This document shows positions 1 through 64,000 of a DNA stretch of 64,000 bases, piece by piece. The DNA comes from Paraglaciecola sp. MB-3u-78 (GTDB lineage Bacteria > Pseudomonadota > Gammaproteobacteria > Enterobacterales > Alteromonadaceae): NCBI RefSeq assembly GCF_002835935.1, contig NZ_PJCF01000004.1, forward strand, positions 744,001 to 808,000, read 5' to 3'. The notes beneath the pieces are model-generated. The model ran no database searches and was not told the DNA's origin. It worked only from the letters and a program-made list of their open reading frames with translations. A program made the translations under genes and the position numbers. Numbering within the stretch: the stretch's first letter is position 1; every line of letters begins with the position of its first letter.

Positions 1-210
1 CTTGAACTCATGGTTCGAAGACAGGGGGAAGTGTTACCTCGCTCGCTAATAGCATCACAAGTTTGGGACATGAACTTTGATAGTGATACCAATGTAATCG
101 ACGTGGCAATTAGGAGGCTAAGAGCGAAAATAGATGATTCGTTTACACCTAAACTGATCCAAACTGTCAGAGGTATGGGCTATAAGTTGGCGATAGATGA
201 GCGTGAGTGA
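1..210 (+). CDS. Response regulator, OmpR/CusR type, C-terminal part (5' end outside window)
   Basis: This is the C-terminal winged-helix DNA-binding domain of an OmpR-family response regulator. The visible part reads in frame from the first base and ends at the TGA at 208-210. The stretch [15 protein letters not shown] followed by [11 protein letters not shown] is the classic recognition helix and wing of this family. The receiver domain lies upstream of the window. The stop overlaps the start of the sensor kinase by 14 bp, so the two are translationally coupled partners. By family resemblance, and because the partner looks like a heavy-metal sensor, it probably controls copper or silver resistance genes. 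That assignment is inference, since no target gene is in view. Confidence 0.9.
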
Positions 211-1651
211 CGTGCTAAAGAAACCTAATTCGCTTGCATTTAGAGTCACAGTATTAGTTGGGGTTACCATTTTTATATGTTTGAGCATCATGAACTTAAT
301 TGTTATTGAATCCATAAATCAGCATTTTATAGAGCAGGATGCGGACGAGCTAAATGAGGTGTTCGAAGCTGTTCAAACTAAGCTAGGTGAAGCCCATGAA
401 CAGAATGTACTACCATCTAGCATCCTCTTTCAAGCAGTATCTGGCCATCACGGCGTTTACTATCACGTCAAAGACAAAAATGACAATACGATATTCACCA
501 GTCAAGGTGCTGACTTATCTACATTTCCGACAAAGTATAAAGCGCACAAGCAAGTTATTCCCTCGACTTTAATTCTATTTAACGATGGAAAGCATATGTT
601 GAGAGGTACAAAAATAACCTTTGAATTACCAACCAAATTGGGACTAGAAAGGTACACAGTGACCGTTGCGTCCAACATGGAATTCCACATGAATTACATG
701 CAGAACTTCAAGAGTACACTGTGGGGAATTGTATTTTTAGCTGGTGTGATTACCGTTTTTGCGGCACGTTTTGCAGTATACAAAGGACACTCGCCGTTAA
801 GGCAATTGAGCAGGAAAATTGAGTCCATCACTGCTGATAAGCTTGATATTAGGCTGGATCCTTTAAATGTACCAATCGAACTCACCACACTAGTGGATTC
901 TTTTAATACGATGTTAAAGCATCTCGAAGACGGTTTTGAAAGGCTTTCTCATTTTTCAGCAGATATCGCACACGAATTACGCACCCCAATCACAAATTTA
1001 ACAACACAGACTCAGGTAATGCTCAGTAAACCGAGAGATAGTGAAGCATATATTGAAATTCTATATTCGAATCTTGAAGAATATGAACGTATGACCAAAA
1101 TGGTGAGTGACATGCTTCTACTTGCACAAGCCGAGCATGGCTTAATTAAACCAAATCAAGATACTGTAGTAGTAAATAAGGAAATAAAGGGTTTGTTTGA
1201 GTATTTTGAGTTGCTCGCTGATGAGAAAAATATACAGCTTATATTAGACGGTTCGAATGTAGAGTTAGTGTGTGATAAAACTCTGTTGCGACAAGCGCTG
1301 AGTAATTTAATTTCTAACGCAATTCGTTACTCACCTAAAAATGACAAAATCATAATTAAAACAAAAACCTCATCTGATTTAATCTCAATTGCTATTATAA
1401 ATCATGGCGACGTAATTCCTAAAGAGCATTTGGGTCGTTTGTTTGATCGCTTTTACAGAGCAGACGTCTCGCGTAATCGAGATGGTCATGGCGCGGGTCT
1501 CGGTTTGACGATTGCAAAATCTATAGTAAATATTAACGGAGGAGATATCTTTGCTGAATCCTCAGAAAAAAATACCTGCTTTACCATTATATTCAAGAAA
1601 GATAAGGTAGCTAAGTTTGATGACTCCACAAATGAAGCTATGAAAACGTGA
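197..1651 (+). CDS. Sensor histidine kinase, heavy-metal (CusS-like) type
   Basis: Membrane sensor kinase of 484 residues. A first membrane segment lies at about residues 15-37, a periplasmic sensor region follows to about 170, and a second membrane segment spans about 172-192. A HAMP linker leads to the dimerisation/phosphotransfer box [16 protein letters not shown] (about residues 250-270), whose His is the autophosphorylation site. The ATP-binding domain shows the N box [13 protein letters not shown] and the G box [13 protein letters not shown] near the C-terminus. Length and order match CusS/heavy-metal sensor kinases, which sense periplasmic Cu/Ag. The ligand here is inference. It overlaps the upstream response regulator by 14 bp, and its TGA overlaps the next start in a TGATG arrangement. 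Confidence 0.88.
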
Positions 1652-1935
1652 TGTTCTCTCCTTTTTCCAATTGTTTACCTGTAGGTAAACCAACACTGGT
1701 CGCCGTGTCTGAAAAAGAAACCGATGATGTTGAGGCTATAGAGAAAAACGCCCTAATATTGTTAGTTGACGATGATCCCGACGTGCTTGATGCTTCAGAA
1801 ATGCTTTTATCAATGGAACCAGGTTTTGACATAGTGCGCGCGTCATCTCCTGCAGAGGCTTATGGGAAAATGGATAAACATTTGCCAGATTTAATCATTA
1901 CTAATTTTTATCTTAACCATAAAGAGTCAGGCTGA
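1651..1935 (+). pseudogene. Truncated CheY-like receiver with Asp-to-Asn phosphosite
   Basis: The ATG overlaps the kinase stop (TGATG), so it is read as the third gene of the two-component operon. After a 34-residue leader the translation shows a receiver start, ILLVDDDPDVLDASEMLL, with the acidic pocket intact. It stops shortly after PDLIITNFYLNHKESG. In a normal receiver the residue after IIT is the phosphoacceptor Asp; here it is Asn. The second half of the fold, including the conserved Thr/Ser and Lys, is missing. A 94-residue half-domain cannot fold as a receiver, so I call it a remnant. It ends 25 bp before the convergent symporter fragment, which suggests that one deletion removed the ends of both genes. 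Confidence 0.75.
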
Positions 1936-1959
1936 ATTGTTAGGGCTAGTGAAATACCA

Positions 1960-2139
1960 TCAATCGCGGCTAGCGCGGTTGATGTGGTTATAAAGATTAA
2001 CGCTATCAGGCCCTAATAAAATCCCTAAAAGCACACCAAGTGCTAGTGCTATGATAACTTTTAGCCAAAGTCTACCACCAATTAATTTATCAAATTGCTC
2101 AGTAAGGTTTTTTAGAGGGCTAGAAAATTGATTAACCAC
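1960..2139 (-). pseudogene. N-terminal fragment of a Na+/dicarboxylate (DctA/GltP-type) symporter
   Basis: On the minus strand a GTG-initiated frame of 59 residues reads VVNQFSSPLKNLTEQFDKLI, followed by GGRLWLKVIIALALGVLLGI and LLGPD. This is the N-terminus and first membrane helix of dicarboxylate/amino-acid:cation symporters. It runs into a stop after about 40 recognisable residues, whereas the family is about 400-450 residues long. It points tail to tail at the truncated receiver gene. The identification rests on the pattern of the first helix only, so the exact subfamily is uncertain. Confidence 0.6.
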
Positions 2140-2391
2140 TATCTTTATCCGTCTATATCACAGAAGGTGTTTAAAACTTTTTCTGATACGTTATTGATAG
2201 CAAAACCGCAGTGTGCATTACGGATTAGATTCTAAATAAGGTAAAAATTAACCCGCAACAATATACTGTTCGCAAGTCGAGTAGTTTGTGAATTCAAGCA
2301 TATAAAATCAAACATCTAATCGTTTAAATTCGGTATCGACAAAAATACATTTTAGGTGTTTTTGTCATTATTACATCGTTAACTGATTTAC
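2140..2391. other. Non-coding gap with a stem-loop after the metallohydrolase gene
   Basis: No credible gene is visible here. A stem-loop at 2338-2366 has 11-bp arms with one G-U pair and a 7-base loop. It lies just past the stop of the minus-strand metallohydrolase gene. In the minus direction the 3' arm carries a run of five T residues, so it may act as its transcription terminator. The rest may include upstream DNA of the lost symporter gene. Confidence 0.4.
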
Positions 2392-3795
2392 CTAAAAGGC
2401 TATGCAGTGACCTAATTGTGGAATGTCAGTAGCAATACTTTTTTCTTTCCATAATCTTTGTGATAACGCTTCCAATGCCTCTGGATCACCATGCACCAAG
2501 GCCACTCTTGTTGAATTATCAAAATTTGAAACCCAATCTACTAATTCCTGTTGTCCAGCATGAGCCGAAAAACCACCTAAGGTTTCAACTTGGGCTTTCA
2601 CATTATAAGTTTCGTTGAATATTTTAATATGCTGTTTGCCATCCACTAACAAACGACCCAAGGTACCTTGAGCTTGAAATCCGCAAAAAATGATAGTGTT
2701 GCGAGAATCCCATATTCGTTGTTTAAAGTGATGTCGGATCCTTCCACCAGTGCACATCCCGCTGCCAGCAATAATAATGGCGCCTTTGGCAATATTGTTC
2801 ACCGCCATGGAGTTTTCTGTTGTAACAGACAAAAATAGACGTGGAATAAAGTCTTTAATAATAGAATGGGCTCTAGGTGTCGCTTCCTCAATTTCTTGAC
2901 TATCAAGAGATTCAAACCAGCGGTCATAGACTTTAGTCACTTCAATTGCCATCGGGCTGTCGAGTATCACTTGCCAGTTATCCAACAACCCTTCCCTATG
3001 TAACTGTCCTAGATAAAAGAGTATTTCTTGGGTGCGCCCCACAGCAAACGCGGGGATCATGATATTTCCTCCTCGTTTTTGTGTTTCAAGTAATATCTCT
3101 TTTAATTGAGCAACCGTATCTTCTATTGGTCGGTGGTTACGATCGCCATAGGTACCTTCCATCAACACTAAGTCAGCCTGTGTGAGCACTGTTGGATCAT
3201 TCATTAATACTGCCGTTCTGTTACCTAAATCACCGGAGAAAACGACCTTTTTATGTTTCCCTTTATCACTAAATGAAAGTTCAACAATGGCTGATCCTAG
3301 AATATGTCCCGCATCATGAAATGTCACTTTTGCTTCAGAAGATATAAAAACCTCTGCTCCATAAATGTGGGATTGGCACAAAGATAGTGTTTTTAAAACG
3401 TCTTCTTCTGTGTATTCAGGCTCTAATAAAGGTTTTCCTTTGCGGGCCAGCTGACGGTTCTCACGCTGTAAATCACCTAAATAAATACTCACTGAGTCAA
3501 GTAACATGACATGTAATAAATCAGCGGTGGCGTCTGCGCAGTGAATGGGCCCGTTATAACCGTCGTGTACTAATTTTGGTAACATTCCGCTATGATCAAG
3601 GTGAGCATGAGATAGGATGACGGCATCAATGGTATGTGGGTCAAATAAAAAAATTTCCTGTTGTTCCCTATCCACTCTATTACCACCTTGATGCATACCA
3701 CAATCAAATAATATGCGACCAAATGCCGGCGCCTCAAACATATGACATGATCCTGTAACTTCTTGTGCTGCCCCTAAAAACTTAACTGTAGCCAT
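2392..3795 (-). CDS. Beta-CASP metallo-beta-lactamase-fold hydrolase (RNase-like)
   Basis: A 467-residue protein with the metal-binding motif LSHAHLDHSG near residue 60 and a second-site His in HDAGHILGSA. The beta-CASP region contains LMEGTYGDRNH and IPAFAVGRTQE. A C-terminal RNA-specificity-type segment includes SGMCTGGRIRHH, followed by GGFSAHAGQQELVDW and LVHGDPEAL. These are the hallmarks of CPSF73-like/YsiG-like RNA-processing nucleases that use two zinc ions. The natural substrate of the bacterial gammaproteobacterial branch is not established. The start is ATG at 3795. A FixK/Fnr-like box at 3861-3874 lies about 41 bp upstream of a plausible start site, so it may be induced by low oxygen together with the divergent phosphofructokinase. 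Confidence 0.88.
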   Translation of the reverse strand: MATVKFLGAAQEVTGSCHMFEAPAFGRILFDCGMHQGGNRVDREQQEIFLFDPHTIDAVILSHAHLDHSGMLPKLVHDGYNGPIHCADATADLLHVMLLDSVSIYLGDLQRENRQLARKGKPLLEPEYTEEDVLKTLSLCQSHIYGAEVFISSEAKVTFHDAGHILGSAIVELSFSDKGKHKKVVFSGDLGNRTAVLMNDPTVLTQADLVLMEGTYGDRNHRPIEDTVAQLKEILLETQKRGGNIMIPAFAVGRTQEILFYLGQLHREGLLDNWQVILDSPMAIEVTKVYDRWFESLDSQEIEEATPRAHSIIKDFIPRLFLSVTTENSMAVNNIAKGAIIIAGSGMCTGGRIRHHFKQRIWDSRNTIIFCGFQAQGTLGRLLVDGKQHIKIFNETYNVKAQVETLGGFSAHAGQQELVDWVSNFDNSTRVALVHGDPEALEALSQRLWKEKSIATDIPQLGHCIAF

Positions 3796-3860
3796 TGTTT
3801 ACAAACCGAAATAAAAAGTATATTTGAATTCCATCTCACCATGAAGAGCTGTATTTTGAC

Positions 3861-3874
3861 TTGATCTGAGTCAA
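3861..3874 (-). promoter_or_regulatory. FixK/Fnr-type box, metallohydrolase promoter
   Basis: The sequence TTGATCTGAGTCAA matches the FixK/Fnr palindrome TTGAT-N4-ATCAA with one change. The GTCAA half-site is common in rhizobial FixK boxes. It sits between two divergent genes. For the minus-strand gene, a -10-like TGAGAT at 3833-3838 gives a start site near 3826, placing the box centre close to -41.5. Binding is inferred. Confidence 0.6.
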
Positions 3875-3958
3875 AACAATTCACAGTTCTTTTAGTCTTA
3901 GTAGTTTGATCTGTGATTCAATATGAACAGTCACATCACGAATACTCATAGGAAGAAT

Positions 3959-3972
3959 TTGATCATCATCAA
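3959..3972 (+). promoter_or_regulatory. Perfect FixK/Fnr box with class II promoter for pfk
   Basis: TTGATCATCATCAA is an exact match to TTGAT-N4-ATCAA. A consensus TATAAT lies at 3994-3999, so transcription should start near 4006. The box centre (3965.5) is then at about -41, the classic class II activator position. This is the clearest of the ten boxes in the window. Confidence 0.8.
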
Positions 3973-4035
3973 TAGTCGTCATCCAATATCTCGTATAATA
4001 AAACAATTACTTGAAACCATAAAAAGAGTCGTCCT

Positions 4036-5184
4036 ATGAAGAAAAAAGCATTGCGTATTGGTGTGTTAACCGGTGGTGGAGATTGCCCTGGCTTAAACGC
4101 CGCTATTCGTGCGGTGTCTAAAAGTTTGATGATCAATTGCTCAGCTGAAATCATCGGTATACATGATGGCTTTTTAGGACTGATAGAGCAGCGAACTAAA
4201 AAATTAAATTATGCGGATTGCAGTGGTATTTTGTCTCAAGGTGGCACCATACTTGGCACAAATAACAGTGCCAGCCCTTTTAACTTTAAAGGCAAAGATG
4301 TCTCAACAGAGGTGATGGATTATTATCTCAGTCTAGGTTTAGATGGATTAGTGGTCATTGGTGGTGATGGCACGTTATCTATTGCCTATGAGATGTCGAA
4401 ACTGGGTATGAATATAGTCGGCATCCCTAAAACCATTGATAATGATTTAATGGGAACGGATCGAACCTTTGGCTTTGATACCGCTATTGGCATAGTGACT
4501 GAGGCATTAGATCGTTTGCGCACGACTGGACAATCCCATAAACGTGTCATGATCCTTGAAACCATGGGTAGATATGCTGGGTGGATAGCCTTGCATGCAG
4601 GTATTGCTGGTGGTGCCGACGTCATTATTATACCTGAGTTTGCTTATGATATTGATGAAGTAGCCAAAGCCTGTCAATCACGAATGGGCGAACAACATTA
4701 TTCTATTGTGGTAGTTGCCGAAGGAGCTAAACAGGCTGGGGGGACATTGACCGTTCGCGAAACCAATGAATTTGGATCGGATCCTATACGCTTAGGTGGT
4801 GTCGCTAATGTTTTAAAAATGCAGTTAGAACAAAAGATTGACGCTGAAATACGAGCCACAACCTTAGGCCACATTCAAAGGGGAGGCTCGCCTTCGGCAT
4901 ATGACCGAATTTTTGCTACTAATCTCGGCTGTTATGCTGCATCTTTAGTGGCAAACCAACACTTTGGCACAGTAGTGGTGTTGAAAAACAACCAACTATG
5001 CAGTACCTCCCTTAAAAATGTCGCTGATAAAAGTAGATTAGTGACAACAGAATCCCCTGCCCTAGCCAGTGCACTGTCAATGGGGATATGTTTTGGAAAT
5101 GCTGATCTCATACCGGAATTACACAGTTTAAAACATGAGATCCCAGGTTCAGTTGGTAATCATTGGCCAAGGACCAAAGCATAA
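4036..5184 (+). CDS. 6-phosphofructokinase, group III-like (Gly/Lys donor-site combination)
   Basis: A 382-residue cytoplasmic phosphofructokinase converting fructose-6-phosphate to fructose-1,6-bisphosphate. The N-terminus TGGGDCPGLNAAIRAV is the nucleotide/PPi loop. VVIGGDGTLS carries Gly where PPi-dependent enzymes usually have Asp, which favours ATP as donor. GIPKTIDNDLMGTDRTFG carries the Lys before TIDND typical of PPi enzymes and of group III ATP-PFKs. Catalytic Asp is in TIDND, and METMGR-type and HIQRGG substrate motifs are present (ILETMGRYAGW, LGHIQRGGSPS). Phosphate-donor choice is therefore not settled by sequence. Transcription is probably driven by the FixK/Fnr class II promoter 64 bp upstream. 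Confidence 0.92.
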   Translation: MKKKALRIGVLTGGGDCPGLNAAIRAVSKSLMINCSAEIIGIHDGFLGLIEQRTKKLNYADCSGILSQGGTILGTNNSASPFNFKGKDVSTEVMDYYLSLGLDGLVVIGGDGTLSIAYEMSKLGMNIVGIPKTIDNDLMGTDRTFGFDTAIGIVTEALDRLRTTGQSHKRVMILETMGRYAGWIALHAGIAGGADVIIIPEFAYDIDEVAKACQSRMGEQHYSIVVVAEGAKQAGGTLTVRETNEFGSDPIRLGGVANVLKMQLEQKIDAEIRATTLGHIQRGGSPSAYDRIFATNLGCYAASLVANQHFGTVVVLKNNQLCSTSLKNVADKSRLVTTESPALASALSMGICFGNADLIPELHSLKHEIPGSVGNHWPRTKA

Positions 5185-5220
5185 ATATGTATCGCGAACA
5201 CCAGCACATTGGTCAATTTT

Positions 5221-5238
5221 AGTGGGAGCAGTCCCACT
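5221..5238. other. Stem-loop between convergent genes
   Basis: A perfect 7-bp stem (AGTGGGA / TCCCACT) with a GCAG loop lies between the ends of pfk and the PGPGW gene. It lacks a clear T-run on either strand, so it may be a weak or factor-assisted terminator. Confidence 0.35.
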
Positions 5239-5303
5239 GCTTTGAGACCTGTTACCTTTGGTGGACTATTTGGCATGACCTTGAGCCTATTGAATGACTT
5301 ATT

Positions 5304-5807
5304 TTAATCAAAAATGAAGGGATCTTTATTAGCTTTAATTCGGATCCAGTTGAGGGAAGATCTTACTGACTTTCGCGAAAGAATATTTTGTTCCATCTTG
5401 TTTTTACCCGGAAACGGGAGCAAGCTAAAACCAATTAACATCGTGATTAAACCCTGACCAGGTAAAACCAACATCACAAGCCCAATCAACAAAAAAGATA
5501 CCCCAACAAGCATTTTTGCCATTTTAAGGAGCTTGGTTCTGTTGCTATGCATCGAGGTTAAATGAGGGGGGATAATCCCATCTTCTTCAGAGAGTTGTCT
5601 GCGAATAAAGTATCGTTTATCCAGTTTGGTAATGATGTAACTTATGAATATAAAGTAAGCTATAGCAGTGGTTGTCGTTATTATTATTGTTAAGAATATA
5701 AAATTAGCACCAAAAGTCTCCATTAGATAATTTGCAATATTGTTGTAATATTCAATAAGCACTTTTGGTTTCCGCCATTGATTTAGTCCCGTGAATTGTT
5801 GATTCAC
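5304..5807 (-). CDS. PGPGW-family membrane protein
   Basis: A 167-residue protein. A membrane segment lies at about residues 35-58 (FIFLTIIITTTTAIAYFIF), followed by a charged cytoplasmic loop. A hydrophobic pair at about 95-135 then contains LVMLVLPGQGLITMLIGFSL. The proline-glycine turn flanked by two hydrophobic stretches is the signature of the PGPGW transmembrane family. Its function is unknown. The gene is divergent from cardiolipin synthase with only 29 bp between the ATGs, so the two share a promoter region. Its position among envelope and ion-transport genes would fit an envelope role, but that is inference. Confidence 0.65.
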   Translation of the reverse strand: MNQQFTGLNQWRKPKVLIEYYNNIANYLMETFGANFIFLTIIITTTTAIAYFIFISYIITKLDKRYFIRRQLSEEDGIIPPHLTSMHSNRTKLLKMAKMLVGVSFLLIGLVMLVLPGQGLITMLIGFSLLPFPGKNKMEQNILSRKSVRSSLNWIRIKANKDPFIFD

Positions 5808-5836
5808 TGCGAAGTTGGAGCTAGGAGTTGGGTTTT

Positions 5837-7291
5837 ATGCAAATATTTGAAGTATTGGTTGAATGGGTTTACATCCATTGGGTAACCATCACCGTTATTT
5901 TGCATTTTAGCTTATCTCTTTTGGCATCGTTACATGTACTTCTTTTCAAAGAAAACGAACGTACATCATTGGCTTGGATTGGCCTTGTTATACTTTCGCC
6001 CGTTGTGGGAAGCCTGTTTTATTGGTTGTTTGGGATAAATCGTATTAAACGTTTAGCTCAAAAAAAACATCCAGAAACACTTAAACAAGACTTTCATCTC
6101 CAAGATACCCCTATTAAATTTCACCAACTGCCTAAACACTGGCATTCAGCCATCATCGCGGGTCATACTATTCACCCGGTCAATCATGTTGTAAATAACA
6201 GCGTTGAACCTCTCATTAATGGCGATTCTGCTTACCCGTCTATGATCCAATCCATTCATAGTGCTAAAAGTAATATCCTGTTGTCGAGTTATATATTTGA
6301 TTACGATTCAATTGGACGCCAATTTATTCATGCGCTAGCTGAGGCTCATCAACGAGGTGTGATTGTAAACGTGTTACTGGACAGGATTGGCATTGGTGAT
6401 AGCTGGCACAAAACAAACCGAGCTTTAAAAAAATTAAAGGTAACAACAGCCCGTTTTTTACCTTCAGATTTTATTACTAGTATTCGCTTTATCAACCTAA
6501 GAAATCACCGCAAAATTTTATGCGTGGATGGTGAAGTGGCTTACATCGGTGGAATGAACATAAGTCAGAAAAACCTGATTAAAACCGCAGCAAAGCCCAT
6601 TGATGATATTCAATTTAAAGTCACAGGCCGAGTCATTGACCAGATTAGTCAGGTCTTTATAGAGGATTGGTTTTTTGCTACAGGTGAGTTAATTCAATTT
6701 CCCCGCTATAACTCACACACTCAGAAGCAGAGAAGCGCCCAGTCCGTCGTTGCTCGAATTATTCAAGATGGTCCAGATGAAGACCATAACAAAATCCGCT
6801 GGACATTAATTAACGCTTTAGTGTGTGCACAAAAAAGCGTAAAAATCATGACACCTTATTTTATTCCAGACCAAACACTCATGACGTCGCTTCACGCAGC
6901 GGCTTTGCGTGGTGTATCAATTGAAATTATTGTGCCTGAACACAGTGACATTCCTTTTTTGGACTGGGTTATGGAAGCCAATTTCTCGAGAATAATCGAG
7001 CACGGTATTCGGATATACAAAAATAAAAGACCTTTTGACCACAGTAAAATTGTGATTATAGATGACATCTGGTCATTTATAGGTTCCACCAACTGGGATG
7101 CTAGAAGTCTTGAATTTAATTTTGAAATCAACTTGGAATGTTTTGATACCGAACTCAATTCGAAACTAACAGAATTTTTCACTTTAAAAAAACAAAATGC
7201 TGATCCCGTCGATGCGGGCGAGGTGAATGGCTTATCTATTTACAAAAAACTTCGCAACAATTTGTTTCGTTTATTTTCACCCTATCTGTAA
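5837..7291 (+). CDS. cls: Cardiolipin synthase (phospholipase D superfamily)
   Basis: A 484-residue inner-membrane enzyme that joins phosphatidyl groups to form cardiolipin. Two N-terminal membrane helices (about residues 10-60) are followed by two PLD domains. The first HKD motif is HRKILCVDGEVAYIGGMN and the second HSKIVIIDDIWSFIGSTN. Both have the His-x-Lys-x4-Asp catalytic set. Length matches ClsA-type enzymes (about 480-490). I chose ATG at 5837 because GGAG lies at 5824-5827, rather than the TTG nine bases upstream. The next gene, an endonuclease/phosphatase-like protein, follows after 59 bp and may be cotranscribed. Confidence 0.9.
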   Translation: MQIFEVLVEWVYIHWVTITVILHFSLSLLASLHVLLFKENERTSLAWIGLVILSPVVGSLFYWLFGINRIKRLAQKKHPETLKQDFHLQDTPIKFHQLPKHWHSAIIAGHTIHPVNHVVNNSVEPLINGDSAYPSMIQSIHSAKSNILLSSYIFDYDSIGRQFIHALAEAHQRGVIVNVLLDRIGIGDSWHKTNRALKKLKVTTARFLPSDFITSIRFINLRNHRKILCVDGEVAYIGGMNISQKNLIKTAAKPIDDIQFKVTGRVIDQISQVFIEDWFFATGELIQFPRYNSHTQKQRSAQSVVARIIQDGPDEDHNKIRWTLINALVCAQKSVKIMTPYFIPDQTLMTSLHAAALRGVSIEIIVPEHSDIPFLDWVMEANFSRIIEHGIRIYKNKRPFDHSKIVIIDDIWSFIGSTNWDARSLEFNFEINLECFDTELNSKLTEFFTLKKQNADPVDAGEVNGLSIYKKLRNNLFRLFSPYL

Positions 7292-7350
7292 TGCTATAGG
7301 TGGGTTAATACACTTAACGGTTATACGTTTGATTAAAGGCAAATATTTTC

Positions 7351-8121
7351 ATGATAAAGCGTCGCTATAGCAAAGTTGAATCTCTAAAAATCATGGGGTT
7401 TTCCTCGAAACAGATGTTAGGCCCAGACATCAATATATTGCTGTGGAATGTGTTTAAATGCGGCAAGAACGGTTGGCGGGACGATTTTATAAAACTGCTC
7501 CATGGAAAAGATTTGATTCTGCTACAAGAAGCTATTTTAAATTCACCCTTCGACCTTCATTTCAAAAAATCATTAAAGCATCAGTGGATTATGGCCCGTA
7601 GCTTTAGAAATGTGAAAACCAATATTGAAACTGGTGTTAAAACGGGGTCGACTGTTGCAGCAAAAAAACACTATTTTTCAGCATCAAAACATAGCGAACC
7701 CTTTTCAAAAACAAAAAAAATGATGCTGGCAACGGAATATCCATTAGATACATCTGGGCAGTCATTGCTTGTTGTCAATTCTCACATTATCAACTTTGTT
7801 TCTTTTGACAAATTCAAATCGCATCTAGATCAAGTTTTCCAACCTCTTGAACATCATGATGGACCCATATTATTCGCAGGTGATTTTAATACGTGGAATG
7901 GGAAACGATTGCAATATTTTAATACACTTGCAATGTCGTTTTCCTTAGAGGAAGTGGAAATGAAGCGTCAGCCAAGGCTAACTCATTTATTTCAGCATCT
8001 TGACCATGTTTATTGTCGGGGTTTAGAGATAGTAGATACCCAGGTGCATACAGATATTCACACTTCTGATCATTACCCAATCAGTTTGTCGCTGCGTACC
8101 TTAAATCCATTAAGCGAGTAG
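7351..8121 (+). CDS. Endonuclease/exonuclease/phosphatase (EEP) family protein
   Basis: A 256-residue protein with the ordered EEP motifs: an Asn-containing first strand (NILLWNVFKCG), the metal-binding Glu (LILLQEAIL), the AGDFNTWNG motif near residue 175, DHVYCRG, and the C-terminal SDHYPIS with the catalytic His. These are the residues used by EEP enzymes to hydrolyse phosphodiesters. The substrate could be nucleic acid, lipid or another phosphoester and cannot be told from sequence. No signal peptide is evident. Pairing with cardiolipin synthase is seen in related gammaproteobacteria as far as I recall. A long inverted repeat at 8137-8175 follows and may end the unit. Confidence 0.75.
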   Translation: MIKRRYSKVESLKIMGFSSKQMLGPDINILLWNVFKCGKNGWRDDFIKLLHGKDLILLQEAILNSPFDLHFKKSLKHQWIMARSFRNVKTNIETGVKTGSTVAAKKHYFSASKHSEPFSKTKKMMLATEYPLDTSGQSLLVVNSHIINFVSFDKFKSHLDQVFQPLEHHDGPILFAGDFNTWNGKRLQYFNTLAMSFSLEEVEMKRQPRLTHLFQHLDHVYCRGLEIVDTQVHTDIHTSDHYPISLSLRTLNPLSE

Positions 8122-8136
8122 CAACAGAATATTAGG

Positions 8137-8175
8137 GGTAAGGGTCATAATTATTTCAGTATTATGACCCTTACC
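8137..8175 (+). terminator. Long inverted repeat downstream of the EEP gene
   Basis: Perfect 15-bp arms at 8137-8151 (GGTAAGGGTCATAAT) and 8161-8175 enclose a 9-base loop, starting 16 bp after the stop. There is no downstream T-run, so it may work as a stability hairpin or a non-canonical terminator. The rest of the gap to 8400 shows no gene. Confidence 0.45.
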
Positions 8176-8400
8176 GGTGACTGATTAGGCTACTGCTTAA
8201 CTGCCTTAAATATGGCTAAACTCACTGCGTTTAAATCTCACATCAAACAGTATCTTCAATCTTGATAGTTTTAACGACTGACACCCCAGATCGAGTTAGG
8301 TAATGACCACATTTCAATAGGTACAATACCGAATACTATCTTACTCATGTCTCGGTCATGATGATTCCCGTTTAATGTAATTTTTAATAGGGCTCTTTTC

Positions 8401-9171
8401 ATGAAAACAAAGAAGCAGACAACAGAATTTCAGTCAAGCTATCAAGCTATGGTAGACAGTGTCGAAGCGTTTGTAGTGAAAGAAGGTAAAAGCTTGCAAC
8501 AGGCTTTTTTCGCCGCGGAAGAAAAACTCGAAGATGCCAAAGAAATAAGTAGAGAAAAAATTCAGCAAGCGAGCAGAGACTTAAAGCATAACTTACGTTT
8601 GTGGGGTGAAGCAGTAGATGGGGCCAGTGAAGTCTATAAAGATCAAATAAAATTTGATCTAGCCTATGTAAATAAATCAATTTGGAATAAATTTCAGACT
8701 ATTGCAAATTCGAATACCGCGGAGTTTATAGCGTTCACAAGAACACTCAAGGAAGAAGCTCAAACAGTCATAACCGATGAACATATAGCCGCGCATCAGG
8801 AACATCATCAATGGGCTTCTGAACATGCTTTATGGCTAGATGAGATCGATTTTTGGAAAAAAGACCACGAACAAGCGCTAATTAAACTATTAGCAATTGA
8901 ACAAGCATTGAAACAGCAATCGACGTCACTGTTTGAACATGCTCAGGTCATTCAGGCCCATGGCAACATAGACCATAAACATGAAAAAATCATGACAAAT
9001 GCTGAACAAGATCCAAGTAGTGAGGTTTTCAATGTTGCCGATGAGAAAGAAATTGCATTGCATAATAAAGAACGCCAAATACACGCACAACACTCAGAAT
9101 TCCATCAAGCATTAAAAATCCATCATTATAAAATAATGGCGATGATCAACATGCTTTATAAGGAAAGTTAA
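8401..9171 (+). CDS. Unknown His-rich helical protein
   Basis: A 256-residue soluble, almost wholly helical protein of unknown function. Residues 1-125 are highly charged. They contain AEEKLEDAKEISREKIQQAS and RDLKHNLRLWGEAVDG, a pattern faintly like the N-terminal part of YbeL/DUF1451 proteins, but no zinc ribbon follows. Residues 128-256 are unusually rich in His and Trp (AAHQEHHQWASEHALWLDEI, then a His-x-His-rich C-terminal helix). They could form a metal-binding helical bundle, which is speculation. The stop overlaps the next small reading frame as TAATG, so the two are coupled. It lies between EEP and PEP synthase genes of the presumed low-oxygen island. Confidence 0.6.
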   Translation: MKTKKQTTEFQSSYQAMVDSVEAFVVKEGKSLQQAFFAAEEKLEDAKEISREKIQQASRDLKHNLRLWGEAVDGASEVYKDQIKFDLAYVNKSIWNKFQTIANSNTAEFIAFTRTLKEEAQTVITDEHIAAHQEHHQWASEHALWLDEIDFWKKDHEQALIKLLAIEQALKQQSTSLFEHAQVIQAHGNIDHKHEKIMTNAEQDPSSEVFNVADEKEIALHNKERQIHAQHSEFHQALKIHHYKIMAMINMLYKES

Positions 9172-9386
9172 TGACTGATTACAACGATCAAAGCAAGCTC
9201 AAACACTATTCCGTATCAAAGATGCAAGCCTTAAAAACGGAAATCGTTAACGGCGATGAGCAACGATTAAAAACCCTTTAAGTTCAACGTTTAAATCATC
9301 AAAGGACATCAATAATTCTATTGGGGATAACCACTTTTGCCGTTGTGATTATTGTAGATAATACCCGTTTTGGGGTCATAAAATAA
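9171..9386 (+). pseudogene. Small membrane protein gene with an in-frame TAA
   Basis: An ATG overlapping the upstream stop (TAATG) opens a 36-codon frame ending in ...QRLKTL at a TAA (9279-9281). The same frame then continues for 34 more codons with VQRLNHQRTSIILLGITTFA and VVIIVDNTRFG, a single hydrophobic helix. A single change at the TAA (for example from CAA) would give one 71-residue protein with a basic N-terminal half and one membrane anchor. I therefore read it as one gene broken by a nonsense mutation. Two separate tiny genes, or a sequencing error, are alternatives. Confidence 0.5.
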
Positions 9387-9624
9387 TATATTGCAATGCA
9401 ATGTCGTTATATTCCCCGTTTGCAACACTAGGCGAATAACAACCTTGTGACACTTATTACTACATATTGAGCACAGTACCTAAGGGTAAAGGCTAATTAA
9501 AATAGTGCTTGAATTGTAGATGAAGTACACAAATAAATATTCAAATTTATGCCACTAGATGGTTTAACTAAACTTCAGCTTTCGCAAGCTAACAAGTCCC
9601 AATTTAGATGAAAAGGTACGTTTA
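9387..9624. other. Gap upstream of PEP synthase, nothing recognised
   Basis: No gene remnant and no FixK/Fnr box were found in these 238 bp, unlike most other promoters in this island. The ppsA promoter must lie here. Confidence 0.4.
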
Positions 9625-12075
9625 ATGACAGATTCAACAAGTTATATTCGCTGGTTCAAGGAACTTAATATTGACGATGTAACTTCAGTCGGTGGCAAGA
9701 ATGCTTCGTTAGGTGAGATGTACCAAAACCTAACAACTGAAGGTGTGCGAGTACCCAATGGTTTTGCCGTTACCGCACAGGCTTATAACTATGTACTTGA
9801 ATACAATAAGGCGTGGCCATTATTACATGCCGTGCTTGATGGACTTGACCCCGATAATATTCGGGACTTACAGGTATGTGGCAAAAAAGCCCGCGGGATT
9901 GTATTAGACTGCAAATTACCTGATGACCTAAAGGCATCGATATTGGGTGGTTATGCCCAACTTAAACAAGAATATGGAAAAGAAATTTCATTGGCTGTAC
10001 GTTCCTCGGCGACGGCTGAAGATTCCCCTGAAGCTTCTTTCGCTGGACAAAATGATAGTTACCTAAATATAAGTAGTGAAGAGGCATTACTGGATGCTTA
10101 TCAACGGTGCCTAGCCTCAAATTTTACCGACCGTTCTATTCACTACAAATACGATAATAACTTTGATTTTTATAACGTATTTCTCTCAGTTGTGGTGATG
10201 AAGATGGTACGCAGCGATATTGGGTCCAGTGGTGTTATGTTTTCGCTGGATACAGAAACAAACTTCAAGGATGTGGTTTTCATCAATGCTGCTATAGGTT
10301 TAGGAGAAAATATTGTTCAGGGCACGATCGAACCTGACAGTTTCTATGTTCATAAACCCACGTATAACAAGGGGTATCGAAGTGTATTAAAACGCCGCTT
10401 GGGTCAAAAAGAATTAAAAATGATTTTTACCGATAGCCTCAACACTAACAATATCTCTGTGGAATATACTGAGAATGTAGAAACCAGCAATGAGGAAAAA
10501 TCACAGTTTTGTATCACCGACGACGATGTCATGGAGTTAGCCGACTTCGCCATAAAAATTGAAGATCATTATTCGCAAAAAGCTGGATTCTATAAACCTA
10601 TGGATATGGAGTGGGCTAAGGACGGTATCGACGGCAAACTCTATATAGTGCAGGCTCGCCCTGAGACAGTATCCTCACAAAAAAGCGCCACGACGCTTGA
10701 AATATTCCACCTCAAAGATTGCTCCAACATTCTTGCAAAAGGTCAGGCTGTTGGCACTCGAATAGGTGCTGGAAAAGTAAGAGTGATCCAGGATGTTAAT
10801 CTTCTGAGTGACTTTAAACCAGGAGAAGTACTGGTTGCCGATACCACCACTCCAGACTGGGAGCCTGTCATGAAAATTGCTGCAGCGATTGTGACTAACC
10901 GTGGTGGTCGCACCTGTCATGCCGCCATTGTGGCCCGCGAATTGGGGATCCCCGCGATTGTAGGAACCAATAACGCCACTGAAAAGCTTGGCAATAAGCA
11001 AGCAGTGACCGTTTGTTGTGCAGAAGGTGAATTGGGTTATATCTATGACGGTATTTTAAACTTCGAAATTGAGCAGACCGATCTCAGTCAACTGGCAAAA
11101 CCCAAAACTCAGATTATGATGAATTTGGGCAATCCAGATAAGGCCTTCAGTCTTGCGGCTTTACCCGTGGATGGCATTGGATTGGCGCGAATGGAATTTA
11201 TTATTAACGAATACATCAAAGTGCATCCAATGGCGTTTAAACACCCAGAAAAAGTGGATGATGTCACTTTAGATAAAATCCAATCGCTTTGCACCGCCTA
11301 TAAAAACCCTCAGGACTTTTTTGTCAAAACTCTTTCTGAAGGTGTCGCTACCATTGCAGCCGCTGTGTATCCAAAACCCTGTGTAGTGCGTATGAGCGAC
11401 TTCAAAAGTAATGAATACGCCACTTTGCTAGGGGGAAAGTTTTTCGAACCCCAAGAAGACAACCCGATGATTGGGTTTCGGGGTGCAGCTCGTTATGCTC
11501 ATCCTGCTTATGCCGATGGCTTTGCGCTAGAGTGCCAAGCGATGAAGCGGGTGCGTGATGAGATGGGCATGACCAATGTGATATTGATGATCCCTTTTTG
11601 TCGTCGCGTACAAGAAGGTGAAAAGGTACTGGAATCTATGGCTAAAAATGGGCTTAAGCGTGGCGACAATAACTTGCAAGTGTATGTCATGTGCGAGATA
11701 CCCAATAATGTCATTCAGATCGATGCCTTCGCAAAACTTTTTGACGGGTTATCCATAGGTTCTAACGACCTGACCCAACTCACCTTGGGTGTTGATCGAG
11801 ATTCACAAATTGTTGCCTTTGATTTTGATGAGCGTGATCCTGGCGTTAAAGAGATGATCCGATTGGCAGTAGAAGGTGGTAAACGTAATGGTATACATAC
11901 CGGTATTTGTGGCCAAGCTCCGTCAGACTATCCAGAAATAGCCGAATATTTGGTACAGCTTGGAATTGATTCTATGAGCCTTAATCCAGACACCGTGCTT
12001 GCTACAACTCGACGTGTACTGGAAGTAGAAAAGCGCCTGTTACACATGCCCAAATCCATAGACCAAGGTGAATAG
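9625..12075 (+). CDS. ppsA: Phosphoenolpyruvate synthase
   Basis: An 816-residue enzyme making PEP, AMP and phosphate from pyruvate and ATP. The N-terminal ATP-binding domain shows VGGKNASLGEMY and AVRSSATAEDSPEASFAGQ. The central swivelling domain has TNRGGRTCHAAIVARELG, whose His carries the phosphate. The C-terminal TIM-barrel domain has PCVVRMSDFKSNEYATLLGG, SIGSNDLTQLTLGVDRDS and GICGQAPSDYP. These features fit PpsA rather than pyruvate phosphate dikinase. It is slightly longer than E. coli PpsA (792). With phosphofructokinase and phosphoketolase nearby it may balance PEP and pyruvate, but no Fnr box was found upstream. Confidence 0.94.
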   Translation: MTDSTSYIRWFKELNIDDVTSVGGKNASLGEMYQNLTTEGVRVPNGFAVTAQAYNYVLEYNKAWPLLHAVLDGLDPDNIRDLQVCGKKARGIVLDCKLPDDLKASILGGYAQLKQEYGKEISLAVRSSATAEDSPEASFAGQNDSYLNISSEEALLDAYQRCLASNFTDRSIHYKYDNNFDFYNVFLSVVVMKMVRSDIGSSGVMFSLDTETNFKDVVFINAAIGLGENIVQGTIEPDSFYVHKPTYNKGYRSVLKRRLGQKELKMIFTDSLNTNNISVEYTENVETSNEEKSQFCITDDDVMELADFAIKIEDHYSQKAGFYKPMDMEWAKDGIDGKLYIVQARPETVSSQKSATTLEIFHLKDCSNILAKGQAVGTRIGAGKVRVIQDVNLLSDFKPGEVLVADTTTPDWEPVMKIAAAIVTNRGGRTCHAAIVARELGIPAIVGTNNATEKLGNKQAVTVCCAEGELGYIYDGILNFEIEQTDLSQLAKPKTQIMMNLGNPDKAFSLAALPVDGIGLARMEFIINEYIKVHPMAFKHPEKVDDVTLDKIQSLCTAYKNPQDFFVKTLSEGVATIAAAVYPKPCVVRMSDFKSNEYATLLGGKFFEPQEDNPMIGFRGAARYAHPAYADGFALECQAMKRVRDEMGMTNVILMIPFCRRVQEGEKVLESMAKNGLKRGDNNLQVYVMCEIPNNVIQIDAFAKLFDGLSIGSNDLTQLTLGVDRDSQIVAFDFDERDPGVKEMIRLAVEGGKRNGIHTGICGQAPSDYPEIAEYLVQLGIDSMSLNPDTVLATTRRVLEVEKRLLHMPKSIDQGE

Positions 12076-12122
12076 TCAATGTTTATCTAAGCCAGAAACA
12101 TGTATTCCAAAATCTTAGTTAG

Positions 12123-12413
<291 letters not shown>

Positions 12414-12418
12414 AGACA

Positions 12419-13807
12419 TTAATCTGCACGGGGTACATTAAGCGGTAATGCTTTTCTAGATACAAATATCAAAATCACCGTCCCAATAATCCCAGCTATA
12501 AGTGAACCAAGTAAAATTCCTAATTTGGCTTGTTCAATCAATGCTGGATGTCCTTCAAATGCCAATGCAGAGATAAACAGTGACATTGTAAAACCGACGC
12601 CAGCTAAAAAGCCGATGCCAACAATGTGATTAAAATGTACGCCTTCGGGAAGTCTTGCAATCCTCATTTTTAAAGCTAGCCACGCAAACATACTGATACC
12701 TATTCCTTTGCCTAAGACTAGACCAAAAAATATGGCTAGCGTGATCACCGTTTCACTAAATTCAGGGATGGCGTTAGGGAGCAGCATTCCAGCGTTTAAA
12801 AAAGCAAACAACGGCAATATAATGAGGCTAACGGGTTTATCTAAGGAGTTGCCCCAGCGTATAATCGGTGTAGTTGTTTTTTTTGCGATATCTTCGGCTT
12901 GAACCGCAAGATCATGTTGCTCACTGCTCTGAAGAATAGTGGTTTGCGGTTTGTTCGCTTCCCCAAAGTCTTCGACAAGGTGTTTCATTTTACGATGAAA
13001 CCATTGTTTTTGGGCATAGGGTCGTGTGGGCACCATCAAGGCCGCCAAAATACCTGCTGTCGTTGCGTGAATGCCTGATTGAAGAACAAACCACCATAAT
13101 ATGACACCACCAATCAAATAAAATGAGGCCATTCTTATTCCAAGCAGATTCATCAAAAACATCGCCGCTAATGTCAAACCTGCCCATAAAAGGGAGCTGA
13201 CCACAATTTGCTCAGTATAAAAAATCCCAATAACCACAACTGCTCCCATGTCATCAACTATGGCTAAACCTGTTAGAATGATGGCAGCCGCTCGTGGTGC
13301 TTTAGTGCCTAATAATGTTAAAATGGCTATAGCAAATGCAGTATCCGTTGCCATTGGCACGCCCCATCCCTGAAAAGCATCTGATCCGCCAATCCACACA
13401 ATCAGCAGATAAGTTAGTGCTGGCAATAGCATCCCACCGGTGGCCATGGCAATCACTAAGGTGGCATCTTTTAAGTCACTCAGTGCACCCACTAAACACT
13501 CATATTTAATTTCCAATCCTAATATAAAGAAAAATAACACCATCAAGCCATCATTGATCCAATAATGAACTGAGTGACTCATTTCCCAGTCCCCAAGTGA
13601 AATTGCGAGCACCAGTTTATTTATCGACTCATACTGCTGTTGCCATCCTACATTGACCATAAGAATGGCCAGTATGGCAGAAATAAGTAGCACTATTCCG
13701 GCCATGGCTTGGCTATTGATAAAGGCTTCTACAGGAGAAGACAATTTAAGAAAACCTCGCTCTAATGGAGCATGCTCACGGTTTGCTTCTCTAATTTTAG
13801 ATTTCAT
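12419..13807 (-). CDS. nhaA: Na+/H+ antiporter NhaA
   Basis: A 462-residue inner-membrane antiporter that exports Na+ in exchange for H+. The paired ion-binding aspartates are in GLAIVDDMGAVVVIGIFY, and the unwound helix region shows GVPMATDTAFAIAILTLLG. About twelve membrane helices can be traced. Compared with E. coli NhaA (388) it has a longer N-terminus (about 30 residues) and an extended cytoplasmic loop around residues 270-310 rich in charged residues. A one-mismatch Fnr/FixK-like box lies 81 bp upstream of the ATG. A Na+ exporter next to a possible Na+-pumping N-ATPase fits a shared ion-homeostasis role. Confidence 0.93.
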   Translation of the reverse strand: MKSKIREANREHAPLERGFLKLSSPVEAFINSQAMAGIVLLISAILAILMVNVGWQQQYESINKLVLAISLGDWEMSHSVHYWINDGLMVLFFFILGLEIKYECLVGALSDLKDATLVIAMATGGMLLPALTYLLIVWIGGSDAFQGWGVPMATDTAFAIAILTLLGTKAPRAAAIILTGLAIVDDMGAVVVIGIFYTEQIVVSSLLWAGLTLAAMFLMNLLGIRMASFYLIGGVILWWFVLQSGIHATTAGILAALMVPTRPYAQKQWFHRKMKHLVEDFGEANKPQTTILQSSEQHDLAVQAEDIAKKTTTPIIRWGNSLDKPVSLIILPLFAFLNAGMLLPNAIPEFSETVITLAIFFGLVLGKGIGISMFAWLALKMRIARLPEGVHFNHIVGIGFLAGVGFTMSLFISALAFEGHPALIEQAKLGILLGSLIAGIIGTVILIFVSRKALPLNVPRAD

Positions 13808-14062
13808 CGCCTTTCCTTCCTGGTTTTAACGGTGCACTGAATAAAGAGAATAATTAACACCCCTAGGTACTTATAAAAGTTTTGATCCAAAACAATAAAC
13901 CCGCTTTAATTATTAGATAGTATACTAAATAAAATTGCTAAAATATATGAAATGAATTACACGGGTTTCTGCAAGGTTTAGTTTATTTTTACAGGCTTAT
14001 TTAGAAGCTTCAGCACTAAAACCTCAACCTCTATAATTGCGTAGTGCACTATCTATATTTGA
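13808..14062. other. nhaA upstream region
   Basis: AT-rich non-coding DNA that should hold the nhaA promoter and the Fnr-like box described separately. I see no gene on either strand. Confidence 0.5.
13882..13895 (-). promoter_or_regulatory. Fnr/FixK-like box (one mismatch), nhaA promoter
   Basis: TTGATCCAAAACAA differs from TTGAT-N4-ATCAA at one position. On the minus strand a -10-like TAATTA at 13851-13856 would put the box centre roughly 44 bp upstream of the start site. It is weaker than the other boxes. Confidence 0.4.
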
Positions 14063-14248
14063 AGTTTTACAACTTTTGGAATAGTATCTCGAGAGTTTGA
14101 AAAAGAATATTTCGATTATTTTGGTTATGGCTATTATTGGACAGGTGAAGGTACATGGGGCGAATACGCTTACCCAACAGCGCTGTTTTACGGCAATATA
14201 CTGCCCATTAACCATGATGACGTTAGCCAAAAAATTGCAGGACAGTGA
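14063..14248 (+). pseudogene. C-terminal fragment of an unrecognised aromatic-rich protein
   Basis: An open frame without a start codon runs from just after a TGA at 14060-14062 to the TGA at 14246-14248. It reads EFEKEYFDYFGYGYYWTGEG followed by TWGEYAYPTALFYGN and HDDVSQKIAGQ. The strongly non-random, Tyr/Trp/Gly-rich composition looks like genuine protein rather than a chance frame, but I do not recognise the family. It could be the tail of a deleted gene, in line with other truncated genes nearby. Confidence 0.35.
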
Positions 14249-14426
14249 TATCAATTAAGTCATATTTCAATGGGCAGGTTGCTGATGAGAACATTATACT
14301 GTTGGTAACTGCTACAAATGTGTCAATCATTGTGTCAATTATATTAAAACGCTATTTTTTACTCTACAAAGAGACCTTTTATTGGTGGCAAAAATCATTC
14401 TATGGACTAAGGGTCGAGGATAATAT

Positions 14427-15806
14427 ATGAATACAAAAAATAACCTAAATGCGAGTAATCCAGAGCACATCAGCAAGGTGTTGTATGGCGAAGAAACAGC
14501 CAAAGCCCTTGTGAATTTTACCATTAGTGAGATGAAAATGCCCCGTGCTTTTCTCTGGGCACTTGGGGCTGTAAAGGCCGCTGCTGCTCGAGCTAATATG
14601 GAACTAGGTTTACTTGAAACAGACAAAGCTATGCCTATTATAGCTGCAGCTAAAAGTGTTGCTAACGGCTTCTATGACGATCAATTCCCAGTGGATGTAT
14701 TTCAAACTGGCTCTGGCACCAGTACCAACATGAACGCCAATGAGGTGATTGCCTTCCTTGTGAATTTACAAAGTGAAGGAAAACTTTGTGTGCACCCTAT
14801 AGATGATGTGAATTTGGGTCAAAGCTCTAATGACGTTATCCCCTCATGTATTCATTTAAGTGCTGCGACGCTTATCGACAACGAACTACTGCCTTCCCTA
14901 TCACACCTAGTCTATACCTTAGATAATAAAGTAAAGGAACATCAGAATACTATCAAAACCGGTAGAACCCATCTGATGGATGCAATGCCGATCAGTTTGG
15001 GCCAGGAAATAAGTGCTTGGCGAGATCAGATTAAATACATACATAACCAACTCCAACACAGTTTACAAAGTTTATGTAAGCTTGCTATTGGTGGCACTGC
15101 GGTAGGCACTGGTGTCAATACACATCCAGAATTTGGGACTGTTGTGACTCGGTTGTTATCAGAAAATAGCGGCTTAGAGTTTACCCCAACTGACAATTAT
15201 TTTCATGGAATAAGCGCCCAAGACACGGCTGTTAGTGTTAGTGGGAACCTCAAAACCGCCGCTGTTAGTTTGAGTAAAATTAGCAATGATATTCGTTGGC
15301 TCAGTAGTGGACCCTTAAATGGCTTAAATGAAATACACTTACCCGAGCTTCAAAAAGGTAGCAGTATCATGCCAGGGAAAGTCAACCCAGTCATCCCAGA
15401 AGCGGTACTCATGGGGTGTACCCAAGTAATTGGCAATGACACTACAATCACCTTGGCAGCTCAATCAGGCAACTTTCAATTAAACACCATGTTGCCTTTA
15501 ATCGGACATACTTTAGTACAAAGTATTCAACTACTGACTACATGCAGCACCACACTTGCCGATAAAGTGATCAAAAACATGGAAGTGAACCATGCAATGC
15601 TTAAGCAGAACGTGGCACGAAATCCTATGTTAGCAACGGCATTAACAAGTATAATTGGTTATGATAAAAGCGCCGAGATTGCCAAAATAGCCTATACAGA
15701 AAATAGAGCAGTGTTAGATGTTGCCAAAGATTTGACCGATATAAATGAAGCTGAACTTATCGCAAGGTTAGATCCCAAGGCAATGATAGGTAAATCAAAA
15801 AACTAA
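14427..15806 (+). CDS. fumC: Class II fumarate hydratase
   Basis: A 459-residue soluble, iron-independent fumarase interconverting fumarate and malate. The family signature GSSIMPGKVNPVIPEAV is present (SSIMPGKVNP loop), together with GSGTSTNMNANEV, QSSNDVIPS and KTGRTHLMDAMPI. Active-site His and Ser residues are in the expected places. Length is that of FumC (about 460). FumC does not need an oxygen-sensitive Fe-S cluster. A reductive fumarate branch under low oxygen would fit the island, but this is inference. No FixK box was found in front of it. Confidence 0.94.
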   Translation: MNTKNNLNASNPEHISKVLYGEETAKALVNFTISEMKMPRAFLWALGAVKAAAARANMELGLLETDKAMPIIAAAKSVANGFYDDQFPVDVFQTGSGTSTNMNANEVIAFLVNLQSEGKLCVHPIDDVNLGQSSNDVIPSCIHLSAATLIDNELLPSLSHLVYTLDNKVKEHQNTIKTGRTHLMDAMPISLGQEISAWRDQIKYIHNQLQHSLQSLCKLAIGGTAVGTGVNTHPEFGTVVTRLLSENSGLEFTPTDNYFHGISAQDTAVSVSGNLKTAAVSLSKISNDIRWLSSGPLNGLNEIHLPELQKGSSIMPGKVNPVIPEAVLMGCTQVIGNDTTITLAAQSGNFQLNTMLPLIGHTLVQSIQLLTTCSTTLADKVIKNMEVNHAMLKQNVARNPMLATALTSIIGYDKSAEIAKIAYTENRAVLDVAKDLTDINEAELIARLDPKAMIGKSKN

Positions 15807-16024
15807 ACACTAAACACCAAAGCCACCATGGATGGTTCTACGTGGAAGAAAATATTGATGTGCACACTGCCAATAACTCACTATATGAACTTATATTTTT
15901 TACGTCATTATCTGTCTGTATGTAACTTATCCAGATAATTTGATTATAAAATTCGCAGTCTATTTTTAGTCCTAGCAGTGGCATATGCTTTAAATAACAA
16001 ACAACATAACTAATGGGATCTAAC
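15807..16024. other. Gap after fumC
   Basis: 218 bp with no gene or clear terminator seen. The promoter of the following small gene should be here. Confidence 0.35.
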
Positions 16025-16228
16025 ATGACGGTTCAGAAACATCACGACATCGCAACTTTTGCGGCCTTAAAAACCTCCATAGCAAATGGTGAAGAGTTAT
16101 CGGTAAAAGAATTGTTAGCAAATCAACCGATGCAAGAACTTGAAAAAAGCTACCTCATTGACTTAGCTAAATTAAACAACAACCCTACTATTATAAAGCT
16201 ACTTGAAGATATTCCCTTAAAGGAATAG
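16025..16228 (+). CDS. Small hypothetical protein
   Basis: A 67-residue hydrophilic, mostly helical protein. I chose ATG 16025 over the upstream in-frame ATG at 16013. It shows no membrane segment and no motif I recognise; the pattern ALKTSIANGEELSVKELL suggests two or three amphipathic helices. It lies 73 bp upstream of the cation exchanger gene on the same strand. Function unknown. Confidence 0.45.
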   Translation: MTVQKHHDIATFAALKTSIANGEELSVKELLANQPMQELEKSYLIDLAKLNNNPTIIKLLEDIPLKE

Positions 16229-16301
16229 GTAAGATAAAAACTCTCAATTTGGCATCGGTTATCATAGGAAGCAACCAAATAGATTATGAAAATGGACTCA
16301 A

Positions 16302-17309
16302 GTGTTAGCTGAACTCGCCTATATTTTCCTTATCATGACTATTGCGACCACTGTAGTATGGAAGGCGTGTAACTTCCTTGAGGACGCATGCCACGATCTA
16401 GCCCTCTGTTACGGTCTTCCAGACTCAGTCAAAGGTTCTACAGTGATGGCAATCAGTTCGAGCTTTCCCGAATTGGTCACTATCATCCTGGCCGCAGGCA
16501 TTCATGGGGACTTTGAACTAGGTTTGGCTACCATTATTGGTTCGGCAGTGTTCAATATATTGGTCATTCCGGGAACATCGGTATTCTTCCGCCCAGGTTC
16601 ACTTCACGCAGGGCGCGACGTGATCTATCGAGAAGCGCAGTTTTACCTGATCAGTGTGCTGATCGTGATGGTAACACTGTCATTTGCTGTTATTTATCAA
16701 CCGTCTACAGAAGAACCATTAAACGGAACATTGACACTTTCCTTGATGATCCTTCCGCTACTATTTTACGTGCTGTACATCTACATCCAATATCAAGAAG
16801 TGCGTGACCACATACCAGAGGACATAAAGCGGGAACCCAATGCACTTAAAAGCTGGGGTAAGCTGATTATATCCATGGTGCTGGTTACCATAGCGGTGGA
16901 AGTACTGATCCAAATGGTCATCGAACTTGGCGAGATGTTCCGTACTCCGAGTTATTTTTGGGGTGCAACCCTATTGGCCGCGGCAACTAGCATCCCGGAT
17001 CTTTTTGTCAGCGTCAAAGCAGCCCAACGTAAGCTGAGTACTGCAAGCCTAACAAATGCCTTCGGCAGTAATATCTTCGACTTATTGGTTGTGTTACCTG
17101 CTGGAGTCATCGTTGCCGGCGCAGTAGGTTTTAACTATCCTCGGATTATTCCAATGATGATGTTCCTATTATTTGCCACTGTGACTTTTTTGGTGCTGGC
17201 ACGAAGTGGTTCCGAACTGACCAATAATAACGGTAAAATTCTGCTGTTGCTGTATGTCGGATATATCATCTGGATGGGAACACAATATATCGGTATTGGA
17301 GGCACCTGA
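16302..17309 (+). CDS. CaCA-family Na+/Ca2+ (cation) exchanger
   Basis: A 335-residue membrane antiporter with about ten helices and the two inverted alpha repeats of the CaCA family. Repeat 1 is GSTVMAISSSFPELVTIILA and repeat 2 is GATLLAAATSIPDLFVSVKA followed by AFGSNIFDLLV. The acidic residues in SFPEL and SIPDL correspond to the cation-binding positions; having Asp in the second repeat is a variation on the usual Glu. Start is GTG at 16302, as no ATG is in frame nearby. It probably exports Ca2+ using a Na+ or H+ gradient, so it may pair with the downstream P-type Ca2+-ATPase. Cation specificity is inferred. Confidence 0.8.
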   Translation: MLAELAYIFLIMTIATTVVWKACNFLEDACHDLALCYGLPDSVKGSTVMAISSSFPELVTIILAAGIHGDFELGLATIIGSAVFNILVIPGTSVFFRPGSLHAGRDVIYREAQFYLISVLIVMVTLSFAVIYQPSTEEPLNGTLTLSLMILPLLFYVLYIYIQYQEVRDHIPEDIKREPNALKSWGKLIISMVLVTIAVEVLIQMVIELGEMFRTPSYFWGATLLAAATSIPDLFVSVKAAQRKLSTASLTNAFGSNIFDLLVVLPAGVIVAGAVGFNYPRIIPMMMFLLFATVTFLVLARSGSELTNNNGKILLLLYVGYIIWMGTQYIGIGGT

Positions 17310-17372
17310 TCTTCCCCCAGTTTTGTAGACACTTAGCTTGCCTGTGAATATATATTTTAATATTCATTAGCC

Positions 17373-17858
17373 TTAAGTTTTAAAGGCAGTGTTATTTATT
17401 TCTATCTTTTGCTTATCATTCATCAGTTCATAACTCATCAATTTCATTAGTTCACTAAACTCTTCTGACAATATAGCCAATGCATCTTCAATGCTAAATA
17501 AACCAACAAGCACACCTTTTACGTTCACAACAGGAGCACTTCTAACACCGTAATAACGTAGGTATTTAAGCGCCTTTTTCACATTATGTGTTTCAGTCAC
17601 GCAGAACAATTCACAGGTTAGAATATCTTCCGCTTTTAATACAGAGGGTGCTATGTTTGCAGCGAGCACTTCGAGCACCAAATCATGATCGGAAATTATG
17701 CCTTTGGGCATAAGTTCTCCACTTATATTATCAACTACCACGACTAACCCAACCTGTTGTTCCCTCATCACTCTAGCGATATCTAGCACTGAATCTTGCT
17801 TCAAAACATATACAACATTTTTTGAACATATTTCTCCAACATTCATGTGGTTTACCAT
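17373..17858 (-). CDS. Tandem CBS-domain protein
   Basis: A 161-residue protein made of two CBS domains (about residues 8-70 and 78-140). Typical strands are VGLVVVVDNISGELMPKGII and SAPVVNVKGVLVGLFSIEDA. Free-standing CBS pairs bind adenine nucleotides and act as energy sensors, but the partner is unknown. ATG 17858 is used; an in-frame ATG at 17846 is an alternative because the predicted start site is only a few bases upstream. A FixK/Fnr box at 17903-17916 sits about 43 bp above that start site, so expression should follow the low-oxygen regulator. Confidence 0.85.
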   Translation of the reverse strand: MVNHMNVGEICSKNVVYVLKQDSVLDIARVMREQQVGLVVVVDNISGELMPKGIISDHDLVLEVLAANIAPSVLKAEDILTCELFCVTETHNVKKALKYLRYYGVRSAPVVNVKGVLVGLFSIEDALAILSEEFSELMKLMSYELMNDKQKIEINNTAFKT

Positions 17859-17902
17859 TTATGAAACATAAAATGATACTAGAATATTTTTGGGGTCCAT
17901 TA

Positions 17903-17916
17903 TTGATTTGGGTCAA
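17903..17916 (-). promoter_or_regulatory. FixK/Fnr box, CBS gene promoter
   Basis: TTGATTTGGGTCAA has the FixK-type GTCAA right half. On the minus strand TATCAT (17873-17878) can serve as -10, giving a start near 17866 and a box centre at about -43. Confidence 0.65.
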
Positions 17917-17970
17917 ATAAAAGAATTGGTTTAGATGAGACTAAACATTCAAACTGTGTTTTCTCTATCT

Positions 17971-20607
17971 CTACTTTTGATACAACATTCCTCGCCTTAT
18001 TAAGTATTTTTCACCTTCTACCGCCCAAAAAATAATGGAAGAAACAGCAATACATATAATCAGTTCAGATAATGGTAATGGCTGTGTATGCAAAACACGG
18101 TTAAAAGCGGGAGTATAAATCACCATTAGTTGTAAAAAAACCGTGATCCCAATGGCAACTAACATGGGCTTATTACTGAATATACCTAGTATAAAAATAG
18201 ACTCTTTATCACTGCGCACAACCAACGAATGAAAGAGTTGGGAAAAAACCAAAACAGTGAATACAGATGTTTGCCAATAGTCTACTTTACGTTCAATTGT
18301 CCAAGCTAACATTGCAATGGATAAGCCCCCTACCGCTAACCCTACCCATAAAATATGTTGCCACATTCCGTGTGCAAATAAACTTTCATTATAGGGCCGT
18401 GGAGGACGTTTCATAACATCCCGTTCAGCTGGTTCAGCACTAAAGGCTAATCCCGGTAAACCATCAGTGACAAGATTTATCCATAAAATATGAATAGGTA
18501 ATAGAGGGATTGGAAGACCAAATAATGGTGCAAGAAAAAGTGTCCAAATTTCCCCTGAATTTGAGCTCATGGTGTCTTTAATAAATTTTCTAATATTATC
18601 GAATATTCTACGACCAGCTTTTACCGAGCGGACTATAGTTGAAAAATCATCATCCAATAACACCATGTCTGCAGCACCTCGTGCTACGTCAGTCCCTGTT
18701 TGTCCCATGGCGATACCAATATTAGCGCGCTGTAAAGCCGGTGCATCATTGACCCCATCCCCTGTCATGGCAACAAATTGGTTATTTTCCTGCAATGCTT
18801 TCACAATCTTTAATTTTTGAATCGGCGATACTCTGGAAAAAAGTTGAATTGAACTGACTTGATTGACTAATTCCTGATCAGATATGAGTTCGAGCTCTTT
18901 GCCATCTAACATTTTGGGGTCACCTTTAGCGATATGTAGACGTTGGGCGATTGCCAGTGCTGTTCCTCGATGATCCCCAGTAATAATTACAGGTGTGATG
19001 CCGGCCGAAATACAATCAGCCATTGCTTTAGGTACTTCGGCTCTAAGTGGGTCGGTTAGCGCAACCAAGCCTAAAAAAGTCAGGTTTTGCTCAATAGTGT
19101 TGGCGTTTATGTGTTCGGGAAGTGACTCGAAGTTACGTTTGGCCAACGCTAATACACGATAACCGCCATTAGCTAACTGCTCAGCCGCAGCTACAATCTG
19201 GTTTTTGTTTAGGTCTATTTGCTCAGCGCCATGTTGTGCATATAAACAACTAGATAGTACATTTTCTGTCGCACCTTTCACATAAGCCACAACACCAGAT
19301 GAATTACGATGCAGTGTAGTCATGATTTTTCGTTGACTGTCAAAGGCAATAGCAGCTTGACGGGGAATATCTTGGATTAATTTGTCCTTGTCGAAACCGC
19401 TGTGTTTAGCATATTCAAATAAAGCCATCTCTGTGGGCTCACCAAAAGGGATGCCGTCTTTTTGCATCACATCATTACTAATCGCAAGGGCTTCTCCGAA
19501 AGCCTGCCCAAGCCCTTCATAATCTTTGGCTAAATGGCTAGACTGTTGTTGCCCTTCGAACACCCGCTCAACGGTCATTTTATTCTGGGTTAATGTGCCA
19601 GTCTTGTCGGTGCAGATAAAGGTAACTGAGCCCAATGTTTCAACCGCAGGTAGATTGCGCACTAAAGCATGTTGCTTAAGTAATTTACGAGCACCAAGTG
19701 CAAGGGAAATAGTGATAACTGCAGGTAACGCTTCAGGTATCGCGGCAACAGCTAAACTGACAGAGGTCAAAAACATTAACAGTAATGGTTGCCCTTGTAT
19801 GAGTCCTAACACAAACAATATTGCACAGATACATAAAATAGCAGTAGCAAGGTAACGGCCAAACTTCACCAATCTTATTTGCAGAGGAGTCTTTATTTCC
19901 TCTCCTTGCTGTAATAACTTGGCAATTTGGCCAATTTCTGTGTTCAGACCTGTTGCAAAAACCACTCCTGAGGCTCGTCCGTGAGTAATCAAACTTCCCT
20001 TAAAAACGCAGTTTTTCTGATCACCAGTAAAAAGATTGTTTTCGTTTAGTTTTGTCTGCTGTTTGATTATCGATTGTGATTCTCCAGTGATTGAAGATTC
20101 GTTAACCTGTAATTCTTCTACCATAATCAAACGCATATCCGCAGGTGTGATATTACCTGTCTCTAACAATACAATGTCACCAACAACCAGTTTTTCTTCT
20201 GGCAAGGTGACGGTTTGACCGTCACGCAACACACTAGCAGTTGGGGATGCCATTTTTTGTAGTGCCTCAAGGGATCGTTGGGCCCTAAACTCTTGAATAG
20301 TGCCTACAACCGCATTAAGTAACAAAATGATAAATATCGCTGCACTATCTATTAATTCGCCAATCAGGCCCGAGATCAGAGCGGCAACTATCAATACCAT
20401 AATCATAAAATCAGCAAACTGTTTAAAAAATAACTGCCCAATGGATCGCGTTTTCTTGGAAGGAATGTCGTTAGGTCCGTTTTGTTGCAAGCGCTGTTGT
20501 GCCTTTTGAGACGTCAGACCATTAGCTGAAGTTTCAAGGTCACTTAAAACTGTTTTGACTTCTAGGTTGTAGTAATTTTCGTTCAAGCTTTTACCCCACA
20601 AAGACAA
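17971..20607 (-). CDS. Ca2+-type P-type ATPase (P2A/PMR1-like)
   Basis: An 878-residue cation pump. Key motifs are the phosphorylation site CTDKTGTLTQNK, the actuator loop ITGESQ, the hinge MTGDGVNDAPAL, and the nucleotide domain with VKGATE. Membrane helix 4 has VAAIPEALP, close to the PEGLP of Ca2+ pumps. Helix 6 has LWINLVTDGLPGLAFS, whose Asn and Asp form a Ca2+ site in P2A enzymes. It should export Ca2+ or Mn2+. The TTG at 20607 overlaps the VIT1 gene by 17 bp; TTG at 20586 with a GGGG upstream is an alternative start. It is the last gene of a three-gene operon with DUF211 and VIT1. Confidence 0.88.
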   Translation of the reverse strand: MSLWGKSLNENYYNLEVKTVLSDLETSANGLTSQKAQQRLQQNGPNDIPSKKTRSIGQLFFKQFADFMIMVLIVAALISGLIGELIDSAAIFIILLLNAVVGTIQEFRAQRSLEALQKMASPTASVLRDGQTVTLPEEKLVVGDIVLLETGNITPADMRLIMVEELQVNESSITGESQSIIKQQTKLNENNLFTGDQKNCVFKGSLITHGRASGVVFATGLNTEIGQIAKLLQQGEEIKTPLQIRLVKFGRYLATAILCICAILFVLGLIQGQPLLLMFLTSVSLAVAAIPEALPAVITISLALGARKLLKQHALVRNLPAVETLGSVTFICTDKTGTLTQNKMTVERVFEGQQQSSHLAKDYEGLGQAFGEALAISNDVMQKDGIPFGEPTEMALFEYAKHSGFDKDKLIQDIPRQAAIAFDSQRKIMTTLHRNSSGVVAYVKGATENVLSSCLYAQHGAEQIDLNKNQIVAAAEQLANGGYRVLALAKRNFESLPEHINANTIEQNLTFLGLVALTDPLRAEVPKAMADCISAGITPVIITGDHRGTALAIAQRLHIAKGDPKMLDGKELELISDQELVNQVSSIQLFSRVSPIQKLKIVKALQENNQFVAMTGDGVNDAPALQRANIGIAMGQTGTDVARGAADMVLLDDDFSTIVRSVKAGRRIFDNIRKFIKDTMSSNSGEIWTLFLAPLFGLPIPLLPIHILWINLVTDGLPGLAFSAEPAERDVMKRPPRPYNESLFAHGMWQHILWVGLAVGGLSIAMLAWTIERKVDYWQTSVFTVLVFSQLFHSLVVRSDKESIFILGIFSNKPMLVAIGITVFLQLMVIYTPAFNRVLHTQPLPLSELIICIAVSSIIFWAVEGEKYLIRRGMLYQK

Positions 20608-21160
20608 AAATAAGTGCGGCGGTTAATATGCCAACTAATAATGTTCTTATTCCGCTTAGCCACCAAGACATACCTGAAACGCGACTAAGAAACACACCGA
20701 GCAAAAAGATAACTGTCATCGCGATAAAAACAGAAATAATAAGAGGAGATATTGGTAATACCACACCACTTTTATAAAGCCATAATGGCAGCAGGATAAG
20801 CAGCGAAATCAATAACGGAGCTAGACCATTAACCAGCGCAATGACAATGGGAACAATGCGCGCTGCATGGGCGTGAGAGCTTTGGCTTAAATCAGTTATC
20901 ATTGCATTTTCAAGCTTGGTTAAAACGTATTTTCGTTCAGCACTTTCGCTTACATACGCACTGCTAATACCACTCACACATAAGGCAATTGATGCTCCCA
21001 TACACACGTTTATAATATTATTTATGTCAGTTGGAGTGCTGAATAAAAAACCTAAAATGAGACCCAACATTGTTAATGCACCATCAAATCCATTGACGAT
21101 AAAATAACGTCGTATAATGCCCTGTGAATGTGTCAACGCCACGAGACCTTTTATGTCCAT
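20591..21160 (-). CDS. VIT1/CCC1-family transporter
   Basis: A 189-residue membrane protein with about five helices. It includes RRYFIVNGFDGALTMLGLIL and the gap-separated ASIALCVSGISSAYVSESAE, the N-terminal signature of the VIT1/CCC1 iron/manganese transporters. ATG 21160 was chosen; a TTG at 21172 is also possible. It lies directly after the DUF211 gene and overlaps the P-type ATPase gene. DUF211 and VIT1-like genes are neighbours in archaea as far as I recall, so the pairing is likely functional. Fe2+/Mn2+ transport is the family expectation, not shown here. Confidence 0.78.
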   Translation of the reverse strand: MDIKGLVALTHSQGIIRRYFIVNGFDGALTMLGLILGFLFSTPTDINNIINVCMGASIALCVSGISSAYVSESAERKYVLTKLENAMITDLSQSSHAHAARIVPIVIALVNGLAPLLISLLILLPLWLYKSGVVLPISPLIISVFIAMTVIFLLGVFLSRVSGMSWWLSGIRTLLVGILTAALIFVFVG

Positions 21161-21172
21161 GTAAGTTGTCAA

Positions 21173-21451
21173 TTAATCTTGCTGATTAACATTTATCTGG
21201 CTACAGGCATCGACTTCATCAATGCTGTGTAATGAGGCCCCCATCTCAATTATCGCGGCTTGCACCAATTCAAAATCTATACTGGGAGCCTTCAACTCAA
21301 GTTGCACAGTTTCAGTATTTTCATCCACTTCAATAACAGCTAAATGAACGACGTATTCGTTGCCTAAGTCTGCCAAAAACATGGCGAATTCATAAGCGTT
21401 AGGATGATGAGGCTTCAGTACATCTAGGATGATCCTGCGAATAGTTGCCAT
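21173..21451 (-). CDS. DUF211 family protein
   Basis: A 92-residue ferredoxin-fold-like protein. It begins MATIRRIILDVLKPHHPNAY and contains VIEVDENTETVQLELKAPSI and a C-terminal IEMGASLHSIDEV. This matches DUF211, a small family best known from archaea and thought to bind small ligands or metal. It is the first gene of the DUF211-VIT1-ATPase operon, one base or so from VIT1. A one-mismatch Fnr box lies 41.5 bp above a plausible start site. It could be a regulator or metal sensor of the transporters; that is inference. Confidence 0.75.
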   Translation of the reverse strand: MATIRRIILDVLKPHHPNAYEFAMFLADLGNEYVVHLAVIEVDENTETVQLELKAPSIDFELVQAAIIEMGASLHSIDEVDACSQINVNQQD

Positions 21452-21512
21452 TTGTTTAAGCCTTAAAGAATTAAATTAAGATAAAGTGTACGAGCATTAG
21501 AATTAACATTTA

Positions 21513-21526
21513 TTGATACAGATCGA
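21513..21526 (-). promoter_or_regulatory. Fnr/FixK-like box, DUF211-VIT1-ATPase operon
   Basis: TTGATACAGATCGA matches TTGAT-N4-ATCAA except one base. On the minus strand TACACT (rc of 21485-21490) is a fair -10, giving a start near 21478 and the box centre at -41.5. Confidence 0.55.
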
Positions 21527-21610
21527 TTATTTGCGAGTTTAAGGATGGAATTAGTCCTTATCAAACGACTATGATAAGCAGATTCTTACTTTATGTAATT
21601 CACTCCCCTG

Positions 21611-22564
21611 ATGCCCAGAAAAAATTTCCTGTTATCTATTCCCAAGCCCCCTCACTCCATCAAACGCAAAGAAGCCTTGCCATGGCAAAAGCCCAAACCT
21701 ATTAGTGAAGATCCGGCAATTGAGAATAAGCTAGACGCGATAATGACCAACCGCTCCTATGTTCCTGCAATTGAGGATATCGATTTTTTAAAAGGGCCTA
21801 ATGCAAGAGGAATTAGGTTGCAGTTAGATTACCTGAAACCACAAGTGTTATTAAATAAACACGGTATTGAACACACTATTGTGGTGTTCGGTAGCACTCG
21901 GATTGTCGAACCACAAGGGGCACAAGATAGAATAGATTCATTAAAAATACAGCTTGAACAAAAGCCACAAAACAAAAGGTTAATTAAAAAATTAGCGGTT
22001 GCCAAACGTATTCAACACAATAGTCAGTATTATCTGGTCGCACGGGAATTTGCAGGCCTTGTGGGTAAGTCTGGAAACGGCCCTAATGACTCTCAGTTAG
22101 TGATCATGACAGGAGGTGGCCCAGGTATAATGGAAGCAGCCAATCGAGGCGCTGCAGAGGCACAAGCTGAAACAGTCGGTCTCAATATCACTCTGCCAAA
22201 TGAGCAATTTCCTAATCCTTATGTCACACCAGAACTTTGTTTTCAATTCCACTATTTTGCCATACGTAAATTACATTTTGTACTTAGAGCTCGTGCATTG
22301 GTCGCTTTTCCTGGCGGTTATGGCACCTTAGATGAGTTGTTTGAAACATTAACTTTAATTCAAACACGCAAAATCACGCCTATGCCAGTTGTTTTAGTGG
22401 GCCAGTCGTTTTGGCAAAAAGCGGTAGATATTGACTTTCTTGTTGATGAGGGTGTGATCGATGAAGAAGATCGAGATTTGTTTTGGTATGCAGAAACCGC
22501 CGAGGATATTTGGTTAAGCATCAACAAATGGTATGCAGATAAGGGAGAAAGTTTGCAACCTTAA
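21611..22564 (+). CDS. LOG-family nucleotide phosphoribohydrolase-like protein
   Basis: A 317-residue Rossmann-like protein with the two LOG motifs: MTGGGPGIMEAANRGA and FPGGYGTLDELFETLT. LOG enzymes cleave the ribose-base bond of nucleoside monophosphates. The plant and bacterial members make free cytokinins, while many bacterial ones act on AMP or purine nucleotides. The N-terminal 90 residues are a long extension absent from the small (about 190-residue) LOG proteins, so it belongs to the larger TIGR00730-like group. It is divergent from the DUF211 operon and could share its regulatory region. Substrate unknown. Confidence 0.82.
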   Translation: MPRKNFLLSIPKPPHSIKRKEALPWQKPKPISEDPAIENKLDAIMTNRSYVPAIEDIDFLKGPNARGIRLQLDYLKPQVLLNKHGIEHTIVVFGSTRIVEPQGAQDRIDSLKIQLEQKPQNKRLIKKLAVAKRIQHNSQYYLVAREFAGLVGKSGNGPNDSQLVIMTGGGPGIMEAANRGAAEAQAETVGLNITLPNEQFPNPYVTPELCFQFHYFAIRKLHFVLRARALVAFPGGYGTLDELFETLTLIQTRKITPMPVVLVGQSFWQKAVDIDFLVDEGVIDEEDRDLFWYAETAEDIWLSINKWYADKGESLQP

Positions 22565-22629
22565 ACTGGCATACCAATTGAACATAGCTATTTATATTTG
22601 CTATTTATATTAGCGATTGATATTAGACT

Positions 22630-22986
22630 TTATTCTGAATACTGGTGCATCTTAAGTATTTCGTCCATTTTACAAGTGATCACACTGACATTTGTATAAC
22701 CCATTCTGGCTAATTGTTCTGCCGCTAAGGTAGCACGTAGCGAAGATGCACAATGTAAATAGATTGGACGTTCTGGATCTTTTTCTATTTCCAATATTTT
22801 CATTTCCAATACACCCCTAGGTATATTAATAGCGCCAATAGCAGGCGTTGCAAAATGTTCAGCTGACTCCCGAACATCTATCAGTAAACCTTTGTTTTGA
22901 CTCATCTCTTGTGCCGCTTTTTTAGCTGTCAAAAGCTGCACATTTTGTTTCGATTGCTCTAGTAACTGGGGAAGTGTTTTTAGCAT
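22630..22986 (-). CDS. Single-domain rhodanese-like sulfurtransferase
   Basis: A 118-residue protein with one rhodanese domain. LLIDVRESAEHFATPAIGAI is the N-terminal strand and CH2 motif. The active-site Cys is in PIYLHCASSLRATLAAEQL. Such proteins carry a persulfide on Cys and pass it to acceptors. SD AGGA precedes the ATG. It is the last gene of the ArsR-RND-HlyD operon, 27 bp after HlyD. With the BigR/YgaV-type repressor and the DUF2892 gene it resembles a split version of E. coli ygaVP, so a role in sulfide or polysulfide handling is likely. Confidence 0.85.
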   Translation of the reverse strand: MLKTLPQLLEQSKQNVQLLTAKKAAQEMSQNKGLLIDVRESAEHFATPAIGAINIPRGVLEMKILEIEKDPERPIYLHCASSLRATLAAEQLARMGYTNVSVITCKMDEILKMHQYSE

Positions 22987-23013
22987 AATAATTCCTGAAT
23001 GTTTAAATCTTAT

Positions 23014-24063
23014 TTAATTAGCGCTCAATGCCAGAGTGTCACCTGAATTGAGACCTGTAACAATTTCAACCTGATCAAGCTGTGACTTTCCTAATCGCAC
23101 AAAACGCCGGCTTAAATTACCCTCTTTTAACAGCCATACCATATCAAGTTGGCCGAAACTTTTCACATAATCAACGGGGACGGATAATACAGTTTTAGTG
23201 CCATCTTCTATTAACATTCTAGCAAACATACCTGGTCTTAGAACCGGGTCGAATTCAATTCCTGCTTTGACTAAAAATGATCGAGCATTGGGATCCGCAG
23301 CTGGCACGATTTCAACGATAGTTCCATTAATTTCTTTGCCCAGAGAGTCTACTTTCACTGTGATTTTACGACCAATGTGGAGCTGAATCGCCAGTGATTC
23401 GCGGACATCGGCCTCAATTTGTAGGGTTAGAGGATCATACAATGACAAAAGCAATTGTCCTGGTGATGCCATATTGCCAGGCTCAGCAGACCTCTCAACC
23501 ACGACACCAGAAAATGGTGAGGTTATCTTGCTATATTCAAGGGCTGTTTGTGCGGCTTGTTTACGCTGTTTTGCTGCCACAAGTTCTGATCCATAACGGC
23601 GAAAATAAGTCACGGCATTGTCAAGTTCACTTTGAGAAACTAAACCTTTTTCCTTTAGTGTTTGCGCCCGTTCAAAACTGGTCTTTGCTTCAGTTAGCAA
23701 AGCTTGTGAAGCGTCTACCATAGCCATGGCTTGAGCTAACTGAGCCTTAAGCCCTTCACTTTCAAGGGTGACCAGTAACTGGCCTTTCACTACGTTTTCC
23801 CCTGCTCTTACATGAATCTTCTCAATCCGAGCCAAAATCTGGCTTGATAACAAGGTCGCTTCTCTTGCTTTGATGCCCGCCGGTATCGATTCTAATATTG
23901 GCTTGGTGATATATTTAACCGTGTAACTGTTTAACACTTTTTCAGCTGGGCGTGTTAGCAACTCAGGGGAGACTTGACTGGTAAATACGCCTGCCATCCA
24001 AGCCACAACGACCAATAATCCTGCAACAGTGAATAATGGGATAGCCCACTTTTTAATACTCAT
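23014..24063 (-). CDS. RND periplasmic adaptor (HlyD/membrane fusion protein)
   Basis: A 349-residue protein with an N-terminal membrane anchor (WAIPLFTVAGLLVVVAWMAG). The split lipoyl domain follows: IEKIHVRAGENVVKGQLLVT and later YSKITSPFSGVVVERSAEPG. Between them is a helical hairpin (about residues 105-165) and beyond is a beta-barrel region. It links the inner-membrane RND pump to an outer-membrane channel, which is not encoded here. Its start overlaps the RND stop by 4 bp. The lack of a TolC-like gene means a channel from elsewhere is used. Confidence 0.9.
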   Translation of the reverse strand: MSIKKWAIPLFTVAGLLVVVAWMAGVFTSQVSPELLTRPAEKVLNSYTVKYITKPILESIPAGIKAREATLLSSQILARIEKIHVRAGENVVKGQLLVTLESEGLKAQLAQAMAMVDASQALLTEAKTSFERAQTLKEKGLVSQSELDNAVTYFRRYGSELVAAKQRKQAAQTALEYSKITSPFSGVVVERSAEPGNMASPGQLLLSLYDPLTLQIEADVRESLAIQLHIGRKITVKVDSLGKEINGTIVEIVPAADPNARSFLVKAGIEFDPVLRPGMFARMLIEDGTKTVLSVPVDYVKSFGQLDMVWLLKEGNLSRRFVRLGKSQLDQVEIVTGLNSGDTLALSAN

Positions 24064-27000
24064 AACGATTGTTCCTCTAACTGTGCTTGCTGGTTATCTT
24101 CGAACACTAGGAAATACACCATAGGGACGACAAAGAGTGAAAAAAGCGTTGAAGCAATGATGCCAAAAATAATGGCTAAAGCCAGTCCGCTAAAAACGGG
24201 ATCTAGGGTAATCACTAAATTACCTAACATAGTGGTACCTGCAGTAAGTAAAACCGGTCGCATACGCACCTCACCCGCGGCTAAAAGTGACTGTTTAATA
24301 TTCATGCCTTTGGCTCTGGCTAAGGTGATGAATTCCACTAAAATCAGCGAATTTCTAACCACTATGCCGGCAAGCGCAATCATGCCTATCATTGCGGTGG
24401 CGGTGAATAATATTGGGTCAGGCGCTCCAGCAATTTCACGTTCGCCAAATTGATTTAAAAGCCAAAAACCTGGCATGATGCCAATGATAGTAAGTGGGAT
24501 GGCCGACATAATGATTAACGCTAAGGCCGAACTCGAGGTTTGTAATTTAAGTAAAAAGAAAATTGCCACTAATGCAAACGCAAAGGCAATGCCCATATCT
24601 CTGAACACGTCTAAGGTAATCTTCCATTCTCCTTCACCCGAAAATGAATAAGACGTTCCCTCAGGTAATCTCCATGGCTCACCGCCGCCAGATTGTAAAT
24701 ACGTTCTGTTTTGCCAATCATTCTGTGTCACTGAATGACCCGCTTCATCAGTAATAAGGTCTGCGCTTAAATCTGCAATGACTTCTGCAGGTGTGCGACC
24801 AGCCAACTCTGCAGTCACATATATCACTGGAACCAGATCTTTATGTAAAATGGGTTGAGAAACTTTGGTTTGTTGCCATTGCCCCAACTCTGCAAGACTC
24901 ACCAGTGACTGGGGTGACACTTCTAATCCAAGGCCATTATCCTGCTGTGCAATCGCACCTTGTCCCACAACCTGCAATGACAAAATATCGGTCAGTGATT
25001 GTCTATTTTTATAGGGCAATTTGACCTCTATCGGCACGGGCGTTGCGTCGTCTTCAACTTGATAAGTCCCTGCCCTTTTAGATGCAATAGCCACAGTCAA
25101 AGCATTATTAATATCAACGGTGGAAATACCCGACAGAGCCGCTTTTTGTTTATCTGCAACAAAACGCCAGATTAACTGCTCACTGTTGAGACTCGAATCA
25201 ATTTCGACCACATGAGCTTCAGATTTAAGACGAGACATCAGTCCTATAGCCGCAGCTTGATGAATTTCGGGGCTAACAAAAGGTTGCCCATAGATTTCAG
25301 CAACAAAAGTACTCAGAACAGGTGGGCCTGGCGGTACTTCAATGACTTTAATTGACAGGTTGTCTTGTTGTAAGGGTGCAAGTAACTTTCTAAGACGTAA
25401 CACAATCCCATGGGATTGATGTTCACGCTCGGTTTTATCCAGCAAGGTGACTCTTAACTCCGCTAAATTTGGTGCTTGTCGCAGATAGTGCTGGCGAACC
25501 ATGCCATTAAAATCTATTGGTGATGGCTGACCAATATAACTAGCAATAGCTTTAGCCTCTGGTAATAATTTAACTGATTGGATCACATCTTCAACGGTTG
25601 CTGCTGTCTGCTCTAAGGAGGTGCCCTCTGGCATATCTATTAAGACCTGGATCTCATTTTTGTTATCAAATGGCAGCAGTTTAAGAGGCACACTTCTCAT
25701 TAGAGGCAAGACACAAGCAACAATGAATAAAACTAACACTATCCATAAGCCTAACTTGCTTCTACTTTTTTTAGCTATCAGTGGATTTAACATGCGAGAG
25801 TAAATGCCATTGGTTTTATCTGCTACTGCCGTTCTCGAAGGTTTTAATAGTTTAGACGCTAACCAAGGTGTGATAGCAAAGGCCACAAAGGTGGAAATCA
25901 CCACACTAATAGGCACATTAAATGCCATGGGTGCCATGTAAGGCCCCATCATCCCGGTAATAAAAGCTAAAGGTACAAAGGCCAATATGATGGTAACCGT
26001 TGACATAATTAACGCCGGGCGTATTTCTGACATGGCATCAATGATATTGTTTTTTTTGGAGGCGTTTTTATTACCCATAAAACGGGTGATATTATCAATG
26101 CCGGTTATCGGGTCATCCACTAATAATCCCAATGAAAGAATTAGCGCAAACAGTGTGACCCTATTAATGGTGTAACCAAATGCTAAGTCCAACATTAAGG
26201 TCAGTCCATAACAAATAGGCACCGCCAAGGCCACGACTATGGCTTGGCGCCAGCCTAAAAATACGCCAATAAACACCACTACAGTAAACACCGCAAAAGC
26301 CAAACTTGAGGTCAGATTATTGACTTTTTCATTCGCCGTTTGGCCATAATTTCTTAGGTATTCATAATGCACTTCAGCAGGTAATAATTGTGTTTGTAAC
26401 TCTGCCATTTTAGCCAGTACATCATTCGCCACAGTGACAGCATTACTGCCCTTTTGTTTGGCTACACTGATAGTTACCATAGGATATTTGTCTTGTAGTG
26501 TAGTATTCGCCCCATTTGCAAATTCTAACCACTGGTAACTTTTAGGCTCGGTAGGTCCATCACGAATTTCGGCAATGTCTTTTAGCAATACCATTTTTCC
26601 ATTGATGACGTTCACCACAATGTTATTTAACGACTGCAAATCACGGATGACATCTCCAGACTCAATCACAAGGGTATTTTGTCCCAGTGATAATTCGCCA
26701 TGTCTGGAAAGCTGATTCGATTGCGCCAGAGCGTCCACCACATTCATGACACTGGTTTGACGGGCAGCCAGTGCCTGTAAATCAAGCAATACTTGTATCG
26801 ATCTTGAGCGGCCACCTACTATGTTGACCTCACTGGTATTAGGTAGACTTTGAATAACAGTCGACACTTCTTGTGCCATTCGGTGTAGTTCATAATCAGA
26901 ATAGAGATCCGGTGAGGTGCTATAAAGCCCAACCATCAGTATTGCAACATCGTCTACTTCAATGGGTTTAACAATCCAATTAGCCGCAACTTCGGGGATT

Positions 27001-27368
27001 TTGTCTTGATTAGAAAAAAGTTTATTATAGGTGTTGACTAACGCCCTTTCTCTGTCTTCGCCAACATTAAATCGTAAGGTGACATTCAACGCCCCATCGT
27101 GTGATGCAGAGTAAATGTGTTCAATGCCGGGGACTTGTTTGAGTAGTTTTTCTAATGGTACGGTGACTTGTCGTTCAACCTGACGAGCAGATAGATTAGG
27201 CACATCCACCCATACATCAATCATTGGCACCACTATTTGTGGCTCTTCCTCACGTGGTGTATACGTAAGCGCAATGGCGCCTAAAAATATGGAAACTATA
27301 AATACAAATTGAGGAAACCCTCCTTTCAAGGAAAAGGCAACAAGTCTGTCTATTGGGTGTTTTTTCAT
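24060..27368 (-). CDS. RND efflux transporter, inner-membrane subunit
   Basis: An 1102-residue proton-driven exporter with two sets of six helices and large periplasmic loops. The proton-relay aspartates are in LGLLVDDPITGIDN, as in AcrB. The C-terminal half carries the typical ALAGIVVRNSLILVEFI and GEVRMRPVLLTAGTTMLG. I chose the ATG at 27368; a TTG three codons upstream abuts the ArsR stop. It forms an operon with the ArsR regulator, adaptor and rhodanese. The substrate is not clear; the sulfur-sensing type of regulator suggests export of a sulfur compound or of a toxic product formed under sulfide stress. Confidence 0.9.
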   Translation of the reverse strand: MKKHPIDRLVAFSLKGGFPQFVFIVSIFLGAIALTYTPREEEPQIVVPMIDVWVDVPNLSARQVERQVTVPLEKLLKQVPGIEHIYSASHDGALNVTLRFNVGEDRERALVNTYNKLFSNQDKIPEVAANWIVKPIEVDDVAILMVGLYSTSPDLYSDYELHRMAQEVSTVIQSLPNTSEVNIVGGRSRSIQVLLDLQALAARQTSVMNVVDALAQSNQLSRHGELSLGQNTLVIESGDVIRDLQSLNNIVVNVINGKMVLLKDIAEIRDGPTEPKSYQWLEFANGANTTLQDKYPMVTISVAKQKGSNAVTVANDVLAKMAELQTQLLPAEVHYEYLRNYGQTANEKVNNLTSSLAFAVFTVVVFIGVFLGWRQAIVVALAVPICYGLTLMLDLAFGYTINRVTLFALILSLGLLVDDPITGIDNITRFMGNKNASKKNNIIDAMSEIRPALIMSTVTIILAFVPLAFITGMMGPYMAPMAFNVPISVVISTFVAFAITPWLASKLLKPSRTAVADKTNGIYSRMLNPLIAKKSRSKLGLWIVLVLFIVACVLPLMRSVPLKLLPFDNKNEIQVLIDMPEGTSLEQTAATVEDVIQSVKLLPEAKAIASYIGQPSPIDFNGMVRQHYLRQAPNLAELRVTLLDKTEREHQSHGIVLRLRKLLAPLQQDNLSIKVIEVPPGPPVLSTFVAEIYGQPFVSPEIHQAAAIGLMSRLKSEAHVVEIDSSLNSEQLIWRFVADKQKAALSGISTVDINNALTVAIASKRAGTYQVEDDATPVPIEVKLPYKNRQSLTDILSLQVVGQGAIAQQDNGLGLEVSPQSLVSLAELGQWQQTKVSQPILHKDLVPVIYVTAELAGRTPAEVIADLSADLITDEAGHSVTQNDWQNRTYLQSGGGEPWRLPEGTSYSFSGEGEWKITLDVFRDMGIAFAFALVAIFFLLKLQTSSSALALIIMSAIPLTIIGIMPGFWLLNQFGEREIAGAPDPILFTATAMIGMIALAGIVVRNSLILVEFITLARAKGMNIKQSLLAAGEVRMRPVLLTAGTTMLGNLVITLDPVFSGLALAIIFGIIASTLFSLFVVPMVYFLVFEDNQQAQLEEQSL

Positions 27369-27377
27369 ATCATTCAA

Positions 27378-27677
27378 CTATTCGGTAGCACAGAAAAATT
27401 CATACATTTTCTCGATTATTTGTTTCACTCTGACATCTGTAACCGAGTAAAAAATGGTTTGCGCCTGACGTCGTGTTGATACCATTCCTGCTTTTCTCAG
27501 TGCTGCCAAATGCTGTGACAGTGCTGATTGCGTAAGAGGTACTGATTGATTTAACTCGTTTACCGAACATTCTTTGTCAACTAGGCTGCATAAAATCATT
27601 AGCCTGTTTTTATTCGCTATCATTTTTAAAAATGATTCTGCCTCAGAAGCATTGGCTTTAATTTGATCTAGATCCAA
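27378..27677 (-). CDS. ArsR-family repressor, BigR/SqrR/YgaV-like (sulfane-sulfur sensor)
   Basis: A 99-residue winged-helix repressor. LKMIANKNRLMILCSL opens the fold and PLTQSALSQHLAALRKAG is the recognition helix. Cys30 in RLMILCSL and Cys96 near the C-terminus (YEFFCATE) match the two cysteines by which BigR, SqrR and E. coli YgaV form a sulfur bridge with persulfides and leave DNA. Cys37 is an extra. It heads the RND operon and is divergent from the DUF2892 gene, with a perfect 9-bp-arm inverted repeat in between as the likely operator. Sulfur sensing is inferred from family and cysteine pattern. Confidence 0.83.
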   Translation of the reverse strand: MDLDQIKANASEAESFLKMIANKNRLMILCSLVDKECSVNELNQSVPLTQSALSQHLAALRKAGMVSTRRQAQTIFYSVTDVRVKQIIEKMYEFFCATE

Positions 27678-27721
27678 GTTTGTTGACTCCGATTTGATTT
27701 ACACTTGCATTATTATAATCA

Positions 27722-27745
27722 TTATATTAGCTTTGTCTAATATAA
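27722..27745. promoter_or_regulatory. Perfect inverted repeat, probable ArsR operator
   Basis: Arms TTATATTAG (27722-27730) and CTAATATAA (27737-27745) are exact inverted complements around a 6-base spacer. The repeat lies midway between the divergent ArsR-RND and DUF2892 genes. BigR-type repressors bind AT-rich dyads of this kind, so it probably controls both directions. Confidence 0.65.
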
Positions 27746-27774
27746 GAATCTGCTAATGTTAAATGAGGTGTAAA

Positions 27775-27963
27775 ATGAATATTAATCAAGGCTTGAGATT
27801 GGTCGCTGGGATCATGATTTTAGTGTCGTTGGCATTGACATACTTTGTGCATGCTAACTGGGTATATTTTACAATGTTTATTGCGGCAAATCTTATTCAG
27901 TCAGCGTTTACAAACTGGTGTCCTATGATGACAATTATGAAAAAGTTGGGTGTGCAGGATTAG
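27775..27963 (+). CDS. DUF2892 small membrane protein (YgaP C-terminal-like)
   Basis: A 62-residue protein with two membrane helices: GLRLVAGIMILVSLALTYFV and FTMFIAANLIQSAFTNW, followed by CPMMTIMKKLG. This is the DUF2892 pattern that forms the membrane part of E. coli YgaP, where it is fused to a rhodanese. The true start is the ATG at 27775, after GAGGTG; an upstream in-frame ATG at 27763 overlaps that ribosome site. It is divergent from the ArsR-RND-rhodanese operon. It may act with the separate rhodanese of that operon as a split YgaP. Confidence 0.78.
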   Translation: MNINQGLRLVAGIMILVSLALTYFVHANWVYFTMFIAANLIQSAFTNWCPMMTIMKKLGVQD

Positions 27964-28152
27964 TCTCTTTTGGGGAAAAAATATGGGGTCACCTCTTAGC
28001 TGTAATCCCCTATTTTATTGCTCTGACTTAGGTTTAGACCTGAGTGACATACGCAGCAAAGTATTATCCTAGTGTATGTGTAGCGCAAAATGCAAAGCCT
28101 CGCTAACAATTTTTGCCACTTAGGTATTGGAGGTTAGATCTCAGGTGTTAAT

Positions 28153-28578
28153 TTAAATAAGCCTGACAGCCAATACATCCTGCTTTGCACCATGTAACAC
28201 CGAATTGGCTGTTGAACCCAACAATAGTTTAATCCCACTACGACCATGTGTTCCGATTACAATAAGATCTGCATTTATCTCATTTGCTAATGTGTGAATT
28301 TCCTCAGCTGCATTACCAATGGGTAAGTAAAGTTGTTTATTTGGGATGTTATTGGTTTGTCCAATTTCATCTAGGCGAGTTTTTGCTTGTTTATGTATAT
28401 CGGCAACGTAGTCACCTCCTACGGCACTAATATAGGGTTGAAAATAAGTGGTAGGCAAAGTCACAAAGACGATACTCAGATGACTTGCGTTTTTGGCAAC
28501 CAATAAAGCTCTTTTGAGTACTTGATCATATTCAGAATAAATATCAATAGCCACTAAAATACGTTGATACGTTTTCAT
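28153..28578 (-). CDS. Universal stress protein (UspA family)
   Basis: A 141-residue single Usp domain. The N-terminus YQRILVAIDIYSEYDQVLKR and the C-terminal ATP-binding pattern VIGTHGRSGIKLLLGSTAN (G-x2-G-x9-G-S) mark the ATP-binding subclass. I chose ATG 28578 because GGAGAAG precedes it; a longer frame up to 28638 lacks a ribosome site. Usp proteins are common members of oxygen-limitation regulons (Anr in Pseudomonas, DosR in mycobacteria). A TTGAC-N4-ATCAA box lies upstream, next to a perfect 28-bp palindrome. Confidence 0.88.
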   Translation of the reverse strand: MKTYQRILVAIDIYSEYDQVLKRALLVAKNASHLSIVFVTLPTTYFQPYISAVGGDYVADIHKQAKTRLDEIGQTNNIPNKQLYLPIGNAAEEIHTLANEINADLIVIGTHGRSGIKLLLGSTANSVLHGAKQDVLAVRLI

Positions 28579-28689
28579 GTTTCTTCTCCAAATAGGTGAT
28601 GTATGATGACGTTTAATTCCTTTAAAAATTACATACAAAATTGAGTTAGGTTACTTGAGTCATTGCGTTACGCGTAAATAATTGCCTAA

Positions 28690-28717
28690 TTTAAATAACC
28701 TTATAAGGTTATTTAAA
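28690..28717. repeat. Perfect 28-bp palindrome upstream of usp
   Basis: The left arm TTTAAATAACCTTA (28690-28703) is the exact reverse complement of the right arm (28704-28717), with no spacer. It lies between the end of the Crp/Fnr gene and usp. It could be a regulator operator at the usp promoter, or the hairpin of a terminator for the Crp/Fnr gene. The predicted usp start site (about 28703) falls inside it. Confidence 0.6.
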
Positions 28718-28737
28718 CAAAAAATACATGTTGTATA

Positions 28738-28751
28738 TTGACTGATATCAA
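28738..28751 (-). promoter_or_regulatory. Fnr/FixK box, usp promoter
   Basis: TTGACTGATATCAA fits TTGA(T/C)-N4-ATCAA. It is 77 bp downstream of the Crp/Fnr gene's end and upstream of usp on the same strand. A TTAAAT at 28711-28716 (minus strand) is a possible -10, leaving a long leader before the usp ATG. Confidence 0.6.
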
Positions 28752-28815
28752 TCTTATTGGTCATTTTCCATCTTAAGGAAATACTGAATAATCAAATGGT
28801 GTTTTCAGTATTAAA

Positions 28816-29580
28816 TCAATTCATTGCGTACTTTGCTTGTATGGGATTTGAAAGACTAGTATTGGGTTTAGTACAGATATCTATTGCAACACTTCTGTTT
28901 AACGCAGCAAAGTCCAAAATAGACAGATATCGAAGCTGAACTTCAATAATGTTTCTTTGTTGAAAGCTAGCAAATATGCGACTCACTGTTTCTATTGCCA
29001 TACCTAAATAATTGGCGATATCAGTTCTTGTCATGCTTAACATAAATTCACTGCCTGACAGGCCTCTTTCAGAAAAACACACAGATAAATCAAGCAAAAA
29101 CATGGCTAGTTTTTGTTCGCTTGAATAGGTGCCCAAACACATCATCATCGCGCTGTTGCAAGCTAAGGTGTGACTCATCGCTTGCAATAAACCATCACGA
29201 AAAACACTGCTTGTTGTTATCAAACTATGTATCTCTGATTCTTTTATTAAACACACACTGCTAGTTTCAAGAAAACGCACGGTTTGCTTATGCTTATGTC
29301 CATGAAAACCATCAATACCTACCATATCCCCAGGATAATAAAACTTAGTGATATGTTCTTCACCATCTCTGGAGGTATTAAATGATTTAGCCGAACCTGA
29401 ACGCAACACATAGATACCTTCGAAATGGTCCCCTACTGAGAAAAGACTATCTCTACGATGAAAAACACGATGTGAATTACGTTTTTGTGCGTTATTAGAA
29501 GGGTTAGTATTTACTATACAAATGTCTATTTGTGATGCGGCGTTGTAATAGTCATTTTGTGCTTGGTATGAAGTCTTCAT
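28816..29580 (-). CDS. Crp/Fnr-family regulator, FixK-like (no N-terminal Fe-S cysteine cluster)
   Basis: A 254-residue transcription activator. The beta-roll contains FSVGDHFEGIYVLRSGSAKS and ITKFYYPGDMVGIDGF. The helix-turn-helix contains MTRTDIANYLGMAIETVSRI, whose E-x-x-S-R matches FNR and FixK and predicts TTGAT-N4-ATCAA recognition. E. coli FNR needs three clustered N-terminal Cys plus one internal Cys for its [4Fe-4S]. Here the N-terminus has only one Cys (about residue 21), though the internal Cys (SSVCLI) is kept. It therefore should not sense O2 by itself in the FNR way and is better seen as FixK/Dnr-like, switched by the adjacent FixLJ. ATG 29580 follows AGAGGT. Confidence 0.82.
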   Translation of the reverse strand: MKTSYQAQNDYYNAASQIDICIVNTNPSNNAQKRNSHRVFHRRDSLFSVGDHFEGIYVLRSGSAKSFNTSRDGEEHITKFYYPGDMVGIDGFHGHKHKQTVRFLETSSVCLIKESEIHSLITTSSVFRDGLLQAMSHTLACNSAMMMCLGTYSSEQKLAMFLLDLSVCFSERGLSGSEFMLSMTRTDIANYLGMAIETVSRIFASFQQRNIIEVQLRYLSILDFAALNRSVAIDICTKPNTSLSNPIQAKYAMN

Positions 29581-29751
29581 CTCGGTATTACCTCTAAAAT
29601 TAAGGAATATCAACTGACATAAAGCTTAATTGTCTAGCTGCCACTTTTACTCTTGGGTTAAATCATATACCGTTAATAACAACTCACAATATCCGGAATA
29701 ACTCGTAAATTACTTCGGAAACTACTTATATATTATATAGGATACTTGTTA

Positions 29752-30945
29752 ATGCCTGAACCTGATAAGTCAATCTTGAACGAAATATTGGCTAATAAGG
29801 CCAGTAGTCAAGGGACGATTAAAGATGCTAACCAAAGGTTGATTGCGTTACTTGACGCCGCAGTTGACGCTTTAGTTATTATTGATGGAAAAGGAAATGT
29901 TGAGCTTTTTAATAGTGCTGCTCAGAAGATGTTTGGGTATACCAAGCAAGAAGTTTTTGGTAAAAATATAAAAATGTTAATGCCAGCTCCATTTAGTATT
30001 GAGCATGATAAATATTTATCATCTTATTTGGCCTCTGGTGAAGCAAAAATAATTGGTAGAGGCAGGAAAGTGAAAGGTAAAAAATCTAATGGCGAAGAAT
30101 TTCCTATATTTTTGAGTGTTGGAGAAGTAAAAGATACAAGCCATATTCAGTTTGTCGGTATTATTCGAGATATCTCTGAACAAGAACGTGACAGAATTGA
30201 GGCTCGTCAAAGTAGAGAGCGTTTATCCCATGCTTCCAGGTTAAGTTCTATGGGAGAGTTAGCAGCAGGCATTGCCCATGAAATGAACCAACCTCTTTCA
30301 GCCATATCGAGTTATGCCCAAGCGTCCAAACGACTTTTGAAATCTGCCACCCAAGATAACCAAATAAAGGTGGTCGCTGCGTTAGATAAAATTTGTGACC
30401 AAGCCATTCGTGCCAGCGAGGTAATCAATCGACTTAGAACCTTTGTCAAAAAACGTGTAGCACAGAGAGAAACGGTTGATCTTAATGGGCTGATACTTGA
30501 AACGGTCAATTTAGCAAAGGTAGACACTCGTATCCTGGACCACGAGGTAATACTAGAATTATGCCACGATAATAAGCCGAAACTGTTAGCTGACCCAGTG
30601 CAAATACAGCAGGTATTACTTAACTTAATCCGCAACGGTATTGATGCTATGGAACATATAAAAGGCGCACCACTGCGTATCCAAAGCCAATGGTTATCGC
30701 AATCAATGATAGAGGTGTCTGTCATTGATTGCGGTCTCGGAATTGATAAGAACACCAGCAGTGGCATGTTCACCCCGTTTTTCACCACCAAAGAGACCGG
30801 CATGGGGATGGGATTAACAGTGAGTCAAACTATCATTCATGCCCATGGAGGAAGAATATACTTTGACCCTGGGCAGACTTCAGGGTGTATCTTTTCTTTT
30901 TGTTTGCCAGCCACTTTGATCCTCCAAGAAGGTAATGAGAAATAA
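29752..30945 (+). CDS. fixL: FixL-type haem-PAS sensor histidine kinase
   Basis: A soluble 397-residue kinase without membrane helices. The PAS domain (about residues 28-145) contains FGYTKQEVFGKNIKMLMPAP and IGRGRKVKGKKSNGEEFPIF, closely following rhizobial FixL. His85 in IEHDKYL aligns with the proximal haem ligand, and Arg105 in GRGRKV with the distal Arg that contacts O2. Both assignments were made by eye. The kinase part has GELAAGIAHEMNQPLSAIS (phospho-His176) and the G box GMGMGLTVSQTI. O2 binding should turn the kinase off. The ATG is at 29752 after AGGA; fixJ overlaps by 11 bp. The Crp/Fnr gene is divergent. Confidence 0.86.
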   Translation: MPEPDKSILNEILANKASSQGTIKDANQRLIALLDAAVDALVIIDGKGNVELFNSAAQKMFGYTKQEVFGKNIKMLMPAPFSIEHDKYLSSYLASGEAKIIGRGRKVKGKKSNGEEFPIFLSVGEVKDTSHIQFVGIIRDISEQERDRIEARQSRERLSHASRLSSMGELAAGIAHEMNQPLSAISSYAQASKRLLKSATQDNQIKVVAALDKICDQAIRASEVINRLRTFVKKRVAQRETVDLNGLILETVNLAKVDTRILDHEVILELCHDNKPKLLADPVQIQQVLLNLIRNGIDAMEHIKGAPLRIQSQWLSQSMIEVSVIDCGLGIDKNTSSGMFTPFFTTKETGMGMGLTVSQTIIHAHGGRIYFDPGQTSGCIFSFCLPATLILQEGNEK

Positions 30946-31597
30946 TATGCAAAATAATAAAACTGAACATATGTCTTCATCACCTATGGTACATGTGGTA
31001 GACGATGATGAAGCGGTGTTGGATTCCGTTGGCATGTTACTCGACAGTATTGGACTGATAAACACTTGTTATAAAGATGCCCAAGAATTTTTAGACGCAT
31101 ATAGTGAAACAGAGTTCGATAAACACAATGGGTGTATTTTACTGGATATCCGAATGCCGTTTATTAGTGGCATAGAGTGTCAACATAGGCTTGAACAAAT
31201 GGGCTGTCGTATGCCGATTATTTTTGTAACCGAGCATGGGGATGTGCCTACAGCGGTAGAAGCAATGAAAAATGGCGCTGCTGAGTTTATTCAAAAACCT
31301 TTTAGGGAGCAGCTACTAATAGATGCGATTCAAAAAGCACTGCAAACAAATATGAAAAATCAAAAACGTCTAGAAATAGTGAATCAGACTCAAGGCAAAC
31401 TAGCATCCCTTACCAACCGAGAGAATCAAATCCTGAATGCCATAGTAACAGGCAAAGCCAATAAGGTGATTGCTATTGAACTACACCTTAGTCAAAGAAC
31501 AATAGAAATCCATCGTGCTCATGTTATGGATAAAATGGGGGTTAATTCTCTTGCCGAACTAGTTAAAGTGGTGATTGATGCCTCCCCTACTGACTAA
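30935..31597 (+). CDS. fixJ: FixJ-type response regulator
   Basis: A 220-residue regulator. The receiver (about residues 17-135) has the acidic pocket VVDDDEAV, phosphoacceptor Asp71 in CILLDIRMPFISG and the Lys in EFIQKPF. The C-terminal LuxR/NarL helix-turn-helix shows LTNRENQILNAIVTGKANK and LSQRTIEIHRAHVMDKMGV. The usual GHGDVP loop is TEHGDVP here. Overlap with fixL marks them as a cognate pair. In rhizobia FixJ-P activates fixK. The divergent Crp/Fnr gene is the obvious target here, although I could not define a FixJ site in the gap. Confidence 0.88.
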   Translation: MRNNMQNNKTEHMSSSPMVHVVDDDEAVLDSVGMLLDSIGLINTCYKDAQEFLDAYSETEFDKHNGCILLDIRMPFISGIECQHRLEQMGCRMPIIFVTEHGDVPTAVEAMKNGAAEFIQKPFREQLLIDAIQKALQTNMKNQKRLEIVNQTQGKLASLTNRENQILNAIVTGKANKVIAIELHLSQRTIEIHRAHVMDKMGVNSLAELVKVVIDASPTD

Positions 31598-31724
31598 TTA
31601 GAGCCTAATCTAGGTATAAATGCTTATTGCTGTATGCCACATTGGCATTGATAATAACCACTATAAATAATGCGTTTCGAAAATATATCTATCAGTGGTA
31701 ATTAGTTTATTTATGGTGTCCAAA

Positions 31725-32114
31725 ATGAAAGCTCTTGAAAAACCAATTGTGTACATAGTTGATAGTGATCATCAATTACTGTGTTCACTTTCGAAATTAT
31801 TAGAGCAACAAGATGTGATAGTAGAGGTGTTTACTTCTGCAGAAGATTTTTTTAATACAAAATTAAGAAGTAGAGCTGCTTGCCTAATCGTTGAAGTCAA
31901 TTTACCCAATATGGACGGCATCGAGTTACTCGAACAGATTAATAACTTAGGCGTTAGATTACCCACAATAGTTTTATCATCAGGCAGCGATGTTTCTAAG
32001 GCTGTTCGCGCAATGCAAGCTGAGGCCATTGATTTCATTGAAAAGCCGTTTATAGAAAACACGCTGATTAAAAAAGTTATGGGTGTAATAAATCAGACTC
32101 AAATAATTTTTTAA
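31725..32114 (+). CDS. Stand-alone receiver with Glu in place of the phosphoacceptor Asp
   Basis: A 129-residue FixJ-like receiver without output domain. The fold is complete: IVYIVDSDHQLLCSL, then SAACLIVEVNLPNMDG-type strand (AACLIVEVNLPNMDG), TIVLSSGSDVSKAVRAM and DFIEKPF. Position 57, normally the phosphorylated Asp, is Glu, and one of the acidic pocket residues is Ser. Asp-to-Glu often mimics phosphorylation in receivers. It may be a locked-on decoy or anti-partner of FixL/FixJ, or a FixJ duplicate that lost its DNA-binding domain. ATG 31725 is used; a GTG at 31695 and an ATG at 31713 are also in frame. Confidence 0.72.
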   Translation: MKALEKPIVYIVDSDHQLLCSLSKLLEQQDVIVEVFTSAEDFFNTKLRSRAACLIVEVNLPNMDGIELLEQINNLGVRLPTIVLSSGSDVSKAVRAMQAEAIDFIEKPFIENTLIKKVMGVINQTQIIF

Positions 32115-32497
32115 ATAACCTGAACTCGGATTAAGACGTGCCGCGTCCCTAGAAGTGATTTCAATAAAAACAATATGTTAGATGGTGGCAATTGGTTTGC
32201 AAAGACATTGAACGCATCCAGTGCTGCTAATATTGCGTTTATCGAGGCGAGCTTGTGAGGGAATAGCCCACTATTCCCACTATTGTGAGCAAGTTCAACG
32301 AAGATAGGCGCGATAATAGTGGTACTGGCAAGACCTTTTAACGTCGTCTGTGTTTTTGTAAACGTTGTGATTGACGAATCCGTGCTCAAACACTGCAATC
32401 TTTTCACCATAATGTTCAGATTAAAAGTGGCTAACGGGTTTCTCTTTATAGCTCCCACCACATACTGATAGTCTGTATTTAAACGAAGGAACAAAGA
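32115..32497. other. Unexplained 383-bp segment before cbpA
   Basis: A 127-codon minus-strand frame (32111-32494) spans nearly the whole gap, but its translation has no recognisable domain and runs into the receiver stop. On the plus strand the matching frame is broken by stops. The sharp start CTGAACTCGGATTAAG near the left edge is reminiscent of an insertion-sequence end, but no matching inverted end was found on the right. It may be a mobile-element remnant. The cbpA promoter should lie in its right part. Confidence 0.25.
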
Positions 32498-33475
32498 ATG
32501 GAATTTAAAGATTATTATAAAATTTTGGACGTGAAAGAAAATGCTGACCTAAAAGAAATCAAAAAAGCATACCGAAAACTCGCCCTGAAGTTTCATCCCG
32601 ATATGAATCCTGACGCGGGTGCAGAAGAAAAATTCAAACAGGTAGCAGAAGCCTATGAAGTGTTAAAAGATGACAATAAACGAGCTGAATACGATGAAAT
32701 GAAACGTTATGGTTCAAGTTCAGAGCAAGGCTTTAAAGCACCTCCGGGTTGGCAAAATTCAGCAGAAAATAGAGGAAGTAGCGCTGGTTCTTCAGCTGAT
32801 TTCTCTGACTTTTTTAATTCAGTTTTTGGTGGTGGGCAAGATAGTTTTAGACAGGCAGGGCAACAACAGCCTAATCAATACAAAGGTCAAGATCTTGAAA
32901 TGGAAGTACCCATTTTTTTGGAAGAATCAGTGTCTGGACTCACAAAGAACGTAGTGTTTTTGGTGCCAGTTTTTGATGGTAGGCAAACAAAACAGGTTAA
33001 AAAATCACTAAAAGTAAAAATACCTGCGGGTATTGCAGATGGCGAACGGATTAGAGTGAAAGGCCAAGGGGCCGCCGGCCATGGAGCCCCCGGCCATGGA
33101 GATGACAGCACAAAAAACCAGTTAAACGGAGATCTATTTCTACATATTCGTTTAGTGCCTCACCCATTATTTGACGTGCAAGGTATAAATCTACTGTTAA
33201 CCGTTCCTCTTACTCCATGGGAAGCCGCACTTGGAACAAAACTTGAGGTGCCTACACTTAATGGAAAGATAAACCTAAACATTCCTGCTAACAGTCGTAC
33301 AGGTAAAAAATTACGGATAAAAGGCAAAGGACTTAAAAACAAAGCGGCACAAGGGGATTTGTTGGTTATTATTAAAATCGATATACCCCCAACAACCAGC
33401 GACGAAACCAAAAGGTTATGGGAACAATTAGCTGAAATTGAGCAATATAATCCACGCCAAGATTGGAGCAATTAA
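32498..33475 (+). CDS. cbpA: DnaJ-like co-chaperone CbpA
   Basis: A 325-residue type II/III J-protein. The J domain (residues 1-70) has the HPD triad in [15 protein letters not shown] Gly/Phe-rich linker with [13 protein letters not shown] follows, then two beta-sandwich substrate-binding domains ([19 protein letters not shown]). No zinc-finger is present, as expected for CbpA. The linker between the two halves of the first sandwich has a 15-bp tandem duplication coding GHGAPGHG. It stimulates DnaK. The modulator gene cbpM follows after 2 bp. E. coli cbpA is a stationary-phase and low-phosphate gene; no FixK box was seen here. Confidence 0.92.
33075..33101 (+). repeat. 15-bp tandem duplication inside cbpA
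   Basis: Two copies of CCGGCCATGGAG (33075-33086 and 33090-33101) recur with a 15-bp period, giving a repeated Gly-His-Gly in the protein. The local GC content is much higher than in the rest of the gene. Confidence 0.7.
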
Positions 33476-33477
33476 GC

Positions 33478-33777
33478 ATGACTAAAATCATATTACATAT
33501 TCACGTAGATGAATTATGCCTCAGTGCTGACATAAGCCAAGAAGCGGTTGTTGAGGTTGTTGAATACGGCATCGTTACGCCCCTCGAAGGTGATGATTTT
33601 TCCGAATGGGTGTTCGATTTAGAAAGTGCCCACTGGTTAAAAAAGGCCATCAAACTGAGTCAACAATTACAAATTGACTGGGTAGCAACGGCTATGGTGA
33701 TAGAATTAATGAGAACCAAACAACAATTAGAAAATGAAAATATCCATTTAAAATCTAGGCTAAGCCGTTTACTTTAG
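33478..33777 (+). CDS. cbpM: CbpA modulator CbpM
   Basis: A 99-residue MerR-like helical protein that binds the J domain of CbpA and inhibits its action with DnaK. The pattern VVEVVEYGIVTPLEGDDFSEWVFD-type region (seen as VEYGIVTPLEGDD and EWVFDLESAHWLKKAI) and the C-terminal coiled coil QQLENENIHLKSRLSRLL are those of CbpM. ATG 33478 follows GGAG and lies 2 bp after the cbpA stop; a longer frame into cbpA has no ribosome site. A good rho-independent terminator follows at 33817-33848. Confidence 0.88.
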   Translation: MTKIILHIHVDELCLSADISQEAVVEVVEYGIVTPLEGDDFSEWVFDLESAHWLKKAIKLSQQLQIDWVATAMVIELMRTKQQLENENIHLKSRLSRLL

Positions 33778-33816
33778 CTGCTTGAATAGACTGCTGTAAT
33801 AAGTTATTTTGCTCTC

Positions 33817-33848
33817 AAAAAGTAGCGCCCAAAAGGACGCTACTTTTT
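33817..33848 (+). terminator. Rho-independent terminator after cbpM
   Basis: An 11-bp stem (AAAAAGTAGCG / CGCTACTTTTT) with a 10-base loop ends in a run of T, 40 bp after the cbpM stop. Confidence 0.85.
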
Positions 33849-33888
33849 TTGAATGTTGGGCAATCCATTAACACTAGAATGAGCCTGG

Positions 33889-34047
33889 TCAAATAAAAGC
33901 TATCCTGATAATACTGATGTAAGTCTGGAGTATGCCTTGTGGTAGCAGTGATAGAAATGTCATCATGGCAAGTCCAATGTTGAGGGACCAGAATGAAATT
34001 TTCAGGAGTTTTTCATTCCAAAAAGCCGGATTAGTCAGGCCGCGCAT
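33889..34047 (-). pseudogene. C-terminal fragment of a nitric oxide reductase (NorB-like) large subunit
   Basis: The minus-strand frame reads MRGLTNPAFWNEKLLKISFW followed by SLNIGLAMMTFLSLLPQGIL and QTY, then drifts to a stop. The WN-x-x-LLK-x-SFW-x-LNIGLA-x-M pattern matches a C-terminal helix of haem-copper family NO reductases as I recall it. Only about 45 recognisable residues of a protein of some 450-750 survive, so the rest has been deleted. A perfect FixK/Fnr box lies 87 bp upstream of this fragment and may once have driven the complete gene divergently from the N-ATPase operon. Confidence 0.55.
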
Positions 34048-34133
34048 ACTAACAACTGAGTCAATACTTACCGCAACAGCCCGAAATCTTGAAAAATCCG
34101 TTGTACCACAACAGTTACCTGTGTTTCAAAATG

Positions 34134-34147
34134 TTGATCTACATCAA
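34134..34147. promoter_or_regulatory. Perfect FixK/Fnr box between the NOR remnant and atpD
   Basis: TTGATCTACATCAA is an exact match to TTGAT-N4-ATCAA. It lies 147 bp before the atpD ATG and faces the NOR remnant on the other side. It may be a leftover of the nor promoter or a distal site for the N-ATPase operon. Confidence 0.7.
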
Positions 34148-34225
34148 CTATAAGACCCACCAAAGATAAACCAGCATAGCCACACCACCTCAAAACCTGA
34201 ATTTTAAATGATATGGATAGTTATC

Positions 34226-34239
34226 TTGATCAAGGTCAA
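34226..34239 (+). promoter_or_regulatory. FixK/Fnr box, N-ATPase operon promoter
   Basis: TTGATCAAGGTCAA has the FixK-type GTCAA half. AATACT at 34264-34269 can act as -10, placing the start near 34275 and the box centre at about -42, a class II arrangement. The atpD ATG is 55 bp downstream. Confidence 0.7.
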
Positions 34240-34290
34240 ATACCAACACTTCCAATTCTGCAAAATACTGCTTCATATATAGTGAGCTAA

Positions 34291-35742
<1,452 letters not shown>

Positions 35743-36138
35743 ATGAACTTAGATATATTGCTTCCAAATAAAGTTTTTGCCAAGCATAAAAATGTATTGC
35801 GGGTAATAGTGGAAACTTTAGAGGGTTCATACGGGATCTTGCCTAACAGACGTGACTGCACAGCTGCTTTGGCACCAGGAATACTCACCTACGAAATCGA
35901 ATCTGGAAAAGAAATATATATCGCTATCGATCAAGGAATAGTGGTCAAAAAAGGCAATGATGTTTTAGTTTCTGTTCGACAAGCCATTCAAGGTATTGGT
36001 CTTAGCCAGCTTAGAGAAGCGATAAAGGCAGAGTTTTTAACGCTGGATGAGAAACAACAAGAAATACGTTTTGCCATGGATAAATTAGAAAGTAGTTTTT
36101 TACAGCGTTTAACTGAATTTTCAACAGGCGCAAGATGA
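35743..36138 (+). CDS. atpC: N-ATPase epsilon subunit
   Basis: A 131-residue central-stalk subunit. The N-terminal beta-sandwich is recognisable by the pattern LDILLPNKVF and EGSYGILPNRRDCTAAL. The helical C-terminus (about residues 90-131) is present but differs from the inhibitory hairpin of E. coli epsilon. It starts immediately after atpD and overlaps atpQ by 4 bp (ATGA), so the genes are tightly coupled. Having epsilon second rather than last is characteristic of N-ATPase operons. Confidence 0.88.
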   Translation: MNLDILLPNKVFAKHKNVLRVIVETLEGSYGILPNRRDCTAALAPGILTYEIESGKEIYIAIDQGIVVKKGNDVLVSVRQAIQGIGLSQLREAIKAEFLTLDEKQQEIRFAMDKLESSFLQRLTEFSTGAR

Positions 36139-36551
36139 GTATGAAGCCTAACAACCCCGAAACTGATGTGAAAACAACAGAAAATCGGAAATTAGTATTA
36201 GCTGAGAAAATTGACAATAAGGCGAAACGAAAACTTAAGGCACAACGACATTCTGGTACCAGCGCTTGGTTTGGATTAGGCATGATGGGGTTAATTGGAT
36301 GGTCGATTGCTTTACCAACAATATTAGGCGCCACCCTAGGCATATGGCTAGATAAACATTACAAAATTGAGCATTCGTGGACCTTATCACTGATTGTTGC
36401 CGGCCTGACATTAGGCTGTTTCACCGCATGGAATTGGCTGAGTAAAGAAGATCAAGCCATGCGTGAGGAAAATGAAGAAGACAATCAGCAACGAATAGAA
36501 CAAAAACAAGAACAAAAACAAGAACAAAAAAGAGAGCAACATAATGATTAA
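36135..36551 (+). CDS. atpQ: N-ATPase AtpQ (AtpI-like) membrane protein
   Basis: A 138-residue protein with two membrane helices: WFGLGMMGLIGWSIALPTIL and TLSLIVAGLTLGCFTAWNWL. Between them is GATLGIWLDKHY, a conserved AtpI-like loop. It corresponds to the AtpI-like gene of N-ATPase operons, thought to help assemble the c-ring or move Mg2+/Ca2+. The C-terminal tail is a run of Gln-Lys-Glu repeats (EQKQEQKQEQKREQ) coded by a 12-bp DNA repeat. It overlaps atpR by 8 bp. Confidence 0.83.
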   Translation: MSMKPNNPETDVKTTENRKLVLAEKIDNKAKRKLKAQRHSGTSAWFGLGMMGLIGWSIALPTILGATLGIWLDKHYKIEHSWTLSLIVAGLTLGCFTAWNWLSKEDQAMREENEEDNQQRIEQKQEQKQEQKREQHND

Positions 36552-36879
36552 CGCCTTAACAGAAATACTCTATTCACCTATAGAACTGTGTATCACCCTA
36601 ATATTTGGATTTTCATTAGGGTGCGTATTCTTTTTGAGTTTGTGGTGGACGGTCTCCAGGGGACTGACATCAGAACGACCAGTTCTGTGGTTTGTAACAG
36701 GTTTTTTCATCAGAATTGGCACATGTTTGTTTGGCTTCTATTTTATCGCAGATGGAAACTGGCAACCATTAGTCATTAGCCTCATAGGTTTTATTATTGC
36801 TAGGCCTGCAATCAAATTATTGATTGACCTAAGATGTAATCACAACCAAACCAAAGGGAGATTTAAAGATGCAACTTAG
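36544..36879 (+). CDS. atpR: N-ATPase AtpR membrane protein
   Basis: A 111-residue protein with three hydrophobic segments. It contains SLGCVFFLSLWWTVSRGLTS and GFFIRIGTCLFGFYFI, with Arg residues inside or at the edge of the membrane. This is the N-ATPase-specific AtpR, suggested to contact the c-ring carboxylate or aid assembly, and it is absent from ordinary F-ATPase operons. It overlaps both atpQ (8 bp) and atpB (11 bp). Its presence is one of the best signs that this is a true N-ATPase. Confidence 0.82.
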   Translation: MINALTEILYSPIELCITLIFGFSLGCVFFLSLWWTVSRGLTSERPVLWFVTGFFIRIGTCLFGFYFIADGNWQPLVISLIGFIIARPAIKLLIDLRCNHNQTKGRFKDAT

Positions 36880-37603
36880 CCCTGATGAAATTGTGTATTG
36901 GCAATTAGGATTTATCAAACTCAACGCAACCATAGTATTTACTTGGTGTTTGATGCTGATTTTTTTCATCAGTGCAAATGTCCTTGCACAGGCATTAACA
37001 CACCACGATAAACGCACTCGCTGGCAAAATGCTCTGGAAACTATTGTGTTGGGTATTGAAAAACAAATTTCCAGTGTTGGCCTAACCTACCCTAGGCAAT
37101 ACATAGGTTTCCTCGGAACATTATTTTTATTCGTAGCCCTAGCTAACCTGTTAACTATTTTACCAGGATACGAGCCTCCCACCGGCTCACTGTCTACGAC
37201 TTTGTCTCTAGCATTATGTGTGTTTATTGCCGTACCTTATTACGGAATTAAAAAGCGGGGGGTAAAGGACTACCTTGCATCCTATGCCAAACCTACCGTC
37301 ATAATGTTGCCGTTTAACATTATTGGTGAAATATCCAGAACCTTTGCATTAGCGGTACGACTGTTCGGGAATATAATGAGTGGCACCATGGTCATAGCAA
37401 TAATGATGCTCATTGCACCATTCATTTTTCCCATCGTTATGACAGCCCTAGGTTTATTAACCGGCATGGTGCAAGCGTACATATTTTTTATTCTGGCAAG
37501 TGTTTATATCGCGGCTGCAACAAGTGTTAACAATACTCAATCTCATATACAAAAACACACACTTAAAAACACCCCACTAACCAAACCATCCGAGGAGAAA
37601 TAA
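36869..37603 (+). CDS. atpB: N-ATPase subunit a
   Basis: A 244-residue membrane subunit forming the ion half-channels. The essential stator Arg is in TFALAVRLFGNIMSGTMV, and a further conserved region is GMVQAYIFFILASVYI. About five to six membrane helices are visible. It is slightly shorter than E. coli subunit a (271). GGGAG lies 8 bases before the ATG, inside atpR. The C-terminal tail is hydrophilic. Confidence 0.92.
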   Translation: MQLSPDEIVYWQLGFIKLNATIVFTWCLMLIFFISANVLAQALTHHDKRTRWQNALETIVLGIEKQISSVGLTYPRQYIGFLGTLFLFVALANLLTILPGYEPPTGSLSTTLSLALCVFIAVPYYGIKKRGVKDYLASYAKPTVIMLPFNIIGEISRTFALAVRLFGNIMSGTMVIAIMMLIAPFIFPIVMTALGLLTGMVQAYIFFILASVYIAAATSVNNTQSHIQKHTLKNTPLTKPSEEK

Positions 37604-37605
37604 AT

Positions 37606-37884
37606 ATGGATAGCCTGACTATTATTGCCATTGTGTCGATCATCACAGGAGGTGTCACTATCTGTTTTGGTGCTATCGGGCCGGCGTTTGCTGAAGGTAG
37701 GGCTGTGGCCAATGCAATGACTGCGTTGGCACAACAGCCTGACGCTTCATCAACCATAACGCGAACCTTGTTTGTTGGTTTGGCAATGATTGAATCGACT
37801 GCCATTTATTGTTTTGTAGTGACCATGATCCTGTTATTTAGCAATCCTTTTTGGAATTACTTCATTACACAAAGTGGCTACTAA
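37606..37884 (+). CDS. atpE: N-ATPase subunit c (two-carboxylate rotor protein)
   Basis: A 92-residue hairpin that builds the rotor ring. Helix 1 ends with GAIGPAFAEGRAVANAM, with Glu30 at the position of the Na+-ligand Gln in Ilyobacter. Helix 2 carries the ion carboxylate Glu63 in GLAMIESTAIYCFV. Glu63-Ser64-Thr65 and Tyr68 make up a Na+-type ligand set. However, two carboxylates per hairpin are also found in the Burkholderia pseudomallei N-ATPase ring, reported to be H+ coupled. So the coupling ion cannot be fixed from sequence. A GAGGAG ribosome site precedes the ATG, fitting the high copy number of c. Confidence 0.93.
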   Translation: MDSLTIIAIVSIITGGVTICFGAIGPAFAEGRAVANAMTALAQQPDASSTITRTLFVGLAMIESTAIYCFVVTMILLFSNPFWNYFITQSGY

Positions 37885-37887
37885 ATC

Positions 37888-38724
37888 ATGACCATAGATT
37901 GGTTTACAGTGAGTGCACAAACACTCAACTTCCTGTTGTTAGTGTGGTTATTAAAGCGCTATCTTTATGGCCCTATATTGAAAGCAATAGATGCCAGAGA
38001 GAGTCAGGTTGCAAAAGTATTGAGTGACGCTGACACGATAAAATCAGATGTTGAATCACAGCGTAATTTGCTTGAGCAAAAGAATGCTGAAATCGATACA
38101 AATCGCGATGAATTGCTAAAAGTCGCCACAAAAACGGCGAATGACCAAAGTGAGCAGATAGTGTTCCAAGCTCATAAAAAAGCAGATGAAATAAGTCACA
38201 GTCGTTTTTTAGCATTAGATAAAGAACTACAACATTATCAAAATGATATTGCTTTAAAAACGTTACAAGAAATATATGAAATAGCACGTAAAGTGCTTGC
38301 AGATCTTGCTGATGTTGAACTCGAACAAAAGATGTTTGAGTGTTTTTGTAAACATTTAAAGAACCTGAGTCCTGACGAAAAAACCAACCTGAATAAAACT
38401 CTCGAAGCAGACAACACTGAGATGGTTTTATACAGCGCATTTGAACTTACACAAGCTCAATTAGAAGCAATAGACGACATATTAAAAAAACTTACATTGG
38501 CTAATACCGATAGACAATATCAACTAAAACAGGAAGTTAAAGTTGCACTTATTAGTGGTATTGAACTTCGCTCAAATGCATGGAAAATTTCGTGGAATAG
38601 TGAAGATTATCTAAAAGTCCTACAAACATTTATTAATCAATTGTTAACTGAGCAGCGTGAAACATTAAATAACAGAACTGCACAATTAAACAGCCGAATG
38701 CACACTACTAAAGATTCAGCATGA
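37888..38724 (+). CDS. atpF: N-ATPase subunit b with delta-like C-terminus
   Basis: A 278-residue peripheral-stalk protein. The N-terminal membrane anchor is DWFTVSAQTLNFLLLVWLLK, then a long coiled coil (about residues 35-140). The C-terminal 100 residues (ending LISGIELRSNAWKISWNSED) resemble the C-terminal strand region of delta/OSCP. No separate delta gene exists in the operon, so a b-delta fusion is the likely solution. Typical b subunits are about 155 residues. The stop overlaps the atpA ATG by 4 bp. Confidence 0.85.
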   Translation: MTIDWFTVSAQTLNFLLLVWLLKRYLYGPILKAIDARESQVAKVLSDADTIKSDVESQRNLLEQKNAEIDTNRDELLKVATKTANDQSEQIVFQAHKKADEISHSRFLALDKELQHYQNDIALKTLQEIYEIARKVLADLADVELEQKMFECFCKHLKNLSPDEKTNLNKTLEADNTEMVLYSAFELTQAQLEAIDDILKKLTLANTDRQYQLKQEVKVALISGIELRSNAWKISWNSEDYLKVLQTFINQLLTEQRETLNNRTAQLNSRMHTTKDSA

Positions 38725-40346
38725 CAATCCCACAATCAAGAAACATGAAATCAACGTTGAACTCTTTATACAGCTCATTGAAACAAGGGCGATTAAAGGT
38801 CAAGGCAGATTTAAACACACAAGAAGTGGGGACAGTAACCAGTGTATCAACGGGTATAGCGTTAGTAAGCGGGCTACCAAATGTTGGTTTTGACGAACTC
38901 TTAAATTTTGGTAACGACTTGTACGGTATTGCCTTCAATCTTGATGAAGATGAAATAGGTGTCGTGATGCTTGGCGATGCTTGGCGTTTAAATGTAGGTG
39001 ATGACGTTAAACGCACAGGACGAGTGATGGATATAGCTGTTGGGTCAGAATTACTTGGCCGAGTTATCGACCCTCTAGGTAGGCCTCTGGATGGTAATCC
39101 ACCGCCAGCATTGACACAAAGACTACCCATTGAACGCTCTGCCTCCGCCATTATAAAGCGCTCTCCTGTCACTGAACCATTGCAAACTGGTATTAAGGTT
39201 ATTGATGCGCTTTTGCCAATAGGCCGAGGACAGCGCGAACTAATACTCGGAGATAGGCAAACAGGTAAAACGGCGATTGCCATTGATACAATCCTGAATC
39301 AGAAAGGAAAAAATGTCATATGTGTTTATTGCGCAATAGGGCAAAAAGCCTCTTCGGTTGCAAAAACATTGGCAGTTTTAAAAAATAACCATGGGATGGA
39401 TTATACCGTTGTGGTGGTGACTGAAGGTAATGATCCACCTGGCCTTGATTATATTGCGCCTTACGCCGCCACAAGTGTAGCCGAATACTTTATGGAAGCC
39501 GGTGAAGATGTGTTGATTGTGTATGACGATCTGACTCAACATGCACGCTCTTATCGTGAACTGTCATTGCTGCTGCGGCGTCCACCTGGAAGAGAAGCCT
39601 TTCCTGGCGATATTTTTTATCTTCACTCAAGGTTACTTGAACGCTCTACTCATTTGAACAAGGACAATTCTGGTGGCTCTTTGACAGCGTTACCTATTAT
39701 TGAGACAGAAGGACAGAATATGTCGGCCTATATTCCAACAAATCTGATCTCGATTACCGATGGACAAATATATTTGTCGCCCACTTTGTACGATTTGGGT
39801 GTACTGCCAGCAGTAGACGTTGGCAAGTCAGTATCACGAGTGGGCGGTAAAGCACAGCGTGACGCTTATAGAAAGGTAGCGAGTGATTTAAAACTGGCTT
39901 ACGCACAGTTTGAAGAGCTCGAAAATTTCGCCCGATTTGGGGCACGACTGGATGACGATACACTTAGTACAATAGACCATGGCCGACATATTCGAGCCTA
40001 TTTTAGTCAATCTGAATCAGATCCATTAACCGTAGCTGAACAAATAACCTTGTTGTTAGTGCTTGGCCAGCGGTTATTTGATGCAGTGCCTCTGAGTGAA
40101 ATGCCAAAAGCCCAAGCTAGTTTACGCGCCGCAACCAAAAGCATGCCAGAGACGTTAATAACATGCCTAGAAAATGCCCAGAATATAACTGATGAAGACA
40201 AACAGTTAGTCATCAACATCGCCAAGAAAACATTAGCGCCTTTTATAAAAAAGGTTGCAGTTGAGGATACAGACAGCGGATTAGAAAAAAATTCTACACA
40301 AAGTGTTTTTAATAAACCAAGTGAGACACCAGATAAACATGAGTAA
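38721..40346 (+). CDS. atpA: N-ATPase alpha subunit
   Basis: A 541-residue non-catalytic nucleotide-binding subunit. The P loop is ILGDRQTGKTAIAIDTIL; other motifs are CVYCAIGQKASSVAKTL, VLIVYDDLTQHARSYREL and SVSRVGGKAQ, which includes the catalytic-site Arg. The C-terminus is about 30 residues longer than in E. coli alpha (513) and hydrophilic (ending SEDPDKHE-like, here SETPDKHE). atpG starts inside the last codons. Confidence 0.95.
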   Translation: MTIPQSRNMKSTLNSLYSSLKQGRLKVKADLNTQEVGTVTSVSTGIALVSGLPNVGFDELLNFGNDLYGIAFNLDEDEIGVVMLGDAWRLNVGDDVKRTGRVMDIAVGSELLGRVIDPLGRPLDGNPPPALTQRLPIERSASAIIKRSPVTEPLQTGIKVIDALLPIGRGQRELILGDRQTGKTAIAIDTILNQKGKNVICVYCAIGQKASSVAKTLAVLKNNHGMDYTVVVVTEGNDPPGLDYIAPYAATSVAEYFMEAGEDVLIVYDDLTQHARSYRELSLLLRRPPGREAFPGDIFYLHSRLLERSTHLNKDNSGGSLTALPIIETEGQNMSAYIPTNLISITDGQIYLSPTLYDLGVLPAVDVGKSVSRVGGKAQRDAYRKVASDLKLAYAQFEELENFARFGARLDDDTLSTIDHGRHIRAYFSQSESDPLTVAEQITLLLVLGQRLFDAVPLSEMPKAQASLRAATKSMPETLITCLENAQNITDEDKQLVINIAKKTLAPFIKKVAVEDTDSGLEKNSTQSVFNKPSETPDKHE

Positions 40347-41238
40347 TTCACTGGCAAACCTACAACACAAAATAACCAGCGCCAGCGATTTACAGTCGGT
40401 AGTGCGTACCATGAAAGCAATGGCCGCAGTTAATATCACCCAATATGAAAATGCAGTTAATTCCCTCGCTGACTATTATCAAGCGGTGACATTGGGGCTA
40501 AATGTGTGTTTTCATCAAACCAATACAGCAGGCTATGACGGGCGCTATGGGGTAAATGACAATCATAAAAATATTGGTGTTATTGCATTTGGCTCCGACC
40601 AAGGGCTCGTTGGCCAGTTCAATAATCTGTTGGCTGAATTTTTAATTGAAACCATGCAAAGTTATCCTCAGAAAAAGCTCGTTTGGGCAATTGGTGAGCG
40701 AATACAGCCTCTATTATCAACAGCAAATATGAATACAGGGAAAAGTTATCGACTTCCTGGCACCTTAGACACCATATCTGAACTTGTGGGTGAACTCATA
40801 TTAGAAATAGAATCCCAGAGAGAAAAAAATGATATAGGGCAAATATTTGTTTTTCACAATACGCCCACATCCAAGGCAACTTATACTGCAACTTTCCAAA
40901 AACCGCTGCCTTTTGATCAAAACTGGAAGGACGAACTTTTGTTGACCCAATGGCCTACTAAAAGTTTACCCGAACTTCTTAATAGTAAAGAAACCACGTT
41001 TAAGGCATTGATCAGCGAATATTTGTTTGTATCTATCTACAAAGCCTGTGCAGAGTCTTTGGCTAGTGAAAATGCCAGCCGTTTAGAGGCAATGCTACGA
41101 GCCGAAAAAAATATTGAAGAATTATTAGATGGGTTAAACCAAAATTTTAGGTATCAGCGACAAACGGGTATCGACGAAGAGTTATTTGACCTAGTTGCAG
41201 GCTATGAAGCTTTACTCGAAAAAACCTATAAAAAATGA
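40339..41238 (+). CDS. atpG: N-ATPase gamma subunit
   Basis: A 299-residue rotor shaft. The N-terminal helix is NLQHKITSASDLQSVVRTMK and the C-terminal helix contains AESLASENASRLEAMLRAEK, both typical of gamma. The central Rossmann-like domain shows GSDQGLVGQFNNLLAEF. I chose ATG 40339, overlapping the atpA stop by 8 bp, over a GTG at 40303 deep in atpA. It is the last gene of the operon. A perfect FixK box for the next gene begins 5 bp after its stop. Confidence 0.9.
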   Translation: MSNSLANLQHKITSASDLQSVVRTMKAMAAVNITQYENAVNSLADYYQAVTLGLNVCFHQTNTAGYDGRYGVNDNHKNIGVIAFGSDQGLVGQFNNLLAEFLIETMQSYPQKKLVWAIGERIQPLLSTANMNTGKSYRLPGTLDTISELVGELILEIESQREKNDIGQIFVFHNTPTSKATYTATFQKPLPFDQNWKDELLLTQWPTKSLPELLNSKETTFKALISEYLFVSIYKACAESLASENASRLEAMLRAEKNIEELLDGLNQNFRYQRQTGIDEELFDLVAGYEALLEKTYKK

Positions 41239-41243
41239 TTTAT

Positions 41244-41257
41244 TTGATATTCATCAA
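41244..41257 (+). promoter_or_regulatory. Perfect FixK/Fnr box, HMG-CoA reductase promoter
   Basis: TTGATATTCATCAA matches TTGAT-N4-ATCAA exactly. TAAATA at 41281-41286 can be the -10, giving a start near 41292 and the box centre at -41.5. It gives the gene its own switch separate from the atp operon. Confidence 0.75.
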
Positions 41258-41315
41258 TATACATCGTTAGATTACATGGATAAATAGAGCAATTCCTGCT
41301 TGATAGAGATTTGTT

Positions 41316-42872
41316 ATGTTTGTCCCAACCTCAATGTTGAAACAGCTATATACCCTTGGCAGTTTAAAAGAGACTCAAAATGGATTGTGTTTTTCATTAA
41401 AAAACCGGATTAAAAGTGCACACTTTAATCAGGTATTACACCTTTCTATTAATGATCAAAGAGTTGATAACAACAAAATAATGGTTGCGCTGAATTCAGA
41501 GCAAAAAACAAGTCTAGATACTCTTAAACACAACCAAGGTGTTGAATTTCCACTTGGCGCAATCTTACATGTCTTTGTTGAGGGCATTTTCGTTTCAGAG
41601 TCAAAAAACTTCAATATTCATATCACCCTTGATACCCATCCTTTTGGCGAAATTAACTTAACCTTAAAAGATAAAATGTCACTTCCAACTCCAGCTTTGC
41701 ATGATATTCCTCGCAGTATAGAAAATGACTTACATCTAGACATGGTACAAGCACGACAAAATTATGTATCAGAGGTAACAGGAGTGACGCCCACAAAGTT
41801 ATTTAACATTGATGTGGATCTAGAGTCTTTTCGGGGAAATATTGAACATTTTTGTGGTATTGCCCAAGTACCTGTTGGTATAGCAGGACCTATTAAAGTC
41901 AATGGTGAACACGCTACAGGAGAGTTTCTTATTCCAATGGCTACAACCGAAGGCACGCTGGTGGCTTCGTATAATCGAGGGATGAAACTTCTGAATAAAT
42001 CAGGAGGCGTAAAAGCAACAGTGGTGGATGATGCAATGCAACGCGCCCCTGTTTTTGTATTTGATGATGCAAGAAAAGCCAGAGATTTTGGAAGTTGGGT
42101 GGCAGATAATATTGATGAAATACGACGTCAAGCGGAGGCAACAGATCCTTTTTTAAAACTACGTAATATTGAACAATACAAATCCAACAAATTTGCGTTT
42201 TTGAGGTTTAATTTTACCACAGGTGATGCAGCGGGACAGAACATGGTGGGACGTGCAACCTATGTGGCCTGTGGTTGGATACTTGAGCACTATGCTAATG
42301 TAAAAAACACGAAAATAATTAATTTTTTCCTTGAATCAAATATGGCAACTGATAAAAAATCGTCTTTTATTAACATATTAAATACCCGAGGAAAAAGGGT
42401 CACGGCCGAAGTTACCATCAAGCGGGATGATTTAATGGAAGTCATGAGAGTGGAACCAAAACAGATAGCACAGCATCAGAGAGTCGCATCTGTGGGCGCA
42501 TTTTTAGCCGGTGCCAACAACACCGGGTTACATTCTGCAAACGGTATTGCAGCTATGTTTATTGCGACCGGCCAGGATGCGGCTAACGTATCTGAATCAT
42601 CATCTGGGATTATTTATTCAGAAATAACCGAGGCTGGAGACTTGTACCTCTCGATAACCTTGCCCTCTTTAATCATCGCAACCTGTGGTGGCGGTACTGG
42701 CCTTGGCACCCAAAAAGAATGCCTTGAAATATTGCAATGTTATGGCCCAGGAAACGCATTGAAGTTTGCTGAGATAGTGGCCTCTGTTGCACTTGCAGGT
42801 GAAATATCTCTGGCATCAGCGATTTCATCTTTAGACTGGGTAACATCTCATGAAGAGCTTGGTAGAAATTAA
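41316..42872 (+). CDS. Hydroxymethylglutaryl-CoA reductase, class I-like, with N-terminal beta-rich domain
   Basis: A 518-residue enzyme. Residues 1-115 form a beta-rich domain I do not recognise. The catalytic part shows IAQVPVGIAGPIKVNGE, IPMATTEGTLVASYNRG (catalytic Glu), GDAAGQNMVGRAT, MATDKKSSFIN (catalytic Lys), ATGQDAANVSESSS (Asp) and TCGGGTGLGTQ. A C-terminal WVTSHEELGRN supplies the catalytic His. Everything needed for NADPH-dependent conversion of HMG-CoA to mevalonate is in place. Gammaproteobacteria normally make isoprenoids by the MEP route, so the role here is unclear. Location between N-ATPase and phosphoketolase with its own FixK box ties it to the low-oxygen programme. Confidence 0.87.
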   Translation: MFVPTSMLKQLYTLGSLKETQNGLCFSLKNRIKSAHFNQVLHLSINDQRVDNNKIMVALNSEQKTSLDTLKHNQGVEFPLGAILHVFVEGIFVSESKNFNIHITLDTHPFGEINLTLKDKMSLPTPALHDIPRSIENDLHLDMVQARQNYVSEVTGVTPTKLFNIDVDLESFRGNIEHFCGIAQVPVGIAGPIKVNGEHATGEFLIPMATTEGTLVASYNRGMKLLNKSGGVKATVVDDAMQRAPVFVFDDARKARDFGSWVADNIDEIRRQAEATDPFLKLRNIEQYKSNKFAFLRFNFTTGDAAGQNMVGRATYVACGWILEHYANVKNTKIINFFLESNMATDKKSSFINILNTRGKRVTAEVTIKRDDLMEVMRVEPKQIAQHQRVASVGAFLAGANNTGLHSANGIAAMFIATGQDAANVSESSSGIIYSEITEAGDLYLSITLPSLIIATCGGGTGLGTQKECLEILQCYGPGNALKFAEIVASVALAGEISLASAISSLDWVTSHEELGRN

Positions 42873-43237
42873 AGACAAATTTTAAAGTAATAAATAATCA
42901 TAATAATGCATAGGTTGCAGTTGTCGTAACGTAAGATGTCAGTATGGATCACACTAAATCCATTATTGAAAATCGGCTGCCAAAAGTTGATATTAAAAAT
43001 ATCTTTTATTACTGCAACACCTGATACCTGAATATCGAACTTGAATCCCAGCAGAGCGACTAACCACCCTGTCATAGTTGTACCTAGATTTAAGCCATAT
43101 GTCATCATTCCTATTGCTAATAAGAACAGACCCAAGCCACCAAAAATACTGTCAATTAACGTTATCGTTTGTATACAGAATTTTTAATATGACTTTTTTG
43201 TGCTAATAATATTGAAACCGACTTATTAGGCAATATC
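42873..43237. other. Gap holding a Na+/Pi symporter remnant
   Basis: Between two convergent genes. The right part codes the remnant listed separately (43028-43165, minus); the left part shows nothing recognisable. Confidence 0.4.
43028..43165 (-). pseudogene. Internally deleted Na+/phosphate cotransporter (Na_Pi) remnant
   Basis: The minus-strand frame reads DSIFGGLGLFLLAIGMMTYG, LNL, and directly GTTMTGWLVALLGFKFDIQ. The first part is the N-terminal helix of NptA/Na_Pi cotransporters and the second a later conserved segment (GTT-x-TGW-x-VAL-x-GFK). The QSSSA repeat that should lie between them is absent. No start codon remains, with a TAA just upstream. An internal deletion like that in the SDR gene is the simplest explanation. 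Confidence 0.6.
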
Positions 43238-45634
43238 TTAATCATATGGCCACACCCAATTGGTGATTTCGGGACTGTCTACTCCATGTTCATGAGCATA
43301 GAGTTTGCATTCAATTTGGCAGTCTTTAAAAAGTTGTTTAGCGTGTGCACCAGCTACTTTTAACTTAGGTACACGATTAATAACATCAATGGCTAGGCTA
43401 TATCGGTCAATACGATTATCAATCGCAAGCTCCATCGGAGTGTTAATATTACCCTGCTCAACGTAACCTCGAACATGCAGATTATGGTGATTAGTCCTGC
43501 GATAAGCTAAACGGTGTATTAACCAAGGATAACCATGGAAATTAAAAATAATCGGCTTATCCAGGGTAAACAAACTATCAAAATCACTGTCAGATAAACC
43601 ATGAGGATGTTCTGAATCCTGTGTCATCCGAAACAAATCAATGACGTTAATGAAGCGTATTTTAAGCTCGGGAAATTCCTCTCTTAGCAATGCGGTGGCC
43701 GCTAATGCTTCTTTGGTAGGAATGTCACCACAACCAACCATCACAACGTCTGGTTCAACCCCTTGATCATTGCTTGCCCATGACCAAATACCAATTCCTT
43801 TAGTACAGTGCTTAATTGCACTTTCCATGTCGAGGTACTGCATATGAGACTGTTTGTCACAGACAATAACGTTAATATCATCGTGACTTCGTAAACAATG
43901 GTCAGCGGTAGATAAAAGACAATTAACATCAGGTGGCAGATAAATTCTGGTAACTTGTGGGCTTTTATTGACTACCAAATCAAGAAAACCTGGATCTTGA
44001 TGGGTGAAGCCATTGTGATCTTGACGCCAAACGGTAGAAGTGATCAATAAATTAATCGAAGCTATAGGTGCACGCCAAGGTAACTTTTCACTTATAGCCA
44101 GCCACTTTGCATGTTGATTAAACATGGAATCAATAACATGCACAAACGCTTCGTATGTAGCAAAAAATCCGTGACGACCAGTCAAAACGTATCCTTCAAA
44201 CCACCCCTCAAGGGTATGTTCCGATAACATTTCTAAGACTCTACCATCAGTACTTAATTGCCCACCATTGTCATCTTCTGGCAAATAATCACATAACCAC
44301 AATTTTTTACTGACTTCGTAAATTGCATCTAGTTTATTAGATGAATTCTCATCAGGTCCAAACACCCGAAAGTTTGTATTGTTGCGGGCCATAATGTCAC
44401 GAAGCATTTCACCTAGCGGTTGGGTATTCATAGCAAATGACTTGGCCGGTTGTTTCACATCATTGGCATAATGTCTGAAATCAGGCATGCGCAGATTTCT
44501 TTTTAGTAAACCACCGTTGGCATGAGGGTTAGCGCTCATACGGTGGATACCCTTGGGTGCTAATTGTCGCAACTCAGAGACTAATCTTCCTTGATCATCA
44601 AACAACTCTTCAGGTTTATAGCTGCGAAGCCATTTTTCTAGTATTTCTAGCTGTTCAGGGCTATTTTTAACATTAGTTAAAGGGACTTGATGGGCCCGCC
44701 AAAATCCCTCTATTTTATTGCCATCCACTTCTTTTGGTCCAGTCCAGCCTTTGGGTGAACGCAATATGATGAGTGGCCAATGCGCACGATGTGCGATGCC
44801 CGACTGACGAGCTCTTTGCTGTATCTGACGTATCTCACGTAAACACGTTTCCATAACGTCAGCCATTTGTTTATGCATCGTGATGGGGTCATCTCCCTCT
44901 ACAAAGTAAGGTTTCCAACCATAACCAATAAACAAGGCTTCTAATTCTTTATGCGGAATACGAGATAACAATGTAGGGTTATTAATCTTATAACCATTCA
45001 GATGCAATATCGGTAATACTGCACCATCTCTAATGGGGTTTAAAAACTTACTGGAATGCCAAGAGGTGGCTAGTGGGCCTGTTTCAGCCTCTCCATCACC
45101 TACTGCTACTGTGACAATTAAATCTGGGTTATCAAAAGCAGCGCCAAATGCGTGAGAAATACTGTAACCCAGTTCTCCCCCTTCATGGATCGAACCGGGC
45201 AACTCAGGAGTGCAATGGCTTCCAATACCCCCAGGAAAAGAGAACTGTTTGAACAAGTGTTTCATGCCTTGTAAATCCTGCTCTACATCCGGATAAACCT
45301 CTGAATACGTGCCTTCAAGATACACTGGCGCAATCACCCCTGGTGCACCATGCCCTGGCCCTGCTAAAAATATAGCATTCAAGTCGTACTTATTAATGAG
45401 TCTGGTCATATGCACATACATAAAAGATAAGCCTGGGCTGGAACCCCAATGCCCTAACAGGCGCTTTTTTATATCTCCTATTTCAAGAGGTCTGCGTAAC
45501 AAAGGATTGTCTTGTAAATAAATCATGCCAGCTGCCAAATAATTGCAAGCACGCCAATAGGCATCTAGTAATTTTAGTTCTTGTTCTGATAATGTAGTTT
45601 TATTACTGGCAGTGGTCTGTATCTGTTTTTTCAT
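43238..45634 (-). CDS. xfp: Xylulose-5-phosphate/fructose-6-phosphate phosphoketolase
   Basis: A 798-residue thiamine-diphosphate enzyme that cleaves xylulose-5-P or fructose-6-P to acetyl-phosphate plus a triose- or erythrose-phosphate. Motifs are [57 protein letters not shown] (ThDP binding) and [18 protein letters not shown]. Length agrees with Xfp (about 790). I chose ATG 45634; a longer frame to 45778 has no ribosome site. Acetyl-P gives ATP via acetate kinase (not in window) without redox cost, fitting low-oxygen metabolism. A perfect FixK box sits at 45952-45965, leaving a leader of about 280 nt. Confidence 0.94.
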
Positions 45635-45918
45635 GGTAATGATGTTCCGATAGGTGTCGAAATAGCTGAGAAAGAGATTGTCTTTGCATCGGTATTTATC
45701 TGTATATTGAATATTCCTAAGTTGGTACTTGATGAAACTAAATTGAGTACCAGAAAAAACCGTTGTGTCGCAAAGCACAACACCGCAACCCTGACAATTG
45801 AAGTCAACAGGAGTAGTACAGCAATCATCTGATATCCCTAATCAATAAGTTAAAAAACTACATGTATGAGTCATGGGGTTGTGTTTATCTCAAATACACA
45901 TGCTAATGCTCTAAAATA
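45635..45918 (-). other. Long predicted leader of phosphoketolase mRNA
   Basis: From the predicted start site near 45918 to the ATG at 45634 there are about 284 nt. Two short minus-strand frames overlap here but neither looks like a protein. The stretch may hold RNA-level control, another promoter, or simply a long leader. I see no riboswitch that I can name. Confidence 0.35.
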
Positions 45919-45951
45919 CAAAAAATCATATCTTTTATTGAATGGCCTATA

Positions 45952-45965
45952 TTGATGTAAATCAA
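45952..45965 (-). promoter_or_regulatory. Perfect FixK/Fnr box, phosphoketolase (and possibly ndh) promoter
   Basis: TTGATGTAAATCAA matches TTGAT-N4-ATCAA exactly. On the minus strand TATGAT (45925-45930) is a good -10, with start near 45918 and the box centre at about -41. The divergent ndh start is 245 bp away in the other direction. Confidence 0.75.
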
Positions 45966-47237
45966 GACTTCAACTGGTTACTCAGCCCTAGGTTATTTTA
46001 GGAATATGCCGTGCAGCATTGACTAGGACAATCCTAAAGAGTCTAAGCCCAGATATAAGTAACTAGACAGCTGTAAAGGATGTGTGCATGATCTTTAGAT
46101 TGCGTTTTTGATTTGAAGTTACCGTATTTTTAATACTGTTATACCCTCAATACCTAATATCTTTGCAACCATCAAACGCCCTATATTTATATTACTTTTA
46201 GGAACCAAAATGCAGAAAATCGTTATTGTAGGTGGCGGTGCAGGTGGACTAGAACTCGTTAGCCGCTTAAGTCGAACATTAGGTAAAAAGGGCTTGGCCG
46301 AAATCATATTAGTTGACCGACAGCCAACGCATGTATGGAAACCACTACTTCACGAAGTGGCGGCCGGTGTGATTGATAAAAACTCAGATGGCGTGGATTA
46401 TCGTATTCACGCTGCTCGGCATAACTATCAATTTCAACTTGGCACCATGAGTGATATCGACCATAAAAATAAGCTAATTAAACTCGATCCGATACTTGAT
46501 GAGCAAAACGAAATTCTGATACCTAACAGAGAGATTAACTATGATTATCTAGTATTAGCTATTGGCAGCGTGAGTAATGACTTTGACACACCTGGTGTGA
46601 GTGATAATAGCTATTTTCTTGACTCATTGGCTCAAGCTGAACGTTTTCACAAAGCATTGTTAAATCAATTGCTGAGAATTAATCAACAATCTGACTTATC
46701 CAGTACTTTAAAAGTGGCAATTGTTGGGGCAGGTGCAACCGGTACAGAATTAGCGGCTCAATTACATCATGTGGCTAATTTAGCGCGTTCCTATGGCATG
46801 CCCAAAATGTCATCAAAGCGCCTCGTCATATCTATTATTGAAGCAGGGGATCGCATATTACCGGCTTTACCCGAAAAAATTGCAAACTCAGCAAAGAGCG
46901 CATTAACAAAACTTGGCATTAACGTCTTGGAAAGTACTCGTATAACCAAGGCTCAAAAAGAAGGATTTATAACTAACGAAGAAGTATTGATTGAAGCTGA
47001 CTTATTAGTTTGGGCTGCAGGAGTTAAAGCCCCCGACTTCATTCAAAACTTAAATTTATTTGAAACTAACAGAGCACAGCAAATTTTAGTTAATGCCAGT
47101 TTACAGAGTACCGTTTGCGATGAAATATTTGTGATTGGCGATTGTTGTGGATTTAAACAAGATGATGGTTCTTGGGTCCCTCCCCGCGCACAATCTGCTC
47201 ATCAGATGGCCAGTGTTGCAGCAACCAATTTAATTAA

Positions 47238-47245
47238 TATAATTA
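47238..47245 (+). repeat. Target-site duplication, left copy
   Basis: TATAATTA directly left of the element. The identical 8 bp occurs at 48220-48227. Eight bp is the usual duplication for IS1595-family elements. Confidence 0.92.
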
Positions 47246-48219
47246 CATGCTTCTCCATTTAACTCAGGTTGATTTTAAAGGAGTATGAATAATTGCCAAG
47301 TTTAACAATCGATTAGGTATTTGTTTTTCCACAAAACGGCGATTATACCGATAACAAAACTCATTCAAGTATTCTTGTAAGTAATTACCCGTAACGCCAT
47401 GAAACGTGCCCAACAAAAACGTTTTCAAATTACCTATCGCGATATGAACCCAAGGCAACCATTCGTCTACCTTTTCACTTGGCGTGACTCTTGGCTCATG
47501 TTGCTGTGTTTTATCTATAATATTTAACGCAGGATAAGCATCCGTTCTGACATGCTGATTAGCTAAAAGGTGATGTGATACAAATTCTTTTACTGTTTTA
47601 AAATTCACATTTTTAACCGCTTTCATTGCGATAAACCCTGCCTTTTTATGCTTGTTTTCACATGCTATGATAATGGGGGTTTTCCCTTCTGCTCCACGAC
47701 CACGCTTGCCTTTGTGCTTACCGCCAACAAAGGCATCATCTAACTCTATTGTGCCCGACAATCGGTAGAGGCTATCCCTGTGTCCCATAGCCGCTCTCAC
47801 TTTCGTTAACATAAGCCGAGCAGTCTTCCAATTCACTTCAATAAGCTTGCTTAGCCTTAACGCTGAAATACTGCCTTTGTCTGAGCCTATAAAATACAGT
47901 GCCCAAAACCATTTGAGTAACGGTAGATGACTACCATGAAATAAAGTACCTGACATCACCGATGTTTGCTTATGACAATGGCTGCATTCGGTTAATTCTC
48001 GGCAGTGAAGGTCAATCCCATTGTCGTGACCACATTGAGGACACATAAACCCATTAGGCCACTTCATTTCCTTCAGATACTGGAGACAATCTTTATTCGT
48101 TCTGAATTGCTGTTGCCACGTTAAAAAACTGGCTTCTGGCGTGTTCATGTTCGAACTCCCTTAAACTGTTTATTTTCATATACAGTTTAGTTCATGCCTG
48201 AGCAAAGTGGAGAAGCATG
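47246..48219 (-). mobile_element. Complete IS1595-family insertion sequence (974 bp)
   Basis: Ends are 23-bp imperfect inverted repeats (20 of 23 identical), starting CATGCTTCTCCA at 47246 and, in reverse complement, CATGCTTCTCCA from 48219 inward. It holds one transposase gene and is flanked by TATAATTA on both sides. Intact gene, matching ends and exact duplication point to a recent, probably still active element. Confidence 0.92.
47264..48148 (-). CDS. IS1595-family transposase
   Basis: A 294-residue DDE-type transposase. The N-terminal zinc ribbon has CPQCGHDNG and CSHCHKQTS, followed by GTLFHGSHLPLLKWFWAL and a catalytic core with IELDDAFVGGKHKGKRGRG (first Asp). Later come VRTDAYPALN (second Asp) and a C-terminal NEFCYRYNRRF carrying the last acidic/Asn position of ISXO2-like enzymes. 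Length is typical (about 290-320). It reads opposite to ndh and lies 18 bp inside the left end of the element. Confidence 0.92.
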   Translation of the reverse strand: MNTPEASFLTWQQQFRTNKDCLQYLKEMKWPNGFMCPQCGHDNGIDLHCRELTECSHCHKQTSVMSGTLFHGSHLPLLKWFWALYFIGSDKGSISALRLSKLIEVNWKTARLMLTKVRAAMGHRDSLYRLSGTIELDDAFVGGKHKGKRGRGAEGKTPIIIACENKHKKAGFIAMKAVKNVNFKTVKEFVSHHLLANQHVRTDAYPALNIIDKTQQHEPRVTPSEKVDEWLPWVHIAIGNLKTFLLGTFHGVTGNYLQEYLNEFCYRYNRRFVEKQIPNRLLNLAIIHTPLKST

Positions 48220-48227
48220 TATAATTA
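48220..48227 (+). repeat. Target-site duplication, right copy
   Basis: TATAATTA directly right of the element, identical to the left copy at 47238-47245. Confidence 0.92.
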
Positions 48228-48497
48228 AGTCAAAACCCCTTAAAAATTACCGCTACACCGACTATGGGTCTTTGGTGCATTTAACTAAATACAGCACGGT
48301 CGGCAGCCTGATGGGTAGCTTGAGCAATAGCAGTATGTTTATCGAAGGTCGTCTTGCAAGGTTAGTGTATATTTCTTTATACAACATGCACCAATTCGCT
48401 GTGCATGGCTGGCGTAAAGGATTATTAGTGTTACTGAGCCGAAAGTTAAGCAACATAGTCGGGGCTAAGTTAAAACTTCATTAATGAGTCTTTGGTT

Positions 48498-48533
48498 CAG
48501 TGGATAAATGTCTATGAGGCAGTTCATCCACTG
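48498..48533. terminator. Stem-loop between convergent ndh and DUF1624 gene
   Basis: CAGTGGAT (48498-48505) pairs with ATCCACTG (48526-48533) 14 bp after the ndh stop. No strong T-run follows, so it is a weak candidate. Confidence 0.35.
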
Positions 48534-48551
48534 CGCAGTTTAAGTTAATGA

Positions 48552-49271
48552 TCAACGTCCTAAAATCAGATTTGTCAGACCAAATAAGCCATATAAAATG
48601 GGCTGATGTATTAAATAAATAATCAACGAATGTTGACCTAAAAAAGCCAAATTATTTGAAACGGCACTGGTCTTAACTTTTAGGTGAAAAAGCTCTTTAT
48701 ACATCACAAACACACCAATCAATACCACACCAATCCAAGGAAAAAAACTCACTAAGTCGACTGTTTGTGTGGGTATGCCCAAATGCAAGACTCCCCACTT
48801 CCAAATAGGGAATAAGTTTAAAATACCCATCCAATAGCCAACTATGCATCCTGTCCCAATCACTAAGGCAATATAAGGAATGCGAACAAATAACACTGAA
48901 ATCGGTAATGCTAGGGTAATAAAATGTATGATACCAAAATACACCCATGTATTAGGGTTCATAAAAAGACTCCCTAAAGTGATAAACACAGAAACGGCGA
49001 ATAGTTTGCCTACAGCCTTAGTCAGTTTCTTTTTATTGACCGATTTTTGATATGCCAAATAACTGCTCATGCCCACAGCCAACAAAAAACTACTCACAAT
49101 AATCGTTCTGAATATTCTCCATTCGATATCCTTACCTGTACTAAAATCCGCCCAATCAAAAACCGTTAAGTCATAACCAAAATGGAAAATAACCATTAAC
49201 ACAATCGCTAAACCTCTGAGTAAATCAATCTCATAGCTTCGACTAATGCCATTCTTTGTAAAATGACTCAT
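48552..49271 (-). CDS. DUF1624/heparan-N-acetyltransferase-like membrane protein
   Basis: A 239-residue protein with about seven membrane helices. The N-terminus YEIDLLRGLAIVLMVIFHFG is the start of DUF1624 (HGSNAT-like) acyltransferases, where the Arg-Gly and later His are thought to be important. A C-terminal GQHSLIIYLIHQPILYGL matches the family's final helix. The acyl acceptor is unknown. ATG 49271 lies one base after the stop of the upstream small gene (TAATATG), so the two are coupled; longer in-frame versions are unlikely. Confidence 0.78.
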   Translation of the reverse strand: MSHFTKNGISRSYEIDLLRGLAIVLMVIFHFGYDLTVFDWADFSTGKDIEWRIFRTIIVSSFLLAVGMSSYLAYQKSVNKKKLTKAVGKLFAVSVFITLGSLFMNPNTWVYFGIIHFITLALPISVLFVRIPYIALVIGTGCIVGYWMGILNLFPIWKWGVLHLGIPTQTVDLVSFFPWIGVVLIGVFVMYKELFHLKVKTSAVSNNLAFLGQHSLIIYLIHQPILYGLFGLTNLILGR

Positions 49272-49272
49272 A

Positions 49273-49524
49273 TTATTTATCGTGATCCTTAAGCCATTCA
49301 TTTAAAAGTTTAATTTGGCCGCACTTATAGGCTGCATAGGTTATGCGTAACGCATTGGATAACATTTCACTGTCAGTCCATTTAGTTTTGTCAGATAACT
49401 CATTGTAACAATCCATAGCTTGTGGAGTAACATATCCTCTTACTTGTTTCTTACCCTTATCTTTTTGTTTATCTCGGAAACGTTTTTGTTTCTCTGCGTT
49501 AGCACTGCGTTTAATTATGCTCAT
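49273..49524 (-). CDS. Small basic hypothetical protein, possibly ribbon-helix-helix
   Basis: An 83-residue protein. The N-terminal third is very basic (KRSANAEKQKRFRDKQKDKG), then KKQVRGYVTPQAMDCYNEL could be a strand-helix pair and WTDSEMLSNALRITY a second helix. This fits a ribbon-helix-helix-like DNA-binding fold, as in small replication or plasmid regulators. No close family is recognised by eye. It is upstream of and coupled to the DUF1624 gene. Divergent fabA lies 127 bp away. Confidence 0.5.
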   Translation of the reverse strand: MSIIKRSANAEKQKRFRDKQKDKGKKQVRGYVTPQAMDCYNELSDKTKWTDSEMLSNALRITYAAYKCGQIKLLNEWLKDHDK

Positions 49525-49651
49525 ATTGTTCTAATAATCATTTGTTGAGGTTTAAATTAGTCAAAAGTTGAAATATATCACTGTTCAGAGTTGTTTAGCT
49601 TACAACTGTTCGCTAAATTACCCACCTCAGTTTATTTAGGCAGTATATAGA

Positions 49652-50170
49652 ATGACAGATCAACAAAATAGTTTCACAAAAGAAGAACTTTTATCTTGTA
49701 GTACTGGAGAGTTATTCGGTCCAGGAAATAGCCAACTACCCGCGCCAAATATGTTGATGATGGATCGCATTGTTGAAATTCATGAAACCGGTGGTACCCA
49801 TGATAAAGGTTATATAGTGGCAGAGCTTGATATCACACCTGACCTTTGGTTCTTCGCATGCCATTTTCCAGGTGATCCCGTTATGCCTGGTTGCCTGGGT
49901 TTGGATGCTATGTGGCAGTTAGTTGGGTTTTTCCTAGGTTGGTCTGGTGGACCGGGCAAAGGAAGAGCACTGGGTGTGGGAGAAGTTAAATTTAAAGGGC
50001 AAGTGTTGCCTACCGCTAAAAAAGTAACCTATCGGATTGATTTAAAACGTGTAATTAAACGTAAATTGTTTATGGGTTTGGGTGACGGTACGGTTGCAGT
50101 TGACGGTAGAATAATTTATGAAGCTAAAGACTTAAAAGTAGGTTTGTTCCAAGATACCAGTAATTTTTAA
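49652..50170 (+). CDS. fabA: 3-hydroxydecanoyl-ACP dehydratase/isomerase FabA
   Basis: A 172-residue hot-dog-fold enzyme that dehydrates 3-hydroxydecanoyl-ACP and isomerises trans-2 to cis-3-decenoyl-ACP, starting unsaturated fatty acid synthesis. The active-site His is in [16 protein letters not shown] and the Asp in [11 protein letters not shown]. Length equals E. coli FabA (172). It needs no oxygen, so it works in both aerobic and anaerobic growth. A bidirectional terminator lies between fabA and rmf. Confidence 0.97.
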
Positions 50171-50195
50171 CTACATGTTAACTCACAAAAAATTA

Positions 50196-50213
50196 AAGCC
50201 CCATATGGGGCTT
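50196..50213. terminator. Bidirectional terminator between fabA and rmf
   Basis: Stem AAGCCCC (50196-50202) and GGGGCTT (50207-50213) with loop ATAT. T-rich sequence follows on the plus side (ATGTTTT) and on the minus side (AATTTTTTG). Confidence 0.85.
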
Positions 50214-50218
50214 ATGTT

Positions 50219-50395
50219 TTAACGACTAACTAGTCCTATACTTCTATCCCCTAAAGCTTCTCGCCATCCACCTAACCATTCAGATCGTATATTGATTGAC
50301 TGAAACGGGCAATGCTCTTTTGAGCGGCCGGTAATGCCTGCTTGGTAACCTTTAGAATGTGCTCTTGAAAGTTTATCTCTCTTTTGTCGCTTCAT
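50219..50395 (-). CDS. rmf: Ribosome modulation factor
   Basis: A 58-residue basic protein, read directly from the minus strand: MKRQKRDKLSRAHSKGYQAG, then ITGRSKEHCPFQ and SEWLGGWREALGDR. This is the full RMF signature (the E. coli protein has 55 residues). RMF binds the 30S subunit and pairs ribosomes into inactive 100S dimers in stationary phase. It is the neighbour of fabA, as in many gammaproteobacteria. The gene is convergent with fabA. A 14-bp tandem repeat lies upstream near its likely promoter. Confidence 0.95.
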   Translation of the reverse strand: MKRQKRDKLSRAHSKGYQAGITGRSKEHCPFQSINIRSEWLGGWREALGDRSIGLVSR

Positions 50396-50426
50396 TGAGT
50401 TTCCTCTTTTGAATGATTAATTATTT

Positions 50427-50468
50427 GTGGTTGATGACTCGTGGTTGATGACTCGTGGTTAATGACCA
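50427..50468. repeat. Three tandem copies of a 14-bp repeat upstream of rmf
   Basis: GTGGTTGATGACTC at 50427-50440 and 50441-50454 is followed by a diverged third copy at 50455-50468. The third copy ends in GACCAC, forming a small dyad with GTGGT. It lies 30-75 bp before the rmf start, where it could affect rmf promoter geometry. Confidence 0.75.
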
Positions 50469-50640
50469 CGTAATAGAGATAGTTGAATCGGGGATTTGGT
50501 TCAATAGTAATTAACACTTTTATTATTTGACATTATTTAACTAATTGAATAAGTGAGTTTTTTATCCATAAACTAAATTTGTATATAAAACCGAGATTTT
50601 TAACTTATTCGTAATAAAAAGTTCATATTTACAGTGCACA

Positions 50641-50665
50641 AAAAAAACCCGCCTAAAGACGGGTT
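50641..50665 (-). terminator. Rho-independent terminator of the DUF3466 gene
   Basis: On the minus strand a 6-bp stem AACCCG/CGGGTT with an 8-base loop is followed by seven or more T. It lies 23 bp past the stop. Confidence 0.88.
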
Positions 50666-50687
50666 AGAAAATACGATTTGGAACCGT

Positions 50688-52460
50688 TTAAAACAGACTT
50701 TTAAAGCGTCTCCAGCCCAATAGTACAAATCCAAAAGCTAACATCCAGCTTACACTCGCTCCCTGTCTAGCTCTATTTATTTCATCAGCAGGTGCATCAC
50801 AATTTTCTACTTCACCACCTGTAATTGGCTCCAATTTGACAGCAACAACTAAGTCAACAATGGTTTCATTACCTGTAGAATCGATTATGACTTCACCTCT
50901 CGAATCTCTTTGTGGGCCTTTATATAAAGCAGTCGCCGCTATTTCGTTTTTGTCATTAATACTGTTGGCTTGCACTATGGTATAAGGTGAATCACAACTG
51001 ATTAGGTCTCGAGCACCATAAAACTGTTCGGCCTCATGATCATATAAAAAACCTTCAGTTCGACGCCCAGTTAAAGAAGCATCGACTTCTCCATAACCGA
51101 CAACTAAATCATTGTTATTGATATCTAAAGCAACACTCGAGGATCCTAAGAAAAAGTCATCAGGAAATGTAATCTCGCTTAAGTTCATATCGTAAACAAA
51201 AAACTTGGTTCTGTTTGAGCCATTAACCGCTTTAACCTGATAACCCACGACTAAGTTGTTGTTATTGATATCTGCAGCCGAGCTAATAGTGTTTGAAGAC
51301 CGAGCTACAGCGCTATCTGGATCAGGTGTGAGACTAATAACCTCATCTTCGTCGAATATTACACCGAAGTTTCGAGTGACAGTGACGTCATTTTCAGTGT
51401 ATTGACCGTTTGAAATGCCTACGGCAATACCGTTGTCGTTAATGGCTAACGCTTGACTACTATAATTAGCAGTATCATCTGCTTCCGGTTCAAAAAGCAA
51501 TCCTAGTACTTTAGTATCTAACAAATTTCCTTGGCCATCTAATTGCCAAATCAACCCTCTTAATTGAGCGTAAGTAGTGACAGCATTCGTCAGTGTGCTT
51601 ACAACACTACTAATACAAGACTCAACGGGTATGTCACCTCTTAAAGGAAAATCGACTGTACCTGAATCGCCGTCATCTATTATTTCCTCATCTTCACAGT
51701 TAGTTATGGCCGTTTCTAAGGTGTCAGATAAAAATAAGGTAGTACCATAACCTACCACTTGGTTACTCTCATTTATCCCGAAGGCATCACTAAAGCCGCC
51801 TGCCATGGTCTCGGGTGCGGGTAAACCAACAACAGTATCTCCACCAAGACTAACAAATCCTCGTGTACCGAATTCATGTACTACAAAAGTGACGTCCTCA
51901 CCGCTTTCAAACGTATAATCAACTTTATTATAAAACCCTTCTCCACTGCCGACAGTAAAATCTGAACCGTTGACATCCCTGAGTATAATATTGGTGCTAA
52001 TAGAAAACTCATTATTAGGGGTAGAACGTTGATCAAAACCAGGAATATAGTTGGTTTCATTTTCCGAGGCTAAAAAGCCAATAGTATTGGCAATTTGTTG
52101 GGCGCTTTGTGCGCCGTCACTGGCTCTTATCAAGGCTAGGAGGAACTCATAATCTGTACTATTGAAGTCTCCGTTGCTGGCTGACTCAACGTCAGTTAGA
52201 CCATTAATTAATGTCTCTGATTCAAAATCTAATAAGTCTAAATCAATTGGAATATTGTATGCAGTGCTCAAACGAGTTGTCGACGTTGATGGTGCACCGA
52301 CAATTACCGTGATATTTCCATCTTCGTTGATGGCACTAGGAAAACTACTTTGTCCTTTATCAGCTACAGGTAATTCAACTACTCTGTACTTAGCTGCTTG
52401 GCTAACAGGTGCTACCAAAAGGGCTAAAGATAATGCGGCGTACAGCCTTGTTTTAGTCAT
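50688..52460 (-). CDS. DUF3466 family exported protein with C-terminal sorting-like tail
   Basis: A 590-residue exported protein. The signal peptide is TRLYAALSLALLVAPVSQAA, cut after SQA. The mature part has repeated beta motifs of the form GINESNQVVGYG, INDNGIAVGIS, DINNNNLVVGY and DINNNDLVVGYG, probably a beta-propeller-like repeat. The C-terminus GASVSWMLAFGFVLLGWRRF has the small-residue motif, hydrophobic stretch and Arg pair of GlyGly-CTERM-like surface-sorting signals. Function unknown. DUF3466 genes next to uup and rmf are typical for alteromonads and shewanellas, as I recall. It is rich in Asp and Ser, as expected for a secreted protein. Confidence 0.8.
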   Translation of the reverse strand: MTKTRLYAALSLALLVAPVSQAAKYRVVELPVADKGQSSFPSAINEDGNITVIVGAPSTSTTRLSTAYNIPIDLDLLDFESETLINGLTDVESASNGDFNSTDYEFLLALIRASDGAQSAQQIANTIGFLASENETNYIPGFDQRSTPNNEFSISTNIILRDVNGSDFTVGSGEGFYNKVDYTFESGEDVTFVVHEFGTRGFVSLGGDTVVGLPAPETMAGGFSDAFGINESNQVVGYGTTLFLSDTLETAITNCEDEEIIDDGDSGTVDFPLRGDIPVESCISSVVSTLTNAVTTYAQLRGLIWQLDGQGNLLDTKVLGLLFEPEADDTANYSSQALAINDNGIAVGISNGQYTENDVTVTRNFGVIFDEDEVISLTPDPDSAVARSSNTISSAADINNNNLVVGYQVKAVNGSNRTKFFVYDMNLSEITFPDDFFLGSSSVALDINNNDLVVGYGEVDASLTGRRTEGFLYDHEAEQFYGARDLISCDSPYTIVQANSINDKNEIAATALYKGPQRDSRGEVIIDSTGNETIVDLVVAVKLEPITGGEVENCDAPADEINRARQGASVSWMLAFGFVLLGWRRFKSLF

Positions 52461-52524
52461 GTATAATTAATCCTACTTACTACTAATATGTTAATTTGTA
52501 ATGTCTCTTTTTTGTTATCTACTA

Positions 52525-54423
52525 TTAGAACATACCTTCAATCTCATCCCACCTTTCATACGTTTGTTTTAGCCTTTGTTCTGAGTCAGCTAAATCTGTA
52601 AGTATGGGGTCTGATTTTGACGCTTCTTGTGTAAAAAAGTCAGGGGCGTTAACTAATTTTTGCAAAGTTTCGACTTGAGTTTCAAGGGTTTCAATTTTCA
52701 AAGGTAACGATTCTAATTCAAGTTGCAACTTATATGACAACTTTTTACCTTTTACTTCTGGCAAACTGCTCTTAGGACTCTGAGTTTGTGATTTAGTTGC
52801 AGCAGGTGTGATTTTTTGTGTCAATTGCTGTGAGTACCAATCGCTAATATCGGTACAACCACCTACAAACTCTCTTACTATGCCATTGCCTTCGAAGAAG
52901 TAACTGGATGTCACAACATTATCAACAAATTCCCTGTCATGGCTAACCAAAATAACCGTACCAGGGTAATTACAGATAGTATCTTCCAACAGCTCTAGGG
53001 TTTCTACATCTAAGTCATTGGTCGGCTCATCCAGAATAAGCATATTGCTGGGTCTTAACATTAATTTTGCTAACAACAAGCGATTTTTTTCACCGCCTGA
53101 TAACGACTTAACGGGAGAATTCACTCTTTCTGGTGTAAACAAGTAGTCTTGTAAATAACTCATGACATGTTTTGTTTTGCCATTAATGGTCACTTCCCGT
53201 CTTCCATCAGCAATAGCGTCAATGACTTTAAGTTCGCCATCTAACTGGTCTCGGTGCTGATCAAAATAGGCCACCTCAAGCTTTGAGCCAGATTTCACCA
53301 CACCAGAGGTTGGAGATAATTGGCCTAATAACAGCTTAATTAAGGTACTTTTACCACAGCCATTTGGACCGACTAAGGCTAATTTTTCGCCTCTTTGAAT
53401 AGTGGTAGTCAGTGATTCTACAATCAGTTTATCGGCAATGATGTAATGCAAATTTTCTGTTTCAAAAACAATTTTACCTGAACTTTTAGACTCGCTAACG
53501 CTGACCTTCGCCGTACCTAACTTGTTGGCTCTTTGGGAACGTTCAGTTCTTAATGCTTTTAAGGCACGGACGCGACCTTCGTTTCTAGTTCGACGGGCTT
53601 TAACGCCTTGTCTAATCCAGGTTTCTTCAATACTGAGTTTCTTATCAAACAGCGCATTCTGTGTTTCTTCAACTTCTAAATCATGGGCTTTTTGATCAAG
53701 GTAGGCCTGATAATTACCCGGATAACTCACCAAATTCCCACGGTCTAAATCGATTATACGACTGGCTACTTTTCGAATAAATGCCCTGTCATGGCTAACA
53801 AACACCACGGCTCCAGCATAACCGATGATGGCATCTTCAAGCCACTTGATCATTTCAATATCAAGGTGGTTGGTAGGCTCATCTAATAAAAGAATATCTG
53901 GCTCACTTGCCATGGCTTTGGCTAATGCGGCTTTTCTTCTCCAACCACCAGATAAATTACTGAGTTGTTGGTTAGGATCGAGCTGAAGCTTAGTCAATAC
54001 TTGCTGAATACGTTGTTCAAGCTGCCAGCCATTGTGATGATCAAGTTGCTGTTGAAAGAACTCCAACTTTGCCATATTAGCATCAGACGGGTCTTCAGCG
54101 ACCAAATCAGCCGTATGAAAATACCCTTTCAGATACTCACCTACCTCTGCCAACCCTTCTGCTACATAGTCAAACAAGCTACATTGCACACTTGCTGGAG
54201 GGTCTTGTGGCAAGCGTGAAATTTTCACTTCTTTGTTTACCAAACGTTGTCCGTCGTCTAGTTTGATATCTGCTTCAATCACTTTAAGCAGAGTAGACTT
54301 ACCGCAACCATTGCGGCCAACTAAACATAATCTTTCACCGGGATGAATGACTAGTTCAATACCATTTAATAAAGGGGGATGACCAAGGATAATACTGGCA
54401 TTTTTTAACTGCAATAAACTCAA
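52525..54423 (-). CDS. uup: ABC-F ATPase Uup
   Basis: A 632-residue soluble protein with two ABC cassettes. Cassette 1 has VGRNGCGKSTLLKVIE, the signature LSNLSGGWRRKAALAKA and LLLDEPTNHLDIEMIKWL. Cassette 2 has VGPNGCGKSTLIKLLLG, KSLSGGEKNRLLLAKL and LILDEPTNDLDVETLELL. The C-terminal coiled coil (about residues 560-630) is the DNA/ribosome-interacting tail of Uup. It acts on the ribosome and influences precise excision of transposons in E. coli. It starts at a TTG overlapping the glutaredoxin-like gene's stop in a TTGA arrangement. Confidence 0.93.
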   Translation of the reverse strand: MSLLQLKNASIILGHPPLLNGIELVIHPGERLCLVGRNGCGKSTLLKVIEADIKLDDGQRLVNKEVKISRLPQDPPASVQCSLFDYVAEGLAEVGEYLKGYFHTADLVAEDPSDANMAKLEFFQQQLDHHNGWQLEQRIQQVLTKLQLDPNQQLSNLSGGWRRKAALAKAMASEPDILLLDEPTNHLDIEMIKWLEDAIIGYAGAVVFVSHDRAFIRKVASRIIDLDRGNLVSYPGNYQAYLDQKAHDLEVEETQNALFDKKLSIEETWIRQGVKARRTRNEGRVRALKALRTERSQRANKLGTAKVSVSESKSSGKIVFETENLHYIIADKLIVESLTTTIQRGEKLALVGPNGCGKSTLIKLLLGQLSPTSGVVKSGSKLEVAYFDQHRDQLDGELKVIDAIADGRREVTINGKTKHVMSYLQDYLFTPERVNSPVKSLSGGEKNRLLLAKLMLRPSNMLILDEPTNDLDVETLELLEDTICNYPGTVILVSHDREFVDNVVTSSYFFEGNGIVREFVGGCTDISDWYSQQLTQKITPAATKSQTQSPKSSLPEVKGKKLSYKLQLELESLPLKIETLETQVETLQKLVNAPDFFTQEASKSDPILTDLADSEQRLKQTYERWDEIEGMF

Positions 54424-54653
54424 CGTAAAAACTCACCTAATTGAAAAAAATCGAATGGCCAAGGCAATTCACTATGTATGTCTTCGCGATATAAAACCGG
54501 AATTCGGGCACCATATAAATGGTACAAATCAGAATTAGCACGCACATCCACTTTTTTAAGCATGGAGGCCGCACTTTTATCTACTTCTTCAAGTAAAGTC
54601 TCGGCTTGATCACAAAGGCTACAACCTTGACCTGTATATAAAATTAAACCCAT
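54420..54653 (-). CDS. Glutaredoxin-like protein (DUF836 type)
   Basis: A 77-residue thioredoxin-fold protein with the redox motif YTGQGCSLCDQAETLL (C-x-x-C) and the cis-Pro region YGARIPVLYRED. These define the DUF836/glutaredoxin-like family found between rlmKL and uup. ATG 54653 is used; a GTG at 54665 is in frame. It is translationally linked with rlmKL upstream and uup downstream. The substrate is unknown. Confidence 0.82.
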   Translation of the reverse strand: MGLILYTGQGCSLCDQAETLLEEVDKSAASMLKKVDVRANSDLYHLYGARIPVLYREDIHSELPWPFDFFQLGEFLR

Positions 54654-54668
54654 ATAACTTAACACGCC

Positions 54669-56801
54669 CTACTTTTTAACTAGAGACCAACAATGATGGA
54701 TTTTAGGATTACGCAGAAAATCTTCGGGCAAGGTTTGCTTCGAAATATCTTTAATGCTCAGTCCTAACTCAACCAGTGCAACCTCGTCTAACTTAAACTG
54801 TCGTAAGTTGTTTGAAAACAAAATCTCGCCGCCAGAATTGAGGCAAGTTACTGCATCTGTAATTAATGCTATATGGTCTCTTTGTACATCCCATGTTCCT
54901 TCCATTCGTTTTGAGTTGGAAAAAGACGGGGGATCAATAAACATTAAATCGTATTTACCGTTATGACGGTTTAGCCAAGTTAAACAGTCGGCTTGAATAA
55001 ATTCATAAGCGCCAGTTAACTTATTAATCTTGAAATTCTCTTTTGCCCAATCAATATAGGTATTAGACATATCGACTGTGGTAACAGATTTTGCACCACC
55101 TAAAGCGGCATGAACAGAAAAACTGCCCGTGTAGGCAAACAAGTTAAGTACGTCTTTGCCTTTGGATTTCTGTTGGAATAATTGACGTGTCACTCTATGG
55201 TCTAAAAATAACCCAGTATCTAAATAGTCATATAAATTGACCTGAAACTTTGCACCGTTTTCAAACACTTCAATCGTTTCTTTTCGTTGCGACACTTTTT
55301 GGTATTGGTTTGTACCTTTTTGTTGTTCTCTGACTTTAAGAACAATCTTATTGGGATCAATACCTGTGACTTGTGGTAAAGCCACCATGACTTCCTGTAC
55401 GCGTCTTTTCGCTTTTTGTTCAGGAACGTCTTTAGGTGCTGAATATTCTTGTACCACTAAGTAATCAGCATATCTGTCCACTGCTACATTGTATTCAGGT
55501 AAATCGGCGTCATAAATACGATAACAATTAGTATTTTGATTTTTTAACCATTTATTGGTTTTCACCAAGTTTTTACCTAAACGATTAGAAAAGTCAGTAT
55601 TAACTGTTTTATTTTCTCTAACTTGGCAGTTTTTTTCATCTAATTCATAGTTAACTAATAAACATTCCAATTTACCGTTCATTAATTTGTATTCTTTTTT
55701 GGCCGCTAATTTCATTTGGCGTAACAAGTCACGGTCAGATGTTAATAACGACAGATGCCAGCTCTTAAATTCTTGTTTTAACCAACTGCCCCATTTTTGG
55801 AAAATGGGGATAAGTGAAGTGGTTTCACTTAACCTTTCACCATAAGGAGGGTTACTTACCATGTAACCGCTAGGTAAATCTGTCGATGGTAAGCTACATG
55901 CATCCTGTTGGGTAAATTTAATTAAGTTAGCAACACCTGCTGATTCTGCATTTTCTCTGGCAACAGAGATTATCGAGCTTTCAATATCATTGGCCCAAAT
56001 AACGCCGTTATGAGGCCGTCTAGCCTGCTCTGCTGCTTGGATTAGATTGTCCCAGCTAGATTTGTCATGCTGTTTCCATGCATCAAATCCCCAGGACTCG
56101 CGTTTTAAGCCTGGTGCTATATTTGTTGCCATCATCGCCGCTTCTATCGCAATGGTGCCAGAACCACACATGGGATCTATCAATGGTAATTGCTTATTCT
56201 TGGGCCACCCGCTTCTAATAAGCATGGCACAGGCTAAATGTTCTTTCACTGGGGCTATGCCCGTTTTAGACCGATAATGTCTTTGATGTAAGCTTTGACC
56301 TGTTATATCAATATAAACACCCAAAATGCTTCGCCACATGCGGGCTTGAATTCTAATATTTGGAGAGACTTTACTGACTGAAGGACGAACATCGAAAAAG
56401 GTTGAAAATTGATCAACTATGGCATCTTTTACTCGCAAACCGCCAAACTGAGTATTATTAATGCTTTGGTTGGTACCGGTAAAGTCCACCATAAAGGTAT
56501 CGTCTACGCCAAAATGTGTTGGCCAGTTTGCTTGATCAGTGACTTTGTATACATCGTCTGCAGTATTGACTTCGCCTTCGGCAAGCTTAACTAACACTCG
56601 GTTTGCCAAACGCGACCAAATACAGACTTTATACGCGTCAGCGAGTTCGCCGCTAAACAACACTTGTCCGGGTTTTGATTTTACTGCCACGTCTGGGCAT
56701 ATCTCTGCTATTTCTTCTAAAAGCAGTCCGTCTAAGCCCTTAGACGTAGTGATTAAAAATTCGAACGTGTTGTCGGTCATAGTGTGGCTCAAGATACTCA
56801 T
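54669..56801 (-). CDS. rlmL: 23S rRNA methyltransferase RlmKL
   Basis: A 710-residue bifunctional enzyme. The N-terminal THUMP plus RlmL half (m2G2445) has LPLIDPMCGSGTIAIEAAMM (SAM binding) and MVSNPPYGERLSE (NPPY catalytic). The C-terminal RlmK half (m7G2069) has DVLNLFAYTGSFSVHAALGG and LMFIDPPSFSNSKRM. Total length agrees with E. coli RlmKL (702). ATG 56801 is taken; an ATG at 56780 (MTDNTFEFL) is equally possible. The glutaredoxin-like gene follows within a few bases. Confidence 0.94.
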   Translation of the reverse strand: MSILSHTMTDNTFEFLITTSKGLDGLLLEEIAEICPDVAVKSKPGQVLFSGELADAYKVCIWSRLANRVLVKLAEGEVNTADDVYKVTDQANWPTHFGVDDTFMVDFTGTNQSINNTQFGGLRVKDAIVDQFSTFFDVRPSVSKVSPNIRIQARMWRSILGVYIDITGQSLHQRHYRSKTGIAPVKEHLACAMLIRSGWPKNKQLPLIDPMCGSGTIAIEAAMMATNIAPGLKRESWGFDAWKQHDKSSWDNLIQAAEQARRPHNGVIWANDIESSIISVARENAESAGVANLIKFTQQDACSLPSTDLPSGYMVSNPPYGERLSETTSLIPIFQKWGSWLKQEFKSWHLSLLTSDRDLLRQMKLAAKKEYKLMNGKLECLLVNYELDEKNCQVRENKTVNTDFSNRLGKNLVKTNKWLKNQNTNCYRIYDADLPEYNVAVDRYADYLVVQEYSAPKDVPEQKAKRRVQEVMVALPQVTGIDPNKIVLKVREQQKGTNQYQKVSQRKETIEVFENGAKFQVNLYDYLDTGLFLDHRVTRQLFQQKSKGKDVLNLFAYTGSFSVHAALGGAKSVTTVDMSNTYIDWAKENFKINKLTGAYEFIQADCLTWLNRHNGKYDLMFIDPPSFSNSKRMEGTWDVQRDHIALITDAVTCLNSGGEILFSNNLRQFKLDEVALVELGLSIKDISKQTLPEDFLRNPKIHHCWSLVKK

Positions 56802-56917
56802 AGATTAAAACGGCCGCGATTATACGGTAAATGTCGACTAAGCGCATGTTTAATCGACATTTAAAAGAAGCGAACTATTTGAATTAATTATCGTGGTGTA
56901 AAGGTATCTATTAAAAG

Positions 56918-57454
56918 TTATGCGCTAAGTTGGGAGCTGATTTCAGATAATAAAGGTTCAAGTCGAGTTTTTGCTAGCTTAATTAAATCAAACTGTTTTA
57001 AGAATTTGTTTTCATTAAGTTGTAGTTTCGACGATATCAGCATACAAGTTGCAAGAGATTGTTCATCAGTCAAAACCAATACAACGCCAGAATTAAATTG
57101 ATTAACAACTCTGGCTAACCTGTGATGAAAACCAAAAGGCTCAACCTCATCTAAAAACCAACTTTTGGGTGACACAGGCTTATGGAACATTGTCGCTGCC
57201 GTGGCATTAATTAAAATGTGTGTGAGTTGCGCATCTGAAAATTGCCCGCCACTAGCAAGCAAGTGATCAGCAAATGTTAGATAACATTCCGTGTCAGATA
57301 AATTGAACAACTGATCCGACGTTGGTAAATCTATAATCTGTTTTTGTCCATACGCAGTTGTACACTGCCACTCTTCTCCCATAGACAACATCAGTTGACT
57401 ATTTTCAGAAAACCAATACCAATCTGACATGGGATGGAGCATAAAACTGAACAA
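56918..57454 (-). CDS. zapC: Cell division protein ZapC
   Basis: A 178-residue protein of the ZapC family, which bundles FtsZ at mid-cell. Recognisable segments are DWYWFSENSQLMLSMGEEW near the N-terminus, KPVSPKSWFLDE in the middle (compare the KPQMPKSWHF of E. coli) and the C-terminal ALCLL-like ATCMLISSKLQLNENKFLK. Possible starts are 57454, 57442 and 57430; the last gives the best match to E. coli. It lies between pyrD and rlmKL, as in enterobacteria and alteromonads. Confidence 0.85.
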   Translation of the reverse strand: MFSFMLHPMSDWYWFSENSQLMLSMGEEWQCTTAYGQKQIIDLPTSDQLFNLSDTECYLTFADHLLASGGQFSDAQLTHILINATAATMFHKPVSPKSWFLDEVEPFGFHHRLARVVNQFNSGVVLVLTDEQSLATCMLISSKLQLNENKFLKQFDLIKLAKTRLEPLLSEISSQLSA

Positions 57455-57557
57455 TCTCTGTAGTTAATAACAGTTAAAAAATACCATATGTTTTTAGCCT
57501 TTGGGTGATTTATTACCATTTTAATTAGTCTAAAAGAACCAGATCAATGCAGGATCA

Positions 57558-58565
57558 TTATATAGCATCAACGATCTCCTTGATCACTTTTGGCCCCTGG
57601 TAGATCAATGACGTATACAGTTGGATCAATGTTGATCCGGCCTCGATCCGTGCCTTTGCAGACTTCGCGGAGTGAATGCCCCCTACCCCTATAACCGGTA
57701 TTCTCCCTGCTATCACTTCGACAAGCTTCTCAGATACAGCCTGACTCTTAGCTGATAACACTGCGCCGCTTAGACCACCCATTTCCTCTGCATATTCTTG
57801 TCCTAACACTTCTTTTCTATCTAAAGTGGTGTTGGTTGCGATCACACCATCGATCTTGGCATTGATCAAAGAATTAGACATGTCGACAATTTCCTGCTCC
57901 GTTAGATCAGGTGCGATCTTAACGAGGATCGGTACATATTTAGCGTACTGAATTTGCAATAACTTTTGTTCATTCTTAATACCAATTAACAGCTCATCTA
58001 AGGCTTTGCCGTGTTGCAAATTCCGTAATCCTGGCGTGTTGGGTGAAGAGATATTGACGGTGACATAACTCGCATAGTTGTAGACTTTACGCAGACAAAT
58101 GAGGTAGTCATGCAACGCCTGCTCTTCCAAAGTATCTTTATTTTTACCAATATTGATACCTAGAATACCTGTATATTTTGCCTTTTTGACGTTTTCAATC
58201 AGGTTATCCACCCCCTTATTATTAAATCCCATACGGTTAATAATGGCCTGACCTTGAGGTAAACGATACATTCTGGGTTTGTCATTGCCCGGTTGTGGTT
58301 TAGGTGTGACGGTGCCAATTTCAATAAAACCAAAACCCATAGCGGCAAAAGCATCAATGCACTCTCCGTTTTTATCTAAACCTGCAGCTAGTCCCAGGGG
58401 ATTTTTAAAGGTTAATCCAAACACTTGCACTGGTTTATCAGTTAAATTTTGTTTATATACACAATTTAATAGATTGTTCTGAGTACGTTTAAGCCAATTA
58501 ATTGTGAAGTCATGGCTCCACTCGGCATCTTGGGTAAACAATAATTTTTGGATAATGGAATACAT
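57558..58565 (-). CDS. pyrD: Dihydroorotate dehydrogenase (quinone), class 2
   Basis: A 335-residue membrane-associated flavoenzyme of pyrimidine synthesis, oxidising dihydroorotate with quinone. The N-terminal amphipathic segment is [20 protein letters not shown], typical of class 2. FMN-binding and catalytic parts are [49 protein letters not shown] (catalytic Ser) and [18 protein letters not shown]. Length is that of E. coli PyrD (336). The terminator of the upstream gdh gene lies between the two. Confidence 0.96.
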
Positions 58566-58582
58566 AATTTCTCTTTAATCAT

Positions 58583-58618
58583 AAAAAAGCCCTGGCACGT
58601 ATTAACGAAAACCAGGGC
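58583..58618 (-). terminator. Rho-independent terminator after NAD-glutamate dehydrogenase
   Basis: On the minus strand a 7-bp stem GCCCTGG/CCAGGGC (58612-58618 and 58589-58595) with a 16-base loop is followed by six T. Confidence 0.88.
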
Positions 58619-58658
58619 GTTGTTAAATGTAAAGGGCTTAAATAAATAGGCCCTATTA

Positions 58659-61600
58659 TCAGTTATTGGCGTTGATGCTCAGCAGCATTAACTCCCTAAG
58701 GGCAACTGAAAACTTAGCAAACTCATGGGTACTACTGGTTTTAAATTCAGACATCATATGATACCAGCGATCGAGTAACACTTGGTTATTGTGCATCCAA
58801 TTATTTAGAATTGATTCTGCATCTTTATTCTTTGGATCGGATGCTAACAATACTGACGTAATCGATCTTTGTTGCCAATCAAGCTCTTCACGATATGAAG
58901 CTCGTGCCAATGCTTGCCAATGATTACTCACTGCTTGACTATCTATTTGTGCCAAGAACCAATGTAATTCAAGCTTTGAACCTAACTTAAAGTACAAATT
59001 AGATACCAGTTTTATATCTCGTTTGTCAGTTTCAGCCACTTGAGTTAAGTCCATACATGGGAACATATTACTAAGAGATGAAACTCTGTAAGCGATTGAG
59101 TCTGGCACGCCGGCATTGGTCAGCTCAAGACACGCGCTTTCAAGTTGTTGATATTCACTTTCTACTAAATAATCCTGAATATTGACGAATAAATCCTCAA
59201 AAGTAGAACGATAACTATCAATCGAATCTTGAATACTAAGAGTTTTACTACAATGACGTAGATACCAGCGAGAGGCACGACGCAATGTTCTTCGCATACT
59301 TTCGAGCATGCGCAATTGCACGTCTGAAGATACTTTATTATCTAAGTCTTCAACCTCATGCCATAAGCTTTGCATTCCAAAAATGCCTTTCACCACAGAA
59401 TAAGCAGTGGCTATCTCATCAACACCAGCCCCGGTTTCTTCTTGTATTCTAAAGACATAATTCATGCCCATATCATTAATGATATTATTGGTTAATTTTG
59501 TGGCGATGATTTCGCTTCTAAGGGGGTGCTGTTGCATCTGGGCAGAGAAATTTTCTTGTAGCTTTTTAGGGAAGGCTTCAATCAATAACTTTCCGTGGTA
59601 TGGATTATCAGTTATAGATGCAATATTAAACTGTTCTTTCATGACCATTTTCCCATAAGCAATCAAAACTGATAACTCTGGTCGTGTTAAGCCCGTGGAC
59701 TTCGCCAGCCGGTCAGAAATTTCATCATCAGCAGGGATAAACTCTAGTTCCCTGTTTAAGTACCCTTCTCGCTCTAAGCCATGAATAAAACGTAACTGCT
59801 CTCTAAGTTGGTTTACTCCGCCTAACTCAGATATTGATATGGACTCTGTTTGACGGTAACAATCTTGGATAACCAATTCGCCTACTTCATCCGTCATTTC
59901 ATACAATATATTGTTACGCTGTTTAATGGTTAAATCACCAGCATTAACTAAAGAGTTAAGCAGAATTTTGATATTAACTTCATTATCTGAACAATCCACA
60001 CCACCCACATTATCAATAAAGTCAGTGTTTACTTTGCCGCCATTTCTAGCAAATTCTATTCGTCCAAGCTGAGTCGCCCCTAAATTTCCACCTTCACCGA
60101 TTATTTTGGCTTGTAACTGGTTACCATTTACCCGCACATCGTCATTAGCACGATCACCAACTTGGGTGTGGTTCTCTTTAATACTTTTAACGTAGGTACC
60201 AATGCCACCATTCCAAAGTAGGTCAACTGGCATTTTTAATACGTTATGAATAAGTTCATTGGGTGTCATGTTTTGTTGTTTAGTCCCCAGCCACTTTTTC
60301 ATTTCTGTGGTCAGTTTAATCGACTTAGCGGAACGACTGAAAATATCACCACCTTTAGAAATAAGCTTTCTGTCATAATCGTCCCAACTCAGTGAAGGAT
60401 TTTCAAATAACCGTTGCCTTTCTTTATATGTAGTCTCAATATTTGGGCTAGGGTCAAAAAAGATATGTAAGTGGTTAAAAGCACAGATTAATTTAGTATG
60501 AGTAGATAACAACATACCGTTACCAAATACATCACCCGCCATGTCGCCTATTGCAACACAAGTAAAATCAGTGGTCTGACAATCTTTACCCATTTCTCTG
60601 AAATGACGCTTAACAGACTCCCATGCTCCCTTTGCGGTAATGCCCATTTTTTTATGGTCGTAACCAATGCTGCCACCTGAAGCAAACGCATCACCTAACC
60701 AAAAATTAAACTCGTCTGAGATACCATTCGCAATATCAGAGAAGGTAGCCGTTCCCTTATCTGCTGCAACAACCAAATAAGCGTCATCTTCATCTAGTCT
60801 GACAACATCTTTTGGATGCACCACTTTGCCTTCAACTATGTTATCGGTGATATCCAGTAAACTACGGATAAATATTTTGTAGCACTCTTGGCCTTCTTTT
60901 TGGAAAGCTTCACGGCCCTGATCCATAGGTAAGTTTTTACAAACAAACCCGCCTTTAGCGCCTACTGGCACAATCACAGTATTTTTAACTTGTTGTGCTT
61001 TTACTAAGCCTAATATTTCTGTCCTGAAATCTTCTTGTCGGTCTGACCAACGTAACCCACCTCGTGCTACCTTTCCGCCTCTTAAATGCACACCTTCAAT
61101 ACGCGGTGAGTACACAAAAATTTCAAACTTAGGTCTAGGTAATGGCATCTCAGGAATAAGTTCAGGCAACATTTTGTATGAAACATAAGGTTTTTGATTG
61201 CCCAGTTCATCTTTTTGATAAAAGTTGGTACGCAAAGTCGCCAAAATCAAATCCAGATAACGACGGATAATCCTGTCATCATCTAAATTAGATACGTTCT
61301 CTAATTGTTCTTTAATAGTGTTGAGCATTGTTTCTTCAACTTTGCTAGTACCCTTAGTTTTAGGGTCAAACTTTTGATGAAATAATTGAACCAGTAAAGT
61401 TGCGATTTTGGGATAGTTTGCAAGGGTATTTGCAATGTAGTCACGGCTAAAAGAACCGCCGATTTGACGCATATATTTTGCGTAGGAACGTAAAATAGTC
61501 ACATTTCTACCCGTTAATCCTGCACCCAATACTAAACGATTAAACGGGTCATCTTCTAAGGCGTTATACCAAACTTCTGAAAATGCTGTTTGGAATAACA

Positions 61601-63509
61601 TCTGAGCCTGCCCCATATCCATGTCATTGCTGGTGTTATGCAACATTGAGAAATCCATGATCCAATTAACTTGCTCTTCATTATGGCTGATTTTAAAGGG
61701 ACTTTCATCTATGACTCGTAAACCAAAGTTTTCAAGCATAGGCAATACAGCTGACAAATGGATGGGTTCATTCCCGTGAAACAGTTTCAACCTAACCGCT
61801 TTACTTTCTGGCCCTTCTTCTTGAGGTCGGTAGAACAACATATCTAAAGTATGTTCTGTATTAAGCAACTCAAGTTTTTCGATATCAACTAATGCAGCAC
61901 TGGGCAAATTGTACTCTTTGTAACTGCTTGGAAAAGCATTGACATAACGCTGTTCAAGTTTTTTGCCTTTTGCCTCACCATGATTAGAGCGAATAGTACT
62001 GGCTAATCTGTCATCCCAGCTTCTATTTAATTCGATGATGTTTTTCTCGATATCCTTCACATTATATTCCGCATTATTATTTTTCACTCTGACAATGTAA
62101 TGGGTTCTCGCATAGACAGATTCTGAAAAATAAGTGGTAAATTCAACATCTTCTTCGCTGGCGAAAGATTGTTTTAGTAGTACCTGAGTATCTTTTCGTA
62201 ACTGGGTGTTATAACGCTCTCTGGGTACAAACACCATACAAGAAATAAAACGGCCAAATACATCTTTACGTGGAAACAGCCTAGAGATCCCACGCTCTTG
62301 CATTTGAAAAATACCCAATACAATTTTTGCGAGTTCTTTAACGCTGCCTTGAAGTAATTCGTCTCGAGGATAGGTTTCAATTATATTCAAAAAAGCTTTA
62401 TGCCCATGTGAGCCAGGATCAAAACCAGACAATTTAGATATTTCGTTGATTTTTTCCTGAAGCACAGGCAATTGTGTAGCACTACTATTATAAAATGAAG
62501 CTGAGTAAAGACCAATAAACCTATCTTCTCCAATGACCTTACCTTCATCATCAAAACGTTTAATGCCAACATAATCTAAATAGGCGGGACGATGAACCCT
62601 AGAGCGTGAATTGGTTTTTGTCAGCATCAATGGGTTATGACTCAGTGCTTCTTCTCTAGCCGAAGGCGGAATATTTGACAATACTCGGTCACGATTAGTC
62701 TTTGAGTTTTTCATCAGGCCTAAACTAGAATCATTATCGGCGACCCAGCGGTAATCACCTTTTATAGCCTTAGCGCTATAAGAACGGTATCCCATTAAGG
62801 TGAAATTGTGATCGTTAAGCCATGCTAAAAAGTTTTCAGTTTGTTTTTTCTGCACTTCAGATATTGGACACTGACTAGTTTTGAATTCCTCAATAATATC
62901 TCTTAACCTAGCTCGCATGGGTTGCCAATCTTGCACCGCCATAGACACATCGTTAACGACTGACATCAGCTCATCTGTGAGTTGCTCTAAAGCAAGTTTT
63001 GATGTTTGTCTGTCTACTTCAATCAGAACAACGGTTTGTCTGATAACCTCTTTGTTTTTACTGCTACTACTTTCAAAGGAAACTAATGTGTGTTGATCAT
63101 CACGCTTCAGTCCAATAGGACAATGCAATAACAAGTGTGCCGTTATGCCCATTTTATTCAGTGCCATTCGAACTGAATCCACTAAAAATGGCATATCAGT
63201 GACAATAATTTCTACTATAGTATGAGTTGATTGCCATCCGTGTTTACTAATGGCGGGATTAAAAGCGCGAATAAAAGGTGCATCGCCTTGATAATCCACA
63301 AACTGATTCCACAAACTCAAGGTTGCACCGTAAAGGTTATCCTCAGTTCGGTTATCTAAATCATCATGTGCAATGTTTTTGAAGAGTATTTTGGAAAAAT
63401 TTGTAACTTGTTCAACCCGATCAGAAGCGACTTTTTTATTAATCAATTTATAGACATTTTCAAGTAGAACTGAATGTTGGTTATCTGCAACCGTCATATG
63501 TTTACCCAT
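58659..63509 (-). CDS. gdhB: NAD-specific glutamate dehydrogenase (large, GDH-L180 type)
   Basis: A 1616-residue enzyme converting glutamate and NAD+ to 2-oxoglutarate and ammonia. The N-terminal half is the long regulatory region with ACT-like parts. The central catalytic part shows GGLRWSDRQEDFRTEILGL, VKNTVIVPVGAKGGFVCK (catalytic Lys) and then DMAGDVFGNGMLLS and GGIGTYVKS. The dinucleotide fold contains IGEGGNLGATQLGRIEFA. Length matches the 180-kDa class of proteobacteria (about 1600). An ATG at 63497 is an alternative start. It probably serves catabolic glutamate use. It stands alone, with a terminator after it. Confidence 0.95.
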   Translation of the reverse strand: MGKHMTVADNQHSVLLENVYKLINKKVASDRVEQVTNFSKILFKNIAHDDLDNRTEDNLYGATLSLWNQFVDYQGDAPFIRAFNPAISKHGWQSTHTIVEIIVTDMPFLVDSVRMALNKMGITAHLLLHCPIGLKRDDQHTLVSFESSSSKNKEVIRQTVVLIEVDRQTSKLALEQLTDELMSVVNDVSMAVQDWQPMRARLRDIIEEFKTSQCPISEVQKKQTENFLAWLNDHNFTLMGYRSYSAKAIKGDYRWVADNDSSLGLMKNSKTNRDRVLSNIPPSAREEALSHNPLMLTKTNSRSRVHRPAYLDYVGIKRFDDEGKVIGEDRFIGLYSASFYNSSATQLPVLQEKINEISKLSGFDPGSHGHKAFLNIIETYPRDELLQGSVKELAKIVLGIFQMQERGISRLFPRKDVFGRFISCMVFVPRERYNTQLRKDTQVLLKQSFASEEDVEFTTYFSESVYARTHYIVRVKNNNAEYNVKDIEKNIIELNRSWDDRLASTIRSNHGEAKGKKLEQRYVNAFPSSYKEYNLPSAALVDIEKLELLNTEHTLDMLFYRPQEEGPESKAVRLKLFHGNEPIHLSAVLPMLENFGLRVIDESPFKISHNEEQVNWIMDFSMLHNTSNDMDMGQAQMLFQTAFSEVWYNALEDDPFNRLVLGAGLTGRNVTILRSYAKYMRQIGGSFSRDYIANTLANYPKIATLLVQLFHQKFDPKTKGTSKVEETMLNTIKEQLENVSNLDDDRIIRRYLDLILATLRTNFYQKDELGNQKPYVSYKMLPELIPEMPLPRPKFEIFVYSPRIEGVHLRGGKVARGGLRWSDRQEDFRTEILGLVKAQQVKNTVIVPVGAKGGFVCKNLPMDQGREAFQKEGQECYKIFIRSLLDITDNIVEGKVVHPKDVVRLDEDDAYLVVAADKGTATFSDIANGISDEFNFWLGDAFASGGSIGYDHKKMGITAKGAWESVKRHFREMGKDCQTTDFTCVAIGDMAGDVFGNGMLLSTHTKLICAFNHLHIFFDPSPNIETTYKERQRLFENPSLSWDDYDRKLISKGGDIFSRSAKSIKLTTEMKKWLGTKQQNMTPNELIHNVLKMPVDLLWNGGIGTYVKSIKENHTQVGDRANDDVRVNGNQLQAKIIGEGGNLGATQLGRIEFARNGGKVNTDFIDNVGGVDCSDNEVNIKILLNSLVNAGDLTIKQRNNILYEMTDEVGELVIQDCYRQTESISISELGGVNQLREQLRFIHGLEREGYLNRELEFIPADDEISDRLAKSTGLTRPELSVLIAYGKMVMKEQFNIASITDNPYHGKLLIEAFPKKLQENFSAQMQQHPLRSEIIATKLTNNIINDMGMNYVFRIQEETGAGVDEIATAYSVVKGIFGMQSLWHEVEDLDNKVSSDVQLRMLESMRRTLRRASRWYLRHCSKTLSIQDSIDSYRSTFEDLFVNIQDYLVESEYQQLESACLELTNAGVPDSIAYRVSSLSNMFPCMDLTQVAETDKRDIKLVSNLYFKLGSKLELHWFLAQIDSQAVSNHWQALARASYREELDWQQRSITSVLLASDPKNKDAESILNNWMHNNQVLLDRWYHMMSEFKTSSTHEFAKFSVALRELMLLSINANN

Positions 63510-63796
63510 TCTTTTTTAACTTATTAGTAGTAGGAAAATTTGTAATTACCGAGCAGACTAAGGTATTTATGATTAGCTACGCTCGATTAGACAAAAGACT
63601 GAGATATATAAAATTTTTTGTAACTTATGACACATTCTCGCTAAAATTATCGCGCAATAAAAGACTTATATTTACTTAATCTTTACAAATTTCATAGCTA
63701 TGCAAATTGAAAGCATAAAAAAGGCCCATAAGGGCCCTTAGAGTGGAAATTGACTAAATACTTATGCAGTTTATTTTCACAAGCAATGCAGTCTTA
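63510..63796. other. gdh promoter region and DUF2835 terminator
   Basis: AT-rich gap of 287 bp that should carry the gdh promoter. The only clear element is the terminator at 63717-63739. Confidence 0.5.
63717..63739 (-). terminator. Rho-independent terminator of the DUF2835 gene
   Basis: On the minus strand GGGCC and GGCCC arms (63732-63736 and 63723-63727) pair around a 4-base loop, extended by flanking A/T pairs, and are followed by six T. Confidence 0.85.
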
Positions 63797-64000
63797 TTAT
63801 GCTACTTTTTCAAAACTCTTAATTTTATTATTATCGTCAATCATTAATCTAAATCTACCCTTTATACCCATTGGACTCACATGGGGTCGTAAATTTCTGA
63901 CTGGTAATTGGATCCTTTTACCGTTGTCAGCTTTCATCACAACACTATTGATGCCTGGAATATAGAGCTGCACACATAATTCATATTTGAGCGACAAGGT
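63797..64000 (-). CDS. DUF2835 family protein (5' end beyond window)
   Basis: Minus-strand frame open to the edge of the window. It reads SLKYELCVQLYIPGINSVVM, then LPVRNLRPHVSPMGIKGRF and RLMIDDNNKIKSFEKV. This is DUF2835, a small (about 70-residue) gammaproteobacterial family of unknown function. A TTG at 63997 could be a start, but family members begin a few residues earlier with an aromatic strand, so the true start is probably outside. A good terminator follows. Confidence 0.8.
   Translation of the reverse strand, partial: TLSLKYELCVQLYIPGINSVVMKADNGKRIQLPVRNLRPHVSPMGIKGRFRLMIDDNNKIKSFEKVA

Follow-up and report, generated by a model that had tools for sequence, protein, structure and literature searches.

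The locus analysed here, a window of 64,000 nucleotides from Paraglaciecola sp. MB-3u-78, raises the question of whether a FixL-FixJ-FixK relay of the rhizobial kind governs low-oxygen genes in a marine gammaproteobacterium. The haem-PAS FixL, the FixJ overlapping it, and the divergent Crp/Fnr gene named by an earlier, sequence-only reading are all present by domain and family calls (Table 1). The ten FNR/FixK-type boxes of that reading are all found at the positions it gave, in intergenic DNA, four matching TTGAT-N4-ATCAA exactly and six with one mismatch. Taken as a whole, these features suggest, with a probability of roughly 70%, that FixLJ acts through both the FixK-like regulator and an iron-sulphur Fnr on boxed low-oxygen genes of fermentation, stress, and ion balance.

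Table 1. Genes and putative regulatory sites of the window
Feature	Position	Strand	Remarks
MBL-fold beta-CASP hydrolase	2392..3795	-	family model
FNR/FixK box, 1 mismatch	3861..3874		MBL/beta-CASP to pfk intergenic; same letters in G017, G021; exact in G023
FNR/FixK box, exact	3959..3972		class II spacing to TATAAT before pfk; 1 mismatch in G017
6-phosphofructokinase (pfk)	4036..5184	+	family model
NhaA	12419..13807	-	family model
Box, 1 mismatch	13882..13895		before nhaA
CBS-domain protein	17373..17858	-	domain call
Box, 1 mismatch	17903..17916		before CBS-domain gene; kept in 3/3 relatives, spacers differ in 2 of these
Operon DUF211, VIT1-family, Ca2+-type P-ATPase	17971..21452	-	DUF211 at 21174-21452, name as in the sequence-only reading
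Box, 1 mismatch	21513..21526		before DUF211-VIT1-Ca2+ ATPase operon / divergent LOG-type gene
Universal stress protein (usp)	28153..28638	-	domain call
Box, 1 mismatch	28738..28751		before usp
fixK-like Crp/Fnr regulator	28816..29580	-	without FNR N-terminal cysteine set; divergent from fixLJ
FixJ-type site upstream of fixK	29691..29728	-	core GTAGTTTCCGAAGTAATTTACG at 29704-29725 + conserved TTCCGGATA repeat
Predicted FixJ~P target	within 29691-29728		GTAGTTTCCGAA + TTACG repeat
fixL, cytosolic haem-PAS histidine kinase, 399 aa	29746..30945	+	domains PAS+HisKA+HATPase
fixJ, receiver + LuxR-type DNA-binding response regulator	30935..31597	+	overlaps fixL (30945/30935)
Stand-alone receiver protein	31695..32114	+	domain call
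Box, exact, distal	34134..34147		before N-ATPase operon
Box, 1 mismatch, proximal	34226..34239		before N-ATPase operon; kept in G017
N-ATPase operon D C Q R B E F A G	34294..41238	+	c subunit 37606-37884; subunit letters presumed from gene order
Box, exact	41244..41257		before HMG-CoA reductase
HMG-CoA reductase	41316..42872	+	NADPH-type model best, 330 bits, cut-off 442
Phosphoketolase	43238..45778	-	family model
Box, exact	45952..45965		between phosphoketolase and type II NADH dehydrogenase (NDH2)

The solved PAS domains nearest to that of the window FixL are FixL structures. Aligned to the BjFixL and SmFixL chains, H87 and R107 fall on the haem-ligand His (H200) and the haem-pocket Arg (R220) of BjFixL, and both residues are invariant in a 13-row alignment; the protein carries the proximal His and haem-pocket Arg of a haem-PAS domain. 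The NCBIfam FixL equivalog is the best-scoring model, although at 368 bits against a cut-off of 850, and residues before profile position 116 are unmatched. FixJ combines a receiver with a GerE HTH, and its best NCBIfam model is FixJ at 225 bits, below the equivalog cut-off of 255. The same parts, including the stand-alone receiver beside fixLJ, occur on plasmids of Methylobacterium currus and Bradyrhizobium septentrionale; there, however, the FixK is alphaproteobacterial and fixL-fixJ-receiver-fixK lie on one strand, whereas fixK is divergent here.

The listed ORF of the divergent gene begins at 29613, and the ATG kept in relatives is at 29580. Its product has a single N-terminal cysteine, and the genome's iron-sulphur Fnr carries C-x2-C-x6-C. 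Of the four FNR cysteine ligands, the equivalent of C122 is kept and the N-terminal set is lost, so that the protein shares with rhizobial FixK the absence of the FNR N-terminal Fe-S cysteines. It reaches 170 bits with the FNR model (cut-off 228) and 88 bits with the FixK model (cut-off 300). In the tree, it groups with alteromonad Fnr, apart from alphaproteobacterial FixK, on separate branches each supported at 100/100, and descent from rhizobial FixK is not found. Judged from its sequence, the window FixK is a cysteine-less alteromonad FNR paralogue and not a rhizobial FixK by descent. The only other FNR-type gene that we found in the genome encodes the iron-sulphur Fnr (C1:255284-256054), which has the same recognition-helix core. 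In PMC4999443, separate losses of the Fe-S cluster are proposed for FixK and for FixKf; compared with those alphaproteobacterial networks, the window protein forms a further, separate cysteine-less branch, in Gammaproteobacteria, suggesting that a cysteine-less FixK evolved anew from Fnr.

A conserved candidate FixJ binding site of the GTAGTTTCCC type is present upstream of fixK, near the published consensus: it resembles both the SELEX GTAGTTTCCC and the S. meliloti TAAGTAATTTCCCTTA given in the excerpts of PMC4999443. The pattern fits with 0 mismatches at fixK and one at fnr; the single other match with ≤1 mismatch in the 6.48 Mb genome (C45:238986) lies inside a 142-aa coding frame adjoining a flagellin-like gene and was rejected as chance. 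Of 17 upstream regions, taken from 16 genomes in which FixL has an orthologue (E below 1e-120), 12 have 0-2 mismatches, four have 3-4, and one (G001) has 5; G001 has lost half of its fixK site, and its fixL is spread over three frames. Of 13 regions drawn from 36 genomes having an FNR-type match without a FixL orthologue, 12 have 5-7 mismatches and one (G004) has 4. Eight regions unseen when the pattern was written differ from these 13 at P 1e-4. In G000, G015, G017, and G019, the site stands with ≤1 mismatch at both fixK and fnr, and Alteromonadaceae BrNp21-10 (L161), with a cysteine-bearing Fnr beside FixL, has it with two. G012 (84% complete) is an exception: the site precedes a fragment of fnr, yet the genome yields no FixL match at E 1e-40.

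Matches to the pattern are no scarcer than those to its reversed control (14 versus 22 at two mismatches in this genome; 24 versus 49 at one mismatch in 35 genomes), and the weight therefore rests on the positions of the matches: 13 of the 24 lie upstream of fnr or fixK or, in G021, beside fixL. When one such region was shuffled 300 times, 12 of the shuffles also gave a four-mismatch best match, as in G007 and G008. At fixK of S. meliloti pSymA and B. septentrionale, the 22-base pattern found nothing under six mismatches; a TAAGTAGTTCCC upstream of a S. meliloti fixK copy was spotted by eye only. GTAMGTAG was dropped as a FixJ site, having only one-mismatch matches in the window and G019, while the conserved footprint matched the GTAGTTTCCC class. 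In a scan of genome contigs, three of the best 80 of 547 loci (L157, L158, and L161) have an FNR-type match of at least 120 aa in the flank; the contigs of L157 and L158 equal in length those of G017 and G029.

Given FixJ-type sites at both fixK and fnr, both FNR-type regulators found would stand under FixLJ. FixL, presumably O2-inhibited as in rhizobia, would phosphorylate FixJ at low oxygen, and FixJ would bind the conserved sites before fixK and before the iron-sulphur fnr, which lies elsewhere in the genome. Having lost the iron-sulphur cysteines, FixK should be active whenever made, whereas Fnr would need low oxygen a second time. With the same recognition-helix core, both should bind TTGAT-N4-ATCAA and may activate, in many cases from class II promoters, phosphofructokinase, phosphoketolase, the N-ATPase, NhaA, the Ca2+ pump operon, Usp, CBS, and others, in a predicted low-oxygen programme of fermentation, stress, and ion balance. 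TTGAT-N4-ATCAA boxes, fermentation genes, and an E-SR recognition helix are also features of gammaproteobacterial FNR, EtrA, and Anr regulons; unlike in those, the FNR-type genes here have a FixJ-type site and thus seem to be under a haem two-component system. The candidate FixJ site upstream of fixK has its counterpart in the alphaproteobacterial FixLJ/FnrN/FixK and hFixL-FxkR-FixKf networks in the excerpts of PMC4999443, but here a FixJ-type site precedes both the cysteine-less and the Fe-S paralogue.

Because Fnr also has a FixJ-type site and the same recognition helix, the boxes in this genome do not distinguish between the two regulators, and to that extent the earlier picture of a FixL-FixJ-FixK regulon, supported by the protein parts, the FixJ-type site in the fixK promoter, and several conserved boxes, needs amending, as it does for the ancestry of FixK. 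It is even conceivable that Fnr alone serves the boxes, the FixK-like protein having other targets or being a weak modulator: the fnr locus is itself rich in exact boxes, and in five relatives whose single FNR-type gene has the cysteines (G002, G006, G010, G013, and G016) usp is still boxed. We consider this unlikely, since G001, whose only FNR-type gene is cysteine-less, keeps boxes at CBS, usp, and NDH2, and since fixK sits in a box-rich region with its own FixJ-type site.

The proposed joint action of FixK and Fnr under FixLJ invites comparison with FixLJ-FixK2 of B. diazoefficiens, for which the excerpts of PMC6515984 list as microoxia-induced Usp, CBS, phosphoketolase, PEP synthase, a 1-phosphofructokinase-family kinase, a J-domain protein, and an alcohol dehydrogenase, with two Usp, one CBS, and AdhP marked among these rows as direct FixK2 targets. 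The relay of haem FixL, FixJ, and a Crp/Fnr protein is alike and the genes overlap (Usp, CBS, and phosphoketolase); apart from its alteromonad-type FixK, the window differs in adding the N-ATPase, NhaA, DUF211-VIT1-Ca2+ ATPase, and HMG-CoA reductase. Among the marked FixK2 targets in the same excerpts is the cbb3 oxidase, whereas in the window's genome the 450 bp preceding ccoN contain no box at ≤1 mismatch; ccoN of G006 and G013 has exact boxes. The proposed contrast of respiration in rhizobia and fermentation here is therefore overstated, since Usp, CBS, and phosphoketolase are induced under low oxygen in Bradyrhizobium too, although the unboxed ccoN agrees with it. The N-type ATPase may be part of the low-oxygen programme; the excerpts of PMC5376962 call its coupling ion and role debated and report the B. 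pseudomallei enzyme as H+-specific, for which reason a Na+ role here is treated only as possible.

We tentatively propose, at somewhat less than even odds, that the Paraglaciecola lineage derived its FixK from the local Fnr by duplication and cluster loss, independently of rhizobia, and that FixLJ drives both proteins. With their shared box, these would form a two-threshold oxygen circuit, its iron-sulphur arm calling for low oxygen twice and its cluster-free arm once, that steers glycolysis, phosphoketolase, and Na+/Ca2+ balance, not the cbb3 oxidase. Haem-PAS proteins bind several gases, and Usp, CBS, and the nearby rhodanese and RND genes are of stress type, so that FixL might read nitric oxide, CO, or redox state instead of oxygen and command a nitrosative or general stress response; this is improbable, because the haem-pocket residues match O2-sensing FixL and sugar-fermentation enzymes are among the boxed genes. 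Oxygen control through FixLJ would extend the paradigm, with a candidate FixJ site, to marine Gammaproteobacteria, where relatives with a cysteine-bearing Fnr only, FixK only, or both offer natural experiments on stacking two oxygen sensors. In the open-licence PMC literature, judged by titles and abstract starts, we saw no report of this system.

With curated gene borders, the ten boxes are all the intergenic sites with ≤1 mismatch in the window (34134 falls within an ORF by a crude gene caller), and seven more such sites lie in genes (6600, 10091, 27663, 31759, 38941, 41809, and 58869). The four exact ones (3959, 34134, 41244, and 45952) compare with 0.17 expected, and 0 of 100 dinucleotide shuffles reached four. 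In 19 control stretches of the same genome (380 kb, 55.7 kb intergenic), 13 intergenic sites with ≤1 mismatch were found, so that 2.1 would be expected in the window's 9.2 kb instead of 10 (Poisson P 8e-5), and 0.33 exact sites instead of four (P 4e-4). The region is box-rich as suggested but wider: intergenic boxes continue as far as C1:677846, ~66 kb beyond the left end of the window, and another cluster surrounds fnr. The genome-wide excess of exact boxes over the reversed pattern (63 versus 17) was rejected as evidence because it is equally present in four relatives in which no FNR-type gene was detected (32/10, 39/8, 32/5, and 28/11). That the boxes are mostly background, a chance cluster of a motif common in these genomes as that excess might imply, is nevertheless very improbable in view of their intergenic restriction and density, their conservation, partly with differing spacers, and their -10 spacing.

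This spacing signal is real but modest: over nine box-gene pairs, leaving out 34134, the class II offset is the best of 16 for a -10-like hexamer (39 versus 25-35; P 0.0044 against shuffled downstream DNA). Of four promoters said to have the box centre about 41 bp from the start site, those of pfk (TATAAT), phosphoketolase (TATGAT), and the DUF211 operon (TACACT) hold, while that of HMG-CoA reductase (GATAAA) is weaker.

In relatives, a box with ≤1 mismatch lies upstream of 16/30 orthologues of boxed genes versus 18/123 other genes (Fisher P 2e-5), counted without nhaA, HMG-CoA reductase, and phosphoketolase itself, which have no orthologue in the compared stretches. The usp box occurs in 6/11 relatives, exactly in four (G001, G010, G013, and G016); the usp orthologues of the other five (G015, G017, G019, G021, and G023), four of them from the nearest relatives, have no box at ≤1 mismatch. 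The 45952 box is kept upstream of NDH2 in 2/3 relatives, and that of the DUF211 operon in 0/3 at one mismatch or better. RND (4/4) and CbpA (3/8), counted as unboxed, also show sites; the RND-operon site at 27663, with ≤1 mismatch in 4/4 relatives, was set aside because it overlaps the start of a small frame (27378-27677), presumably ArsR-type, and coding conservation may explain it. Before the N-ATPase genes, G019 and G023 show no box at up to two mismatches and G004 only TTGACCTAGGTCAA at -349, while in G002, G013, and G016 the N-ATPase genes, at other genome places, have a one-mismatch box.

All ten FNR/FixK-type boxes (TTGAT-N4-ATCAA) named in the sequence-only reading lie in intergenic DNA by curated gene borders, four exact (0.17 expected in the window) and six with one mismatch each, and a pattern scan found no further intergenic site at ≤1 mismatch in the window. 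The box density is 10 sites per 9.2 kb of intergenic DNA in the window vs 13 per 55.7 kb in 19 control stretches (380 kb) of the same genome with the fnr cluster excluded (Poisson P 8e-5), and the contrast is lowered by gene borders from a crude ORF caller in the controls and a curated list in the window. With crude borders in the window, TTGAT gives 3 exact and 6 one-mismatch intergenic sites, while 19 other letter orders average 0.05 and 0.79 (maxima 1 and 4). Exact boxes outnumber the reversed pattern in the whole genome (63 vs 17), but whole-genome counting is disfavoured as evidence because four same-genus genomes, G003 (32/10), G011 (39/8), G018 (32/5) and G020 (28/11), show an excess too, with no FNR-type gene found in them at E 1e-15. 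For nine box-gene pairs, the best -10-like hexamer scores highest at the class II spacing (39 vs 25-35 at 15 other offsets; shuffles 31.6 ± 2.6, P 0.0044).

Within 350 bp upstream of orthologues in 15 relatives (two regions dropped as too short), a box precedes 16/30 orthologues of boxed genes vs 18/123 of all other genes, the latter including RND (4/4) and CbpA (3/8). No orthologues of nhaA, HMG-CoA reductase or phosphoketolase were found within the relatives' stretches compared. The half-sites can stay while spacers vary, as in the CBS box, which reads TTGACCCAAATCAA in the window and G001, TTGATTTAAATCAA in G017, and TTGACATAAATCAA in G019. The genomic place of the N-ATPase genes differs among relatives; those located elsewhere in the genome in G002, G013, and G016 carry a one-mismatch box, and that of G006 carries TTGACACGAGTCAA, all 114-117 bp upstream of the match start. 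No box within 2 mismatches was found upstream of the N-ATPase genes in G019 and G023, and only one, at -349, in G004.

Coordinates of the features (window positions unless a contig of the window's genome, G000, is named; the window itself spans C1:744001-808000) and boxes kept in relatives
Feature	Position	Strand	Box kept
MBL/beta-CASP hydrolase	2392-3795		3/3
pfk			1/6 (gene order differs in the five misses)
CBS			3/3
DUF211			0/3
usp			6/11
Possible sulphur-stress cassette	22630-27963		
Small frame, presumably ArsR-type	27378-27677		
Small membrane-type frame	27763-27963		
fixK-like gene	28816-29580	-	
Further retained stretch	29600-29690		
FixJ-type site	29691-29728		
fixL	29746-30945	+	
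fixJ	30935-31597	+	
Stand-alone receiver	31695-32114		
N-ATPase	34294-41238		1/1
HMG-CoA reductase	41316-42872		
NDH2 (phosphoketolase-NDH2 interval)			2/3
Transposase, presumably IS1595-type	47264-48148		
fnr	C1:255284-256054		
ccoN	C1:652697-654076		
Copper/heavy-metal efflux genes by appearance	C1:716000-743000		
N-ATPase, second beta-subunit match (50% identical)	C12:333292-334671		

FixL contains PAS, HisKA, and HATPase domains, and the residues that we take to be the haem His and Arg in FixL of B. japonicum and S. meliloti are retained in the alignment. Among the best 80 of 547 loci, the nearest FixL with a named record is from an uncultured Paraglaciecola MAG (79% identity) and that of P. 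mesophila is more distant (56%), which upholds the alteromonad-type genome and makes Paraglaciecola its probable genus. fixJ overlaps fixL and is followed by a gene for a stand-alone receiver, possibly a phosphate sink for FixL, which is present in 11/15 relatives and, likewise, in the alphaproteobacterial fixLJ loci of Methylobacterium and Bradyrhizobium plasmids.

The fixL-fixK intergenic alignment of relatives contains a conserved stretch, approximately TAGGTA.TTTCCGAA...TTTACGCGA..TTCGGATAG. The window reads TAAGTAGTTTCCGAAG at this putative FixJ site; the FixJ consensus is GTAGTTTCCC by SELEX and TAAGTAATTTCCCTTA in S. meliloti in the excerpt of PMC4999443. In the window's own genome (6.48 Mb) the pattern GTANTTNCCGMANNNNTTTACG matches upstream of fixK with 0 mismatches and upstream of fnr with 1, and the one further match at ≤1 mismatch is inside a coding frame. 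The best mismatches upstream of the regulator are 0, 1, 5, 0, 0, 0, 1, 1, 2, 2, 1, 4, 1, 3, 3, 4, and 1 in genomes with a FixL orthologue (17 regions, 16 genomes) vs 4 in G004 and 5-7 in 12 others without one (13 examined of 36 having an FNR-type match); for eight regions unseen before the pattern was written, P is 1e-4. Shuffling one region 300 times gave a best match of 4 mismatches 12 times and of 5-7 otherwise. By counts alone the pattern is not rarer than when reversed (14 vs 22 matches at 2 mismatches in this genome; 24 vs 49 at 1 mismatch in 35 genomes), so the evidence is where the matches fall. The site stands at both fixK and fnr in G015, G017, and G019, before an fnr fragment in G012 (84% complete, without a FixL match), and between usp and fixL in G021, where no fixK was found adjoining fixL. 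G000, G001, G015, G017, and G019 also share most of another stretch, CAGCTAGACAATTA...TTATGTCAGTTGATA, which lies between this site and the start of fixK; a promoter or another regulator's site are candidate readings.

The window Crp/Fnr protein fits FNR far better than FixK in models and structures and is without the FNR N-terminal cysteine set. The only other FNR-type match in G000 at E 1e-5 is Fnr, bearing C-x2-C-x6-C. Both paralogues have the same recognition helix, NYLGMAIETVSR, and therefore sequence cannot tell which uses the boxes. The one-contig genome G001, with a single, cysteine-less FNR-type match, still has boxes upstream of CBS, usp, and NDH2, which argues that the FixK-like protein would be able to serve them. 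The fixL of G001 runs through three reading frames, which may be decay or sequencing error, and the FixJ site at its fixK is half deleted. The alteromonad FixJ-linked proteins form a clade of 19 rows (100/100) in a 37-protein tree, separate from four cysteine-less alphaproteobacterial proteins (100/100), and the G004 protein, with cysteines present, branches within the FixK side (99/93). The branch of G029 is long and its placement unsure. The cysteine-less label requires at least 3 changes, and one gain plus two losses are possible as the tree is unrooted.

Beyond the window, at 683-708 kb, intergenic boxes lie upstream of genes for a carbohydrate phosphorylase, a formate/nitrite transporter, a molybdopterin oxidoreductase, and a zinc alcohol dehydrogenase, and a further box overlaps the start of an AMP-binding enzyme. 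Around fnr (253-262 kb), intergenic boxes lie upstream of fnr itself, of two Usp genes, and of a D-2-hydroxyacid dehydrogenase gene. Within 450 bp upstream of ccoN, no box at ≤1 mismatch was found in G000, G015, and G001; G019 has one at -407, G006 and G013 have an exact box at -233, and G017 gave no ccoN match. The boxed gene set is consistent with a programme for fermentation, stress, and ion balance, whose direction of regulation and oxygen dependence we infer. The ccoN result in G000 favours the proposed departure from rhizobial control of respiration, but B. diazoefficiens induces a similar gene list at low oxygen in the excerpt of PMC6515984, so the regulon looks like a variant and not a different purpose; phosphoketolase, PEP synthase, and a phosphofructokinase-family protein are not marked as FixK2 targets in that excerpt.

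Several neighbouring genes were also observed. The best NCBIfam model of the MBL/beta-CASP hydrolase is type VII CRISPR Cas14, at 377 of 800 bits, below the cut-off, so this evidence does not class it as a Cas protein. The HMG-CoA reductase gene, directly after the N-ATPase operon, has an exact box and is fitted best by the NADPH model, below its cut-off. The possible cassette adjoining usp/fixK comprises a rhodanese, an RND pump pair, and the two small frames; the rhodanese and RND genes adjoin usp/fixK likewise in G015, G017, G019, and G021. The presumed efflux genes, immediately to the left of the window, were judged by eye from frame starts; an intergenic box lies there at 723916, and another falls within a frame at 730158. 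The transposase lies to the right of NDH2, close to the right-hand limit of the box region.
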